From the NCBI GenBank assembly GCA_945861435.1, contig CAMAUX010000003.1:62001-126000 (forward strand): 64,000 nucleotides of DNA, in the 5' to 3' direction. The notes beneath the pieces were generated by a model. The model worked only from the letters and a program-made list of their open reading frames with translations. It was not told where the DNA came from and did no database searches. The DNA comes from Chthoniobacter flavus. Lineage in GTDB: Bacteria; Verrucomicrobiota; Verrucomicrobiia; Chthoniobacterales; Chthoniobacteraceae. Of this stretch, positions 1-64,000 are shown one piece after another (position 1 is the first letter of the stretch; the number at the start of each line of letters is the position of its first letter). The translations under genes and the position numbers were made by a program.

Positions 1-411
1 GTAGGTTCCGTCACATTGACCGGACCGGTAGCGGTCGAGTTCGATATGACGGAGCATTGTTTGCGGCGTCCAATTTCCCTGGGGTTCGCCGAGCATGCGG
101 GCGAAGGCTAGGGCGCTTTCAAAGAAGGTCCAGCAGTCGAGGCCAGCGAGGTTGGTGGAGGGTGCCTCGATGCGGTCGTGGATCTCGAGTGTGTGGGACT
201 TGTAGGGGGTGCCGCAGAGTGCAAGCCCGATGGCGGCGGTGCGCTCGCCGATGGGGAGGGTTTTCCACTGGGAGGCGCTGAGGAGGAGCTGGTCGAACTG
301 TGGCTGGCCCTTGAAGACGGTGGAGAGAGGGAGATCGGCGGAGGCGGATCGAGCCGGGGAGGCGCAGAGGAGACAGGCAAAGGCGAGGATGAAGGGGAAT
401 GGGAGGCGCAC
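1..411 (-). CDS. DUF1460-family secreted protein, N-terminal part (cut by window edge)
   Basis: Reading the minus strand from a GTG at 411 gives an open frame that runs off the left edge without a stop (137 codons visible). The N-terminus is a signal peptide (RLPFPFILAFACLLCA, then ASP/ARSASA). The mature part contains CGTPYKSHTLE and NLAGLDCWTFFESALA. These match the conserved blocks of DUF1460 (PF07313), a group related to NlpC/P60-like cysteine amidases, where the Cys of the LDC motif is the presumed nucleophile. The function is probably cell-envelope or peptidoglycan related, but the substrate is not established. The GTG was chosen because it sits directly before the hydrophobic leader; no ATG lies in this frame nearby. 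The C-terminal catalytic part is outside the window. Confidence 0.72.
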   Translation of the reverse strand, partial: MRLPFPFILAFACLLCASPARSASADLPLSTVFKGQPQFDQLLLSASQWKTLPIGERTAAIGLALCGTPYKSHTLEIHDRIEAPSTNLAGLDCWTFFESALAFARMLGEPQGNWTPQTMLRHIELDRYRSGQCDGTY

Positions 412-531
412 AGGGCGTAAACAAAGACGCGGAGTGCAGGGTCGTCAACCGCAGTCTATGGGCTTGGAAATCGGATCTAGTTTTGCTAGCAAAAGCCGTC
501 CCGGATTTCCGGGGCACAACCTTCATAACTT

Positions 532-735
532 ATGGCGACCTACGTGTACGAAACCATCCCCCAGAAGCCCGGAAAGAAACCGCGGCAGTTTGAGGTTCAA
601 CAAAGCATGAGTGCGCCGGCCCTGACACACTGTCCCGAGAGTGGGGAACCGGTGCGGCGAGTGGTGGTGGGCGGGAGCATTATCACTCGGGGGACATCGA
701 TCCTATCGATGAACAGGCCAAAGAGGCGTGGTTGA
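532..735 (+). CDS. FmdB-like zinc-ribbon-family small protein, probably frameshifted
   Basis: A 67-residue open frame starts MATYVYETIPQKPG and continues to ESGEPVRRVVVGG, the pattern of FmdB-type regulatory zinc-ribbon proteins (start MPTYxYE, end of core GEPVRRVxxGG). The usual second zinc-ligand pair is reduced to CPE in HCPESGEP, as in variant members. After the GG the frame turns into a non-conserved basic tail and stops at 735. One frame over (-1), codons from about 678 to the TAG at 762-764 read HYHSGDIDPIDEQAKEAW and then LKAAQAGLGC, which looks far more like real protein. A lost base near 676-690 is the simplest explanation; the intact gene would then end at 764, touching the convergent gene that ends at 761. 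Role unknown beyond the family. Confidence 0.65.
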   Translation: MATYVYETIPQKPGKKPRQFEVQQSMSAPALTHCPESGEPVRRVVVGGSIITRGTSILSMNRPKRRG

Positions 736-760
736 AGGCCGCGCAGGCCGGCTTGGGCTG

Positions 761-1579
761 TTAGGAAAGCCGTAGGATATCGCGCAGGCACTGGATCCAG
801 AGGTAGAACATTCCGCGCCAAGAGTAGCGTACTTCGCCCTCTGTGGTTCGGCTGAGGAGGCCGCCGTCGAGGTTGTGCTGGATCTGGGATCGGCAGTCGC
901 CCTGGATGAGGTCGGTGAGTTGGTCGGGGTCGATGTCCAGCAGTGCCTCGTGGTCGACGCCGTGCAGTTGAAGGAATTCGCGGTGCAGCGCGTGAAGCGT
1001 TTCAAATCCGAGGTGGCCCTGCACTTGGTTGATTTGCCAGTGCGGTGCGAGCCTGAGGTGGGGTGAGAAAGGGTTGTTCCAAGTGGTCCATACCCTGCCG
1101 TCCTTCGCCCGTGATGAGAGGCTGATGTAGTAAAAGGCGGTGCTGCTGTGTTCGATGAGGCAGATGGCGCCGTGGGTGCGTTCGTCCGGGCGGTGGAAGA
1201 GCCGGAAAAACTGATCCGTGCCGCCCCATTCCCAGCCGCAATCCTCGACGTGCTCGAATGAAGCGAGCTCAATTTCCGCGGTAAGTTCCTCCAAGGGAGG
1301 GAAGCTGTCTTCGTCCGGCGCGGCACGGCGGCGGAGGTGCTGGTCGATTGGGAGCGAAAGTTTGCGTGTGCGGGTGAGGATTTCGATCCAGGGCAGGAAA
1401 AGCCAGCTCGCCACGCAGAATACGCCCACGGGCCATGAATTGGTGAGCCGCCACCCACAGAGAAAAGATGCGGAGAGGATGCCAAGGGTGCCGAGCCTGC
1501 GGGACCAAAGGCGGTCGAAGCTCCGGAGGCTGAAGCTGAGGAGAAGAACTCCTGCAATGAGGAGGGTGGAGGAAAGCAC
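761..1579 (-). CDS. Hypothetical membrane protein, 272 aa
   Basis: The ORF has an ATG start and an N-terminal membrane module of about three hydrophobic segments (residues about 3-19, 29-44 and 48-66). A soluble cytosolic or periplasmic part of about 200 residues follows, rich in Trp, His and acidic residues (FEHVEDCGWEWGGTDQFFRL). I do not recognise the family and see no catalytic motif. It lies 37 bp downstream of the glutaredoxin gene on the same strand, so the two are probably co-transcribed. It converges with the FmdB-like gene, whose frame-corrected stop overlaps its last bases. Confidence 0.7.
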   Translation of the reverse strand: MLSSTLLIAGVLLLSFSLRSFDRLWSRRLGTLGILSASFLCGWRLTNSWPVGVFCVASWLFLPWIEILTRTRKLSLPIDQHLRRRAAPDEDSFPPLEELTAEIELASFEHVEDCGWEWGGTDQFFRLFHRPDERTHGAICLIEHSSTAFYYISLSSRAKDGRVWTTWNNPFSPHLRLAPHWQINQVQGHLGFETLHALHREFLQLHGVDHEALLDIDPDQLTDLIQGDCRSQIQHNLDGGLLSRTTEGEVRYSWRGMFYLWIQCLRDILRLS

Positions 1580-1616
1580 GGTGGCTCGGGTTTCTCGGTC
1601 GATTGTGGGATGGAAC

Positions 1617-1868
1617 CTACGGTGCGAGGCCGTGCATTTTGAGGAATTCCGGAAGTTGCTCCGGGCCGAAGTCTGCGAGCATGTGGGTGTCGTCGATGAC
1701 GAGTGTGGGTGTGTATCGTTGCCCTGAAATATTGATCATCGATTGATAGGCGGCTGGATCTGCGAGGACGTCCGCGAGTTCGTAGGGGACCCCTCGGGTG
1801 TCGAGCCACTCCTGAGCTTGAACGCACCAAGGGCACGTGCGTTTTACGTAGAGCTTGAGATGGGCCAT
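1617..1868 (-). CDS. Glutaredoxin, CPWC type
   Basis: An 83-residue protein, the normal length for a class I glutaredoxin. It opens with a beta strand (LKLYVKR) leading into the redox motif T-CPWC (residues 11-15), then RGVPYELADV. The cis-proline element TPTLVIDD (residues 53-60) and a C-terminal helix (GPEQLPEFLKMHG) follow. It would reduce disulfides or glutathione-mixed disulfides, or act with a low-molecular-weight thiol. CPWC instead of the common CPYC is seen in some bacterial glutaredoxins. It is upstream of, and likely co-transcribed with, the membrane protein ending at 761. Confidence 0.9.
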   Translation of the reverse strand: MAHLKLYVKRTCPWCVQAQEWLDTRGVPYELADVLADPAAYQSMINISGQRYTPTLVIDDTHMLADFGPEQLPEFLKMHGLAP

Positions 1869-1898
1869 GAGCGCTGTATGGGAGGAGAAAGTGAGACT

Positions 1899-2075
1899 TC
1901 AGGAGGCTGGAAGGGCGAGGCCGGGTACGACGCGGGGCTTCAGCTTTTTCGACTGTGTATAGTTGTCGATGCTCTTCTGGTAATTGGCTAGCTTTGCCTC
2001 TGCTTGATTGTAGGACCGGGTGCGGTGTTCCCTGTTGCCAAGCGCGAAGAGCAGGGAGGCGAGGGTGCGCGCAGG
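1899..2075 (-). CDS. Possible small or broken ORF with coding-like C-terminus
   Basis: Between an in-frame TAG (2078-2076) and a TGA at 1901-1899 lie 58 sense codons. They read LASLLFALGNREHRTRSY, then NQAEAKLANYQKSIDNY and TQSKKLKPRVVPGLALPAS. The composition (Lys, Asn, Gln, Tyr; amphipathic) is unlike the Arg/Pro/Ser-rich shadows typical of non-coding frames here. There is no ATG, GTG or TTG between the upstream stop and the coding-like part, so either it starts at CTG or it is the remnant of a longer gene disrupted upstream. I do not recognise the sequence. Confidence 0.35.
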   Translation of the reverse strand, partial: PARTLASLLFALGNREHRTRSYNQAEAKLANYQKSIDNYTQSKKLKPRVVPGLALPAS

Positions 2076-2280
2076 CTAAGCCTGAGCGAGGGGAGCGTGG
2101 AAAATCAATGGGAGGTTCTGAGTGCGTGGGGGAGAAACCCGACCGGAAAGGTTCTGGCAAATGTTTCGGATCCGGGTGAGGTCAAGATTTGCCTTTGCTT
2201 TTTTGATGATCGCACTAAGATGGTGGGGAAATCGCTTAGTTTTGGGTTCGGAGTTGGGAAGCCTGTCAGTGAGTTAGTTA

Positions 2281-2328
2281 ACTTCAGTGACGACTTGAGA
2301 TCCGATGACCGGGAACCGTCACCGAAGT
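2281..2328 (+). promoter_or_regulatory. Leader hairpin upstream of the RRM gene
   Basis: ACTTCAGTGACG (2281-2292) pairs with CGTCACCGAAGT (2317-2328): 11 pairs with one A-C mismatch, and a 24-base loop. It ends 30 bases before the RRM start codon. It is not followed by a T-run, so it is not a terminator. Long structured leaders are common on cold-inducible RNA-binding protein genes. Regulation here is inferred from the structure only. Confidence 0.4.
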
Positions 2329-2358
2329 CCTTGCTGAGCTAACACAGACAAAAACAAC

Positions 2359-2745
2359 ATGGGTACCAAACTCTATGTGGGCAATCTTCCGTTCACCGCA
2401 ACGGAGCCCGACCTTCAGGATCACTTCGGCGCCGTTGGCGCTGTCAGCGAAGTGCTTCTGGTTCAAGACAAGTTCACCGGCAAGTCCCGCGGCTTCGCCT
2501 TCGTGACCATGGCAAGTGATGGGGACGCTCAGGCAGCGATTGAAAAGCTGCATGGCAGCCCCTTCGGCGGCCGGCCCCTGACCGTGAATGAAGCTCGTCC
2601 TCGCGAAGAGCGCGGCGGCGGCGGTGGCGGCGGCGGTTACGGTGGTGGTGGTGGTGGTGGCGGCTACGGCGGTGGTGGTGGTGGTGGCCGCGGTGGTCGT
2701 GGCGGTGGCGGCGGCGGCGGCGGTGGTCGTCGCGGCGGTTACTAA
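2359..2745 (+). CDS. Glycine-rich RRM RNA-binding protein
   Basis: A 128-residue protein made of one RRM domain (residues 1-about 80) and a low-complexity Gly tail. RNP2 is KLYVGNLPF (residues 3-11) and RNP1 is KSRGFAFVTM. The domain ends PLTVNEARPRE, as in cyanobacterial Rbp and plant GRP-type proteins. The tail is runs of Gly broken by Tyr, Arg and a terminal RRGGY, encoded by GGC/GGT repeats at about 2612-2740. Such proteins bind single-stranded RNA and often act in cold adaptation or RNA chaperoning. It is a single-gene unit with a structured leader and its own strong terminator. Confidence 0.93.
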   Translation: MGTKLYVGNLPFTATEPDLQDHFGAVGAVSEVLLVQDKFTGKSRGFAFVTMASDGDAQAAIEKLHGSPFGGRPLTVNEARPREERGGGGGGGGYGGGGGGGGYGGGGGGGRGGRGGGGGGGGGRRGGY

Positions 2746-2785
2746 CCAACGCATCTAGGCTGCGCTCTAAGCGCGGTTCCTTTTG

Positions 2786-2820
2786 AAAAAGTGCGGTCCT
2801 CACGGGCCGCACTTTTTTTT
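2786..2820 (+). terminator. Rho-independent terminator of the RRM gene
   Basis: A perfect 10-bp stem AGTGCGGTCC/GGGCCGCACT (one G-U pair) with a TCAC loop, preceded by an A-run and followed by eight T. The A- and T-runs could extend the stem and make it bidirectional, although no minus-strand gene ends here. Confidence 0.9.
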
Positions 2821-2954
2821 GTTTCGTCGCAGCCGAACATTCTGGCTGGCCGCTTGATTGAGGTCCGTCTTGTTTGGTCACAAACGGAGCCGATCGTTTA
2901 GATGGTTTGGAGCGTGCGCTTGCCGGCCGATGCGAGCCGGGGCAGGATCCATGG

Positions 2955-3593
2955 ATGCAATTGCCTGCCGGAGTAACCGTGATGGACCATCCTCTTGCTC
3001 AGTCGAAGCTTGCGCAGTTGCGGTCTGCGGAGAGCCCAAGTGCGGCTTTTCGCGCTCGGGTGTGCGAGCTCGCTGAATTGATGCTATTTGAAGCGACTCG
3101 TGGATTGACGTTAAGGTCGATAACCGTACGCACGCCCTTGGCTGAATGCGCCGGTGTGGCGCTGGTCCGGCCGGTGGTGCTGGCACCCATTTTGAGGGCT
3201 GGACTGGGAATGATGGAGGGAATGCTACGTTTGTTGCCTGAGGCGGGCGTGGCGCATATCGGGATGGCGAGGGACGAGCGGACGCATCAGCCGCGAAGCT
3301 ACTACTTCAAGGCGCCGCCCTATCTCGCGGAGGCTGATGTGCTGGTGTTGGATCCGATGCTGGCTACTGGAGGCAGTGCCAGTTGGTCGATCCAGCAACT
3401 TAAGGAGGGCGGCGCTCGCTCATTACGTTTTGTTTGTCTCGTGAGCTCTATCCAGGGGCTTTCGCGTTTGAGGGCGGAGCATCCCGACGTGCCCATATTT
3501 ACGGCGGCCGTGGATCCCGGGCTCGATGAGCGTGCCTACATTGTGCCCGGTCTGGGGGACGCTGGTGACCGTTATTTCGGCACGGTGGGTTGA
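2955..3593 (+). CDS. upp: Uracil phosphoribosyltransferase
   Basis: Converts uracil and PRPP to UMP (pyrimidine salvage). The sequence follows UPRT from end to end: HPLAQSKLAQLR near the start, PVVLAPILRAGLGMMEGML (uracil/PRPP region), the PRPP loop VLDPMLATGGSASWSI, and the C-terminal uracil-binding block YIVPGLGDAGDRYFGT. From the ATG at 2955 the protein is 212 aa, close to the family's 208-210. The frame also allows a TTG start at 2874, adding 27 residues with no UPRT homology, so 2955 is preferred. The last 22 bp overlap the 3' end of the convergent amidase gene. Confidence 0.95.
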   Translation: MQLPAGVTVMDHPLAQSKLAQLRSAESPSAAFRARVCELAELMLFEATRGLTLRSITVRTPLAECAGVALVRPVVLAPILRAGLGMMEGMLRLLPEAGVAHIGMARDERTHQPRSYYFKAPPYLAEADVLVLDPMLATGGSASWSIQQLKEGGARSLRFVCLVSSIQGLSRLRAEHPDVPIFTAAVDPGLDERAYIVPGLGDAGDRYFGTVG

Positions 3594-5002
3594 AGCGGGC
3601 GGCGTTTGATTGCGAGCCTCCTGAGGCCCTCGGCAACGGCTTGCGCGTATTCGCGGAATACGCTGGGCCTCGCGGTCCCGGCTATGGTGCGCAGTCCCTC
3701 GTAGTCTCCAGCTTGGGCGCGCTCGCAGAAAGCTGCGTTGTTCATGACATAGGGTTCGAGGAAGGCCACGGGTGCTTGGTACAGACGGTTGGCAAGGAGG
3801 TTCCGCGCCCATACGTGCATGCCGTCGCCGACGCGGCGGGCGTTGGTGCCTGGGTACTCGTAAGGAGGAAGGCTGGCCGCTTCGGCGAGTGCGGCGGCGA
3901 TGTGTTCGTTGGCGGGAATTTCTTCCTCGATGGCGCGACTCAGCAGGCGGGAGAGCATGTCGCAGCGGAGGTCGTCGTGGCGGAGTTCACCAGCGGAGTA
4001 GCATCCATTAATCAAAGTGTGGAGATGGCTGGAATCGACGAGCTGCGGTCTGTTCGGATCGCCCCATCCTTCGGCGTTGAAGTGCAGGCAGAGAACGAGG
4101 TCTGGACGAGCTGTTCCGTTGACGAATTCCGCCCGGTGGCGGATTTCGCTGACGCGGTAGAAGAGCAGCTCGCTTTCCGCCTGAATGGAGCCTCCGCGAT
4201 ATGGATCGTCAGGACCGTGATAAGTTTCGCGTGGATCGAAGATGTTACGCTCTGCGAGTTGCGTCTTTGCTTGGGAGCGGAAGTCTTTGGGGCGCATTGG
4301 AGTGACGGGCTGCGTGTCGGAGCGTGCCATGGTGACAATGGCGCCCATGTTTTTGAGAAGCGGGGCGAGGTGCTTTGCGACGAGCAGGGTCATGTCGCCC
4401 TCGGTGATGGGTGGTGTCGTTTCCATCTGGAACCATCGTTCCTCCATGCGCGCCCATGTCCCGCCGAGGTGGCCGGGGTCGATGGCTATCCGCACTCCTT
4501 CCAGAGGGTGGGTGGGATCCGCTGGGCTCAATTCAGAGATGGAGCGCCACGGCCGGGTGGTGGGTCTTGCGCTGACCGCATCGCGGGCGAATCGGAGGAC
4601 CCAAGAGCTTTCCGGGGAGAGGGTTTTTTTGATGGCCGCCTCCCGTTCGCTGAGGGCGATGAATTCGGAAGCTGCGCCGCCGGGGGCGTATACTTCGTCG
4701 AGAAGTCGAACGAAGTCGTTACGGGTGATGGTTTCTTGGAAGGGTTCGAGGGCTTCCCATGTGGGTGGTGGGGCCAGAGCGCTGAGGCGTTGTGCGTGTA
4801 ACGGGTTGCTGTCTGAAAGGAGATGGAGGAGGAGGGGCAGCAGCGTTACGAGTAGTCGCCACGGGCGAACAGGGAGGTGTGTGTGACGTTTGTCGCAGTG
4901 TTCTTGGGGCCTGACTTGAGGAGCCGAGACATTCTGCGTGCCACGCCGGTTGGAGTTGGGGCATGCTGGCGTGATGCTACGACTTTTATTCCTAGGCGAC
5001 AT
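3572..5002 (-). CDS. N-acetylmuramoyl-L-alanine amidase (Amidase_3 type), secreted
   Basis: A zinc-dependent amidase that would cleave the amide between MurNAc and L-Ala in peptidoglycan. The domain begins RIAIDPGHLGGTWARMEER (first Zn His), then TEGDMTLLVAKHLAPLLK (Glu ligand), LVLCLHFNAEGW (second His) and APVAFLEPYVMNN (catalytic Glu). A hydrophobic leader (RLLVTLLPLLLHLLSDS, then NPLHAQ) would direct export. The start is a problem: between that leader and the upstream limit the only ATG/GTG/TTG codons are ATGs at 5041, 5005 and 5002, which lie inside the divergent phosphodiesterase gene (start 4974). They would put about 45-60 odd residues before the signal peptide. A non-canonical start or an indel is possible. 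Its 3' end overlaps upp by 22 bp. Confidence 0.85.
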   Translation of the reverse strand: MSPRNKSRSITPACPNSNRRGTQNVSAPQVRPQEHCDKRHTHLPVRPWRLLVTLLPLLLHLLSDSNPLHAQRLSALAPPPTWEALEPFQETITRNDFVRLLDEVYAPGGAASEFIALSEREAAIKKTLSPESSWVLRFARDAVSARPTTRPWRSISELSPADPTHPLEGVRIAIDPGHLGGTWARMEERWFQMETTPPITEGDMTLLVAKHLAPLLKNMGAIVTMARSDTQPVTPMRPKDFRSQAKTQLAERNIFDPRETYHGPDDPYRGGSIQAESELLFYRVSEIRHRAEFVNGTARPDLVLCLHFNAEGWGDPNRPQLVDSSHLHTLINGCYSAGELRHDDLRCDMLSRLLSRAIEEEIPANEHIAAALAEAASLPPYEYPGTNARRVGDGMHVWARNLLANRLYQAPVAFLEPYVMNNAAFCERAQAGDYEGLRTIAGTARPSVFREYAQAVAEGLRRLAIKRRPLQPTVPK

Positions 5003-5771
5003 CATTGGTGAGCCAGGGCGACGGGCGGTGATTGAAAGCATGGATTATTTCCGGCGTGAGCGCGAGGTGGACTTTGTGGTGGTGAACGGGGAGAACTCGG
5101 CGGCAGGCAGGGGCATTACGCCAAAGATTAGCATCGACCTGCTGAGGGCAGGTGTGGCGGTGATCACTACTGGGGACCACATTTGGGACCAGCGTGAAGT
5201 TGTGCCCTATTTAGGCACGGAGCCCAGGCTGCTACGGCCGATCAATTACCCCCCGGGGACTCCCGGTGCCGGATCCATTGTGTTGGAGACGCCAAAGGGC
5301 AAGGTGGGGGTTATCAATGTTCAGGGACGCACTTTTATGCAGCCTCCTTTGGAAAACCCCTTTCTTGCGATCGATGCGGAGGTGGAGAGGATGCGCAAGG
5401 AGACCCGTGTTATTTTCGTGGATGTGCATGCGGAGACTACCAGTGAGAAAATTGCGATGGGACGCTTTCTGGATGGACGAGTGTCCGCCGTGGTCGGCAC
5501 GCATACCCATACGCAGACCGCGGATGATCAAGTGTTTCCCGGAGGGACGGCCTTTCTTTGTGACGCGGGCATGTGTGGCCCTGTGGAGAGTTGTCTCGGC
5601 CGTGAAATTACCCCAATTATCGAGCGCTTTCTCACTGGGCGGCCGGTGCTTTTTCCCGTGGCCCGTGGGCCTGTGAAACTTCACGGTGCGATGGTCGAAA
5701 TCGACGAGCGCTCAGGCCGTGCTCTGCGCATCGAGCGGGTTGCCCACTTGTTCGAAAGCACCCGCGAATAG
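4974..5771 (+). CDS. YmdB/TIGR00282-family metallophosphoesterase
   Basis: A 265-residue dinuclear metal phosphoesterase of the family whose B. subtilis member YmdB hydrolyses 2',3'-cyclic nucleotides. Visible motifs are LLFLGDIIGEPGRRAV at the N-terminus (first metal Asp), VVNGENSAAGRGIT, TTGDHIWDQREV, VDVHAETTSEKIAMG and VVGTHTHTQTADDQ (His ligands). The ATG at 4974 (MLRLLFLGD) is the family start; a 12-codon upstream extension to 4938 carries no homology. In Bacillus the family affects RNA turnover and cell fate; the role here is inferred. It converges with the GYF protein gene across a 10-bp gap. Confidence 0.93.
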   Translation: MLRLLFLGDIIGEPGRRAVIESMDYFRREREVDFVVVNGENSAAGRGITPKISIDLLRAGVAVITTGDHIWDQREVVPYLGTEPRLLRPINYPPGTPGAGSIVLETPKGKVGVINVQGRTFMQPPLENPFLAIDAEVERMRKETRVIFVDVHAETTSEKIAMGRFLDGRVSAVVGTHTHTQTADDQVFPGGTAFLCDAGMCGPVESCLGREITPIIERFLTGRPVLFPVARGPVKLHGAMVEIDERSGRALRIERVAHLFESTRE

Positions 5772-5781
5772 GTGTCCGAAA

Positions 5782-6672
5782 TTACCTCGCAAGCAGGCGG
5801 AGGAGCGTCTCTGCCATGATGCAGAATACGGCAGGGAGCAGTATCCCGCAGAGCGTGCGTCCAGCACCAATCCCGTGGCTCTTTGAGAGTCCGATGCAGA
5901 GGATGGCGAGGTTCCAGAGCGCGGATGCGCAGATAAGTGTCGTGCCGAGCGGTTGGTTGATGATCAGAATTGCATAGAGTGCGGGAAACGTGGCGGTGAT
6001 GGATCCGCCGACGTAGGAGCACACGCGGAATGTGCGCTCCATGGAAAGACGTTCCTGATTTACCAGAATAAGGCAGAGGTGGAGCAGGCCGCTTTGGATG
6101 AACGTAGCTGCAGCGAGAAGAGCCGGCGCGAGAAGCAGTGATGACATCAGCGCTTCCGGCCCGGCGCTGCGAGCCGTCTCGCCCGCATCTCTCGCAGCTT
6201 CGGGGATGATGGATTGGAGGCATGAATCGATGCCTGTGGCGGCGAGTACGGCTGCGGTGCCGATCGCGACTGAGTACAGCGTAGGGATGGCGTAGCCGCC
6301 GCCCAGGCGCATGGAGTCGAATGCGATGCGCGGTCGTGAGAGGACCATGACCGCTGTGGCTATGGCGGACCGGGGAGACGGCTTGGCGTGTTGTTCCCAT
6401 GGAAGACCGATGCGTTCCTCGTCTGTACCTGGGGCCCTTCTTTCGGTCCCCTCGGTATCCTGCCACGTGCTCCGTTCCGCGTGATCGGGCGATCGTAGTT
6501 CATCGACATTTTCATGCGCCGGGCGGATTTCGGATAGTGCGAGCCAATCCTCCATGCCCTCACGCCAGAGGCGCGTTTGGTCGCGGACTGTTCCATCAGC
6601 GACCAATTCGTCGAGTTCACTGTCGGTGACGGGGCCTTGCGGCTGGCCTCGGACTTCGTAGTACCACTTCAT
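5782..6672 (-). CDS. GYF_2-domain membrane protein with Yip1-like C-terminus
   Basis: A 296-residue protein. The N-terminal GYF_2/DUF4339 domain runs from MKWYYEVRGQPQGPVTDSEL to the signature WREGMEDWLAL, about residues 1-50. A polar linker follows to about residue 115, then five or so hydrophobic segments to the C-terminus, in the style of Yip1/YIF1-family proteins. GYF_2 domains are thought to be protein-interaction modules, and this fusion is common in PVC bacteria without a defined function. The ATG at 6672 starts exactly at the domain; a longer frame to 6756 adds 28 residues without homology. Confidence 0.85.
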   Translation of the reverse strand: MKWYYEVRGQPQGPVTDSELDELVADGTVRDQTRLWREGMEDWLALSEIRPAHENVDELRSPDHAERSTWQDTEGTERRAPGTDEERIGLPWEQHAKPSPRSAIATAVMVLSRPRIAFDSMRLGGGYAIPTLYSVAIGTAAVLAATGIDSCLQSIIPEAARDAGETARSAGPEALMSSLLLAPALLAAATFIQSGLLHLCLILVNQERLSMERTFRVCSYVGGSITATFPALYAILIINQPLGTTLICASALWNLAILCIGLSKSHGIGAGRTLCGILLPAVFCIMAETLLRLLAR

Positions 6673-6795
6673 AGGGGGGGGATTGTTGGTGGCGATTGAA
6701 GGGTGTTGAGTGACCTTAACGTCTGTCGGGGCAAGTTGTAGCGGCGCCTTAGCCATTCAGAATCCGAACGGAGCCGTGAGTATGCGAGATTCTTT

Positions 6796-6823
6796 TTGAC
6801 ACGGTGAGCCCGCTTGCTACTTT
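6796..6823 (+). promoter_or_regulatory. Sigma-70-like promoter
   Basis: A perfect -35 hexamer TTGACA (6796-6801), a 16-base spacer, and a weak -10 TACTTT (6818-6823, fits TAnnnT). It points toward the terminator-like hairpin at 6882 and then tRNA-Thr and tuf. The match to the -35 is strong, to the -10 modest. Confidence 0.5.
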
Positions 6824-6881
6824 CCCGTCCCTGCTTTTTTGGCTGGAAGGATTGTGAATAAAGCCTGATCGCTTGCGGAAG

Positions 6882-6905
6882 ACCCGCTGCGATCCGGGTT
6901 TTTTT
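6882..6905 (+). terminator. Intrinsic terminator or attenuator before tRNA-Thr
   Basis: Stem ACCCG (6882-6886) with CGGGT (6895-6899), an 8-base loop, then a run of seven T (6899-6905). It lies about 55-75 bases downstream of the promoter at 6796-6823. It could therefore end a short RNA or attenuate transcription into tRNA-Thr and tuf. The stem is only 5 bp. Confidence 0.5.
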
Positions 6906-6995
6906 CGCCCTCTGGAAGGTCTGAGGCGGGCCGGGTTCCCCGAAGCTGCAGTCGTCGCGAGGTGGCGCAGTAACGAGGAACCCGTGAGATTGAAA

Positions 6996-7071
6996 GCCTG
7001 AGTAGCTCAGTTGGTAGAGCACGTCCTTGGTAAGGACGAGGTCGCCGGTTCAATCCCGGTCTCAGGCTCCA
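6996..7071 (+). tRNA. tRNA-Thr (anticodon GGT)
   Basis: Acceptor GCCTGAG (6996-7002) pairs with CTCAGGC (7061-7067). The D-loop has AGCTCAGTTGGTAGAGC, the anticodon stem is CGTCC/GGACG with loop TTGGTAA (anticodon GGT, reads ACC/ACT), and the T-loop is TTCAATC. Discriminator T, then an encoded CCA (7069-7071). It lies 102 bp before tuf, the common bacterial tRNA-tuf linkage. Confidence 0.97.
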
Positions 7072-7173
7072 ATTTTTCGCTCTTGGCTGCAAGGCTTGAG
7101 GGCGATCGCCGCGAATGCGGAGTAAATTTCGAACAAAAACCCAAACCCCAACCACAACCAAACACCTGACCTT

Positions 7174-8367
7174 ATGGCTAAGGCGACATTTGAACGGACC
7201 AAACCGCACGTGAACGTTGGCACAATCGGCCACGTTGACCATGGCAAGACAACGCTTACGGCTGCGATCACAACCATTCTTTCGAAGAAGGGGTATGCTG
7301 AGGCCAAGAAGTACGACGAAATCGACGCTGCCCCCGAGGAGAAGGAGCGTGGTATCACGATTAATACGGCTCACGTCGAGTATCAGAGTGACAAGCGTCA
7401 CTATGCTCACGTTGATTGCCCGGGGCACGCTGACTACATCAAGAACATGATCACTGGCGCCGCCCAGATGGATGGGGCGATCTTGGTGGTGAGCGCTGCG
7501 GATGGTCCGATGCCGCAGACGCGTGAGCACATTCTCCTTGCCCGTCAGGTTGGTGTTCCGGCCATTGTGGTGTTCATGAACAAGTGCGACATGGTCGACG
7601 ATCCTGAGTTGCTTGAACTCGTTGAAATGGAAGTTCGTGACCTGCTCAAGAGTTACGAGTTCCCTGGTGATACCATCCCGGTGGTCAAGGGTTCTGCGGT
7701 CAAGGCGCTCGCTTCGGGGGATCCGAACTCGCCGGACGCCAAGTGCATCATGGATCTCATTAGCGCCGTGGATGAGTACATTCCCGTGCCTGAGCGCCCG
7801 ATCGACCAGCCCTTCCTTATGCCGGTCGAAGATGTGTTCAACATCGAGGGTCGCGGCACCGTTTGCACCGGGCGCGTTGAGCGTGGTGTGCTAAAGAAGA
7901 TGGATGAAGTTGAGTTGGTTGGTCTGCGTGATACCGCCAAGACGACCGTGACCGACATCGAAATGTTCCGTAAGCTTCTTGATGAGGCGCGTGCCGGTGA
8001 CAATGTCGGGCTTTTGCTTCGTGGAACTAAGAAGGACGATATCGAGCGTGGTATGGTCATTGCGAAACCCGGTTCAATCGCCCCGCACAGGAAGTTCAGG
8101 GCGGAAATTTATGTGCTTTCTAAGGAGGAGGGTGGCCGTCACAAGGCTTTCGTCACTAATTACCGGCCTCAGTTCTACTTCCGTACCACTGACGTGACTG
8201 GGATGGTGACTCTTCCTGATGGTGTGGCAATGGTCATGCCTGGTGACAATGTCTCTCTCACGGTTGAGTTGATCGTGCCTGTGGCTATGGAAAAGACCAT
8301 GCGCTTTGCTATCCGCGAAGGTGGCAAGACCGTCGGTGCGGGTCGTGTCTCTGAAATCCTCGACTAG
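7174..8367 (+). CDS. tuf: Translation elongation factor Tu
   Basis: A 397-residue GTPase that delivers aminoacyl-tRNA to the ribosome, full length for EF-Tu. The start is [22 protein letters not shown]-binding motifs: GHVDHGKTT (P-loop), the switch I region with [23 protein letters not shown] (G3), NKCDMVD (G4) and GSAVKAL (G5). Domains II and III are intact and end [13 protein letters not shown]. The 5' leader (7072-7173) ends in an A/C-rich run with no Shine-Dalgarno. A strong hairpin terminator follows. Confidence 0.99.
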
Positions 8368-8378
8368 AATATTCATTT

Positions 8379-8418
8379 GGGCAGGGCGACTAATGATAGG
8401 TCGCCCTGCCCTCCTTTT
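8379..8418 (+). terminator. tuf terminator
   Basis: A perfect 12-bp stem GGGCAGGGCGAC/GTCGCCCTGCCC with a 9-base loop, followed by TCCTTTT. It is 12 bp after the tuf stop and just before tRNA-Trp, separating tuf from the downstream tRNA-secE-nusG unit, or allowing partial read-through. Confidence 0.88.
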
Positions 8419-8423
8419 CGCTT

Positions 8424-8496
8424 ACGGCAGTAGCTCAACTGGTAGAGCAGCGGTCTCCAAAACCGCCGGTTGGGGGTTCGATTCCCTCCTGCCGTG
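8424..8496 (+). tRNA. tRNA-Trp (anticodon CCA)
   Basis: Acceptor ACGGCAG (8424-8430) pairs with CTGCCGT (8489-8495), discriminator G at 8496. D-loop region TAGCTCAACTGGTAGAGC; anticodon stem GCGGT/ACCGC with loop CTCCAAA (anticodon CCA); T-loop TTCGATT. CCA is not encoded (GCTCG follows), unlike tRNA-Thr upstream. Linkage tRNA-Trp-secE-nusG is widespread in bacteria. Confidence 0.97.
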
Positions 8497-8528
8497 CTCG
8501 TTCTTCGTCGAAACAATTTCCTTTCTTC

Positions 8529-8741
8529 ATGTTTTCCAGATCAAGAAGCTTCATCCGTGAAGTCAAGGTGGAACTCAGCAAGGCATCTTGGCCTTGGGAT
8601 CCGAAGGAGAAGGGAATGAAAAAGTACCGTGAACTCGTGGACTCAACGTTAATCGTACTGATCGCCATGCTTCTTCTCAGCGGATACGTCTCTTTCTGGG
8701 ACTTCATTATGGCAAATATCGTGGGCGCTCTGGCGCGGTAG
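8529..8741 (+). CDS. secE: Preprotein translocase subunit SecE
   Basis: A 70-residue single-span subunit of the SecYEG channel. It shows the conserved amphipathic segment FIREVKVELSKASWPWDP before a linker, and a C-terminal membrane helix (STLIVLIAMLLLSGYVSF). Length and position directly before nusG are classical. There are 13 bp to nusG. Confidence 0.95.
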   Translation: MFSRSRSFIREVKVELSKASWPWDPKEKGMKKYRELVDSTLIVLIAMLLLSGYVSFWDFIMANIVGALAR

Positions 8742-8754
8742 AATCAATCTTGTC

Positions 8755-9321
8755 ATGACCGAAGAAGACAAACGCAGGCAGTGGTACGTGGTTCACGTTC
8801 TTTCCGGCCAAGAGCAGAAAGTTCACGATAATCTCGTGAAGAGGATGAAGACGGAGGAGATGGGTGACTACGTTTACGACGTGGTGCTTCCCACTGAGCG
8901 TGTTTCCGAAATAAAGCGGGGCAAGAAGACCGAGACGACCCGCAAGTTTTTTCCGGGATACCTCATCGTCAATATGTGGCTGTTTGATGACGATAAGCAA
9001 CTGGTGGGTAAGACGTGGTACTTTGTCCGGGACACGCCCGGCGTGATCGGCTTTGCAGGCACTAAGGATCGCCCAATCGCAATGCGACCACAAGAGGTAG
9101 AAGGGATTCTCGCCCAGGTCCGTGGTAGTGAAGACCAAGTCAAGCCGAAGATCACTTTCGCGGTTGGTGAGGTTGTTAAGGTGGCTGATGGTCCATTCCA
9201 AAACCAGAGTGGAGTGGTCGAAGAGATTGATCCTGTGCGTGGAAAACTCCGGGTATCGGTTAGCATTTTCGGAAGAAACACTCTAGTGGACCTCGAGTAT
9301 TGGCAGGTGGAGAGGTCCTGA
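8755..9321 (+). CDS. nusG: Transcription termination/antitermination factor NusG
   Basis: A 188-residue protein. The NGN domain starts RRQWYVVHVLSGQEQKV and includes RKFFPGYLIVNM (RNA polymerase clamp contact) and DTPGVIGFAG. The C-terminal KOW domain starts FAVGEVVKVADGPFQNQSG and ends VDLEYWQVER. It binds RNA polymerase and modulates pausing, Rho action and ribosome coupling. There is no SD before the ATG (ATCAATCTTGTC precedes it). Confidence 0.98.
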   Translation: MTEEDKRRQWYVVHVLSGQEQKVHDNLVKRMKTEEMGDYVYDVVLPTERVSEIKRGKKTETTRKFFPGYLIVNMWLFDDDKQLVGKTWYFVRDTPGVIGFAGTKDRPIAMRPQEVEGILAQVRGSEDQVKPKITFAVGEVVKVADGPFQNQSGVVEEIDPVRGKLRVSVSIFGRNTLVDLEYWQVERS

Positions 9322-9380
9322 AATTTCTGAACAAGTAAACACGGGAGCCTTCGGGTAACCCCGCAACCCCTAAACTCACG

Positions 9381-9806
9381 ATGGCTAAAGAAGTCGTTGC
9401 TCAAATCAAATTGCAGATCCCAGCTGGAGCCGCCAACCCGGCTCCGCCAGTTGGTCCTGCACTCGGTCAGCAGGGCGTTAATATCATGGCGTTCTGCAAG
9501 GAGTTTAATGCCGCAACGCAAAAGCAGAGCGGCGATATCCTTCCTGTGGTAATTACGGTGTATAAGGACAAGTCCTTCACTTTCATTACTAAGTCGCCCC
9601 CAGCGGCTATTCTGATTAAGAAGGTTCTGGGTATTGCCGCCGGATCGAAGCAGCCGAACAAACAAAAGGTTGGCAAGCTTTCCAAGAAGCAAGTCGCCGA
9701 CATTGTGAAGCTCAAAATGAAGGACCTTAATGCCCGATCTGAGGAGGCTGCCGCCCGTATCATTGCTGGTACGGCGCGTCAGATGGGTGTTGAGGTGGAG
9801 GTCTAG
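9381..9806 (+). CDS. rplK: 50S ribosomal protein L11
   Basis: 141 residues, the usual length. The N-terminal domain has [19 protein letters not shown] (factor-binding proline-rich part). The C-terminal RNA-binding domain ends with the block [16 protein letters not shown]. It binds the GTPase-associated region of 23S rRNA. It follows nusG by 59 bp; the leader CCCCTAAACTCACG lacks an SD. Confidence 0.98.
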
Positions 9807-9856
9807 GAAAAAGTTTTGCTATCCGTTAGTCTGTACAAATTCTAGTTCAGCAATTT

Positions 9857-9884
9857 TTGTAAAAAACAATTTGTAATTTATAAG
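9857..9884 (+). promoter_or_regulatory. Putative promoter for rplA
   Basis: TTGTAA (9857-9862), a 16-base spacer, then TATAAG (9879-9884), set in a conspicuously AT-rich stretch (9835-9885) within otherwise GC-rich DNA. It would give a transcript with an 70-75 base leader for rplA-rplJ. Confidence 0.5.
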
Positions 9885-9919
9885 ACGTCGGCCAAAATAG
9901 ACAAGTTCATAATTCGTAA

Positions 9920-9950
9920 CGAACCGCAGGAGAAGGTAAACCTTCGTTCG
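9920..9950 (+). promoter_or_regulatory. Two-part hairpin in the rplA leader (possible L1 operator)
   Basis: Outer stem CGAAC/GTTCG (9920-9924 with 9946-9950) encloses an inner stem GAAGG/CCTTC (9932-9936 with 9941-9945, loop TAAA) and a 5' bulge CGCAGGA. L1 proteins commonly repress their own mRNA by binding a bulged helix that mimics their 23S site. That this is such an operator is inferred from shape and place only. The one SD-like string (AGGAGAAGG) is inside it, 29 bases from the ATG. Confidence 0.35.
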
Positions 9951-9964
9951 CACTGCAAACTAAC

Positions 9965-10666
9965 ATGCAAAAAACACGTAGCAAAAGATATCGTGCGTCA
10001 GTTGAAAAAACTGGCGATCGGAGTGTTTACTCCCTTACCGAGGCGGTGGTGCTTTTGAAGTCCTTTCCGGCGACGAAGTTTGACCAGACGGTCACTCTTT
10101 CTTTTCGGTTGGGGGTTGATCCAAGGCAGTCTGATCAGATGGTTCGCGGGACCTGCCCTCTTCCGCATGGTTCTGGCAAGAACGTCCGTGTTCTTGTTTT
10201 TGCCGAAGGTGATTCCGCGTCTGCCGCTCGCGCTGCGGGCGCTGAGTACGTAGGGTACAAGGATTTGATTGATAAGTGCAATCAGGGTTTCGAGGCGTTC
10301 GATGTTGCCGTGGCTACTCCTGCATGCATGGCCGAGGTTCGGAAGCTTGGCAAGGTTCTTGGGCCGCGCGGTCTCATGCCCAATCCCAAAACTGGGACGG
10401 TGACCGACGACACTGCGAAGGCTGTCAAGGAAGTCAAGGCTGGGCGGGTTGAGTTCAAGTTGGACAAGAACGGCAATGTCGCCGTTCCGGTTGGGAAGAT
10501 TTCTTTCGATGTGCAGGCGCTCGCGGAGAATGGCGGCGCGGTCATCGATGCGGTTGTTAAGGCGCGCCCCGCGACGGCCAAGGGTGCGTTTGTTGAGAAT
10601 GTGACGCTCGCCGCCACGATGTCCCCAGGGTTGCGTGTTGACGCAAGTTCCTTCCTTAAATCTTAA
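9965..10666 (+). CDS. rplA: 50S ribosomal protein L1
   Basis: 233 residues, full length. Begins with basic QKTRSKRYRASVEK; contains FDQTVTLSFRLGVDPRQSDQ, the signature region GPRGLMPNPKTGTVTDD and GRVEFKLDKNGN. It builds the L1 stalk and usually autoregulates its mRNA. The ATG is preceded by CACTGCAAACTAAC, with no SD. It is followed by rplJ after 15 bp. Confidence 0.98.
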   Translation: MQKTRSKRYRASVEKTGDRSVYSLTEAVVLLKSFPATKFDQTVTLSFRLGVDPRQSDQMVRGTCPLPHGSGKNVRVLVFAEGDSASAARAAGAEYVGYKDLIDKCNQGFEAFDVAVATPACMAEVRKLGKVLGPRGLMPNPKTGTVTDDTAKAVKEVKAGRVEFKLDKNGNVAVPVGKISFDVQALAENGGAVIDAVVKARPATAKGAFVENVTLAATMSPGLRVDASSFLKS

Positions 10667-10681
10667 CCGGAGCCTTCAATC

Positions 10682-11206
10682 ATGCGTCCAGAGAAAGCCA
10701 ATATTGTCTCCGACATTAACCGGAAGCTCAATTCAAGTCCGTTCCTATTCGTGACTGATTACACGGGTCTTACGGTGCTCAAGTTTGGTGAGCTGCGCAA
10801 TCGACTTGCCGGGGTTGGTGCTCGGTGTCAGGTTGTTAAGAACACTTTCCTCAAGCGGGCGGCCAAAGAGGCCGGCTATCCCGAGTTGGGTGAGTTGCGT
10901 GGGCAGACCGCCATTATCACTGGTGATCAAGATGTTGCCGCCGCCGCAAAGGTGCTCAAGACCTTCGCAACCGAATTCAAGATGCCGGTTGTGCGTGCGG
11001 GTGTAGTTGATCGTTTGGTGGTGTCCACCAAGCAGATCGAGGTAATCGCCGATCTGCCCTCCCGTGATGTTCTGCTCTCTACTCTGCTGGGTGTGCTTCA
11101 GGCGCCTGCCGGCAAACTTGTGCGTACTCTCAATGAGCCGGCTTCCGCTCTTGCTCGCGTCCTCAGCGCCAAGGCGAAGCTGGATCAGCCAGAGCAAGTC
11201 GCATAG
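10682..11206 (+). CDS. rplJ: 50S ribosomal protein L10
   Basis: 174 residues. The start MRPEKANIVSDINRKLNSS is followed by FLFVTDYTGLTVLKFGELR, an L10 hallmark. The C-terminal helix that carries L7/L12 dimers follows LLGVLQAPAGKLVRTLNEP. A good SD (CGGAG) lies 8 bases before the ATG, in contrast to its neighbours. Confidence 0.98.
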   Translation: MRPEKANIVSDINRKLNSSPFLFVTDYTGLTVLKFGELRNRLAGVGARCQVVKNTFLKRAAKEAGYPELGELRGQTAIITGDQDVAAAAKVLKTFATEFKMPVVRAGVVDRLVVSTKQIEVIADLPSRDVLLSTLLGVLQAPAGKLVRTLNEPASALARVLSAKAKLDQPEQVA

Positions 11207-11213
11207 AACACTT

Positions 11214-11320
11214 TCGCGGGCCTCCGCCTGCGAATTAACCGCCTCGGGGGCCTTGTGCGCCTTTTGAGGTATATCCCAAACCAAACAAATGGTTCCTTGT
11301 CGGATCGGGCGGCTGCCCGA
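11214..11320 (+). promoter_or_regulatory. Hairpins in the rplJ-rplL junction
   Basis: Two stems in the 166-bp junction. TCGCGGGC/GCCTGCGA (11214-11233, loop CTCC) lies right after the rplJ stop, and TCGGGC/GCCCGA (11305-11320, loop GGCT) is followed by CTTAAATTT. Neither has a full T-run. They could tune the L10:L7/L12 ratio by pausing, weak termination or RNA processing (inferred). Confidence 0.4.
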
Positions 11321-11372
11321 CTTAAATTTCCTAGGGCTCTAGGGGGCGACGAAACCGTAAACATAAAAAAGT

Positions 11373-11753
11373 ATGTCAGATACCAACGCATTAGTGGATC
11401 AACTCAGCGGCTTGACCGTTCTTCAGGTGGCTGAACTCGTGAAGGCTCTTGAGGAGAAGTGGGGCGTGAGCGCCGCGGCTCCCGTGGCTGTGGCAGCCGC
11501 TGGCGGAGGGGCCGCTGCTGCGGCTCCTGTCGAGGAGAAGACCGCATTTGATGTGATCCTCAAGGAGGCGGGCGCCAATAAGATTGCTGTCATTAAAGAA
11601 GTCCGGGCATGCGTGGCCGGGCTTGGCTTGGCGGAAGCAAAGGCTCTAGTCGACGGGGCTCCGAAGACCCTTAAGGAAGGCGTCACCAAGCAGGAGGCTG
11701 AGGAGATCAAGAAGAAGATCGAGGCGGCCGGCGCCAAGGTCGAGGTCAAGTAG
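11373..11753 (+). CDS. rplL: 50S ribosomal protein L7/L12
   Basis: 126 residues. The N-terminal dimerisation domain has [19 protein letters not shown], the hinge is Ala/Gly-rich ([16 protein letters not shown]), and the C-terminal factor-binding domain has [19 protein letters not shown] and [15 protein letters not shown]. Forms the stalk that recruits EF-Tu and EF-G. The ATG is preceded by GTAAACATAAAAAAGT, with no SD. Confidence 0.98.
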
Positions 11754-11773
11754 TCCCAGTTCACGTTTTCGTG

Positions 11774-11807
11774 CGTCCGGCAGGGAATGTTCTCCTTGCC
11801 GGACGCT
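11774..11807 (+). promoter_or_regulatory. Strong hairpin between rplL and rpoB
   Basis: A perfect 10-bp stem GCGTCCGGCA/TGCCGGACGC, with possible extra pairing inside the 14-base loop. It begins 20 bp after the rplL stop and is followed by TCCCGTGTACTTT, a poor T-run. In E. coli the same junction carries an attenuator and an RNase III site that lower rpoBC relative to rplL; a similar job is likely here. Confidence 0.6.
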
Positions 11808-12069
11808 CCCGTGTACTTTACCTTTGCCCTCCCCCTCCGGTCAGGTCCCATCTGGCGGATTGTTTTCGTTGAGCGACGCTTATCACGATCTGAGAGACGT
11901 ATCCGAGCAGGGGGCGGAAAACTCATCGGTGTTTGTCCGGTGGGTTTTCTTTGTTCCTGTCATTCCCGTGTTGAGGTTCTAGTTTCCTCCCAATTTTAGC
12001 CTGGTCCGTTCGCTGCGAGGCGGGCCCGGGCTTAGAGAATCAACCCCGCAGCCACGAGCATTTAGAGCC
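11808..12069. other. rplL-rpoB intergenic region after the hairpin
   Basis: The junction from the rplL stop to rpoB is 316 bp with no gene. Beyond the hairpin at 11774-11807 I see no strong feature. A weak promoter-like pair, TTGAGG near 11974 and TTTTAG 17 bases later (near 11997), could start rpoBC transcription. The rpoB ATG has no clear SD (GAGCATTTAGAGCC). Confidence 0.4.
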
Positions 12070-15000
12070 ATGTCTGAGAGAAAGTATTTCGGGAAAATCC
12101 GCGAGGTGATCAATCCACCGAACCTCATCGAGGTTCAGCTCGACTCCTATGTGGAGTTTCTGCAGACGAGCGTATCGGTAGGTAAGCGCAAGGACATCGG
12201 CTTGCAGGCCGTGTTCCGGGAGGTTTTCCCGATTGAGAGTTATGACGAGAAAGTTGTTCTCGACTTTCACAGCTACGAGATTGGGGAGCCCAAGGCTTCC
12301 GTGCGCGAGTCTATGAGGGAAGGGCAGACCTACAGCGCGCCATTGCATGTTACCTTTGTCCTGAAGGAGGAGCACGGCGTTAAGGAGGAGAAGGTGTACA
12401 TGGGGGAGATCCCGTTGATGACACCGCAGGGGACGTTCATTATCAACGGCGCTGAGCGCGTGGTCGTTTCTCAGTTGCACCGGTCTCCGGGGATCGCGTT
12501 TGAGTCTTCGACCCACCTCAATGGGAAAATTCTTTACAGCTTTCGGATCATTCCCGACCGTGGTTCGTGGCTCGAGGTGCAGTTCGATACGAACGACCTT
12601 CTTTATGTGTATCTGGACCGCCGCAAGCGTCGGCGCAAGTTCCTCGCAACAACATTCCTGCGTGCACTTGGGTACGGGAGCGACGAGGAGATCATCAAGC
12701 TGTTTTACGCCGTTCAGAAGCTCAAACTGAGTGAGTCGCTCGAAGAGGAGCAGTTTAATACGATGGTGCTTATCAGTGACGTGCGAGACGGTGAGCTTAC
12801 CGTTGCGCGCGCTTTCGAGCCATTAAACAAGACTGCGATTCGCCAGATTCTCGCGATCGGTGTCAAAGAGATTCAGGTGGTAGACACCAAGGACGACGAC
12901 ACAATTATCAAGGCCCTCAAAAAGGACCCAGCACACGACGAGGAAGAGGCTCTGAAGGATATTTATCGGCGTCTGCGCCCTGGCGATCCGCCAACCGTTC
13001 CGAACGCGCGGGGCCTCCTGAAGCGGTTGTTTTTTGATCCCAAGAAGTACGATCTTGGCCGCGTTGGGCGGTACAAGATCAATCAGAAACTTGGCATCGA
13101 GGTATCGCTTGAGGAGCGGGTGATGACCAAGGAAGACTTCATTGCCGCGATGAAGTACCTGACGTCCCTTCGTCGTGGGGAAGGTCTTCTCGACGATATC
13201 GATCATCTCGGTTCGCGCCGGGTGCGGACTGTGGGCGAGTTGCTCGCTAACCAGTGTCGTGTGGGCCTCGCTCGGACTGAGCGACTCGTGAAGGAGCGGA
13301 TGACGCTCTTTGATGTGAATATAGAGGGCATGACGCCTCAGAAACTGATCAATCCGAAGGCGTTGAGTGCAGTGATCCGTGATTTCTTCGGGCGCTCACA
13401 GTTGAGTCAGTTCATGGACCAGACCAACCCGCTGGCGGAACTCACCCACAAGCGCCGGCTTTCGGCCCTTGGGCCTGGGGGGCTTTCCCGAGATCGTGCA
13501 GGATTCGAGGTGCGCGACGTGCATCCCTCGCATTATGGGCGCATATGCCCGATTGAGACGCCGGAAGGCCCTAATATCGGTCTCATCAGTTCGATGTCCA
13601 CTTACGCTCGGATCAACGATTTCGGGTTTATTGAGACTCCTTACCGGAAGGTTGTGGACGGGCGAGTGACGGACCAGATTGACTACCTCACAGGCGACCG
13701 CGAGGAGCAGTTCCTTGTGGCTCAGGCCAACACGCCGATTGATGATAAGGGCAAGTTTCTCTCTGATAAGATTAGCATCCGGCACCGTGGAGACTTCCTC
13801 GAGGTGGAGCCCAAGGAGGTGCACTACATGGACATCTCGCCAAAGCAACTGGTCTCTGTTGCTGCGGGATTGATACCATTCCTCGAGCACGATGATGCGA
13901 ATCGTGCTCTGATGGGTTCGAACATGCAGCGTCAGGGTGTCCCTCTGCTAGTTAGTGAGAGCCCATTAGTGGGTACTGGGATGGAGGGCAAGGTTGCGCG
14001 TGACTCGCGTGCCGTGATTGTGGCGGAGGGCAACGGCAAGATCGCCAGCGTCACTGCCGATCAGATCATCATCACCAAGGATGGTCAGGTTCCGGAGGGC
14101 AAGAAGAAGCTCAAGCACGAGCCCGAGGAAGGTGTTTACATTTATGAGCTGCGGAAGTTCATGCGGTCCAACGCCAGTACCTGCGTCAATCAGAAGCCCA
14201 TCGTTAAGAAGGGCGAGGTTGTGGATAAGGGGCAGGTCATTGCTGATGGGCCGAATACCGAGAAGGGCGAGTTGGCCCTGGGGCGCAACGTGCTCGTGGC
14301 TTTCATGCCTTGGAACGGTTACAACTTCGAGGACGCCATCACGATCAGCGAGCGTGTTGTAAAAGAGGACATCTACACGTCTATCCATATCGACGAGTTC
14401 GAGATAGGTGCGCGCGATACAAAACTCGGACCCGAGGAAATCACTAGGGACATTCCTAACGTGAGTGAGGAGGCGCTTCGGAATCTTGGCGCTGACGGCG
14501 TCATCCGTGTGGGTGCTGAGATTAAGCCTGGTGATATTCTCGTGGGCAAGATCACGCCGAAGAGCGAGACCGAGCTTGCGCCGGAAGAGCGTCTGCTCCG
14601 TGCCATCTTCGGCGAGAAGGCTGCAGATGTGAAGGACACCTCTCTCACCGTGCCGTCGGGCACGTACGGGATCGTCATGGACGTCAAGGTTTCCAGTCGC
14701 AAGGAAGTTGCCAAGGCGAAGCTTTCACCGGGTGAATCCAAGCGTCAGGCCAAGCAGATCGAAGAGGACCACGCCAAGAGGAAGGAGGAGCTTCATGAGC
14801 AGTTGACGGAGGCGCTTTCCAACATCCTCCTTGGGGAGAAGATTCCTCTGGATGTGGTGAATGCGCAGACGGGTGAGATCATTATTCCGGCAAACCGGAA
14901 GATCACGAAGACGCTACTCCGCAAGCTCGCCTCGGTGTACGACCACGTTGACATTGACCCATCGCCGATCCGTAACAAGATCCGTGAGATTATCGCGCAG

Positions 15001-15864
15001 TACGAGGGCAAGTTCGCTGAACTCGACCTCGAGCATGAGCGTTCGTTGGACCGCGTTGAGAGCGGTGACGACGTCGATCCCGGGATCATCAAACAGGTGA
15101 AAGTCTACATCGCCAGCAAGCGGAAGCTCAGCGTTGGCGACAAGATGGCAGGTCGTCATGGCAACAAGGGTGTCGTTGCTCGAATCATTGCCGAGGAAGA
15201 CATGCCTTACCTCAGCGACGGCACACCTGTGGATATCGTTCTAAACCCGCTCGGAGTACCAAGCCGCATGAACGTCGGGCAGGTATTGGAGACACACCTC
15301 GGTGTGGCCGCCAAGGCCCTCGGGTTCAAGGTTGCTACGCCGGTCTTCGATGGCATTCACGAGAAGGAGATTTTCGGTTATCTCCGGGATGCGAAGAAGG
15401 TGAGCGGGTTCACTTGGGTCAACGAGAACGGCAAGTCTACTGTGTACGACGGTCGCACGGGTGACGCATTCGACCAGCAGGTGGTGGTTGGCTATATCTA
15501 CATGCTGAAACTGGGGCACCTAGTTGCAGACAAGATCCACGCTCGCGCGGTGGGGCCGTATTCCCTTGTTACCCAGCAACCGCTGGGCGGCAAGGCCCAG
15601 TATGGCGGCCAGCGCTTCGGTGAGATGGAGGTGTGGGCCCTTGAGGCCTACGGGGCGGCTTATACCCTGCAGGAACTTCTCACGGTTAAGTCTGACGACG
15701 TGCAGGGCCGGACGAGGATTTACGAGTCTATCGTCAAGGGGGACAACGCGCTCGAGGCCGGTACTCCGGAGTCATTTAACGTTCTGATCAAGGAAATGAA
15801 GTCGCTCGGCTTGGATGTCCAGACGGGCGAGCGTAAGGCATCCATTCTGCCCGGCCTGCTCTAA
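12070..15864 (+). CDS. rpoB: DNA-directed RNA polymerase subunit beta
   Basis: 1,264 residues. Starts [20 protein letters not shown]; early conserved block [10 protein letters not shown]. The rifampicin-region segment [20 protein letters not shown] is followed by [20 protein letters not shown] and [14 protein letters not shown]. Active-centre and switch motifs [17 protein letters not shown] (about residue 1024) and [17 protein letters not shown] near the C-terminus are intact. The rifampicin segment looks wild-type at the Asp, His and Ser sites commonly altered in resistance. Followed by rpoC after 37 bp. Confidence 0.99.
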
Positions 15865-15901
15865 GGGTCGACCGTGCAACAATCCCAAACTCCCACTCAT
15901 T

Positions 15902-20041
<4,140 letters not shown>

Positions 20042-20068
20042 CCACGAATAATGCCTGAATGACTTGGA

Positions 20069-20108
20069 GCGCCCGGCAGTCTTTATGACGGCCGGGCGTT
20101 CTCTTTTT
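20069..20108 (+). terminator. Terminator after rpoC
   Basis: Stem CGCCCGGC (20070-20077) with GCCGGGCG (20091-20098), with possible inner GTC/GAC pairing, followed by TTCTCTTTTT. It ends just before the pduO-type gene, closing the ribosomal/RNA polymerase block. Confidence 0.82.
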
Positions 20109-20113
20109 AGACC

Positions 20114-20656
20114 ATGTCAATCGCGACAAAAACGGGAGATGATGGGACTACCTCGCTTCTTTTCGGGCGAAGGGTCCCGAAGACTGACCCGCGCATCGAA
20201 GCCAATGGCGCCTGTGACGAACTCAATGCTGCCATCGGAATGGCGCGGGCTTTTTGTGCGGACGTTGCTGTGACCGAGCCGCTGCTCGAGGTGCAGAAGG
20301 ACCTTGTGGTATTGATGGGGGAGGTGGCTACGGCGTCTGAGGATCGCGAGCGCTACTTGAAGGCGGGTCATGTGTTTCTTGCGGCGGCGGCAGTGGAGCG
20401 GATTGGCGCATTGATCGGGCATTTGGAGAAGCACCATCAGATCAGCTTCAGGCACTGGGCCACACCAGGAGCTTGTCGTGAAAGCGCACTTTTCGACTTG
20501 GCGCGTACGGTATGCAGGCGGGCGGAGCGGGCTTTGCTGGTGGTGGCTGAGGCGGGGTTCTTTGTGAATCCTGAGTCGGTACGGTATCTCAACAGGTTTT
20601 CGGACCTGTTGTGGTTGCTTGCTCGGTGGGTCGAGACGCGGCTGGGTCTGGGCTGA
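20114..20656 (+). CDS. PduO-type cob(I)alamin adenosyltransferase
   Basis: 180 residues. Transfers the adenosyl group of ATP to cob(I)alamin to make adenosylcobalamin. The N-terminal ATP site is TKTGDDGTTSLLFGRRVPK, followed by EANGACDELNAAIG. The later conserved block ends in LARTVCRRAERALL (Arg/Glu active-site residues). The usual FxLPGG before it is replaced by FRHWATPGACRESA. It lies 4 kb from a cobalamin riboswitch and a BtuB-like receptor, which supports the assignment. It starts 6 bp after the rpoC terminator, so it must have its own promoter or use read-through. Confidence 0.88.
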   Translation: MSIATKTGDDGTTSLLFGRRVPKTDPRIEANGACDELNAAIGMARAFCADVAVTEPLLEVQKDLVVLMGEVATASEDRERYLKAGHVFLAAAAVERIGALIGHLEKHHQISFRHWATPGACRESALFDLARTVCRRAERALLVVAEAGFFVNPESVRYLNRFSDLLWLLARWVETRLGLG

Positions 20657-20751
20657 GCCTGTTGCGGCCTCTGGTCTGCCTCTGGCTTTGATCCCAAGCG
20701 TTGGTGCTTGTTTCGGAGGGGTGGGGTGTTTTGGCGGGGGATCGGCGCGGC

Positions 20752-21876
20752 TCAGTTCGGGAAGGAGTCACCGAAGCGCCAGCGCCAGAGCATTTCCAGC
20801 AGTTCGGGGCCGGCGAAGACCCAGAGCAACGCTGCGAATGCAAGATAGGGGCCGAAGGGAATCTTGGCCGACCACTCGCGGCGGCCGAGCGCGATTGTGA
20901 GCAGGCCGATGCAGGCGCCTGTGCAGCAGGCTGCGATGAAGGTGAAGAGGACAGCCTTCCATCCGAGGAAAGCGCCAATGGTCGCTGCGAATTTCACATC
21001 GCCGAACCCCATGGCTTCGCGCGGGATGGTGAGGGAGCGGAGCGTTCCAGTGATGGTCGGCACCTTGTCGAGGTGCCAGCGTTCGGATCCGATCTGGAGG
21101 AATTCGTATTCGAAAATGAGGCGGGCACTCGTGAAGGACTGACCCTCCACCTCAGCGGTGTCGGCTTCCACAATGAGACGATCGGAAGGGCGGGCGAAGA
21201 TTTCGCTCCACCGCTCCTGAATGTGGGCTACTTGGAGGTCGGCATCGTCGCCATGGAGGGTCCAGCGGAAGGGTTCGGGCTGTTCGAAGGCGATCCGTTT
21301 GCGGCCGAGGGCGAGCTTGCCGAGTTCGACGACAGCCCAGACAAGCCCATAGCCGGATGCAGCGCCGAGGAGGGACCAGAGGCCGGAAGCGAGATGGTCG
21401 TCCGAGTCCATCATTTGGGGGATGGCGGCGCTTAGGATCAGCCCGGCAGCAGCGCCGCCGAGTGTGATGCTATCCGGGATGATGCAGTGCTCGAAGTCGA
21501 TGAAGGTGGCCGCAATCAACAGGCTGGCGAACACCCATGCGGGCAGGACGAGTACCCAGACCCCGGAGTGGTATTTCTGCCAGAGCGCCCAGAAAAGAAG
21601 ACCGGTGAGTACTTCGACGAGGAGGTATCGAAAGGGGATGCGGGCAGCGCAGTCGGCGCACCGGCCGCGCAACCAAAGCCAGGAGAGGATGGGGAGATTG
21701 CGGTGCAAGGGGATTGGAGATTTGCAGGCTGGGCAGAAGGAGCGGCGCGGTTCGCTCACAGAGAGGTCGCGAGGGAGCCTGTGGATGCAGACGTTGAGAA
21801 ACGAACCCACGACTGCGCCGAGGACGAAGGCAAATGAAGAAAGCAGCAACTCGAGGGCGTGGGCCGAAGGGTTCAC
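20752..21876 (-). CDS. Prepilin peptidase (A24 family) with a large insertion
   Basis: 374 residues from a GTG at 21876. The N-terminal domain begins GAVVGSFLNVCIHRLPRD and has paired CxxC motifs (C48/C51, C73/C76) of the PilD methylase domain. The A24 aspartates are in TFIDFEHCIIPDSITLGG (D127) and AMGFGDVKFAATIG (D293). About 166 residues separate them against about 65 in typical PilD, because a soluble block of about 100 residues (190-288) is inserted between membrane helices. It would cleave and methylate type IV pilin-like leaders. The GTG overlaps the gmhA stop (GTGA), indicating translational coupling. The longer frame to 22263 is antisense-like and rejected. Confidence 0.9.
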   Translation of the reverse strand: MNPSAHALELLLSSFAFVLGAVVGSFLNVCIHRLPRDLSVSEPRRSFCPACKSPIPLHRNLPILSWLWLRGRCADCAARIPFRYLLVEVLTGLLFWALWQKYHSGVWVLVLPAWVFASLLIAATFIDFEHCIIPDSITLGGAAAGLILSAAIPQMMDSDDHLASGLWSLLGAASGYGLVWAVVELGKLALGRKRIAFEQPEPFRWTLHGDDADLQVAHIQERWSEIFARPSDRLIVEADTAEVEGQSFTSARLIFEYEFLQIGSERWHLDKVPTITGTLRSLTIPREAMGFGDVKFAATIGAFLGWKAVLFTFIAACCTGACIGLLTIALGRREWSAKIPFGPYLAFAALLWVFAGPELLEMLWRWRFGDSFPN

Positions 21877-22448
21877 GGCCGAGGCGGTGAGGGGAGGGTC
21901 TGCTCGACCATCTCGCAGACCACGTGGAGGAGAAATTTGTGCGCTTCCTGAACGCGGGCGGTGATGGTGGAGGGGACGATGAGATCGATGGAGGCGATGC
22001 CTCGGGCGGAGCCGCCGTCGCGTCCAAGGAGCGCGATGCTGGTGATACCCATGGACCCGGCCTCGCGCAGGGCGGCGAGGATGTTCGGGGAGTTGCCACT
22101 CGTGCTCAGCGCGACCAGCACGTCGCCCGGTTTTGCGAATCCGCGGACTTGGCGCGCGAACAACTGCTCGAAGCCGTAGTCGTTGCCGATCGCAGTGGTG
22201 AGGCTGCTGCAGGCCGTGAGGTTGATGGCGGGGAAAGGCTGTCGATCGTTCATGAACCTGCATCCGTACTCAGCCGAGAAGTCGGCGCCATCGGCCGCGC
22301 TCCCTCCGTTGCCGCAGACGAGCAGCTTGCCGCCGGAGAGCAGGCAGGTGCTGATGGCGGCGGCGGTTTTTTCCACCAGCGGTTCAAGGGTGCGGAGTGC
22401 CTCGAGCGTTGCGATCGCGTGGTTCGTGGCATTCTGGAAGATCGACAT
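21873..22448 (-). CDS. gmhA: Phosphoheptose isomerase (SIS domain)
   Basis: 191 residues, normal length. Converts sedoheptulose 7-phosphate to D-glycero-manno-heptose 7-phosphate for LPS core or S-layer heptose. Motifs: LLVCGNGGSAADGADFSAE (substrate and Zn site), ALSTSGNSPNILAAL (phosphate binding) and ITARVQEAHKFLLHVVCE (catalytic Glu and His). The start is at the homologous MSIFQNATNHA. The stop overlaps the start of the prepilin peptidase gene by the GTGA motif. Confidence 0.95.
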   Translation of the reverse strand: MSIFQNATNHAIATLEALRTLEPLVEKTAAAISTCLLSGGKLLVCGNGGSAADGADFSAEYGCRFMNDRQPFPAINLTACSSLTTAIGNDYGFEQLFARQVRGFAKPGDVLVALSTSGNSPNILAALREAGSMGITSIALLGRDGGSARGIASIDLIVPSTITARVQEAHKFLLHVVCEMVEQTLPSPPRP

Positions 22449-22550
22449 GCGGGAGCGAACTTATGAAAAACCAGGGGTCTTCACCAGAGGCAAAAAGCCA
22501 CCGTGTATCCTTGGGGAGGAATGTGCTGCGCCGTGTTTTGCCGGGTGTGT

Positions 22551-24458
22551 TTAGAAGCGGAGGGTGAAGCCCCCGTAGAAGGCGCGTCCGGGGTTGGGGA
22601 ATCCTGAGACTTCGCAGTAGCGCTGGTCGCCGAGATTCTCGATGCGGCCGAAGAGCTTGAGGTGGTCGGTGATCTGGTATTCGGCCCAGAGGCGGACGGT
22701 GGTGTAATCCTCGGCATCGACGCGGGAGTAGTCGATGGCGTCGGTGTCCTCGCGTGCATTCACATATTTCACGTCGAGTCCGGTCCGGAGTCGGTCGAAC
22801 CAGAGGTAGTCGATGGAGCCGTAGAGTTCGTTGCGAGGGCGGCGCAGCAGCCGAGGTCCGCGTTGTGCGGTGTGGGCGGAGGTGTCCTCTGTGTCGAGGT
22901 AGGTGTAGGCGGCGCTGAGGGTGAGATGTTTCACGGGCTCTGCGGAGAGGAAGAATTCGGCGCCTCGGGTTTCCGCGGAGCCACCGTTGAATGCGATGAA
23001 GGTGGCCTGATCGTAGCCGACGACGTTGCTGAGTTTGTTCTGGAAGTAGTTTGCACCGAAGCGGAGGCGGTCGTTCCAGAGGGGCTGTTCGAAGCCGATG
23101 TCGGACCCGCTGGTCTTGTTGGGTTCGAGGGCGAGGTTCTTTCCGTAGAGCTTGTCCTGTGCGGTGGCGGGCGCGAAGCCTGTTGCCGAGCTGGCGCGCA
23201 AGACGGAGCCTGACCCCGGTAGCTTGTAGCTGGCGGCAAAGCGGTGGGTCGTGATGTCGCCGAACTGCGTAAAGTGGTCATAACGGCCACCGGCGACGAG
23301 GAGGAGATCCTTGAGGGGTTCAACCTGAAGCTGGCCGAAGCCTGAGTAATTCTCGATCCGGTCGCTGAGCAGGGTGGGCGGCAGCATGGGAGACGGTGCC
23401 ACGGGATACTGGAGCAGTGTGGATTCCACGCGGGAGTAGTAGAGGCCCGTGGTGAGCTTGATCCTGTCGCCGATGAGGAGTTCGTTTTGGTAGTCTAGCT
23501 GGTAGCGTTTGAACGAGCCGCGGATGGTGCCGTAGATGCTGGGATTGAAGACTTGGCGCTCCTCGTCGTAGTCGGTGAGGAGGCGGTGTTTCCACCAGTC
23601 CACGGGTTCGAACTCGATGCCCGGTGCGATCATCCAGCGTTCGGTGAGGAGGTTGTCAAACGGGGTGGGGGCGAGTTGTGGGCCGGGCGTGCTGGCGTCG
23701 TAGAGGGCGTTGGACCCGATGGTGAAGATGCGCAGGCCTTCGCGCGGAGTGATCCCTAGGTTGAGGAGGCCGCTGCTGGCGCGGTAGGCGCTGTTGGGGC
23801 GGAAACCGTCCGTATCGAGGCGTGTGGCGCCGACCGAGTAGTCGAGCATCCCTGCATGTCCGGAGGTGCTTGCGGATTCGCGGAACGTCCCAAAGCTGCC
23901 GGCTTCGAAGGTTGCGGTGGTTTCCGTGTTCTTGGTGCCCCGTTTGGGGATGAGGTTGATGACGCCGCCGCCGGCGCGTGGACCGAAGAGGGCGCTCTGA
24001 GGGCCGCGGACGACCTCGATGCGCTCGAGGTTATCCATGGTGAGATCGGCGAAGTTGAACGCGCCAGAGAAGCTCTGGTTCATTGGAAGGCCGTTGAGCA
24101 TGACCTGCGTTGCCTCGCCGGTGAGGCCGCGGGTGAACGCGGTAGTCTGCTGGCCGGGCATGCCGGTCTGTACGACGCTCAGGCCCGGGACGGTGCGCAG
24201 GGCGTCGGTGACGAAGCGCAGTTGTTTCTTCTCCGCTTCCGCGCCGCCGATGACCGTGACGGCCGATGGGGAGCGGTCGGTCTCCACGGGCTCGCGCAAT
24301 GCGGTGACCACGGTTTCCGGGAGCAGGACGACGGCGGCGGGTTTTGCCAGCAGCTCGTCTGCGGCGGGTGTTTGGGCCGGTAGCTGGGCGCTGGCTAAGA
24401 TGCCCGCCACGAGGGCGAACGGGAACGCTCCCAAGCGGGAGGTGCGGGGTGGTTGCAT
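22551..24458 (-). CDS. TonB-dependent receptor, BtuB-like
   Basis: 635 residues from the ATG at 24458 (MQPPRTSRLGAFPFALVAG). A signal peptide ends near AQLPAQ, a TonB-box-like ETVVTALREP follows, then a plug (residues about 60-180) with VTDALRTVPGLSVVQTG, IEVVRGPQSALFGPRAGGG and VINLIPKRG. The rest is a 22-strand barrel ending PGRAFYGGFTLRF with terminal Phe. It sits behind a cobalamin riboswitch, so the substrate is probably vitamin B12 or another corrinoid. A GTG start at 24575 is possible in frame, but 24458 has an SD (GGAG, 6-base spacing) and the signal peptide. Confidence 0.93.
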   Translation of the reverse strand: MQPPRTSRLGAFPFALVAGILASAQLPAQTPAADELLAKPAAVVLLPETVVTALREPVETDRSPSAVTVIGGAEAEKKQLRFVTDALRTVPGLSVVQTGMPGQQTTAFTRGLTGEATQVMLNGLPMNQSFSGAFNFADLTMDNLERIEVVRGPQSALFGPRAGGGVINLIPKRGTKNTETTATFEAGSFGTFRESASTSGHAGMLDYSVGATRLDTDGFRPNSAYRASSGLLNLGITPREGLRIFTIGSNALYDASTPGPQLAPTPFDNLLTERWMIAPGIEFEPVDWWKHRLLTDYDEERQVFNPSIYGTIRGSFKRYQLDYQNELLIGDRIKLTTGLYYSRVESTLLQYPVAPSPMLPPTLLSDRIENYSGFGQLQVEPLKDLLLVAGGRYDHFTQFGDITTHRFAASYKLPGSGSVLRASSATGFAPATAQDKLYGKNLALEPNKTSGSDIGFEQPLWNDRLRFGANYFQNKLSNVVGYDQATFIAFNGGSAETRGAEFFLSAEPVKHLTLSAAYTYLDTEDTSAHTAQRGPRLLRRPRNELYGSIDYLWFDRLRTGLDVKYVNAREDTDAIDYSRVDAEDYTTVRLWAEYQITDHLKLFGRIENLGDQRYCEVSGFPNPGRAFYGGFTLRF

Positions 24459-24462
24459 GAGT

Positions 24463-24482
24463 GTCTCCAGGGTTGGAGAGAC
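24463..24482 (-). promoter_or_regulatory. SD-sequestering hairpin before the TonB receptor
   Basis: On the minus strand GTCTCTCC (24482-24475) can pair with GGAGAC (24468-24463), burying the GGAG Shine-Dalgarno that serves the ATG at 24458. This fits translational control by the upstream cobalamin riboswitch. A second GC-rich hairpin (24586-24563) lies between aptamer and hairpin and could be the switching element. Confidence 0.5.
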
Positions 24483-24594
24483 CAAGCCGTCTGCGCGGCG
24501 CAAAGCCGGGCTGGGTGCGGTTTGATCCCTCATTGCTTCTTTTTCGCGAAGAAGTTTTTTCACGCCGGCCCGCACACGCGGCGGCGCGAATGAG

Positions 24595-24768
24595 AGCGGG
24601 TGAGAGGAAATGTTCTGACTCCTGGCTTATGGCCGCACGATGACGGCCGTCCTTGCTCCCGCCTTCACCCGCGCTTGTGAGGCACAGATTGGCAATATGG
24701 GAGGTTGTATCCAGTTACAGCAGCGCAACTGCTTCCGGCTTTCACGGAATTCCTTCCTCAAACCCGCT
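24595..24768 (-). promoter_or_regulatory. Cobalamin riboswitch
   Basis: On the minus strand the P1 arms AGCGGGTTTGAGGAA (24768-24754) and TTCCTCTCACCCGCT (24609-24595) pair over nearly their full length. Inside, in order: GGAATTCCGTGAAAGCCGGA, GCTGCTGTAACTGGATA, and the B12-box-like ATAAGCCAGGAGTCAGAAC (about 24630-24612). The order and spacing match the cobalamin aptamer (about 174 nt). It precedes the TonB receptor gene by 137 bases of leader, giving feedback control of corrinoid uptake. Confidence 0.9.
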
Positions 24769-24904
24769 GACGCGAACTCGCAAAGAACAGGCGGCGCACG
24801 GTAGGCGGAAGAGGATGAGTGGCAAGCCTTTTGGTCTGCGGGTGTCTGAGGGGGAAATCGAGTTCGCTATTGATCCCTAGAGTTCAGCAGGCCAGCCTGA
24901 AGGG
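24769..24904. other. Divergent promoter region between riboswitch and DUF6580 gene
   Basis: The full gap between the TonB receptor start and the DUF6580 gene is 446 bp (24459-24904). Its left two thirds are the receptor's leader and riboswitch. The remaining 136 bp must carry the receptor's promoter on the minus strand and any promoter for the + gene. No convincing -35/-10 pair was seen by eye. Only one riboswitch is visible, on the minus strand. Confidence 0.4.
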
Positions 24905-25486
24905 ATGTTCGTCGCTTTTGCCCTTGTTGCTGTGGCTGTGCTTTACCGGGTTGCTATTGCCATTTCCGGGATTGGGGAGTCGCTGGGTGCGTTCAACTTT
25001 GCCCCGCTGGGAGCGATTGCGCTGTGCGGCGCGGTTTATCTGCCGAGGCGGATCGCGTTGGTGGTGCCGCTGGTGGCGCTGGCGCTCAGCGATGTGGTGC
25101 TCAACGGCATGCACTATCACGCGCCGCTGCTGAGTTGGGAAATGGGGGTGCGTTACGCAGCGCTTGCGATGAGCGGAGTGCTTGGAGTCTGGGTGCGTTC
25201 GCGGCCTGGGATGTTTCGTCTTTTGGGGGCGAGCGTGGCGGGGTCGCTGCTCTTCTATGCAACGACGAACACGGCCTCTTGGTGGACCGATGCGGGTTAT
25301 GCGAAGACATGGGCCGGGTGGGTGCAGGCGCTGACGCTTGGGTTGCCCGGTTATCCACCGACGTTTGCCTTCTACCAGAACACGCTGGCGGGTGATCTCC
25401 TTTTCACGCTGCTGTTTGCGGGTTGCATGGCTTTGGGCGCGCGCGCTGTGGCGGCGCGTGAGGCATCTTCGGGTGTTCGGGCCTAG
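24905..25486 (+). CDS. DUF6580-family membrane protein (putative ECF-like transport component)
   Basis: 193 residues with about five or six hydrophobic helices. The first part, FNFAPLGAIALCGAVYLPRR, matches the conserved core of DUF6580 (NFxPxxAxALFxGAxx), a family likened to substrate-binding S components of ECF vitamin transporters. Other conserved-looking features are the SWWTDAGYAKTWAG loop and the C-terminal NTLAGDLLFTLLFAG. It is divergent from the cobalamin-riboswitch-controlled receptor, so a role in cobalamin or cobalt movement across the inner membrane is a reasonable inference, not shown. The 3' part is GC-rich with no obvious terminator. Confidence 0.75.
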   Translation: MFVAFALVAVAVLYRVAIAISGIGESLGAFNFAPLGAIALCGAVYLPRRIALVVPLVALALSDVVLNGMHYHAPLLSWEMGVRYAALAMSGVLGVWVRSRPGMFRLLGASVAGSLLFYATTNTASWWTDAGYAKTWAGWVQALTLGLPGYPPTFAFYQNTLAGDLLFTLLFAGCMALGARAVAAREASSGVRA

Positions 25487-25622
25487 CATTGCGGTTCGGT
25501 TGAAATGGTTGAGGGCGGTTGCGCCGCTCTCGGGAGCCGCAACTGAGGCTCGACGGGGGGAAGCGCTTTGGCGAACATGTCAGCGGACGTGCAGCCGCAT
25601 GTCTCCACCACCCCTTAGCCTT

Positions 25623-28600
25623 ATGAATTCCCGTGTCCTGACCCTGCGGACTACAGTCGCCCTTTTGCTTGCCGGAGCCGCCCGGCTGACGCTCTGGGCT
25701 GCCGAGTCGGAGCACGATCCGGCGCAGGCGGTGGAAAATCTCGCGGTGCATCCGGAGCTGTCGGCGCAGCTTTTTGCAAGCGAGCCCATGATGCGCAGTC
25801 CCTCGTGCATCGACGTGGATGCGCGCGGGCGGGTGTGGGTGGGCGAGGTGATGAATTACCGCGGGCACAAGGGGAAGCGGCCCGAGGGAGACAGGATTCT
25901 GATCCTTGAGGACACCGACCACGACGCGAAGGCCGACAAGGTGACGGTGTTTCATCAGGGGCCGGATGTGGACAGTCTTCACGGGCTCTGCGTGCTCGGG
26001 AATCGCGTGCTGGTTTCGGCCGGGGATGAGGTGTTCTGGCTCTTTGACGACGATGGGGACGGGAAGTCGGACCGCAAGCAGGTGCTGTTCACAAAGGTGG
26101 GTGGTACGCAGCACGACCACGGGATCCACGCGTTCCACTTCGGACCGGATGGGCGGCTGTATTTCAACTTTGGTAATGCGGCGAAGCAACTCTGCGATGC
26201 GCAGGGGGAGTTGATCCACGATGTGCATGGCATTCCTTGCACGAACCAGAATAACCGCCCGCTCCAGCAGGGGATGGTATTCCGGTGCGAACTCGATGGA
26301 AGCCGGGTCGAGGTGCTCGGCTGGAATTTCCGCAACAACTGGGAGGTGGCGGTGGATTCCTTCGGGACGCTGTGGCAGTCGGATAACGACGACGACGGCA
26401 ACAAGGGCGTGCGGATCAATTACGTGATGGAGTTTGGCAACTACGGCTACACCGACGAGATGACCGGGGCCGGATGGCGGGTGCCGCGTGTGGGTTGGGA
26501 GGGCGAGATTCCGCTGCGACACTGGCACCTGAACGATCCGGGCGTCGTGCCGAACCTTCTCCAGACGGGAGCCGGATCACCGACGGGGATGCAGGTGTAC
26601 GAAGGGCTGCTGCTTCCTCCGACTTTCTTCGGGCATCCGATCCACTGTGACGCCGGTCCGAATGTGGTGCGCGCATACCGGGCGCGTCCGGCCGGTGCCG
26701 GGTATTCAGCGTCGATCCTCAACGTGCTGGATGGATCTGAGAAGGACCGCTGGTTCCGTCCGAGCGATGTGTGTGTCGCGCCAGACGGTTCGTTGATCGT
26801 GGCAGACTGGTACGACCCGGGCGTGGGCGGACACGGGATGGGTGATTTGGAGCGTGGCCGCTTGTTCCGCGTGACGACGAAGAGGGCCGTCCGTTACCAA
26901 CCGGCACCGGTGAAGACCGACACGGTGGAGGGGGCGGTGAAGGCGCTGCAGTCTCCGAACGAGGAGGCGCGGTACTTGGGCTGGATCGCGTTGTGCCGGT
27001 TCGGGGAGAAAGCGCAGCCTGCGCTCAAGGTGTTGTTTCAGAACCGCAACGCGCTGCCGCAGCACAGGGCGCGGGCGTTGTGGGCGCTGGTTCAGATGCC
27101 TGCCATCCAGTCGGAGCCGCTGTTGCAGGAGGCGCTTGATGACAACAACGACAACCTGCGCATCACGGCCCTGCGTGCTGGGAGGAGGATCTACGCGAAT
27201 CAGCCCGATCGATTGCGCGCCCTCGTCTCGCGGGCGGCGCGGGATGTGGAGGCCTGTGTGCGCCGGGAAGCGGCGATCGCGCTGCGCTTCGATCAGAGTG
27301 AGGTGGCGGCGCGTCTCTGGTGGTTAATCGCGGAGCGCGCTGATGTGCGGGACCGCTGGATGATCGAAGCGCTTGGGATCGGCAACGATCTGGTGGCCGA
27401 GACCCGCGCGGTGACGGTTGCGGCGAATCCGGAGTGGAGGAAAGCCGTGCCTGCGGCGGTGCAGGCGGCGCTGACATGGCGTGGGCGTTCGCTCTCCGAC
27501 GTGGCCGCCATCCGCGATCTCGTTCTCAAGGAATCGCTTCCGCAGGGTGCGCCCGGGCGTTTGGCGATGTTGCGTGCGCTGCAGATGCTGCAGCCGAAGT
27601 ATTCGGAAGAGGTGGCGGCGGCGGCGCTGGAGGTGTTCCGGAAGGCAGATGCGGAGACGGCGCTGGCCTCGCTGGCGCTTGTTTCGAGGGCAGAGCTGGA
27701 GCGCGATCCGGTGGGGCGCGAGCGCCTGGACAACCTTCTCAAACCGCTCATCGGCAAGCCTGCTTTCGTGGCTCTTGTGGAAAAGCTCAACCTGCCTGGG
27801 TTTGACCGGGAGTTGCTGGAGTTCCTTGTCGCCAATCCTTCCGCGCCTGAGGCGGGATCGGCGGCGAAGCTTCTCTCCGCGGACCGTGAGAAATGTGTGA
27901 GGGCGATCGTGGAGGGCAAGCCCAGTGAGGCTTCCGTGCTGGTGGCTGCGCTCGGGCGTGTGGGCGGGCGCGAGGGTGCTCCGGCGCTGGCAGACGCCTT
28001 TTGGAAGGCGAAGGTTCCGGCGGTCCGCACTGCGGTGGTCGAGGCTTTGGCGATGGGCGGCGATGGTGCGCGCAACCTGTTGCGATGGGCTTCCGAGGGT
28101 AAGCTGCCTGAGGAGTTCAAGACAGCGGCTGCCCTTGGGTTGAGCCGCAGCACTGATGGTGGGATCCGCGCGGAGGCAGCAAAAGTACTGCCGCTTCCGG
28201 CAGCCCAGGGGCTCCAAGACTTCCCCGCGATGGCTGAGTTGCTCAAGCTTCAGGGGGATGCGGCCAAGGGGCCCGAGCTTTTTGCGAAGGCTGGCTGTGT
28301 GGCTTGCCACCGCGTGAAGGAGCAGTACGTGGATTTTGGGCCGGATCTTTCGCTGATCGGCTCAAAGCTGAGCAGGGAAGGGCTTTTCACGGCGGTGCTT
28401 TATCCGAGCGCGGCGATCGAGCACAGCTTCACCGGGGTCCAGATCAGCACGAAGGACGGTCAGACGCAGGTGGGGTATGTGGTGAGCGAGACCGACGCGG
28501 AAACCACGCTGCGCGTTGCGGGCGGGGCGTCGGTGCCGGTGCGCAAGGAGCAGATCGCCGGCCGCGTGGAGATGAAGGAGTCGCTGATGCCGCCAGGGCT

Positions 28601-28664
28601 TGCGGGCGCGATTGGGCCGCAGGGTCTTGCCGATCTCGTTGCGTGGATGCAGAGCCTCAAGTAG
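25623..28664 (+). CDS. PVC-type secreted dehydrogenase with HEAT repeats and haem-binding C-terminus
   Basis: 1,013 residues from the ATG at 25623 (MNSRVLTLRTTVALLLAG), which begins a signal peptide ending LWAAES. Residues about 30-450 form the TIGR02604 beta-propeller-like domain (IDVDARGRVWVGEVMNYRG, PSDVCVAPDGSLIVADWYD). The middle (about 450-860) is alpha-helical HEAT-like repeats. The C-terminus is TIGR02603 with haem c motif CVACH (about 892-896) and a distal Met in ESLMPPG. Such proteins are abundant in Planctomycetes and Verrucomicrobiota and are presumed periplasmic sugar/alcohol dehydrogenases passing electrons to cytochromes; the substrate is unknown. The in-frame extension to 25338 is not supported. 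Confidence 0.9.
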   Translation: MNSRVLTLRTTVALLLAGAARLTLWAAESEHDPAQAVENLAVHPELSAQLFASEPMMRSPSCIDVDARGRVWVGEVMNYRGHKGKRPEGDRILILEDTDHDAKADKVTVFHQGPDVDSLHGLCVLGNRVLVSAGDEVFWLFDDDGDGKSDRKQVLFTKVGGTQHDHGIHAFHFGPDGRLYFNFGNAAKQLCDAQGELIHDVHGIPCTNQNNRPLQQGMVFRCELDGSRVEVLGWNFRNNWEVAVDSFGTLWQSDNDDDGNKGVRINYVMEFGNYGYTDEMTGAGWRVPRVGWEGEIPLRHWHLNDPGVVPNLLQTGAGSPTGMQVYEGLLLPPTFFGHPIHCDAGPNVVRAYRARPAGAGYSASILNVLDGSEKDRWFRPSDVCVAPDGSLIVADWYDPGVGGHGMGDLERGRLFRVTTKRAVRYQPAPVKTDTVEGAVKALQSPNEEARYLGWIALCRFGEKAQPALKVLFQNRNALPQHRARALWALVQMPAIQSEPLLQEALDDNNDNLRITALRAGRRIYANQPDRLRALVSRAARDVEACVRREAAIALRFDQSEVAARLWWLIAERADVRDRWMIEALGIGNDLVAETRAVTVAANPEWRKAVPAAVQAALTWRGRSLSDVAAIRDLVLKESLPQGAPGRLAMLRALQMLQPKYSEEVAAAALEVFRKADAETALASLALVSRAELERDPVGRERLDNLLKPLIGKPAFVALVEKLNLPGFDRELLEFLVANPSAPEAGSAAKLLSADREKCVRAIVEGKPSEASVLVAALGRVGGREGAPALADAFWKAKVPAVRTAVVEALAMGGDGARNLLRWASEGKLPEEFKTAAALGLSRSTDGGIRAEAAKVLPLPAAQGLQDFPAMAELLKLQGDAAKGPELFAKAGCVACHRVKEQYVDFGPDLSLIGSKLSREGLFTAVLYPSAAIEHSFTGVQISTKDGQTQVGYVVSETDAETTLRVAGGASVPVRKEQIAGRVEMKESLMPPGLAGAIGPQGLADLVAWMQSLK

Positions 28665-28697
28665 CGCCGGCTTTTTGCGCAACGCCGCCCCTCCCAG

Positions 28698-29723
28698 ATG
28701 ATCCCACGAATCCACCGACTGTTCGCGCGCGCAGGGATTGTCTCGGCCCTCGTGCTCGGGTTGGTGGGCTCGACCGTTTCTGCTCACGGTCCCGGTGCAT
28801 CCAATGACTTTGGCGGATGCCGTGTCCTGCTCATTGGAGTGGACGGGACGCGTGCGGATGCTCTGCGCAAGGTGGTGACGCAGGGCCGTGCACCGCATCT
28901 GCGGGAGTTGATTGCGGGAGGGACGGTGACATGGAACGCGTACACGGGCGGGGAACCTGAGACGGAGAGCCTGCAGAACACGGTGAGTGGCCCGGGTTGG
29001 ACGACGGTGCTCACGGGCACATGGCGGAATCAGCACGGCGTGGCGGACAACCGGTTCCGGCTGCATCGCATCGCGCAGGCTCCGCACTGGATGCGGCGTC
29101 TGAAGGATGCGTGCCCGAGCGCGTGGGCTTCCTCGCTGTGCGATTGGGAGCCGATCCAGAAATTCATTGTCGGCGGTTCGCGGAAGGGGGACGCGGACTT
29201 CCTCTCCTTCGATTTTCTTGCCACACCGGATCCGGCGTTGAAGGGGCGCGATTATCCGCAGCGCGACCGCGAGGTGCTTGCGCGCGCGGTGGAGCACCTT
29301 GCCGTGGCAAATCCGGACGCGATGTTTGTGTACTTCGGGACGGTGGACGAGGTGGGGCACGCCGTGGTGGATCCGGCCGGTTCGTTTTCACCGGATAACG
29401 AACCGTATCTGAAGGCGCTTGAGACAGTGGATGGACAGGTGGGCGAGTTGTTGAAGGCGATGCGCGCGCGTCCGCAATTTGTCGAGGAGCACTGGCTGGT
29501 GCTGCTCACGACCGACCACGGAGGGCGACTCAAGAACCACGGGGCGCAGACGCCCGAGGAGCGCACGATCTGGATCATTGCTCACGGCGGAGATTTTCCG
29601 AGGGGCTTGGAATTGCCGGGGCCGGTGCCGCAGACGGCGATCGCGCCGACGGTGTTCAGGCATCTTGGCGTGGGGATCGATGCGGAGTGGGGATGGTCGA
29701 AGCCTTTTGGTTCGCAGCGATAG
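28698..29723 (+). CDS. Secreted alkaline-phosphatase-superfamily phosphodiesterase
   Basis: 341 residues. A signal peptide (AGIVSALVLGLVGSTVSA) is followed by VLLIGVDGTRADALRKVV (metal Asp), GPGWTTVLTGTWRNQHGV (Thr nucleophile of type I nucleotide pyrophosphatase/phosphodiesterases), FGTVDEVGHAV (metal Asp/His) and LTTDHGGRLKNHG (Asp-His pair). It would hydrolyse a phosphodiester, phosphonate or sulfate-like ester in the periplasm. It is in the same-strand row as the dehydrogenase (33 bp upstream) and PIG-L deacetylase (27 bp downstream), probably one operon. Confidence 0.88.
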   Translation: MIPRIHRLFARAGIVSALVLGLVGSTVSAHGPGASNDFGGCRVLLIGVDGTRADALRKVVTQGRAPHLRELIAGGTVTWNAYTGGEPETESLQNTVSGPGWTTVLTGTWRNQHGVADNRFRLHRIAQAPHWMRRLKDACPSAWASSLCDWEPIQKFIVGGSRKGDADFLSFDFLATPDPALKGRDYPQRDREVLARAVEHLAVANPDAMFVYFGTVDEVGHAVVDPAGSFSPDNEPYLKALETVDGQVGELLKAMRARPQFVEEHWLVLLTTDHGGRLKNHGAQTPEERTIWIIAHGGDFPRGLELPGPVPQTAIAPTVFRHLGVGIDAEWGWSKPFGSQR

Positions 29724-29750
29724 ATTTTCGGAACCCCGCTCACATCTGCC

Positions 29751-30548
29751 ATGCCCCGAGTCCTTGCTATCGCCGCGCATCCCGACGACATCGAGTTTGT
29801 GATGGCGGGAACGCTGCTGGCGCTTGGGGGTGCGGGCTGGGAGCTGCATTATCTCAACCTGAGTTCGGGCAATCTCGGCAGCATGCAGTGGTCTGCGAAG
29901 AAGACGGCGCAGGTGCGTCGGCGCGAGGCGAAGGAGGCGGCGCGCGTGCTGGGAGCGCACTGGCATGCGCCGTTCTGCGATGATCTGGAGATTTTTTACG
30001 ATGACCGCACCCTGCGGCGGTTGAGCGCGGTGGTGCGCGCGGTGGATCCGGCGGTGGTGCTGACGCATTCGCCTCAGGATTACATGGAGGACCACATGAA
30101 CACCTCGCGTCTTGCGGTTACTGCCGCCTTCGCGCGTGGGATGCCGAATTACCGTACGACCCCGCCGCGCAAGCCGGTGGCTTCGAGCGTCACGGTCTAT
30201 CATGCAAACCCGCATGGGTTGAGGGACGGTATGGGATGCCGGGTGGTGCCGGGGGTTTTTGTGGACACGACGTCTGAGGCGGATGTGAAGCGGGCCGCGC
30301 TCGCATGCCATCGCAGTCAGAAGGAGTGGCTGGATGCGACGCAGGGGATGGACAGTTATCTTGCCGCGATGGAGGAGTTCAGCCGCGAGGTGGGACGGCT
30401 TTCCAAAAAGTTCACGCACGCCGAGGGATGGCGGCGGCACTCGCATCTTGGCTTCTGCTCACAGGACGCGGATCCGCTTGCCGAGGCGCTTGGGCGCAGG
30501 GTTCGCAGGAATCCTGCGGCGGCGCGCGCGCTGGAGCGCGGTGCATAG
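29751..30548 (+). CDS. PIG-L family deacetylase
   Basis: 265 residues. Zinc site [18 protein letters not shown] (residues 9-26) and the second His-containing block [18 protein letters not shown] are the standard PIG-L/LmbE motifs. No signal peptide, so cytosolic. Family members remove N-acetyl groups from GlcNAc-type sugars and bacillithiol/mycothiol precursors. The next gene is a glucosamine-6-phosphate isomerase-like protein 56 bp away, which favours an amino-sugar substrate. The extreme N-terminus [11 protein letters not shown] supports the ATG at 29751. Confidence 0.92.
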
Positions 30549-30604
30549 AGCGAACGCTTTTTCCTCCTCATTTTTTCCTGCCAAACCTTCACCCCCCCAA
30601 AACC

Positions 30605-31543
30605 ATGCCACGCAAACTCAGTGCCATTGCTCCCGACTGGTGGGATTACACAACGATCGACTCGGAACTCGTGGAGGAGGCGGCCCGCCTCACGCCGCGG
30701 GATTTGCTCAGGCTTTCGCGGCCCGGGTTCCGGGTGGTGTTTTACGACACGCTGGAGGATTTCTATCTGGCGGAGGCGCTTGAGTACATCGAGGCGTGGA
30801 AGCAGAGCACGGCGGACAATCCCGTGGGGATCTGCGGTCCGATTGGTCCCACGGAGCAACTGCCACTGGTGGCGCGGATCATCAACGCCCTTGGGCTCGA
30901 TCTGCGCTCGGGCCATTTCTGGGGGATGGACGAGTGGTTCGATGAGGCGACGGGACTCGAAGTGCCCGCCTCGCATCCCCTGAGCTTTGAGAAGGCGGAC
31001 CGTGAGATGTGTTTTTCCCGTTTCGAGAAGCGGCTGCGGTTTCCCGATGCGCATCTGCATTTCCCGAAGGCGGACACCGCGGCATACCGCAGGACGTGGG
31101 AGAGCGGGGTGCGCTGCGCGGTGATGCAGGGCGGGCAGGGGGATGTGAAGCACTGGGCTTTCAATGATCCGCTGCCGCGCAAGGGCAGGAACCGGGAGCA
31201 ACCGCCCTCGGTGGCGGAGTATCGGAAGCTGGCAACCCGCGTGGTGGACCTGCACCCGCTCACCATCGCGCAGAACGCGCGTACGAGCGGCGGCGGCAAC
31301 ATCTCGATGGTGCCGAAAAAGGCGATCACGGTGGGCCCGGTGGAGACGTGGAAGGCGGAGCAGGTGTCGATCTGGCATGCGGGTGCGCACGACAATCCGT
31401 TTGGACAGCGGCTGACGGCGCTGATGATTTCCAAGGGAATTGCGGACACCAGCGTGCCGATGTCGCTGCTGGCGCAGCATCCGAACGTCCAGTTCAACTA
31501 CTACCGCGGCGGGATCGGGAGCTGCGCAGTGGAGATGCACTAG
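30605..31543 (+). CDS. Glucosamine-6-phosphate isomerase/deaminase-like protein (NagB family)
   Basis: 312 residues from the ATG at 30605. NagB landmarks: [13 protein letters not shown] (phosphate loop), [15 protein letters not shown] (catalytic Asp in MDEW), [15 protein letters not shown] (Asp/His of the ring-opening site), and VPKKAITVG followed by GAHDNPFG. In E. coli NagB the corresponding block is GNDGHIAFNEP; here the last Glu is Asp. It is longer than NagB (266 aa), mainly at the N-terminus. It probably isomerises or deaminates an amino-sugar phosphate from the PIG-L step. The ATG follows a C/A-rich leader without SD. A longer frame from 30305 overlaps the deacetylase and is rejected. 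Confidence 0.85.
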
Positions 31544-31589
31544 CGCGGGTCGTGGTCTGCGGATCGACGATTGCCGACCATCACCGATC

Positions 31590-32345
31590 ATGGACTGGCC
31601 TTCTTCCGGAATCTGCGCGCTGCTTTTTTGTGCGGGGCTCTCGGGTGGGTTCATCGATGCGATTGCGGGCGGCGGCGGGTTGATCACGGTGCCTGCGCTG
31701 CTTTGGGCGGGGCTGCCGCCACAGCTGGCGCTTGGGACGAACAAGATGCAGAGCTCGGTGGGCACGACGCTGGCGGTTTGGCGTTACGGGCGCGCGGGAC
31801 TGGTGGCATGGCGGGATGTGCGCCTGAGCGCTGCGATCACCTTCGTGTCCGCGGCGGCCGGCGCGTGGACGGTGACGCTGGTGGACAATGCTTTTTTAAA
31901 AAAGCTCGTGCCGTGGCTGCTGCTGGCGATCGCCGGCTACGTGGTGCTGAGTCCGCGGCTCGGAATCCGGCAGGCGCGTGCGCGGGTTTCGGCGGGCGCG
32001 TTTGCCTGGGGTGGCGGGTTGGTGCTGGGTTTTTACGACGGATTTTTCGGGCCGGGGACGGGGTCGTTCTGGACGATCGCGCTACTGGGGCTGCTGGGGT
32101 ACGAGCTGACGCGGGCGACGGCGTACACGAAGGTGGTGAACCTCGCGAGTAACCTTGCCTCGGTGGTGATCTTCGCGGCCAAGGGCTGCATCGTGCTGCC
32201 GGCGGCGCTGGTGATGATTGGCGGGCAGTTGATTGGGGCGCGGCTTGGTTCGGGGATGGTCCTCGCGCACGGAGCGCGCTTTGTGCGCGTGGTGTTTCTC
32301 GCGGTGGTGTTCGCGATGGTGCTGCGACTGCTTTGGACGTTGTAG
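31590..32345 (+). CDS. TauE/SafE-family sulfite exporter-like membrane protein
   Basis: 251 residues with about eight transmembrane helices in two repeats. The first repeat has the family pattern GGFIDAIAGGGGLITVPALL followed by GTNKMQSSVGTTLAVWRY. The second has GFYDGFFGPGTGSFWTIAL and ATAYTKVVNLASNLASVV. TauE/SafE proteins export sulfite, sulfoacetate or related organic anions. The start at 31590 (MDWPSSGICALLFCAG) leaves a normal first helix; the frame opens earlier at 31440 inside the previous gene. Together with the sugar genes it hints at sulfonate or sulfated-sugar use (inference). Confidence 0.9.
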   Translation: MDWPSSGICALLFCAGLSGGFIDAIAGGGGLITVPALLWAGLPPQLALGTNKMQSSVGTTLAVWRYGRAGLVAWRDVRLSAAITFVSAAAGAWTVTLVDNAFLKKLVPWLLLAIAGYVVLSPRLGIRQARARVSAGAFAWGGGLVLGFYDGFFGPGTGSFWTIALLGLLGYELTRATAYTKVVNLASNLASVVIFAAKGCIVLPAALVMIGGQLIGARLGSGMVLAHGARFVRVVFLAVVFAMVLRLLWTL

Positions 32346-32383
32346 TGCCGTGGGGTGGCGGGGCTTGTTCTGTGCCCTTGCTC

Positions 32384-32465
32384 CTACTCGTACTCCTTAC
32401 TTCTTACTCCACGGCCGCATGGTTTCTGAGTGAGTACGAGTAGGGGGTACGAGTAAGAGTAAGAG
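32384..32465. repeat. Short inverted/direct repeats built on GAGTAC-GAGTAA
   Basis: CTACTCGTACTC (32384-32395) is matched exactly by its inverse GAGTACGAGTAG (32432-32443). GTACGAGTAAGAGTAAGAG (32447-32465) follows, and CTTACTTCTTACTCC (32396-32410) is nearly its inverse. The set sits in the 126-bp gap between the TauE and hydrolase genes. It may form a stem of 12 bp with a 36-base loop, or two competing stems. The AAGAGG at its end also serves as the SD of the next gene. Confidence 0.7.
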
Positions 32466-32471
32466 GTGAAT

Positions 32472-33377
32472 ATGAAACACCCCCGCCAGATCCTCCAACG
32501 CGCGACTCTCCTCCTTGGTGCCTCTCTTTTTCTGCATGGCGTCTTCGTGTCGGCTGCAGAGCCTGATGCAGAGCCGATTCCCGGGGCGCTGCCTTTGTGG
32601 GAGAAGGGGGCGCCGGGATCCGAGGCCCGGCGCGGCGAGGCGGAGAAGTTGGACGGGGCGAATGTGACCAATGTGCACAATCCGACGATCACGCCGTTTC
32701 TTCCCGAGGCGGCGAGGAGGACGGGGGTGGCGGTGCTCATCGTGCCGGGGGGCGGTCATTCGAAGCTCTGTCTCGGGCACGAGGGATACGCGCTGGCGCG
32801 CTGGTTCCAGGGGCGCGGGATCGCGGCGGTGGTGCTGAAGTACCGCCTGGCACGCGAGAAGGACTCGGCCTACACGATCCAAGAGCATGCGATGGCCGAC
32901 ATGCGGCGTGCCATCCGCACGGTGCGTTCGCAGGCGCAGACATGGGGCATCGCACCAGACCGCATCGGTGTGATTGGTTTTTCGGCGGGTGGCGAACTGG
33001 CGGCGTTTTCTGCGATGCAGTCGGATCTCGGAAACCCCACGGCGGCGGATGGGGTGGAGCGTGTGTCGAGCCGGCCGGATTTCCAGGTGCTGATCTATCC
33101 GGGGACCTCGGGGTTGTTCACGGTGGAGAAGGGGATGCCGCCGCTCTTCATTGCGTGCGGGTACGGGGATCGGCAGGACATTTCAGAGGGGATGGCTTCG
33201 CTGTACCTCAAATACAAGCAGGCGGGGGTGAAGGCCGAGTTGCATGTGTACTCGAATGCGGGGCACGGGTTCGGTTACCGGCCGGGAACGACGAGCGGCG
33301 CGGGTGCATGGCCGCTGCGGCTTGAGGAATGGCTGGTGGACAGCGGGTTGCTGAAGCCCGCTGCATCCGCGCAGTGA
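32472..33377 (+). CDS. Secreted alpha/beta hydrolase (acetyl-esterase-like)
   Basis: 301 residues from the ATG at 32472, with SD AAGAGG just upstream (a GTG at 32466 is an alternative). A signal peptide (LLLGASLFLHGVFVSAAE) is followed by an alpha/beta-hydrolase domain. Oxyanion region VPGGGHSKLCLGHEG, nucleophile elbow GVIGFSAGGELAAF, and C-terminal catalytic His in SNAGHGFGYRPG. Members near sugar genes in PVC bacteria and Bacteroidota act as xylan/pectin acetyl esterases. The exact substrate is unknown. Ends 12 bp from the convergent PSCyt1/PSD1 gene. Confidence 0.9.
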   Translation: MKHPRQILQRATLLLGASLFLHGVFVSAAEPDAEPIPGALPLWEKGAPGSEARRGEAEKLDGANVTNVHNPTITPFLPEAARRTGVAVLIVPGGGHSKLCLGHEGYALARWFQGRGIAAVVLKYRLAREKDSAYTIQEHAMADMRRAIRTVRSQAQTWGIAPDRIGVIGFSAGGELAAFSAMQSDLGNPTAADGVERVSSRPDFQVLIYPGTSGLFTVEKGMPPLFIACGYGDRQDISEGMASLYLKYKQAGVKAELHVYSNAGHGFGYRPGTTSGAGAWPLRLEEWLVDSGLLKPAASAQ

Positions 33378-33389
33378 AGGGGGCCCGGC

Positions 33390-36359
33390 TTACTCGACGT
33401 AGAGGACTTCGTTGGTGAGCAGGAGCACCTGGGTGTAGCGCTCCCAGAGCGAGAGCGTCTGGGCCGGGGCTGCAGCCTTGGCCTGCTTGGAGGCATCGGC
33501 TGCCGGACCTGATTCCTGCACGGGTTGCGGGCTGTCGCTGGCGAGGAAGGCGCGTGCAGCGTCGAGTTCAGCGGGCCGCGGGGCGCGTTGGAAGATGAGG
33601 CGGAAGAGGTGTTGAATCTTCTTCTCGTCGGAAGCGGCGGCCGGGAAGTCGGATCGTTTGAGAATGGCGCGGACCTGTTCGGCGACGAACGGGCTGTTCA
33701 TCATGAAGAGGGATTGTTGGGGGACGGTGGTGAGGACGCGTTCGCCGGTGGAGATGTCCGGGTTGGCGAAGTCGAAGGTGTTGAACATCTCGGGCATGGC
33801 GGCGCGGTCGACCATTGCGTAGATGGTTCGGCGGTTGGTGTTGGATTTGAGGGCGGTGGCGTCCATGGAGGCGTAGCGGCCCTTGGCTGGCGTTGCGGCG
33901 TTGGAGAGTGCGAAGGGGGGGCCGCCGGCGTCGTAGGTGTCGAGCTTGCCGGAGAAGGCGAGGAGGGAGTCGCGGAGTTGCTCGAAGTCGAGGCGTTGGA
34001 TATTAGCGCGCCAGAGGAACTGGTTGGTGGGGTCGATGGTCATCCCCTTGTTGTGGGGCTTGCTGTCCTGCTGGTAGGTGGCGGACAGGACGACGAGCTT
34101 GTGGAGTGCCTTGAGCGACCAGCCGTTCTCCATGAGCGAGGAGGCCAGCCAGTTGAGGAGTTCCGGATGGGTGGGCGGTTCGGAGCGGGTCCCGAAGTCG
34201 CTGACGGTGCGCACGATGCCCTGGCCGAAATGCCATTGCCAGATGCGGTTGGCGATGACGCGTGCGGTGAGCGGGTTGTCCTTGCTGGCAATGGACTTCG
34301 CGAGTTCCAGACGGCCGCTGCCCTGGGTGAAGGGCTTCTGCTCGGAGCCTCCGAGCACGGTGAGGAAATGTCGCGGGACGACAGGCCCCTTGTTGCCCGC
34401 CTCGCCGCGGATGAATACGGGGGAGTTGACGGGGCGTGGCTTGTCCTCGAGGGCCTTGGCGCGCACGGGGCTGCCGGGATGGGCGAGGTAGAGCTGGGAG
34501 TACTTGTTGTTGATGGTGGCCTGGCGGTTGGTGAAGTTGGCGCCGAGGACTCCGCGGGTCACCCGCTCGTCGGGCATCATGCAGGAGGTGCTGCCGAAGA
34601 CCGCTTGTCGCAGGGATTCCATCGAGGTGTCGGCCAGCTCGGTGCGGGCCTTGTCGATTTTCATCGCCGCGGGGACCTTCTGATCCTTCCTCCCGGTGGG
34701 GAAGGACGGGAGTTGGAGTGCGGTGTGGAGCTGCGCGAAGAAGGTGTTGTAGACGGCGGCGATGTCCTCCATGGAGGCCGCGTTTTTTTCGGTAATCGCG
34801 GTGACGAGCGATGGGTTGAGCTCCGGCGTATTCCTGAGTTCTTCAAGCAGCGCGGGAAGTTTCTCTGCGAACTGATCCTTGGATACTTCAGCGAGGGTGA
34901 TCCATGGGCCGAGAAGGGGATCCTTCTTCAGTGTGCGGCTCTTGTTCATCTGGCCTAGGAGGGCTGCGGCGACGAGCGCGGAACGGCCGCGTTCGAAGGC
35001 GAGCTTGCGCATCTTGGTGTCGCGTTTGAGGGCGGGTTCCGTGCCCTTGGTTTCCTCCAGCAGCAGGAGGTAGTCGCCCATGTGCTCGGTCATCCCGGCA
35101 GTGAGCCGTGTGGCTTCGTCGTTGGAGAAGGTCTTGAGTTCCTCCTCGATCTTCTTCTCAGCTTCGAGGAATGCGGCGTGTGCGGCGGGGTCGCGGGGTT
35201 CGGAGATCTGGGGTCCTGGGAAGGATTCGTCGCTGCTGGCGAAGACGCCGTGGAGTGCGTAGTAATCCTTGGTGGGGACGGGGTCGAATTTGTGGTCGTG
35301 GCAGCGTGCGCATGCGCCTGTGAGGCCCATGAGGCCTTTGGTGACGACGTCGATGCGGTCGTCGATGACATCGTTGGCATTGCGCATGAACTGCTTGCCG
35401 ACGGTGAGGAATCCGAGCGCGGCGAGGGTGTGTTTGTGCTGCGCGGTTTCCGGAAGATGGTCGGCGGCGATCTGTTCGAGCAAGAAGCGGTCGTAGGGAA
35501 GGTCGTCGTTGAAGGCCTTGATGACGTAGTCGCGGTAGGTCCACGCGTAGGAATAGAGCGCCGGGATCTGGCCCTTCTGCGTGTTGTTGCGATCGCCGCT
35601 GGTGTCGGCGTAGCGGGCGATGTCGAGCCAGTGGCGGGCCCAGCGTTCGCCGTAGCGGGGCGAGGCGAGGAGGCGGTCGACGAGCTTTTCGTAGGCGGCC
35701 GGGGAGGTGTCCGCAACGAAGTCCTCGACATCCTGGGAACTGGGCGGGAGGCCGGTGAGATCGTAGGTGACGCGGCGCACGAGCGCGGCTTTGTCCGCCT
35801 TGGGCGAGGGCTGGAGCTTGTTCTTTTGCAGGGCCTCAAGGACGAAGGCGTCGATGGGGTTCTGCACAAAGTGTGCGGGATCCGCGGGTGCGGGAACGGC
35901 GGGTTTGGAAACGGGTTTGAAGGCCCAGTGCTGCGCGGCTTTGTCGGGATCCCATGCGGTGGCCTTGGAAGGGCCGGTGCGCGGGTCGGGGGCGCCCATC
36001 TGCACCCACTGCTCGAAGTCGGAGAGGACGGTGGCCGGGAGCTTGTCCTTTTTCGGCGGCATGGCGATGTCCTTGTCGTCATGGCGCATGGCGACAAGGA
36101 GGAGGCTCTTCTTGGGGTTGCCCGGGATGAGCGCCGTGCCGCTGTCGCCGCCCTTGAGGAGGCCGTCTCTGGTGTCGAGAAGAAGGCCGCCGCGGATCTT
36201 CTTGGCACCGGCGCTGTGGCACTCGTAACAGCTCTCAGCGAGGACCGGGCGGATCTTCTTCTCAAAGAAGTCGAGTTGGGCGAGGTCGGAGGGAGCCGCG
36301 GCTCCGGCGAGGAGCGGGGCGAGGAGTGCGCAGTGCAGCAGGGTGCGGGGGAGGAGCAT
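33390..36359 (-). CDS. PSCyt1/DUF1549/DUF1553 (PSD1) secreted protein
   Basis: 989 residues. Signal peptide (LLHCALLAPLLAGAAA), then a planctomycete-type cytochrome c domain with CYECH (residues 44-48). DUF1549 follows, with GLTGACARCHDHKFDP (about residue 345; second CxxCH), and DUF1553 near the C-terminus (VIANRIWQWHFGQGIVRT, FDFANPDISTGERVL, TTVPQQSLFMMNSPFV). These proteins always occur with DUF1501 partners in PVC bacteria and are presumed periplasmic redox or sugar-modifying enzymes; no biochemical role is proven. It is 71 bp downstream of the DUF1501 gene on the same strand, likely one operon. Confidence 0.93.
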   Translation of the reverse strand: MLLPRTLLHCALLAPLLAGAAAPSDLAQLDFFEKKIRPVLAESCYECHSAGAKKIRGGLLLDTRDGLLKGGDSGTALIPGNPKKSLLLVAMRHDDKDIAMPPKKDKLPATVLSDFEQWVQMGAPDPRTGPSKATAWDPDKAAQHWAFKPVSKPAVPAPADPAHFVQNPIDAFVLEALQKNKLQPSPKADKAALVRRVTYDLTGLPPSSQDVEDFVADTSPAAYEKLVDRLLASPRYGERWARHWLDIARYADTSGDRNNTQKGQIPALYSYAWTYRDYVIKAFNDDLPYDRFLLEQIAADHLPETAQHKHTLAALGFLTVGKQFMRNANDVIDDRIDVVTKGLMGLTGACARCHDHKFDPVPTKDYYALHGVFASSDESFPGPQISEPRDPAAHAAFLEAEKKIEEELKTFSNDEATRLTAGMTEHMGDYLLLLEETKGTEPALKRDTKMRKLAFERGRSALVAAALLGQMNKSRTLKKDPLLGPWITLAEVSKDQFAEKLPALLEELRNTPELNPSLVTAITEKNAASMEDIAAVYNTFFAQLHTALQLPSFPTGRKDQKVPAAMKIDKARTELADTSMESLRQAVFGSTSCMMPDERVTRGVLGANFTNRQATINNKYSQLYLAHPGSPVRAKALEDKPRPVNSPVFIRGEAGNKGPVVPRHFLTVLGGSEQKPFTQGSGRLELAKSIASKDNPLTARVIANRIWQWHFGQGIVRTVSDFGTRSEPPTHPELLNWLASSLMENGWSLKALHKLVVLSATYQQDSKPHNKGMTIDPTNQFLWRANIQRLDFEQLRDSLLAFSGKLDTYDAGGPPFALSNAATPAKGRYASMDATALKSNTNRRTIYAMVDRAAMPEMFNTFDFANPDISTGERVLTTVPQQSLFMMNSPFVAEQVRAILKRSDFPAAASDEKKIQHLFRLIFQRAPRPAELDAARAFLASDSPQPVQESGPAADASKQAKAAAPAQTLSLWERYTQVLLLTNEVLYVE

Positions 36360-36430
36360 GGGTGGTGCGCGGCGGGGCTGGATGGACAGTGCTGTGGCGA
36401 AGCGGTGCGGCGGTGCGGTGGCCGGTGGGT

Positions 36431-37834
36431 CTAGGCGACGAGACCCTTGACCACGTTGCCGTAGACGTCGGTGAGGCGGAAGTCGCGGCCGTTGTAACGG
36501 TAGGTGAGCTTCTCGTGATCAAAGCCCATCAGGTGCAGCATGGTGGCGTGGAGGTCGTGGACATGGACCTTGTTCTCTGCCACGTCGTAGCCGAATTCGT
36601 CGGTGGCTCCGTAGGCCTGACCGCCCTTGACGCCGCCGCCCGCCATCCATGCGCAGAAGGCCTTGTTGTGATGGTCGCGACCGGGTTCGCCGCGTGCGCC
36701 GCGATCGTGGCGCGGGGTGCGGCCGAACTCGCCGCCCCAGACGACGAGGGTGTCCTCGAGCATGCCGCGTTGTTTGAGGTCCTTGAGAAGTGCGCCGACG
36801 GGCTGGTCGATGGCTTCGGCCTGCTTGGTGAGGTTGCCCTTCACGTCGGTGTGATGGTCCCAGCCGCCGGCCCAGACTTGGACAAAGCGGACGCCGTGTT
36901 CGACGAGGCGGCGAGCGATCAGCATGCGGCGGCCGATCTCGGTGTCGCCGTACTGGGCGCGGATATTCTCGGGCTCCTTGCTTACGTCGAAGACGTCGGT
37001 GGCCTCGGTCTGCATCTTGAAAGCGAGCTCGAAGGATTGGATGCGGGCCTCGAGTTCGGCTTCTTTCCGGAGCTGCTCGGCGTGCTGTTCGTTGAGTGTC
37101 TTGAGCAGATCGAGTTGCTTGCGCTGGTCGGCAAGGGACGCGTGGTAGCTCTTGATGTTGGCGATGATCTTTTCCACCGGGGCACTCACCGTGGAAACCA
37201 GCGTGCCCTGGTACGCGCCGGGCAGGAACGCCGAACGCCAGTTGGTCGCTCCGCCGAGTCCGCCGCCGAGGGCCACGAAGCCCGGGAGGTTCTGGTTCTC
37301 GGATCCGAGCCCGTAGAGGGTCCATGCGCCGACGGAGGGTTTCACGAGGCGGCCGGAGCCTGTGTTCATCATCACCGTGGCGAACTCGTGCGCCGGGATG
37401 TCGGTGTTCATGGAGCGGATGACGGCGATGTCATCGATGCTCTCGCCGATCTTCGGAAAGATCTCACTCACTTCCACGCCGCTCTGGCCGGACTTGGTGA
37501 ACTTGAACTGCGTGGGAAGCGGCACGCCGCCGATCTCTTTGACGTCCTGCCCTGCATACTTGGCGAGCGAGGGTTTGGGATCCCATGTGTCGATGTGCGA
37601 CGGGCCGCCTTGGGAGAAGATGTGGATGACACGCTTGGCCTTGCCCGGGAAGTGCGGTGATTTGGGCAGCAGCGGCGAGAGAGCCGAGCCTGCGGCCTGC
37701 GCGGTGGAAGCGTTTTGGGAACCGAGGAGGCCGGCGAGGCTGAGCGCGCCGAAGCCCATTCCAAATCGGTTCAGGAACTGGCGGCGGGTGGCGAAGAAGT
37801 CGGCGGAGGAGGGGAGATGCTGGCGGATATCCAT
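36431..37834 (-). CDS. DUF1501 (sulfatase-like) secreted protein
   Basis: 467 residues. Twin-arginine signal ATRRQFLNRFGMGFGALSL (residues 15-34) implies export after folding. The domain has VIHIFSQGGPSHIDTWDPK (metal-site start of the alkaline-phosphatase superfamily), VIRSMNTDIPAHEFATVMM, WGGEFGRTPRHD and DHHNKAFCAWMAGGG, all typical for DUF1501. It is the partner of the PSCyt1/PSD1 protein. Here it is the first gene of the pair, whereas in many PVC genomes the PSD1 gene comes first. Substrate unknown; the fold suggests sulfate or phosphate ester chemistry. Confidence 0.93.
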   Translation of the reverse strand: MDIRQHLPSSADFFATRRQFLNRFGMGFGALSLAGLLGSQNASTAQAAGSALSPLLPKSPHFPGKAKRVIHIFSQGGPSHIDTWDPKPSLAKYAGQDVKEIGGVPLPTQFKFTKSGQSGVEVSEIFPKIGESIDDIAVIRSMNTDIPAHEFATVMMNTGSGRLVKPSVGAWTLYGLGSENQNLPGFVALGGGLGGATNWRSAFLPGAYQGTLVSTVSAPVEKIIANIKSYHASLADQRKQLDLLKTLNEQHAEQLRKEAELEARIQSFELAFKMQTEATDVFDVSKEPENIRAQYGDTEIGRRMLIARRLVEHGVRFVQVWAGGWDHHTDVKGNLTKQAEAIDQPVGALLKDLKQRGMLEDTLVVWGGEFGRTPRHDRGARGEPGRDHHNKAFCAWMAGGGVKGGQAYGATDEFGYDVAENKVHVHDLHATMLHLMGFDHEKLTYRYNGRDFRLTDVYGNVVKGLVA

Positions 37835-38527
37835 GGGAGGCGTGGGTTCAGAGAGATAACACCAGAGATCATCAAAAGTTTGTGAAAATGTGCCCGATAT
37901 GGCCGGAATGATTGTCGGACGGGCGGGGATGTTTTTATCACCGGGTGCGGTTCATGTCCGAATGGAGGCGGACTGGAGCCGGTTCGCTGTCGCGCTTGCC
38001 GCGGCGTAAATGCTGGGTGCCGAACGAGCCCTCGAAGAAACCTGACCTCTTCATTCTCGGGCCCCTGCTCGCTGCGCGTCGCGTGGTTAAACGCGATCCG
38101 GTGGTCCCCGTCGGCCGCTTTGCGGACTGCGTTCACCGACCGTCTTTGATGCCCGCATGGCGATATTGCGGATTGCGGATTTGAGAGCGCCCATTTTTTT
38201 GCTCGGGCACCCTCAACAAGACATGCCCGATGCCCTCAAACAACTGCCATTCGGGACTGGCAAGGTTTCCTCTCCTAGTCGTCCTTCTCGCGCCCCATGC
38301 CGGGGCGCGTCGCATGGGGAAAAGCGATCCGGTGGTCCCCGCCATCCGCTTCGCGGATCGCGTTCACCGACCGGCTTGGCTTCCATGCCTCCGGTATGCT
38401 GGAGGTAAGAGCGACTGTTTCGTAGCCGAGTTACCCTCATCGCATCGAGGCATGCCCGATGCCTCAATGAAGGGTCTTTTCGAGCCAGTCCCAATTTCCA
38501 CGGCGGGCCTAGATCTCCGAATGCAGA
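37835..38527. other. 693-bp non-coding region with a duplicated element
   Basis: No supported gene on either strand. The first part (37835-38030) is the upstream region of the DUF1501 gene and includes AT-richer sequence around 37860-37940. From about 38040 to 38490 the sequence is two diverged copies of a unit of about 230 bp (listed as a repeat). The end, to 38527, precedes the stop of the FGGY kinase gene. Confidence 0.6.
38040..38490. repeat. Two tandem diverged copies of a ~230-bp intergenic element
   Basis: Matching blocks recur 229-231 bp apart. GCGATCCGGTGGTCCCCG through GTTCACCGACCG occurs at 38093-38142 and 38324-38373, with a GC-rich variable middle. CGCGTCGCxTGG lies before each copy. 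CATGCCCGATGCC followed by TCAA occurs at 38222 and 38451, preceded by ACCCTCA in both. The second copy has a 7-bp hairpin GAGGCAT-GCCCG-ATGCCTC (about 38447-38465). This is the look of a dispersed, non-coding repeat family; other copies in the genome are expected but cannot be seen here. Confidence 0.75.
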
Positions 38528-39838
38528 CTACTCGCGGGGCGTGAGGGTTCCGAGACCGCGCATGGTGGCGTCGGTGACGGAGCGGAAGCGCCAGCGGCCC
38601 TTCCAGTCCCTGCGCATGATTTGGTCGAGGTGATCTGCGCCGCCCGACACCGCGACGGTGGGGAGGATGGAGGTGCCGGATGCAGCGAGGAGCGGGAGGC
38701 GCGCGGCGCTGGCGGCGATGAGTCCCTCGAGCATGGCGGAGAGCATGTTCTCGCGCGTTGAGGCGAGGGTGAGGCCGTCGAATCCTCCTCTGCGCTGCGC
38801 GATGCTGGTGCGTTCGCCGGCCATGTAGGGATCGAAGGTGACGGTTCCCGCTGCCGAGGGACCCAGCTTTGCGAGGCGGAACATCTCTTCGCGGAAGGTC
38901 TCAATGGACATCTCGCGGAAGAACTGGAGGCGGGCCCAGTAAAGTGCGGAGGCGACCGCGGCCATGGTGCCGACCATGAGGAATTTGTTGTCGATGCCGA
39001 GTGCGCGGGTGAGGAGCTGCTCGTGGGGCGCGGGTTTGTCGGTGCACAGAGCGAGGACGTCGGTGGATCCACAGACGTTGAAGAGCTGGCCGGGATTGGC
39101 GCCCGCGAGCAGCATCCCCGCGCTGCCATCGACAAGGCCGGTCATCACGGGCGTGCCCTCGCGCAGGTTGAATTGCTTGGCTGCCGCCGCGGTGATGCGT
39201 CCGGCGATGCGGTCGGCGTCGAGGATATCCGGCAGGAGACGCGGGTCGGCGCCGATGTTCTCGCAGAGGTCTCGATTCCAGCCGCCGAGCTTGAGCGTGT
39301 TGTAGAGGCCGGTGAAAGAGGCGTTGGAGGGGTCGGTAACGCGCGCGCCGGTGAGGTTGCGGTGGAGGAAGGTGTTGAGATGGCCGACGAGGTCCGCGCC
39401 CTTGAGTCTGCGCGGCTCGTGCTTGAGGTACCAGGCCCATGTGGTGGAGCTGATGCCGCCGGGGAAGGGGCGGCAGCCCGTGAGGCGCATGTGGCGCTTC
39501 TTGCCGATGCGCTCCTCGATCTGGTGTGCGATCTCGACGCTGCGGCGGTCCTGATGGGTGACAATCGGGGTGAGCGGGCGACCGGCGCGGTCCATCGCGA
39601 CCCATGCCGGGCACATGACGGCGAGAGCGATGGCGTCCACCTCCTTCGCCTTGCCCTCCAGACCCGCGATCGCCTTGGAAACCGCCTTCAGGAGGTCTTC
39701 CGCATCGACGTCCACCCGGGCCCCAGAATGTTTTGACTCAAAGAAGACTCTTGGGGATTCGGCCAAAACTTTTCTTCCGGAAAGGATTCCTGCGATGACG
39801 GAGGAGGAGCCGATGTCGAGGCCGAGGAGTTTGGGCAT
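38528..39838 (-). CDS. FGGY-family carbohydrate kinase
   Basis: 436 residues from the ATG at 39838 (MPKLLGLDIGSSSVIAGIL), which begins exactly with the phosphate-1 motif of the actin-like ATPase fold. Other motifs: VTHQDRRSVEIAHQIEE, the substrate region PFPGGISSTTWAWYLKH, catalytic Asp segment GLVDGSAGMLLAGANPG, phosphate-2 motif NVCGSTDVLALC, and adenosine motif VAVSGGADHLDQIMRRDW. It phosphorylates a sugar or polyol, but family-level sequence does not tell which. It ends ALRGLGTL-like and is shorter than xylulokinase (about 480-500 aa). The 56-codon upstream extension lacks homology. Confidence 0.9.
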   Translation of the reverse strand: MPKLLGLDIGSSSVIAGILSGRKVLAESPRVFFESKHSGARVDVDAEDLLKAVSKAIAGLEGKAKEVDAIALAVMCPAWVAMDRAGRPLTPIVTHQDRRSVEIAHQIEERIGKKRHMRLTGCRPFPGGISSTTWAWYLKHEPRRLKGADLVGHLNTFLHRNLTGARVTDPSNASFTGLYNTLKLGGWNRDLCENIGADPRLLPDILDADRIAGRITAAAAKQFNLREGTPVMTGLVDGSAGMLLAGANPGQLFNVCGSTDVLALCTDKPAPHEQLLTRALGIDNKFLMVGTMAAVASALYWARLQFFREMSIETFREEMFRLAKLGPSAAGTVTFDPYMAGERTSIAQRRGGFDGLTLASTRENMLSAMLEGLIAASAARLPLLAASGTSILPTVAVSGGADHLDQIMRRDWKGRWRFRSVTDATMRGLGTLTPRE

Positions 39839-40170
39839 GGGATAGGGGAGGGCTGTGGTTGTGGTGACTGGGGGCTGCAGGGAAACCGATGGGCGCCTTG
39901 GTGGAGGCTTCTGAGCAAGATGGCCGGGCTGCGGTTTGTTTGTGGGCAAACGTTCGCCGGTAGCGTGCGAGTGGAAGAGGGCGCCATAAAACGCGCCGGG
40001 TGGCAATGGCTTTCCGGGGGCGTCTTTTGGAAGATGCGCGGGTAGCTAATGAGCGCCAGAATGGCTTTGTTTCAGGGGTCTCGGAGAGGGTTGGATAAAA
40101 TATTTTAGTGTTTTGTAAATTTCCTTCTTATCCGGATCCTTTCTGCTAATTCTGGTAATAATTTCTCCCC
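39839..40170. other. Divergent intergenic region before the giant gene
   Basis: 332 bp between the FGGY kinase start (minus) and the giant gene start (plus). The right part (40090-40165) is strikingly AT-rich for this genome and is the probable promoter and leader of the giant gene. A possible pair is TTGGAT near 40092 with TGTAAA 17 bases later (weak), and TAATAAT just before the start is another -10 candidate. No firm promoter can be named. Confidence 0.45.
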
Positions 40171-43100
40171 GTGATTTTTCCCCCTCAAGAATCCCGTGCC
40201 CGCTTGCGGACAGAGCGGCACTCACCCCTTTCAGTAGCTTCGGCCCTCCGTCGCAGGCCGCGGCCACTCGCTGTTTCGCTTGCGCGCTTTCTCAGTACGG
40301 GTGCGGTTTTGGCGGCGATGGGCATGGCGGTTGAGTCTGCGCACGGCGCCAATTTCGTTTGGGATCCGCTGGGCTTGGGGGCTGGCGGTTCGATGAGCGG
40401 CGGTACTTGGGTGCTTGGCGGTTCCAGCACCAACTGGCTTTCCGGCGGCACCTACCAAAACTGGGCGGACAACAACGCGGCGATTTTTGGCGGACCTTTT
40501 ACCCAGCCGACGACGGTGACCGTGGATTCCAACGTCAAGATCACCAGTCTGACCTTCAACACGGCGGGTTATACGATTGCGGCATCGGCTACCGGTGTGG
40601 TGCAGCTCAACCTTGGGGCTACGCCGATCGTGGTGAATGCGGACGCCGTCATGAGCGCGGGGATGAGCGGGGCCGGGGTTGGCTTCGCCAAGCAGGGAAC
40701 GGGGGCTCTGACTTTGAGCGGGGCGAGTTCATTCACCGGCACCACGCTTGTCAGCGCCGGCGTGCTGCAGGTCGGCGATGGAACCGGCAACGGTCGCTTG
40801 CTGGTTTCGAGTCCGATCACGATTTCCACCGGGGCCAATCTGAGGTTCAACGGTGCGGATATTACCACCGGTGCGTACACCGGGGCGCTTTCAGGGGATG
40901 GCACTCTGGAGGTGGTGGGCGGAGAGGTGCGGCTCAACGGGAATGGCAGCGCCTTCACGGGGCTCACTAAGGTCAGCGCGGGCACGATGCAGTTTGGCAA
41001 GGTGGCCGCGCTCTACGGTGGCGATTCTTCGAAATGGACCGAGGCGAACATCGTGGTGGAGAGCGGCGGCACTCTCGCGCTGAGTGTGGGCGGAACCGGC
41101 GATTTCAGTTCCGCGAACATCTCCGCGCTGGCTGCGACTGGGAGCGCCTCGGGCGGGTTCAAGAGCGGAGCGATTCTCGGTCTCAGCACTGCCACTTCGA
41201 TTGCGCCCAGCTTTAGCTTCGCCGGCGTGCTTGCGGATCCCAATGGTGGGGCGAATGCGCTGGGCCTTTCGAAGCTGGGTGCGAACACGCTCATCCTTTC
41301 CGGATTAAATACCTACACGGGTGTGACGACTGTGAAGGAAGGGGTGCTGCAGGTCGCTGGTCCCGGTGTTCTCTACGGCGGGCTCAACGGTTGGACGGCC
41401 TCCAAGGTGGTCGTCGAGAGTGGGGCGACCCTTTCCCTGCCCGTCGGAGGTGCGAGCGATTTCACCGCGGCGGATGTTGCTTTTGTCCTTCAGCGCCTTG
41501 GCGTCGATCCGGGCTCGGGTGGATTGCGGAGCGGTTCGTTGCTGGGCTTGGACACCACCAACGCGCCGGGCGGCACATTCACCCTGTCCGCGTCCTTCGC
41601 CGACGGCACGGGCGTGGGGGCCTCGCCTCTCGGGGTGAGCAAGCTGGGAACGGGATCCCTTGTGCTGACAGGCACCAGCACGTACTCGGGGCGCACCGTG
41701 GTTGGCGGGGGAACCCTTGAAGTGGGCAGTGGAGGGACTTCCGGCAGCATCCTCAACACGAGCGAAGTGAACCTAGCGGCCGGTGCGGGGCTGAAGTTCA
41801 ACCGCACAGATTCGTACGGGGGCGCGCAGGCGTCCGTCATCAGCGGCGAGGGTTCGCTTGAGGTTGCCAAGGGGACGCTTTCGCTCACCGGTCTGAGCAC
41901 CTATTCCGGAACCACCAAAGTGGGGCAGGGGGCGACGCTGGTGATCAACAGTTTGTCCACCGGTGGCACGAGTGCCTTGGGAACCGGGACCCTGACTGGC
42001 GATGACATCATTCTCGACGGTGGCAAGGTGCAGTACAGCGGCACCGGATCTTCTAACTCGCGCAGGCTCACGGTCACCGAGAAGGGCGCAACCATCGAGT
42101 CCTCGGGGCGCGGGTCCCTCAGTATGAGCCTGCTGGAGGTGCTGTTCACGGGCAACGGGGACCGTATATTTACTCTCGGGGGGACGCGGGTTGGGAATCT
42201 CTCCGGTACGAGTGTGGGTGGGAACACGTTTTCTGGGGTCATCGGTGACAGCATTGTGCGTGATGGAAATGGCGATCCCATTCTGGATGCCTTCTTGAGC
42301 CCGACCGTTCTGGGCTCCACCCACCTTGTGAAGGAGGGTCCCGGTACTTGGGTGATCAACCCGCTCACAAACAGCACCTACTCGGGAACGACCCGGATCA
42401 ACGGCGGAACCCTCGTGGTTTCCACTCTGGACAGTTTCTTGTTTCAGGGAAGCAGCCTCGGCAGTTCCGATGCGACTGCGTCCAACCTCGTCATCAACGG
42501 CGGCACTCTCCGGATCCAAAAGGGTGCCGGTGCGTATGAGGAAACGGACCGCAGCTTTACCATTGGCCCGAATGGCGCGACCATCGACTCCGCGGACTCT
42601 GTTGCCCGGGTGTATTTCAACGGGTTGAATTTTGCCAACGACTACATCGACTTCGAAGGGGACACCGCCCACACGCTCACCCTGAAGGGCTATTCTCCGT
42701 CAAATAACCGGATGGAGCTGCAGATCACCGACTTCGGATCTTACAAGACCAGCCTGATCAAATCTGGCCCTAGAGTCTGGGAATTGAGCCGTAACAGAGT
42801 GGAGCCCATGACCTACACGGGCGACACTGTGGTGCAGGGCGGTATGCTGAGCCTGGACCTCAACGGGCTGAAAACTGGACGCACTCTGATCAGCACCTCC
42901 TCGCGGCTCGTTCTCGAGGGCGCCACGCTCTCCATCAGTGGGCAGGATAATTTGAGCCAGACGCAGGGGTTCGCTGGGGTGTTGCTTAAACCGGGCGCCT
43001 CCAACTATGTCGTCACCGTCAGCGGCACGAACGGGCGGTTGACGAACACCTTCGGAGCGATCTCACGACAGGTCGGAGCCACGCTGGACTTGGTTTACGA

Positions 43101-46100
43101 CCCGGCCAGCTCCTCCAAGATCACGCTCAACTCCACCCAGGCAAACCTTGGTACGACAGGGATCCTTGGCGCTTATGTCACCGTCAATGGTGCTGACTGG
43201 GCGGCTGTTTCCGCAGGCAAGATCGTTCCGCTGGCCACTGCCAGTTACACCAATGTCCTCTACGGAAATGCCATTCAGGACGGCGCGTCCACGAATGTGC
43301 GGATCAACGAGGTTCAGGCGGGCCGCTCTTCGGACGATGTTGTCCTCAACGGCTCGACGGTCCGTATCAACACCCTTCTTCAGAATTACTCAGGGGCCGG
43401 TGCCGCGGATGCCGTCGTGGATCTCGCCGGCGGCACCCTGCGCTTCAGCGGACTGGGCGGCGCCATGATAGGGCGTGACAAGAAGGGGCTCACGCTCGGC
43501 AAGTCGGTGAACCCCGGGGTGATCACCGCTGGAGACGCGGACAATCAGGCTGGAGAGCTTTTACTCAGCAATCTCAACGCCAACGGCGAGTTGTTCGTGG
43601 TCAACTCGCGCATTGCCAACAACGGTTCCGGTGCGCTCACCCTTGTGCTGCGTTCCGCGCCCACGCTGGATCAGAATTTCATCACCACGCCCGGAACGAT
43701 CATCCTCAACGGTGCCAACACTTTTTCCGGAGGCACCTACGTCAATGAAGGGTTCGTCCGGATCGCCAGTGGCAGTGCCTTGGGTTCGGGGCCCATCACC
43801 TTTGGTTCCGGCGGCAGCAGCATTCTGGCCGACAACCGGGCGGTGCAACGGATTGTGGGCATCGCCTCCACCAACACCACCACGCGCGACATTGCCAATG
43901 CGCTTGTGTTCAAGGGCGACACGATCATCGGGGATAAGGGCACCATCTTGGGCGTCGCAGGCACCGGGCTCCTGAACTTTAGCGGGACCGTGGACTTGGG
44001 AGGGGACACGCGTTTTCTGACCATCAACCCCGCCTACGTCAGCCTCTTTGGTGTGGTCTCCAACGGGGGTCTTGCCAAGGTCGGAACAGGAACTCTGGCG
44101 CTGCTGAACTCAGCCAACAACTTCAGCGGCAACCTCTATCTCAATGAGGGCAACCTTGATATCGTCCCGGGAGGGCTCGGCTCCGGGTTGGTCTTCCTGA
44201 ACGGGGGCGCTCTCAGCTCCCTTGCGAGCTTAAATGGTGCAGCGTCGGCGCGCTCGATTCAGAACGACGTCTCCGTCACTGGCGATTTCCAGATCGGCCG
44301 CGCCGGACTGGGGCAGGGCACGGATCTGGGAGGCTCATTTGACCTCAACGGCGTCACTGCTGCCACTCGGAAAATCACCGTCAGCACCACCGGCGTCCAG
44401 CAGCGGATCTCCGGATCCATCAATGGCGGCGGCTTCACCAAGGTGGGGCTCGGGGAGTTGATCATCTCGGGTTCCAACAACTTCGCCGACGGACTGGTCG
44501 TCGCTCAAGGCACGGTCCGGATTACGGGTACGGGCACCACAGGCCTCAATTACACCACCAATCTGGTCTCCATCCGTGGCGGCTTGAATGATGGCGAGAG
44601 CACGATGCTGGCGCTCTCCGGGCCGTCGAACTTCGGCTCTGCGCAGCCGCTGGCGCTCAACGGCGGCGGCGCGAGTCGCATGGCGATGCTCGCACTGGGC
44701 AGCGGATTTGCAGAGGGCACCGGCAACACCATCAACTTCGCTTCGAGCGGCGGCGGCCTCCAGAAAATCCAGCTCGCCAGTGGCCAGAACGCGGGCCTCC
44801 TCCTCGATGGCATCCGGTACGCCGATGACGTTGTTGGGCGCACCTATGGGGGAGGCGGTCTGCCGGGCGTGTGGCTTGGCGCCACTAAGGCCAACGGCGT
44901 CTTCACTGGAAGTGTGATCAGTCGCAATGCCAAAACCCCTGGGTTTGGCGGTGGCGCACCCTATCGGTTCGGCGGCGGTGGCGGAACGCTCACCATCGCT
45001 TCCACCAACGCCCTCACGGGGATCGGTCCGATTTTAGTGGGCTCTGACGGGGTTGCGAACCAAGGAGCTGCCGGCACCCTGTTTCTTCCTCAGTCCCAGA
45101 GCTACGCGGGCGAGGTGATTGTCGGCAACGGCGGCACGTTGGTCGTCGGTAAGGATGGCGCCTTCGGGTCCAAGGCCCAGTACACCTTCTCCTCGGTGAG
45201 CAGCCAGGAAGTGGTTGCCAAAGGGAACGCGTTCGCGGAGATCACTGGGATCAGCGATACCAGCAGCCTCACCACGGGCATGCTCGTGAGCGGCAGTGGC
45301 ATCGCGCCCGGCACCACCATCTCGAGCATCGTCATCGGCGGCCCCAGCCCCCGGGTTTTCCTCTCCAGTAAAACCACCGGCCCCGTTTCGAGCGTCACCT
45401 TCGGGCCCGCAACGGTCACTCTCAACTCCGGCACGCTGAACCTGCGCACCAGCGGCGTCTTCGGTCAGGTCGACTCCCAGTACGCCTCGCGCACCCTCCG
45501 CCTCACGGCCAATTCCACCCTCAACCTCGACAGCCTTGGCGGCGCAAACTACGCCACGCTCGAACTCGGGGGGATGATCTTCGCCGGGGGGCAAGGGTCG
45601 GTCGGTCGCACGCTCAGCCTCAACAGCGGCAGCAGCGGCTTGAACCAAAATCTCGAGCTCCGGGTGGTCGGCCCCACTTATCTCGAGGACACCAGCACCG
45701 GCGTCTCGCTCGTGGGTGGTGCGACGGGAACCACCCCGGATCCCATTACCTTTGTGTTGGACCCCGAAAGGGTCACCGTCACCGATACCAGCGGTCTCGC
45801 GGCAGGAATGGTGATCGTTGGCAAAAATATTCCAGCGGGGACAACGGTCGTGTCGGTCGATCCCAATCGCACCACCTTCACGATGAGCGCCGCAGCCACG
45901 GGAGTGGACGCCGGCCCTCTTTCCTTCCTCGCTGGCTCCACCGCCGGCTCCACTTTCACCATCAATGGCGGCGGCTCGAGCGCCAGCTTCCTGACCTTCG
46001 TCGGTCCTATCCTTCAGAACCAGCTCCTCACCTCGGTGGCGGCTCCGCGGTCGCTCACATTCTCACCAAGCAGCACCACAACCATCGTCCTCGGGGCTGA

Positions 46101-49100
46101 CAACCAGTATGGCGGCACCACCGCTGTCAACAGCGGCACCGTGGTTCTTGCGAATGCAGGAGCAGCCGGCATGGCGGGCAATGGCGTCTCTCTGGGAGGA
46201 GCCACTCTCGGCTTGCGTGCCGACGCATCCACCACCTTCGACTTTGGTACGCTCACCATCGGAGGTGCCGGCCGCGCTCTCAATGTCGGTCGACTCACCA
46301 AATCCGGGGTCGCCTCCACGCTTTCCTTCGACGCGATCACCACCACGACCACCGCTGATCTCACCATCACCGGTGAACGCGATGCCGCCTTCAAACTCAA
46401 CGGCGCCCTCACTCTGGGCGGTAATTTCAACCTCAATGTCCGCGGCGCACGGGCAGAGATCGGTGCGGTCTCTGGAACCTTCTCCCTCACCAAAGGCGAC
46501 ACCGGCCTCCTCGTCCTCAGCGGCGCGCGCACCCAAGGAACCTCTTTCATCAACCGGGGGACGGTCCTCGTCCGGCACGACAGTGGAGCGGGGGCTGCCG
46601 ATGTCTTTGGTACCGCACTCGATGTGAGCGCTGGTGGATCCTCCGGTCTCTTCCTCGCCGGTGCGCGTTCCTACGCCAGCGCCATCACCCTGAGCGGCAA
46701 CTCCGCGGCCAGCAACCAAGTCTTTGGCGGCATCGAAGCCGGGGCCAAGACCTTCGGGACGCTCACGATGACGGGCACGTCCGCGACCGTCACCAACAAG
46801 CTCTTTCTCACAGCGGAAGGCGGCGCGATCACCTTTGGCGGCGTCATCTCCCAAGGCACCGCCGGTACCACCGCGGGCCTCGAGGTGCAGGTGGGCAGCA
46901 CGGGCTCGGGCATCATCAATGGCAACCTCGGCTCGCCCGCGCTCGGCATCGGTACTGTCAACCTCACCGCCGCCAACACGTTCTCCGGTAACTTCACCCT
47001 CAATAGCGGCACCGCGGTCGGGACTGCAGTGCTCAGCACGCTCCTCGGCGGTCCGTTCGGCGTCGGCTCCACTCTCGTGCTGAACGGCGGCTCCCTCCAA
47101 CTCAATGGCGCCGCCACGGGAACCAAGGACACAGTATTCACCAACTCCTCACTTGCGCCCGCACTCAACGTGGCCGGTGGGGCGCGTGTCGGCATCGCCA
47201 ACGTCAACAACCAGCTCTTCACCCAATTCCGCGTCGGATCCCTCAACCGTGTCGGAGGCGGGACCCTGGTGCTCAGCCCCAATACGGACGACTTCGGCGC
47301 TGCGTCTCGCACCCGTTTCTCCGTTCAGAGCGCGCCAAGCGCCACCAACGGAATCCTCGCACCGTGGACTGTTCTGACTGCTGCTTCCGGCGGCGGTTCG
47401 GCGGCGGATTTCGCGGCCGTCAGCGTGAGCGATGTGCAGCGTTTCAGCGCCTACGTTGCCGATTCGGCTTCCAACACCTCCACCTCTGTCGTCGCTGACC
47501 CCACCGGACGCACCCTGGCGGCCAACCGCACCGCATACGCGCTCAAGCTCGGGGGCAGCCTCCTGCTCAACAATTTCACCTACAATCTCGGCGCCGCCTC
47601 CGGCAGTGCGATGACCGCCTTCGCAGGCCTGATCCTGAATGGCGGCGCTTCCATCAGCGGCGGCACCCTCCAGTTCGGTGCCACCGAGGTCGACCTCTAC
47701 AACGACTCCGCCTCCGCGATCTCCGCCAACCTCGTCGGCCGCCCGTATCTGGCAAGCGGCCTCACCAAGTTCGGCCCGGGTACTCTCACCCTTTCCGGGT
47801 CCAACGGCTATCGAGGGCCGACCTTTGTCAACGAGGGTGCCCTTGTCTTTGGCGGCACCAGCACGCTGCCGCGCTTCACAGAGGGTGGCACACTCAAGGC
47901 CAGCGCACTGACCATCGGCACCCTCGGCTCCGTCAACCTCGGCGGCAATTCCATGGAGGTTGCCTCCCTCGCCGGCAATTACGGCGCCGTGCTGACCTTC
48001 GGCGGCTCCAACTCCCTCATCGTCGGCCGCAGCAACGCCGCCACCACGTTCGCAGGCCAGATCTCCGCTGCTTCCGGAACCCTCACCAAGGTGGGTACGG
48101 GTCGCCTCATCCTCGACAACACCCGCGGCGACTCCACCGCCAACAGCCTTGCCTCTCTCAACGTGGACGAGGGCCAGGTCCGCCTCTACATCACCGACCA
48201 GTCCAGCGGCACCCCCTATACCGCCGCCAACTCCCTTCCTTCCGCCACCGCCATCAACCTGCGCGGCGGCTCGCTTGAGTTGTACTCCTCCGGCGACAAC
48301 AGCAGCTCTCAGCAGACTCTCACCGCCGGCTACAACATCACCGTCTCCGGTGGTAACAGCACCCTCAGCTCCGACCGCGCGGGGGCCTCTGAAAGCAACA
48401 AGCTCATCGAACTCGGCTCCCTCTCGCTCGGCCGCAACTCGCTTACCGTCAGCAACGGCAATTCCATCTTCGCCAAGTTCGCCGGCGCCACCACTCTCAC
48501 CAGCCCGGCTCTCATCATTGCCAACAGCGAGTTCGTCCTCGAAGGGCCGATCGGCGACGGCGGCTTGGGTTACACCCTCAACAAGACCGGTGGCAACGTC
48601 CTCTACCTCAACAGCCCCTCGAGCACCTACTCCGGCGGCACCATGGTCGCTGCGGGCACCCTCATTTTCGGAACCCGCGGCGGGGATCCCATCCGCTCCC
48701 CAGGCTCGACGTTCGTCCCGAACAGCCTCGCGAAGGCCGGCACCGGCGACATCTTCCTCCTCAACAGCGCCACCGTCCGCCTCAACGATTCCGGCAACCT
48801 CAACGCCGGCCAGAGCCTGCGTGTCATCAACACGTCCCTCGTCACGCCGCCCATCGTCGACATCCGCTCTGATAGGCCTCTCTCCAGCTATCGCATCTCC
48901 GCGGCCGGCTCCGGCGTTCTCGCCCTCGGCACCGGAAGCACCGGAGGTTCCACAGCCAACCCTGTGGGCATCTTCGCCAACCCCATCGACCTCGCCTCCC
49001 TCGGTGACGGCACATGGGGACTCTCCGCCAGTCAGGACACCATCTACACACCCACCGTCCTCGGACCGGGGGCGGGCAACAACTATCGATTCTACGGCAC

Positions 49101-52100
49101 CTCGGGAGCGACGCTGGTCCTTCAGGAGGCCAACGTGCTCACCGGCAAGGCTGGCCTTGTCGTTGGCCGACCCCTCACCGATCTCGGCGTCGCCCAGGGC
49201 AACATGAGCGTCACCGTCCGTCTCACGCTCGGTCAGAACCTCACGGGATCCACCGTCATTTATCGCGGAAACAACCGCGGCGGTTACACCGGCCGTGTCG
49301 ATGCACGCGGGACCATCGCTTCCACCACCATCGAGAACTACGGTCGCCTCGAGTTCAACGGCAACGGCCGACTCACCAACGACGCAGGCGTCCAGCTCGG
49401 CACCTTCATCGCGCGCCCGGGTTCCTCCCTCCGCCTCAGCTACGACGATGACCTCGCCGGCTTCCTCGTCCCTACCGGCCTTGGAGCCAGCAACGCAGGC
49501 ACCTTCCTCAACAAGTGGCAGGATTCCCTGCCCGTGGTTCTCGACGGCTCCCAGCTCGAACTCGCCAATACCCCGCAGCTCCAGAATGTCGAAACCATCG
49601 GCGGTATCACCTTCGGCGGCGGCTCCGAGGTCCGCCTCGAGCGGCGAGGCGCCAACGGCCTGCCCACCCTCATCGTTCAAGGCCCGCTCTCCCGCGTAGG
49701 CCTCGGAACCCTCGCCATCCGCACCAGCGACAACGACTTGCTCGGTCTTCCCGGGGCGTTGGGAACCGTCAGCGCCGAGCGCCTGATCCTCGGCGACACC
49801 GCCACCCTGCCTGCCCGGGGTTCCGCCTCAGGCTCCGTGGTGAACATGGTCTCCCCGCGCTTCTTCAACATCGGCCAGATGATGTTCCTCGATTACGATC
49901 CGGCCGGTACCACGGGATTCTCCAATGCGTCCTTCTTTGGCGCCACCACCACCGTCACCGGTGGCACTGGCAGCACTGTCATCACGTTGACGGGGAACAC
50001 CGTTGCCAGCCTTGGTCTTGTCGCGGGGATGCCCGTCACCGGAGCGAATATTCCAATCGGCGCCACCATCGCGTCCGTCAACTCCGCCGCCAACACGGTG
50101 ACGCTCTCCGCGACGCCCACCGCCACTCTGACTCAGGTGACCTTCTCCGGCACCAACAGCTCCACCTTCAACAACGGCGGGCCCACCAACGGCACAGCCG
50201 TCCTGTTTCACACCACCACCGCTGTCACCACCGTCAACGCGGGTGCCGATATCTGGGCCCTGCGCACCGACGTCGGCATCGCTGGCGTCAACCCCATCAC
50301 CATCCGCAGCGGCGGTCTCGCCACCAATAACACGAACGGCCTCACCATCGCCGCGCCGCTCGTCTTCGCCAACAACGGCACCCCCGTCGAAGCCGACATC
50401 TGGACCAACTCGGGGAACAATGGCCTCATTCTCACCGGAGCGGTCTCAGCCAGCAACCTCACCAAGAATGGACTCGGCAGGCTCGTCCTTGCCGGCGCCA
50501 GCCCCTCACTCACCGGACAGGTCCAGACCAACGGAGGAACCCTCGAAGTCCGCGGCGCCCCGTCCCTCGGCGCTGTCACCGACGTCCGCCTCCACGGCTC
50601 CTACCTCAACAACGACGGCACCTACCAGATGCCGCTTCTCGAGATCAGGAGCGACGGCACCAGCACCGCCACCCACCCCTCCACCGGCTTCTTCAACTCC
50701 ACGGTCACCGTTGCCGAGGGCATTCCCTACGCTGAGCTCTACTCCGACCGCTATTCCGCAGCGGGCAGCAACCTCACAATGTCCATCCGTGGCCTCACCG
50801 TCGAGGGCGGCGGCGCGGCCGGAACCTCCCTCTCTCTCCGGAACGGCAACGACTACGACATCACCGTCGACGGCGCCACCCGCCTCGGTCTCGCGGGTCG
50901 CACCGCCCCGGTGAGTCTCAACGTCCAGAACAACAACGGCACCAACCAGGTCATCCTCGCCGGTCCTCTGCTCGGAGGCACGCCCACCGTCATCAAGAAC
51001 GGCAACGGCCCGCTGCGCCTCGTCAACGCCACGCCCGCCGCCACCAACACTTTTGCCGGAACCATCGTGCTCAACGAGGGCACACTGGAACTCGCCAACC
51101 AGATCACTCTGGCTGTCACCAACAGCAGCGGCACGACACAGCTCACCGGCCTGCCCAGCACCGCCAATTTCTACAACGGCATGGCAGTCACCGGCACCAA
51201 CGTCGGCGCCAACAGCGTCCTCTCCAGCTTCGATGCGGCCGCGCGCACCGCCACCCTCAGCGTCAACTCCACCGCCGCTGTCACCAGCGCCACTTTCAGC
51301 CCGCCCTCCATCACACTCACCGGTCTCGTCAACACCGCCGGCGCCAGCACCGTTGCGGTGTCCAGTGCCGCAGGCCTCAGTGTCGGCATGATCGCCGTCG
51401 GCAACGGCATCCCCATCGGAGCCACCATCACTGGCATCAGTGGCACCACCGTCACCCTCAGTGCCCCGAGCTCCGCAGCGGTGAGCCTCACCGGCATCAC
51501 CAACACCTCCGGCTCCAGCCTCCTCAGCGGCCTGAGCAGCGTCTCCAATCTCGCCGTCGGCATGACCGTCACAGGTGACAAAGTCGCGGCCAACTCCACG
51601 ATCACCGCCATCGATCCGATCGCGAAGACCGTCACCCTCAGCGCCATCACCACCGGGGCCGTCACCGCCGCCTCCTTTGTCGTCCCGGTTTCCAGCGCCT
51701 CCTTCACCGTCGCCAACAACCAGCTCATCGGCCCCGGCTCGATCATCGTCAACGGCAACAACGGCAGCCGCAGCATGCTGCGCGTCGTCTCCGACACCAA
51801 CTACTTCAACCCGCTCAGCCTCGATTCGAACAGCCTCACCGTCACAGGCCAGACCACCCTCCAGTTCGATCGCTTCAGCGGAAACGGCGCAATCACCCAC
51901 GTGCTCGGTGGCGATCGCGCGGTGTTTACCACCCAAGGCAGCCCCAACGTCCTCATCGGCGGCTCTCTCAGCGCCATCTGGCAGGGGCGCACCGTCATCA
52001 ACGACAACCCCATCTTCAACATCCAAGGGCCCTCTCTCCAGCTCGGGGGTGGGCTCCTCGCCGATTCCGTCACCGGTCAGGGACGCATCCTCAAGACCGG

Positions 52101-55100
52101 CCCCAACCCGCTTATCTTCAACAGCAACGCCGCCAACACCTTCTCCGGCGGCCTCGATGTCTTCCAAGGATTCGTGCGCGCGGGCACCGTCAACGACACC
52201 TTCGGATCCGGCCCCATCCGCATCGCCCCCGGCACCGGCCTCGCTCTGATGAGCAGCGCCAATCTGCCCGCCACCGGCCCCGGCTCGCTCACCAGCTACG
52301 CGGTCAACTCCGCCTCGCACACCATCCTCGCGCTGCGCCCGAACTCCAACCTCACCATCAACTCCCTGGCCACCGTCACAGCGATGTTCCCCTCATTGCG
52401 CATGACCGGTTCCTCCACCCAGGGAGCCCTGCTCGCCAACGACGGCGGTGGCACCAACTTCTTCAACTGGCTCAACGGCTCCGACCTCTCCACCCTCGGC
52501 AACGGCTCCTGGTTCATTGGCAGCCTCAACGGCAATGCGGAAATCAACGGCACCGCCGCAATCGGCGCCGGCTCTCCGATTCCGGGTGTCACCGGCGGCG
52601 TCTACCGCTTCGGCGGCGGCGGTGCCAACGTCTTTTTCAACCCCTCCAGCGCCGCCTCCGTCCTCGTCAACAACGGCGCCACGCCCAACCGACTTCTCGT
52701 TGGAAAACCCTACGCGCTCGCTGGCAACGGCATCGTGTATTTCAACGGAAACATCAACAACACCTACTCCGGCGGCACCACCATCTCCCGCGTGCGCGAC
52801 GGCTCCGGCAACTTTGTTTCCAGCCAGCTCAACGTCCGCAGCGGTTACTCCTCCAAACCCCTCGGCACCGGTCGCGTCGACGTCTACGGGACCCTTTCCT
52901 TCGAAGGCAACGGCGCTGCCGTCTCCAACGCTGGAGGCAACACCAACTTGTTCACCTTCCATCCCGGCGCCCGCCTCCTCATCGACAACAACAGCGGCGG
53001 CGCCTACTCCAACCCCACTGGCAATACGAACGGCCGCTGGGGCGATGCCGAGCCGATCTCCCTCAACTCCAGCTCGCTGGAACTCATCGGAAACACAACC
53101 GCCACGAGCCCCTACAACGTGGAAACCGTCGGCGCACTGACCTTCTCCGGTGGCAGCATCCTGCGTTCAGCCTACAGCGGCAGCGCCTCCACCGACCTCA
53201 TCCTCAACAGCATCACCCGCGCGGGAACTGGCTCCACCCTTCTCCTCGATCACACCAGTGGAAAGCTGGGGACGGCCGCCGGGACGGGATCCATCGACCG
53301 TATCAAGCTCACCACCGTGCCATCCGTTGCCAACGGACTGCTAGGCAGCAACAACATGGTGAGCCCCTTCATCCTCAGCCGTGCCGACAGCCAGTTCCTC
53401 AAATACGATGCCACCCTGGGCTTCCAGTTTGTCACACAAGGCACCGCTCTCACCGGCTACGTCGCCACCACCACCACACCGCTCAGCGGCACCGTCAACG
53501 CCGCCCTCACCAACGGCATCGGCATCCTGAGCTACGACTCCACCAGCGCTGCCACTCTCGGCGCTAATCTCGATCTTTACGCGCTGCGCACTCAGGGCGA
53601 CATCAACTCCTCCGCGGAAAGCGCCTTTACCCAGATCACCATCCGCAGCGGCGGCCTCACCCTCTACGGAGGCACCGCCCGCACCATCAAAGCCGACCTC
53701 ATCTTCGGCACCGCTGCCGCACCGGCCGAGGCCCTCATTCACGCGAGCTCCGCAGGCCTCACCATCGATGGTCAGCTCACCGCCAGCTCCGTCACCAAGT
53801 TCGGCACCAGCACCCTCACCATCAACCAGGACCAGAAGTCCATCGCCGGTGCTTGGAATCTCAACGGGGGCTCTCTCATTGTCCAAACCCCCGGCGGGCT
53901 CGGCACCTCCTCCAACCCGGTCAATCTCAACGGCAGTTCGGGCACCGCTTCCGGCCTCATCACCAACGAACTCCGCCTCAATTTCAACTCCGGCTCCCCA
54001 GACGAACTCGTCTTCACCTCCGGAAAGATCAGCACCCTCGAAAACAACCAGATCCGCTTCCAGAGCGCCAACGATCGCACCGCCCGCATCGCCGCCCTCG
54101 ACCTCAAAGCCGTTACTCCGGCCAGTTCCACCCTCGCCATCCCGGGCAACCTCTGGTTGCGCGTCGACGGCCTGCGCTCACGCCTCAACACGGGCGCGAT
54201 GACCCTCTTCGCCGATTACAACCTCCACGTTGACGCCGGCAACTACAGCACCCCCGGCTCCACCGTCGCGGTCGCCCCAGACTCTATCAGCAATGGGGGC
54301 CTTTATAACCTCAGCAAGACCGGCGACGGCGTCCTCCTCCTTGGCAACAACTCCAACCTCACCGGAGCCCGCACCTTCACCGTCTCCGAGGGCGCAGTCA
54401 AAGTTCTCAACAACAACTCCCTCGGCGCGGCGGGCTTCTCCACCGTCGTCGAAAACGGCGGCGTTCTCGACGTCGGCGTCTCCAACTTCACCCCGCCCTC
54501 CACCGTCTCCCTCCAGCCCGGTGCTATCGAACGCTGGTCCGCCAACAACGCGCGCCCCACAGGCTACACCCTCGGCCCCGGCGTCCATCTCCAAGTCGCC
54601 GCCGACCAGACCGGCACCGCTGCCTACAAGCTCAACGGCGGCTCCATCATGGGCTACCTGCCGCTCGACGTCGACCAGCAGATGGTCGTCGCCACCCTCG
54701 GCTCCAACGTGTCCTTCGAACTCCAGGGCGATTCCTCCGTCGGCCAGCCTTATCCTGCGGGCACCCACGTCAGCACCGGCACCGCCAACCAAGTCACCTA
54801 CGACATGGGCAAGGCCAACCTCATGAACTCGGCCATCGATCCCAAGTACCAGGGATCCTTCCTCCGCGTCATGGGCAACATCACCGCCGCCGCCGGCCTC
54901 ACCACACCGCCCGTCCTCACCAAACTCGGCCAGGACCACGTCGTCCTCGGCGGATCCAACTCCGGGTTCGACACCACCGTGCGCGAAGGCACCCTCTTCG
55001 CCGGCAGCACCGACACCCTCCCCACCGACCGCACCCTCTCCGTCGTCTCCGACGGCGCCTTCGATCTCAACGGGTTCAGCGTCACCGTCGGCGCGCTCCA

Positions 55101-55905
55101 AGGCAACTCCACCGCCGCCCGCGTCCTCAACAGCTCCACCGTCCCCGGCACCCTCACCGTCAATGGCGGCGGCACCTACACGGGCACCCTGCAGGGCAAC
55201 CTCGCCCTCTCCAAGGGCGGCTCGCAGACGCTGGCGCTTTCCGCCAATCACACCTACACCGGCGCTACCACCATCGAACAAGGCACCCTCTCCCTCAGCG
55301 GCAGCCTTTCCAAGACCGGCTCCGTCGAGATCCGCAATGGCGGCACCCTCGCTCTCGCCGCCTCCACAGTGCCCAGCTTCGACCGCATCAACGACGCAGC
55401 TTCCCTCACCATCCGCAATGGCGGCACCTTCGCCACCAACGGCCTCAGCGAAGGCGTCCCCACCTTCAACCAGTCCTCCGCCATGGGCGCCCTCTCCCTC
55501 GAGATCGGCGCAGCCATCGATTTCGGCACCGGCGCGCTGGGCAGCACCCTCTTCTTCCAAAGCCTCGCCTCCGTGGAGCAGGGGGGCACCATCACCATCC
55601 TCAACTGGACTGGCAGCCCCCTCCTCGACGACACGACCGCCACCAACGACCGTCTCCTCTTCAAAACCGCTCCCAGCTTCTCCCGCACCCAACTCGCCCA
55701 GATCCAGTTCAAGGACGACTCCGGGAACCTCTACCCCACGGGCGCCGCCCTCATCGACTACAGCGGTTACTCCGAACTCGTCCCCGTCCCGGAACCCTCC
55801 ACATGGATCCTCGGTGGCCTCGCACTCGGGCTCCTCGGTTACCGCCATCGCCGCCAACTCCTCCGAGCCCTCCGCTCCCAGGGTTCTCAGGACGCTGCCT
55901 CCTGA
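40171..55905 (+). CDS. Giant autotransporter-associated beta-strand-repeat protein with PEP-CTERM signal
   Basis: 5,244 residues from a GTG at 40171. A long N-terminus holds a hydrophobic export signal (LARFLSTGAVLAAMGMAVES, about residues 36-55). The first module reads NFVWDPLGLGAGG, GGTWVLGGSSTNWLSGGTY and NNAAIFGG, as in family members. The bulk is dozens of PATR (TIGR02601-type) repeats, e.g. SGASSFTGTTLVSAGVLQVG and GLNTYTGVTTVKEGVLQV, expected to form a long right-handed beta-helix. At least six copies of a second, about 60-residue module occur at 45.2-45.9, 49.9-50.2 and 51.1-51.7 kb. The C-terminus is PEP-CTERM: VPEPSTW (55786-55806), a hydrophobic span and a basic tail. Likely a surface adhesin or sheath protein anchored by exosortase/archaeosortase-type processing. 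No autotransporter beta-barrel is present. Base skew changes within it. Confidence 0.95.
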   Translation: MIFPPQESRARLRTERHSPLSVASALRRRPRPLAVSLARFLSTGAVLAAMGMAVESAHGANFVWDPLGLGAGGSMSGGTWVLGGSSTNWLSGGTYQNWADNNAAIFGGPFTQPTTVTVDSNVKITSLTFNTAGYTIAASATGVVQLNLGATPIVVNADAVMSAGMSGAGVGFAKQGTGALTLSGASSFTGTTLVSAGVLQVGDGTGNGRLLVSSPITISTGANLRFNGADITTGAYTGALSGDGTLEVVGGEVRLNGNGSAFTGLTKVSAGTMQFGKVAALYGGDSSKWTEANIVVESGGTLALSVGGTGDFSSANISALAATGSASGGFKSGAILGLSTATSIAPSFSFAGVLADPNGGANALGLSKLGANTLILSGLNTYTGVTTVKEGVLQVAGPGVLYGGLNGWTASKVVVESGATLSLPVGGASDFTAADVAFVLQRLGVDPGSGGLRSGSLLGLDTTNAPGGTFTLSASFADGTGVGASPLGVSKLGTGSLVLTGTSTYSGRTVVGGGTLEVGSGGTSGSILNTSEVNLAAGAGLKFNRTDSYGGAQASVISGEGSLEVAKGTLSLTGLSTYSGTTKVGQGATLVINSLSTGGTSALGTGTLTGDDIILDGGKVQYSGTGSSNSRRLTVTEKGATIESSGRGSLSMSLLEVLFTGNGDRIFTLGGTRVGNLSGTSVGGNTFSGVIGDSIVRDGNGDPILDAFLSPTVLGSTHLVKEGPGTWVINPLTNSTYSGTTRINGGTLVVSTLDSFLFQGSSLGSSDATASNLVINGGTLRIQKGAGAYEETDRSFTIGPNGATIDSADSVARVYFNGLNFANDYIDFEGDTAHTLTLKGYSPSNNRMELQITDFGSYKTSLIKSGPRVWELSRNRVEPMTYTGDTVVQGGMLSLDLNGLKTGRTLISTSSRLVLEGATLSISGQDNLSQTQGFAGVLLKPGASNYVVTVSGTNGRLTNTFGAISRQVGATLDLVYDPASSSKITLNSTQANLGTTGILGAYVTVNGADWAAVSAGKIVPLATASYTNVLYGNAIQDGASTNVRINEVQAGRSSDDVVLNGSTVRINTLLQNYSGAGAADAVVDLAGGTLRFSGLGGAMIGRDKKGLTLGKSVNPGVITAGDADNQAGELLLSNLNANGELFVVNSRIANNGSGALTLVLRSAPTLDQNFITTPGTIILNGANTFSGGTYVNEGFVRIASGSALGSGPITFGSGGSSILADNRAVQRIVGIASTNTTTRDIANALVFKGDTIIGDKGTILGVAGTGLLNFSGTVDLGGDTRFLTINPAYVSLFGVVSNGGLAKVGTGTLALLNSANNFSGNLYLNEGNLDIVPGGLGSGLVFLNGGALSSLASLNGAASARSIQNDVSVTGDFQIGRAGLGQGTDLGGSFDLNGVTAATRKITVSTTGVQQRISGSINGGGFTKVGLGELIISGSNNFADGLVVAQGTVRITGTGTTGLNYTTNLVSIRGGLNDGESTMLALSGPSNFGSAQPLALNGGGASRMAMLALGSGFAEGTGNTINFASSGGGLQKIQLASGQNAGLLLDGIRYADDVVGRTYGGGGLPGVWLGATKANGVFTGSVISRNAKTPGFGGGAPYRFGGGGGTLTIASTNALTGIGPILVGSDGVANQGAAGTLFLPQSQSYAGEVIVGNGGTLVVGKDGAFGSKAQYTFSSVSSQEVVAKGNAFAEITGISDTSSLTTGMLVSGSGIAPGTTISSIVIGGPSPRVFLSSKTTGPVSSVTFGPATVTLNSGTLNLRTSGVFGQVDSQYASRTLRLTANSTLNLDSLGGANYATLELGGMIFAGGQGSVGRTLSLNSGSSGLNQNLELRVVGPTYLEDTSTGVSLVGGATGTTPDPITFVLDPERVTVTDTSGLAAGMVIVGKNIPAGTTVVSVDPNRTTFTMSAAATGVDAGPLSFLAGSTAGSTFTINGGGSSASFLTFVGPILQNQLLTSVAAPRSLTFSPSSTTTIVLGADNQYGGTTAVNSGTVVLANAGAAGMAGNGVSLGGATLGLRADASTTFDFGTLTIGGAGRALNVGRLTKSGVASTLSFDAITTTTTADLTITGERDAAFKLNGALTLGGNFNLNVRGARAEIGAVSGTFSLTKGDTGLLVLSGARTQGTSFINRGTVLVRHDSGAGAADVFGTALDVSAGGSSGLFLAGARSYASAITLSGNSAASNQVFGGIEAGAKTFGTLTMTGTSATVTNKLFLTAEGGAITFGGVISQGTAGTTAGLEVQVGSTGSGIINGNLGSPALGIGTVNLTAANTFSGNFTLNSGTAVGTAVLSTLLGGPFGVGSTLVLNGGSLQLNGAATGTKDTVFTNSSLAPALNVAGGARVGIANVNNQLFTQFRVGSLNRVGGGTLVLSPNTDDFGAASRTRFSVQSAPSATNGILAPWTVLTAASGGGSAADFAAVSVSDVQRFSAYVADSASNTSTSVVADPTGRTLAANRTAYALKLGGSLLLNNFTYNLGAASGSAMTAFAGLILNGGASISGGTLQFGATEVDLYNDSASAISANLVGRPYLASGLTKFGPGTLTLSGSNGYRGPTFVNEGALVFGGTSTLPRFTEGGTLKASALTIGTLGSVNLGGNSMEVASLAGNYGAVLTFGGSNSLIVGRSNAATTFAGQISAASGTLTKVGTGRLILDNTRGDSTANSLASLNVDEGQVRLYITDQSSGTPYTAANSLPSATAINLRGGSLELYSSGDNSSSQQTLTAGYNITVSGGNSTLSSDRAGASESNKLIELGSLSLGRNSLTVSNGNSIFAKFAGATTLTSPALIIANSEFVLEGPIGDGGLGYTLNKTGGNVLYLNSPSSTYSGGTMVAAGTLIFGTRGGDPIRSPGSTFVPNSLAKAGTGDIFLLNSATVRLNDSGNLNAGQSLRVINTSLVTPPIVDIRSDRPLSSYRISAAGSGVLALGTGSTGGSTANPVGIFANPIDLASLGDGTWGLSASQDTIYTPTVLGPGAGNNYRFYGTSGATLVLQEANVLTGKAGLVVGRPLTDLGVAQGNMSVTVRLTLGQNLTGSTVIYRGNNRGGYTGRVDARGTIASTTIENYGRLEFNGNGRLTNDAGVQLGTFIARPGSSLRLSYDDDLAGFLVPTGLGASNAGTFLNKWQDSLPVVLDGSQLELANTPQLQNVETIGGITFGGGSEVRLERRGANGLPTLIVQGPLSRVGLGTLAIRTSDNDLLGLPGALGTVSAERLILGDTATLPARGSASGSVVNMVSPRFFNIGQMMFLDYDPAGTTGFSNASFFGATTTVTGGTGSTVITLTGNTVASLGLVAGMPVTGANIPIGATIASVNSAANTVTLSATPTATLTQVTFSGTNSSTFNNGGPTNGTAVLFHTTTAVTTVNAGADIWALRTDVGIAGVNPITIRSGGLATNNTNGLTIAAPLVFANNGTPVEADIWTNSGNNGLILTGAVSASNLTKNGLGRLVLAGASPSLTGQVQTNGGTLEVRGAPSLGAVTDVRLHGSYLNNDGTYQMPLLEIRSDGTSTATHPSTGFFNSTVTVAEGIPYAELYSDRYSAAGSNLTMSIRGLTVEGGGAAGTSLSLRNGNDYDITVDGATRLGLAGRTAPVSLNVQNNNGTNQVILAGPLLGGTPTVIKNGNGPLRLVNATPAATNTFAGTIVLNEGTLELANQITLAVTNSSGTTQLTGLPSTANFYNGMAVTGTNVGANSVLSSFDAAARTATLSVNSTAAVTSATFSPPSITLTGLVNTAGASTVAVSSAAGLSVGMIAVGNGIPIGATITGISGTTVTLSAPSSAAVSLTGITNTSGSSLLSGLSSVSNLAVGMTVTGDKVAANSTITAIDPIAKTVTLSAITTGAVTAASFVVPVSSASFTVANNQLIGPGSIIVNGNNGSRSMLRVVSDTNYFNPLSLDSNSLTVTGQTTLQFDRFSGNGAITHVLGGDRAVFTTQGSPNVLIGGSLSAIWQGRTVINDNPIFNIQGPSLQLGGGLLADSVTGQGRILKTGPNPLIFNSNAANTFSGGLDVFQGFVRAGTVNDTFGSGPIRIAPGTGLALMSSANLPATGPGSLTSYAVNSASHTILALRPNSNLTINSLATVTAMFPSLRMTGSSTQGALLANDGGGTNFFNWLNGSDLSTLGNGSWFIGSLNGNAEINGTAAIGAGSPIPGVTGGVYRFGGGGANVFFNPSSAASVLVNNGATPNRLLVGKPYALAGNGIVYFNGNINNTYSGGTTISRVRDGSGNFVSSQLNVRSGYSSKPLGTGRVDVYGTLSFEGNGAAVSNAGGNTNLFTFHPGARLLIDNNSGGAYSNPTGNTNGRWGDAEPISLNSSSLELIGNTTATSPYNVETVGALTFSGGSILRSAYSGSASTDLILNSITRAGTGSTLLLDHTSGKLGTAAGTGSIDRIKLTTVPSVANGLLGSNNMVSPFILSRADSQFLKYDATLGFQFVTQGTALTGYVATTTTPLSGTVNAALTNGIGILSYDSTSAATLGANLDLYALRTQGDINSSAESAFTQITIRSGGLTLYGGTARTIKADLIFGTAAAPAEALIHASSAGLTIDGQLTASSVTKFGTSTLTINQDQKSIAGAWNLNGGSLIVQTPGGLGTSSNPVNLNGSSGTASGLITNELRLNFNSGSPDELVFTSGKISTLENNQIRFQSANDRTARIAALDLKAVTPASSTLAIPGNLWLRVDGLRSRLNTGAMTLFADYNLHVDAGNYSTPGSTVAVAPDSISNGGLYNLSKTGDGVLLLGNNSNLTGARTFTVSEGAVKVLNNNSLGAAGFSTVVENGGVLDVGVSNFTPPSTVSLQPGAIERWSANNARPTGYTLGPGVHLQVAADQTGTAAYKLNGGSIMGYLPLDVDQQMVVATLGSNVSFELQGDSSVGQPYPAGTHVSTGTANQVTYDMGKANLMNSAIDPKYQGSFLRVMGNITAAAGLTTPPVLTKLGQDHVVLGGSNSGFDTTVREGTLFAGSTDTLPTDRTLSVVSDGAFDLNGFSVTVGALQGNSTAARVLNSSTVPGTLTVNGGGTYTGTLQGNLALSKGGSQTLALSANHTYTGATTIEQGTLSLSGSLSKTGSVEIRNGGTLALAASTVPSFDRINDAASLTIRNGGTFATNGLSEGVPTFNQSSAMGALSLEIGAAIDFGTGALGSTLFFQSLASVEQGGTITILNWTGSPLLDDTTATNDRLLFKTAPSFSRTQLAQIQFKDDSGNLYPTGAALIDYSGYSELVPVPEPSTWILGGLALGLLGYRHRRQLLRALRSQGSQDAAS
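55786..55905 (+). other. PEP-CTERM sorting signal of the giant protein
   Basis: The last 40 codons encode VPEPSTW, a membrane span (ILGGLALGLLGY) and a basic cluster (RHRRQLLRALRS). This is the tripartite PEP-CTERM signal recognised by exosortase (EpsH) systems of Gram-negative bacteria. No exosortase gene is visible in this window. Confidence 0.93.
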
Positions 55906-56032
55906 CGCCCTATCGGCTTCAAAATTCCACCCCGCAATCCGCGGCACCCGCTCACTTTCCAGTTGGCGTGCCCCCTCCTTTGGGGTAGGGAGCGAAACGC
56001 TTCCCTGAGGCTTCGTCCCCAAAACCCACCCC

Positions 56033-56707
56033 ATGCGCATCCTCGTCGTCGAAGATGACCCCAAGATCACCTCGTTCCTCGACGAGGGCTTTGCTCAAAG
56101 CGGCTTCTCCATCGACGCCGTCACCACCGCCGAAGCCGCATGGGAGCTCGCCTCCTCCACACGCTTCGACCTCGCCGTAGTCGACCTCATGCTCCCGGGG
56201 GCCGACGGCCTCTCCCTCGTCGAACGTCTCCGCTCCGAAGGAAACCCCATCCCCGTCATCGTCCTCAGCGCCAAACGCGCCGTCGAGGAACGCATCCGCT
56301 GCCTCGAACGCGGTGCCGATGACTTCGTCCCAAAACCCTTCGCCTTCGGCGAACTCCTCGCCCGCACCCAAGCCGTCGTCCGCCGCGTCCGCGGCTCCTC
56401 CGAGCAACGCACCCTCGCACTCGACGATCTCACCATGGATCTCTCCTCCCGCGAACTCTTCCTAGCGGGCGAACGCGTCGACCTCCAGCCTCGCGAATTC
56501 ATGCTCCTCGAGCATTTCCTCCGCAACCCCGGCCACCTCTTCTCCAAGGCCTACTTCCTCGAGCGTTTCTGGGGCTATAACGTCGACCCGCAGACCAACG
56601 TCATCGACGTCCTCGTCTGCAGGCTCCGCAAAAAAATCGAGAGGGAAGGGGCCCCCAAGCGCATCCACACCGTCCGAGGCGCGGGGTATGTCTACCGCTC
56701 GCAATAA
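56033..56707 (+). CDS. OmpR/PhoB-family response regulator
   Basis: 224 residues. Receiver domain with acidic pair ED/DD (residues 7-9), phospho-acceptor D51 in LAVVDLMLPGADG, and K101 in DDFVPKPF. The C-terminal winged helix (residues about 128-224) has LQPREFMLLEHFLRNPG and NVIDVLVCRLRKKIE, ending IHTVRGAGYVYRSQ. Closest in style to CusR/QseB-type regulators. It overlaps the histidine kinase gene by 20 bp, so the two are one translationally coupled pair. It lies 127 bp after the giant gene and is very C-rich on this strand. Confidence 0.96.
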   Translation: MRILVVEDDPKITSFLDEGFAQSGFSIDAVTTAEAAWELASSTRFDLAVVDLMLPGADGLSLVERLRSEGNPIPVIVLSAKRAVEERIRCLERGADDFVPKPFAFGELLARTQAVVRRVRGSSEQRTLALDDLTMDLSSRELFLAGERVDLQPREFMLLEHFLRNPGHLFSKAYFLERFWGYNVDPQTNVIDVLVCRLRKKIEREGAPKRIHTVRGAGYVYRSQ

Positions 56708-58217
56708 CCAGCCCGGCAGCCCTTCCGGCCGCCCGCCAGAACGCAAAAGTCCAGACCTTGCCCGCGGTACGTCCGCGGACGAACAGCCCCGTTCCGGCGA
56801 GGGCCCGGAGAGCCAGAGCCCGCTCTGGCGCAGCATCCCCGTCCGCCTCGCTGCCTGGCACACCCTCATCTATCTCACCGCCACCCTCGTCGTTTTCATC
56901 GCCGGTTACATGCTCCTCAGCCGCTGGGTCGATGAACAGGAGTCCCACCTCATCCAGCAGCGCCTCCACCAGTTCCGCCTCCAGTACGACCGCGACGGCC
57001 TCCGCGGCGTCCACGAAATGTGCCAGCAGCGCCTCCTGCGCACCTCCCGCACCTACTTCGTCCGCCTCCTCAACGATTCCGGCGAACAACTCTTCCAGCG
57101 CGACCCGCAGGATTGGGACGGCTTCCCCCTCGATTCCCTCCCCGCCAATCCCAAACCCGAACTCCGCTGGAACGAGGTCGACGGGCCGGACAACCTCCTC
57201 CTCCGCGTCGCCTCCCAGCGCACCAAGGACGGCGTCACCCTCCAAGTCGGTAAGACCCTCGAACTCCGCGACGAAATCCTCGGCCGCTTCCGCACCGCAT
57301 GGATCGGCATCGGCCTCTTCCTCGGTGCCGTGGGAGCCGCCGGCGGCGTCTACGCCACACGCCGCGCCCTCGCTCCCGTCGCCCAACTCACCGCCAACGC
57401 CCAAGCCATCATGGACACCGGCGACTTCTCCCGCCGCATCCGCGGTGCGCGCACCCGCGACGAACTCGACGAACTCGTCGGCTGCTTCAACGGCATGCTC
57501 GAAAAAATCGAGCGTCTCATCGCCGGCATGCGCGACGCCCTCGACAACGTCGCCCACGATCTCCGCACCCCCATGACTCGCCTCCGGCACAACGCGCTCC
57601 GGGCCGTCGAGGGCAACCTCGATCAACCCCAGTGCATCCATGCCCTCGGCGATTGCCTCGAGGAATCCGACCGCGTCCTCACCCTCCTCTCCAACCTCAT
57701 GGACATCGCCGAGGCCGAATCCGGCGCCCTCTCCTTCAAACGCCAGGAACTCTCCCTCCACCCCCTCGGGCTCAAAATCCTCGACCTCTATTCCGACCTC
57801 GCCGAGGAAAAACAAGTCGCCCTCCACGTCCACCTCCCCGAAGAACTCCGCGTCGACGGCGAGGAAATCCGCCTCTTCCGCGCCATCGCCAACCTCGTCG
57901 ACAACGCCCTCAAATACTCCGGCCCCGGCGGCTCCGTCCGCCTCACCGGTTCGCTCCGCTCCGGCACGGTCCATATCGAGGTCGCTGACCAGGGCTGCGG
58001 CATCCCTCAGGACGAACTCCCCCGCATCTGGGAACGCCTCTACCGCGTCGACCGCAGCCGCGACCTCAAGGGCCTCGGCCTCGGCCTCAGCCTCGTCAAA
58101 GCCATCGTCGAAGCCCATGGCGGCTCCGTCGGCGTGGTCAGCGAGTTTGGCAAAGGCTCCCGCTTTCTCCTTCAGTTCCCCGCGGCCTCCCGCCCGGCTC
58201 CCAAACCCGCCGCGTAG
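56688..58217 (+). CDS. Membrane sensor histidine kinase
   Basis: 509 residues. A polar N-terminus of about 50 residues, TM1 (57-78), a periplasmic sensor of about 125 residues, TM2 (204-224), a HAMP linker, and an H-box DNVAHDLRTPMTRLRHNAL with His290. ATPase motifs follow: NLVDNALKYSGPG (N-box), VADQGCGIPQDE (G1), and LGLGLSLVKAIVEAHGG (G2). CusS-like architecture. It phosphorylates the overlapping response regulator; the signal is unknown. It is 460 bp upstream of the second giant beta-repeat gene. Confidence 0.96.
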   Translation: MSTARNNQPGSPSGRPPERKSPDLARGTSADEQPRSGEGPESQSPLWRSIPVRLAAWHTLIYLTATLVVFIAGYMLLSRWVDEQESHLIQQRLHQFRLQYDRDGLRGVHEMCQQRLLRTSRTYFVRLLNDSGEQLFQRDPQDWDGFPLDSLPANPKPELRWNEVDGPDNLLLRVASQRTKDGVTLQVGKTLELRDEILGRFRTAWIGIGLFLGAVGAAGGVYATRRALAPVAQLTANAQAIMDTGDFSRRIRGARTRDELDELVGCFNGMLEKIERLIAGMRDALDNVAHDLRTPMTRLRHNALRAVEGNLDQPQCIHALGDCLEESDRVLTLLSNLMDIAEAESGALSFKRQELSLHPLGLKILDLYSDLAEEKQVALHVHLPEELRVDGEEIRLFRAIANLVDNALKYSGPGGSVRLTGSLRSGTVHIEVADQGCGIPQDELPRIWERLYRVDRSRDLKGLGLGLSLVKAIVEAHGGSVGVVSEFGKGSRFLLQFPAASRPAPKPAA

Positions 58218-58677
58218 GCGCCCCTCTGTCCTTGCCGCTCGCTGCTGTGCGCACTGCCTTCAGCCGCCCTCCACCAAAATCGGCGTCTGCCTCCTCCTGA
58301 CCCCTCCGGGGCCGGTGCGCTTCAGCGCGTCCACCGCGTCCACCGCGTCCACCGCGTCCATCGGCATCCCGCGGCGAGGAAAAGGACGGCGTATAAATTG
58401 GTCCCGCGAGGGGGCGTTTTCCGCAGAGAAGCAGCAGGTATGCCACGGTGGTTTGTGAAGTATTTTCACCCAGCTTTCGCAGGTGTCTTTTTATTTTTAA
58501 TTCACACGAGATTTTGCGGCTTTTAGCTGGGGTGCAGGTCGGCATCGTTATATATGAGGAAAGGCTTGCTGATGATTTTCTTCCGCTCCCTCCGCTCCTG
58601 CCACGTTTCCACTGATTCCCCCTAAGGACCGGCGCAAGGATTCACCGCCTCGTGTTGGCTTTTCATACATCCCCTCG
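58218..58677. other. 460-bp region upstream of the second giant gene
   Basis: No gene. It contains four 9-bp repeats (58327-58362). An AT-rich stretch (about 58460-58560), with TTATATAT near 58548 as a possible -10 without a convincing -35, probably holds the giant gene's promoter. The ATG at 58678 is preceded by TCATACATCCCCTCG, with no SD. The AT-rich patch resembles the one before the first giant gene (40090-40165). Confidence 0.5.
58327..58362. repeat. Four tandem copies of a 9-bp unit (GCGTCCACC)
   Basis: GCGTCCACC occurs three times exactly, and once as GCGTCCATC, in uninterrupted tandem array. It is non-coding in context; on the minus strand it would read as repeated VDA. Such short arrays are prone to length change. 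Confidence 0.9.
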
Positions 58678-61600
58678 ATGAACAAAAAATCCTCCCGCAT
58701 CCCACGGCTGGACGCCTCCTCAGGCCTCCTGCGCGCGCCCTTCCGTTTGCCGCGCAGAAAAGCCGCGCTCCCGCGTCCACGCAGGATCTTCAGCCCGCTC
58801 GGCATCTCCCTCTCCAGCTGCGCTTCCGCTCTCGCTCTCTGCGGCGCACTGTTTTCCGGCACAGGCGCGGCCAAGGCCGCAACGCTCTACTGGGACTCGG
58901 ATTCTATCGGCATCAACAACACCCTCTCCGGCGGCGGACTCGGTGGTCTGGGCACGTGGGGCACCTCGGCGAACCAGTGGTGGAACGGCGCCGCGAGCCT
59001 TTCCAATCAGGCGTGGAATAATTCCAACAACGACACCGCAGTGTTCTGGGGCACGGCCGGCACCGTTACCCTTGGCACCGGCATCACCGTGGGCGGGCTG
59101 CAATTCAACACCACTGGTTACACGCTGGGTGTCGCGGGCAACACGCTCACCTTCGGCGCCAACTCCAACGTCACTCTCAACAACATCGCTGCGACCACCA
59201 TCGCTGCGAACATCGCCGGCTCGGGGAGTCTGAACATCAACGGCGGCGCCTTCGCCGGTCTCACGGCCGGAACCCTGACCATGACTGGCACGGGCTCCAG
59301 CTTCACCGGCGGAGTGACCATCGGCAACTCCATGACCGTCACCCTCTCGGGCACGACGAACACCGCCTTCTCCAACCTCTCCTCCGGTCTCACGCTCAAC
59401 ACCGGGAGCAACCTCAACATCGTCAACACCACGACGGACACGGCGCTCACCCACGTCAACGCCGCTGCGGCGATCACCGGCAACGGCGGCACCATCAGCT
59501 ACACGAACACGGCGGGCGCCATCAATTACGCCATGTCGCTGGGTGCCTACACGGCTGCCTCCGGCCAGAACGTCATCATCTCCACCAACGCCACCAACGC
59601 GGGCAGCACGGAGGTGCTCACCCTCGCCTCCCTTGCGCAGTCGGGCACCGGCACCCTCGCGCTCGTGGGCGGTGGCGGCCTCAACACGGCGACCAACCAG
59701 ATGGTCGTCACGGGCGCTTCCGGAGCCACCGCCGCAAACCAGATCATCGCGCCGTGGCTCACCACCGGCACGGCGGCTGGCACGCAGTCGGATTACGCCG
59801 TGTACAATGCCAGCAAGCAGGTGGTGGGGGTGGGAACCCTCACGGCCCTGCCCGTCACCGGCGCGGCGTTACAGGCCTACCAGTTGGCCGGCGCGCAGAC
59901 GCAGACCGGCACCAGCAACATCACCGCGCTCAAGTTCACCGGTGCGGCGACAACGTTCACCCTGGCCTCGGGCGCGAACCTTGGCACCACGGGCATCCTG
60001 AACGCCGGCACCGGTGCCCTCACCATTGCACCCGGCACCGGCGGTGTGGTGACCCTCCCTTCCACCACCTCCGCGAATCTCTACCTGAACACCGGCATCA
60101 ATCAGGGCATCATCATTCAAGGCCCCATCAATGACAACGGAGCGGGTGTCCTCACCCTCGTCGTCAGCGGGCCCAACACCGTCACGTTGAACCTGACGGG
60201 CACGAGCACTTTCAGCGGCGGAACGGTCGTCAACAGCGGCACGTTCAGGATCAACGGCGACGGCAATCTCGGCGCGGCGACAGGCGGCCTCTCCTTCAAC
60301 GGCAACGCCGGTTTCAACCTTCAGGCCGCGATGACCATCGGCACGGTGGGCACGCCCGCCAACCGCGCCATCTCCCTGAACAACGGGGCCATCGCCACCG
60401 TCACCACCAACGCATTCAACCACTCCCTCATCGGGAATATCTCCGGCACCGGTGGGATCAGCCTCTCGGGCACCAGCGGCAACACATTCACCCTCGGCCA
60501 GAGCGGGTCCACCAGCACCTACACGGGGCCCACCCAGATCTCCTCAGGCACCCTCAAGGCGGGGGTGACCAACGCATTCGGTTCCAACTCCGCGATGGTC
60601 CTCGCCAACACCGCGGGCGTCGTGCTCGACATCACCGGATTCGACACCGCCATCGGCTCCCTCTCCGGTGCCGGCCCCACGGGTGGAACCATCACACTCG
60701 GCACCAACACCCTCACCGTCGGCGGCAACAACGAAAGCACCACCTTCGCCGGCGTCATCGGCACGGGCAGCACCGCCGGCGTTCTCACCAAGACCGGCTC
60801 CGGCATTCTGACCCTCACAGGAACCAACCTCTACACCGGCGGCACGAACATCAACGGCGGCCTGATCAACATCACCTCCCTCGCCAATCTCGGCACTGCC
60901 GGCATCGCCTTCAACGGCGGCGGCGTCCAGTTCGCTTCGCCTGGAGTGGACCCTTCCGCGCGCACGCTCACATTCACCGGTGCCGCCGTCATCGACACCA
61001 ACAACAACCAGATCATCTTTGCCAACCCCGTCGGCAACAACGGCGCGGGTGGCATCACCAAAAACGGCGTCGGCACCCTCGTGCTTCAAGGAGCCAACAC
61101 CAACACCGGTGGAGCCATCGTCAATGCCGGCGTGCTCAGCCTTCAGAACGCCCAGGCCCTTGGCACCGGAAGCACCGGCACGATCGTCGTCAACTCCGGC
61201 GCCACACTCGCTCTCCAATCCTCCAGCGGCACCCCGAGTTTCGGCTCCAAGGCTCTCTCCCTCAGTGGCACCGGCTCCCTCGCTGGCCAGTCCGGCGCGC
61301 TCGTCAACGTCGCCGGCACCAACACCTACGCGGGCACGCTTTCCCTCAGCGCCAACGCCACCATCTCCTCCGACGCAGGCTCGCTCACCCTCAGCGACAC
61401 CAGCGCCATCACCGGCTCCGGATTCACCCTCACCCTTGCCGGCGCCAGCAGCGGCACCCTCGCGGGCGCGCTCCAGACCGGGGCAGGGGGACTCGTGAAA
61501 ACCGGTTCCGGCACGTGGACACTTTCCTCCACCACGGCCAACTTCACCGGCCCCACCAGTATCACCGGCGGCACCCTCAGTATCGTCGGCGGCGCGCTCG

Positions 61601-64000
61601 GTTCGACCTCCGGCACCACCCTTGGCGGCGGCATCCTCAACCTCACCAGCGGCAGTCAGAACGCGGGCGCTCTCACCCTCGCGGCTGGCACCTCCAACAC
61701 GGTCATCGTCGGCTCCGGTGCAGCGCTCACCACGGGCGCATTCTCCCGCAGCACCGGCGGCCTCGTCGCCTTCGACACCTCCGCCGGCGGCTCCCTGCCG
61801 ACTTCCGCCACCGGCTCCGGCGCCAACAACCTGCTCGGTTACGCCACGATCACCGACTCCACCGGCACCGGCATCGCGCAGGTGAGCGGCGGCAGTATCG
61901 TGCGCTTTGCTCCCTCCTCCTCCGCCTCCGTGCTGGCGGACAACAGCAACAGCGCCACCACCGACTTCACCACCGCCGGCATGGCCGCAAACCCGCTTGC
62001 ATGGAGCAACGGCATCACCGCGCGCTCCGTCAATTCGCTCACCTTCGACACCGCCTCCGGCGCGCAGACCGTGAATCTCGGCGCCTCCGGCAACGTGCTC
62101 ACCCTCGCGAGCGGCGCCCTCCAGCTCATCGGCTCGGCGAATGGCACCCTCACCGGCGGCCAGCTCGGCGCCAGTGGATCCGAGGTCTTCGTGCATCAGA
62201 ACGGCACGGGCTCCCTGCTTGTGCAAAGCCCCGTGAGCGGCGGCGCGGGATCACTCACAAAGCGCGGCACCGGCACCCTGCAACTCTCCGGTGCCAGCAC
62301 CTACACGGGCGCCACCATCATCAACGGCGGCACAGTGAAGGCCGGTTCCTCCAGCCTGTTCACCATCGCCACGGTCGACAGCACAAACAGCGCGGGATAC
62401 CTCACCTCCGCCGGTGGTCCGCTGGGAGTCGGTTCCGCGGTCACTCTGGCCAACGTCTCGGGTGCGGCCCTCGATCTCAATGGCTTCAGTGTCGCCATCG
62501 GCTCCCTTTCCGGCGGCGGCACCACGGGCGGCAATCTTCTGCTGGGAAGCGGCGGCACCCTCATCGTGGGCGGCGGCGATCTGATCAACAACGTCGGAGC
62601 CGCGAACATCGGCACCACCTTCGGCGGCATCATCTCCGGCACCGGCAATCTCACCATCGCCGGCGGCGGCAGTCTCACCCTCACGAACAGCTCCAGTAGT
62701 TTCTCCGGTCAGGTCAACGTCAACAGCGGCACCTTGGTTCTCAGTGGCAATCTGCCTGTGAACACCAACAGCCTGCTGGGCAACAGCAATGCGGTGATCG
62801 CGGTCAACGGCATCTCCTCCACGCAGGGCCTGCCCGGCGGCACGCTTGTCATCCAAGGCGGGCTCGGAGTCACGGGCGTCACCATCGACCGCAGCATCAG
62901 CATCTCCGGTCGTGGGAACAACACCGTCGGTGGTGCGCTCATCAATATCGGCAACAACACCTACAACGGCTTCATCACCACCTCCAACAGCTCGGAAACC
63001 CGCGTCGGCTCGGTTGCGGGCACCTGGACCTTGGGCAATGCCGGCCAGCTCTATCTCGGCACCACAAACACCTCCTTCTACCCCACCATCGGTGTGGGTA
63101 ACATCGTCCTCAACGGCATCGTCGGCGGGGGCGCGGTCGGCGCCTATGCCCTCCAGGTGGCGAAGTCCGGCCTGCTCGACAAGACGCTCCTGCTCAACAA
63201 TTACACCAACAATCAGATCGGGGACATCCGCCTCGATAGCGGCACCATCCGCATCTCCAACGGCGGAGCGATCGGAGCCACGACCTCGACCAATGCGCTG
63301 CGCGGCACCGCCGGCACCTTTGAAATTCGCACGGACGCAGGCTCCAGCTTCAGCACCAAGAGCTTCAGTCAGGCGGACGGGAATCAGGGGATCTTGGTGG
63401 ACCGCGCCGTGGGCGGTGCAGGTCTCAATCAGACCGTGACGTTCGGCAACTTGAATCAGGGCAACAACAGATCCCTGACGTTCAGCGGGCGCAATGGCAC
63501 CAACCTCACCTTCGCCGCCATGATTGGCAACGGAAACGGGAACAACGCGGAATCCTTCACCGTCAACCTCAACGGCACCCTGACTTTCACCGGGGACATC
63601 TGGGGAGAAGGGAACAATGCTCAGACGCTGACGATCACCTCCACGGGTGCGACCGTTCTCACGGGCAACATCACCGCCAGCGCCACCACCTCTGCCGCAA
63701 GCTTCACCAAGGCGGGCACCGGCCCGATGACGATCGGTGGCACGGCGGGCACCTTCAACGGCAATGCCAACGTCAACGCCGGCACGCTCAATATCAGTGA
63801 CATCGGGGCCCTGAATGCAACGAGCACAAGCGCCACCGGGGGCAATCAGGCCGGCGTTGTCGTCTTCGGCGGCGGCACCCTGAACTACACCGGGGCCGGG
63901 CAGACATGGACCAACAAGGTGCTGCTGCTCAATGCCACCAACGCCATCCTCACCAGTAACGGCACCGGTGTGCTTGTCCTGCCGAAGAACGTCTCCACCA
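58678..64000 (+). CDS. Second giant autotransporter-associated beta-strand-repeat protein (3' part outside window)
   Basis: The frame from the ATG at 58678 (MNKKSSRIPRLDASSG) is open to the right edge: at least 1,774 residues, no stop seen. A basic N-terminus is followed by a hydrophobic export segment (SLSSCASALALCGALFSG) ending near AAKA. The first mature module, ATLYWDSDSIG to NNSNNDTAVFWG, parallels the first module of the upstream giant protein. PATR repeats follow, e.g. LTGTSTFSGGTVVNSGTFRI, LTGTNLYTGGTNINGGLINI and GASTYTGATIINGGTVKAG. It is a probable surface adhesin or sheath protein. Whether it ends in PEP-CTERM or an autotransporter barrel cannot be seen. Confidence 0.93.
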   Translation, partial: MNKKSSRIPRLDASSGLLRAPFRLPRRKAALPRPRRIFSPLGISLSSCASALALCGALFSGTGAAKAATLYWDSDSIGINNTLSGGGLGGLGTWGTSANQWWNGAASLSNQAWNNSNNDTAVFWGTAGTVTLGTGITVGGLQFNTTGYTLGVAGNTLTFGANSNVTLNNIAATTIAANIAGSGSLNINGGAFAGLTAGTLTMTGTGSSFTGGVTIGNSMTVTLSGTTNTAFSNLSSGLTLNTGSNLNIVNTTTDTALTHVNAAAAITGNGGTISYTNTAGAINYAMSLGAYTAASGQNVIISTNATNAGSTEVLTLASLAQSGTGTLALVGGGGLNTATNQMVVTGASGATAANQIIAPWLTTGTAAGTQSDYAVYNASKQVVGVGTLTALPVTGAALQAYQLAGAQTQTGTSNITALKFTGAATTFTLASGANLGTTGILNAGTGALTIAPGTGGVVTLPSTTSANLYLNTGINQGIIIQGPINDNGAGVLTLVVSGPNTVTLNLTGTSTFSGGTVVNSGTFRINGDGNLGAATGGLSFNGNAGFNLQAAMTIGTVGTPANRAISLNNGAIATVTTNAFNHSLIGNISGTGGISLSGTSGNTFTLGQSGSTSTYTGPTQISSGTLKAGVTNAFGSNSAMVLANTAGVVLDITGFDTAIGSLSGAGPTGGTITLGTNTLTVGGNNESTTFAGVIGTGSTAGVLTKTGSGILTLTGTNLYTGGTNINGGLINITSLANLGTAGIAFNGGGVQFASPGVDPSARTLTFTGAAVIDTNNNQIIFANPVGNNGAGGITKNGVGTLVLQGANTNTGGAIVNAGVLSLQNAQALGTGSTGTIVVNSGATLALQSSSGTPSFGSKALSLSGTGSLAGQSGALVNVAGTNTYAGTLSLSANATISSDAGSLTLSDTSAITGSGFTLTLAGASSGTLAGALQTGAGGLVKTGSGTWTLSSTTANFTGPTSITGGTLSIVGGALGSTSGTTLGGGILNLTSGSQNAGALTLAAGTSNTVIVGSGAALTTGAFSRSTGGLVAFDTSAGGSLPTSATGSGANNLLGYATITDSTGTGIAQVSGGSIVRFAPSSSASVLADNSNSATTDFTTAGMAANPLAWSNGITARSVNSLTFDTASGAQTVNLGASGNVLTLASGALQLIGSANGTLTGGQLGASGSEVFVHQNGTGSLLVQSPVSGGAGSLTKRGTGTLQLSGASTYTGATIINGGTVKAGSSSLFTIATVDSTNSAGYLTSAGGPLGVGSAVTLANVSGAALDLNGFSVAIGSLSGGGTTGGNLLLGSGGTLIVGGGDLINNVGAANIGTTFGGIISGTGNLTIAGGGSLTLTNSSSSFSGQVNVNSGTLVLSGNLPVNTNSLLGNSNAVIAVNGISSTQGLPGGTLVIQGGLGVTGVTIDRSISISGRGNNTVGGALINIGNNTYNGFITTSNSSETRVGSVAGTWTLGNAGQLYLGTTNTSFYPTIGVGNIVLNGIVGGGAVGAYALQVAKSGLLDKTLLLNNYTNNQIGDIRLDSGTIRISNGGAIGATTSTNALRGTAGTFEIRTDAGSSFSTKSFSQADGNQGILVDRAVGGAGLNQTVTFGNLNQGNNRSLTFSGRNGTNLTFAAMIGNGNGNNAESFTVNLNGTLTFTGDIWGEGNNAQTLTITSTGATVLTGNITASATTSAASFTKAGTGPMTIGGTAGTFNGNANVNAGTLNISDIGALNATSTSATGGNQAGVVVFGGGTLNYTGAGQTWTNKVLLLNATNAILTSNGTGVLVLPKNVST

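Follow-up and report, generated by a model that had tools for sequence, protein, structure and literature searches.

The window analyzed here is a 64,000-nucleotide stretch (positions 62,001 to 126,000 of contig C3) of a 5.35-Mb genome in 105 contigs, 96% complete, from the family of Chthoniobacter flavus. Along its plus strand lie the gene for a giant repeat protein (giant A; 40171 to 55905), an OmpR-type response regulator (56033 to 56707), a sensor kinase (56688 to 58217), and the 5′ part of a second giant gene (giant B; 58678 to 64000). Giant A is a PATR repeat protein of 5,244 residues that matches PF12951 with 127 bits over residues 1 to 4276 (cut-off 27), contains 23 PATR units according to an HMM built in this analysis, and carries a PEP-CTERM sorting signal (55783 to 55854; PF07589, 32.2 bits against a cut-off of 20.7). 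The first-pass annotation had described this PEP-CTERM protein, and also a regulator and kinase between two giants on one strand, and in both respects it was correct. It had also recognized a second repeat protein of at least 1,774 residues; this is indeed a PATR gene starting at 58678, but its size must be corrected to at least 10,301 residues, the frame running on beyond the window and being still open at the end of contig C3. Giant B scores 83 bits against PF12951 (cut-off 27) and has 45 PATR units by the same HMM over its at least 10,301 residues; its C terminus lies beyond the contig end, and statements on PEP-CTERM cover giant A only. The interval between the kinase gene and giant B includes a perfect 9-bp tandem repeat of CGCGTCCAC in 3.9 copies (58326 to 58360). 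Adjoining giant A on the minus strand (33390 to 40006) are PSD1/PSCyt, DUF1501, and FGGY sugar-kinase genes; conserved synteny of this upstream group was considered and rejected, as only 25–38% matches to these very common families were found.

Giant A opens with an extended, Arg/Pro-rich signal peptide region of about 60 residues (40171 to 40350, read from the sequence), which is 42% identical (E 1.3e-8) to that of C18a, one of two giants on contig C18. A W-D...T-W...NW...AxF module follows (40351 to 40620), defined by an alignment of seven giants in which W31, W50, A58, and F60 (giant B numbering) are invariant. Giant B has an extended signal peptide region of 67 residues with a SSGLLRAPFRLPRR motif (58678 to 58878), which is 87% identical to the region in the giant of contig C8 and 56% to that in C18a. 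No C-terminal β-barrel (PF03797 or TIGR01414) was detected in giant A, for which the last 1,301 residues were searched with NCBIfam and the first 4,276 with Pfam. Given its PEP-CTERM signal, giant A is probably processed by an exosortase, and the genome has two exosortase genes (PF09721). Structure models of giant B residues 64 to 420 and giant A residues 146 to 592 were of low confidence (pLDDT 51 and 60, respectively). The former was too poor for any fold match; the latter, the best part of which reaches pLDDT 70–84, gave no Foldseek E value below 0.27, and the best matches to this low-confidence model are nearly all β-helices, headed by a tapirin-like adhesin (Z 12.1 over 141 residues, 2.9 Å), with pertactin and the IcsA passenger at Z 10–11. 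Together with the PEP-CTERM signal and the two exosortases, these matches suggest that the likeliest product of giant A is a long β-helical rod attached to the cell surface.

The N-terminal modules of giants A and B are alike, as originally reported, but the likeness is common to a whole paralogue family, within which giant B is the poorest match to giant A. At least six genes of the genome encode giants (3,380 residues or more); besides A and B, these are C18a (9,058 residues), C18b (at least 3,380), and those of contigs C8 (at least 7,537) and C28 (at least 7,344). Counted with a 2,441-residue gene on contig C4, in which a single weak PATR unit occurs, they account for about 2.5% of the genome's DNA. 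In BLAST searches with the first 260 residues of giant A, giant B (E = 4.9e-8) is the weakest of five paralogue matches, behind C18a (1.8e-21), C8 (4e-12), C18b (4e-10), and C9 (2.7e-9), whereas the N terminus of giant B matches C8 (1e-110) and C18a (7e-52) far better than it matches giant A. The alignment proposed as a check on the pairing thus went against it: the two are not each other's best partners, giant B aligning with C8 and giant A with C18a. Moreover, the giant of contig C8 is a mosaic twin of giant B, with protein identities of 58–78% across blocks of about 1,950 residues and DNA blocks of 73–91% identity; the terminal 149 bp are identical in contigs C3 and C8, and this accounts for the breaks in the assembly. 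A status of recent duplicates or of a special pair is ruled out for A and B, because A matches B worst of the five and the twin of B is C8. Both the N-terminal module and the long signal region rich in Arg and Pro recur in several of the giants and in other genomes of the family, where PATR matches occur in 39 of 40 genomes and frames reach 10,747 residues, so that the giants themselves are ordinary for this family. The C28 giant (43438 to 65471; L047/L048) has a different N terminus, few PATR units, and little of the skew ramp described below, and C18a contains near-identical 75-residue tandem PATR units (C18 79439 to 79978; about 9439 to 9978 of L010).

Both giant genes of the window are preceded by AT-rich DNA, as had been noted, but the patches lie in different places and are shared with other giants. 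That before giant A (40091 to 40150; 72% AT) is a possible promoter near −80, and that before giant B (58453 to 58512; 65% AT) lies near −225 and may be a promoter with a long leader; C8, C18a, and C18b have such a patch near −220 to −260. The lack of a Shine–Dalgarno sequence before either start is not distinctive, since among 114 long ORFs just 18 show an SD-like tetramer at the 5′-most start (a crude start call). Similarity between the regions upstream of A and B is no better than that of shuffled sequences, with 57 of 60 shuffles scoring as well. The proposal of common control does not hold for these two giants as a pair. A regulator motif had been expected in both AT-rich patches; these share no motif beyond chance and contain no box of the degP type described below. 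A motif common to the upstream regions of A, B, and the regulator gene was rejected, nothing rising above shuffles, as were σ54-like sites before A and B, which occur at chance level. A palindrome, CATTAACAG-N9-CTGTTAATG, some 180 nt upstream of the C8 giant is a possible operator (L044 about 14700 to 14760; C8 near 109750).

The gap between giant A and the regulator gene (55906 to 56032) lacks a plus-strand terminator-like site, an AT-rich patch, and a degP-type box. Base composition at fourfold-degenerate sites also bears on the transcript structure. Within giant A the GC skew falls from 0.06 at the 5′ end to −0.82 at the 3′ end (Spearman −0.98), C rising from 35% to 82% and G dropping from 40% to 8%; the kinase gene continues at −0.79 to −0.90, and at giant B the value jumps to −0.36. 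Giants C8, C18a, C18b, and B show the ramp as well (−0.61 to −0.75), the skew returns to about 0 in the small genes between C18a and C18b, and in ordinary genes the mean change from the first to the last third is only −0.07. A replication terminus inside giant A is unlikely as the cause of the switch, because giants on three contigs have the ramp. The run-on of skew from giant A into the kinase gene and the jump at giant B look as if giant A, the regulator, and the kinase were one unit and giant B another, and the first three genes may form one transcript, with B transcribed separately.

The regulator consists of a receiver and a Trans_reg_C output domain (PF00072 and PF00486), and the kinase has a HAMP-HisKA-HATPase architecture. 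The label CusS-like given to the kinase holds insofar as the CusR/CusS heavy-metal subfamily is the best-scoring family for both proteins, yet both fall below the curated cut-offs (198.1 against 279.2 for TIGR01387 and 219.6 against 292.55 for TIGR01386). In a kinase tree, the window protein groups with those of C. flavus (G016), G001, G019, and G025 (98/97), forming a long branch inside the Chthoniobacteraceae clade, and the recognition part of its regulator is well conserved. A close kinase occurs in 23 of 213 genomes of the order. At 13 Verrucomicrobia loci (nine in family f8, one in G039 from the family of the window genome, and three in named Verrucomicrobia), a DegP/HtrA gene encoding a Trypsin_2 and two PDZ domains lies directly 5′ of the regulator gene on the same strand; in five Spirochaetes, degP instead comes after the kinase gene. 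The window pair is homologous to these DegP-linked pairs and has the same order, regulator then kinase, with about 50% (regulator) and 36–43% (kinase) identity to the Verrucomicrobiota members, but it has no adjoining degP. Giant A occupies that slot, and the DegP homologues of the genome are on contigs C24 and C77. Sixteen loci of the order were examined, several of them on short contigs, and no PATR gene lies near any of them.

All 14 degP upstream regions examined contain TGTAAT, followed in all 13 complete sites by GnAAG at a fixed spacing, which defines a box TGTAAT-N8-GnAAG located 43–86 nt before the called degP start. The scoring matrix was trained on these same sites, and cross-validation between two groups of sites was uneven, the matrix crossing poorly from one to the other. 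At L206 and L208, two degP genes stand in tandem before the regulator–kinase pair, each with its own box. In the window there is no box before giant A, the regulator, or giant B, the best scores lying below −2, and the 5.35-Mb genome offers six pattern matches and no convincing promoter box. The highest-scoring of these (17.3, on contig C12) was rejected, as genes of the opposite strand account better for this stretch.

The neighborhood of the pair in C. flavus (G016, contig NZ_ABVL01000032) bears on the gene-order comparison that the first-pass annotation had called for. There, the gene immediately upstream of the regulator encodes a 1,500-residue PATR autotransporter with a C-terminal barrel, and the kinase is followed on one strand by a DUF6941 gene, genes B, C, and A of a Verru_Chthon cassette, and a PATR giant. 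Cassette genes B, C, and A, the last of them split in two frames, score above the NCBIfam cut-offs (TIGR02598, TIGR02599, and TIGR02600), and the giant, of 7,481 residues and with a giant B-like N terminus, lies about 6.7 kb downstream of the pair on the same strand. Only seven matches to the box pattern occur in the 7.8 Mb of C. flavus, two of which stand 635 nt apart just after the kinase gene, one before the DUF6941 gene (score 15.5) and the other, with a score of 20.4, 70 nt ahead of cassette gene B. As a rough estimate rather than a formal test, the chance of this arrangement is on the order of 1%. In the window genome, a full cassette (B, C, A) occurs just once, 7.6 kb before the C8 giant, which, together with the C. 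flavus order, suggests that pair, cassette, and giant belong to a partly shared, shuffled neighborhood. C. flavus thus repeats the order of PATR gene, pair, and giant, but three other genomes keep the pair without giants: in G001, of the same genus, it is far from any PATR gene, with no giant within about 28 kb on either side, and in G019 and G025 it is on short contigs with no giant nearby. The linkage between the pair and PATR giants is only suggestive, because it is seen in two genomes in both of which PATR genes are abundant; the link may have been inherited from a shared ancestor, or the pair may have come to lie near giants twice, independently, in genomes rich in them. Regulation by the pair is plausible in C. 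flavus and, for giants A and B of the window, no more than a possibility.

Our preferred explanation, to which as a whole we give a probability of about one half, is that A and B belong to an expanded family of giant surface proteins that are Sec-exported and form β-helices, that a formerly DegP-associated pair now lies among PATR genes, and that giant A, regulator, and kinase are cotranscribed. The ancestral pair would have been a regulator and kinase of the envelope-stress type, with periplasmic DegP/HtrA as its common neighbor and probable target; it would have become separated from degP in the Chthoniobacteraceae, to be found now among PATR exoprotein genes in the window genome and in C. 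flavus. In the latter, the box before the pseudopilin-like Verru_Chthon cassette run, which ends in a giant, suggests that the pair most likely switches this run on, presumably through direct binding and with an envelope signal as kinase input. In the window, the pair would probably be read through from the giant A promoter, with B on a transcript of its own. A more ambitious version, which we regard as unlikely, is one of regulatory capture, in which the former DegP envelope-stress pair has been rewired in the Chthoniobacteraceae to control the giants and the cassette and, in the window genome, is carried on the transcript of a 15.7-kb giant gene, so that the sensor would be made only once the giant that it monitors has been transcribed.

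It is also quite possible that common, clustered PATR giants simply happen to flank an unrelated pair and that A and B are separately controlled. The near-universal presence of PATR genes in the family, the adjacent C18 giants with no such pair beside them, the other neighbors of the pair in G001, G019, and G025, the lack of PATR genes near the 16 order loci, and the shuffle-level similarity of the A and B upstream regions are all consistent with such a coincidence; it accounts less readily for C. flavus, where a PATR gene upstream and a giant downstream recur on the same strand and a box precedes the cassette–giant run. The model first proposed for the window, in which the two giants serve as alternative adhesins or sheath layers and are directly controlled by the pair, draws on position, the single strand, and the AT-rich upstream patches. 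We consider it improbable, given that A and B share no upstream motif, that their patches lie at different distances, and that the true partner of B, the C8 giant, has no such pair beside it.

The locus can be compared with several known systems. Verrucomicrobiota PATR proteins (PF12951/TIGR02601) of the PEP-CTERM type resemble A and B in repeats, signal peptide, the PEP-CTERM of A, and exosortases, but A and B differ in size, in the extended Arg/Pro-rich signal peptide, and in having many paralogues. Classical type V autotransporters have a barrel, as does the C. flavus neighbor, whereas giant A has PEP-CTERM instead. Compared with the DegP/HtrA-linked pairs of Verrucomicrobiota and Spirochaetota, the window locus retains the regulator-then-kinase order, has giant A in place of degP, and lacks the box; the Verru_Chthon cassette, which in C. 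flavus stands between pair and giant, is absent from the window itself. PrsK/PrsR and the window pair are both regulator–kinase systems in a PEP-CTERM genome, but PrsR is of the σ54 type and the output of the window regulator is OmpR-type. PrsK/PrsR is listed as a PEP-CTERM-associated two-component system in the study that first found PEP-CTERM in Verrucomicrobium spinosum, a species with 65 of them (PMC1569441). Apilactobacillus kunkeei has adjacent giant extracellular proteins, Giant1–5, with predicted β-solenoid domains and recombination between paralogues (PMC12863079); they differ in being Gram-positive, unrelated in sequence, and devoid of PEP-CTERM.

For proteins as long as 5,000 to more than 10,000 residues, the means by which bacteria regulate export and control its quality are largely an open question. 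That an envelope-stress pair accompanies PATR exoproteins in two genomes, and that a candidate box precedes the cassette–giant run of C. flavus, is worth a second look: a sensor pair whose usual partner is DegP, positioned beside giant exoproteins and with its candidate box before that run in a cultured organism, provides a testable handle. The arrangement may represent a stress sensor that has been re-used for giant surface proteins.
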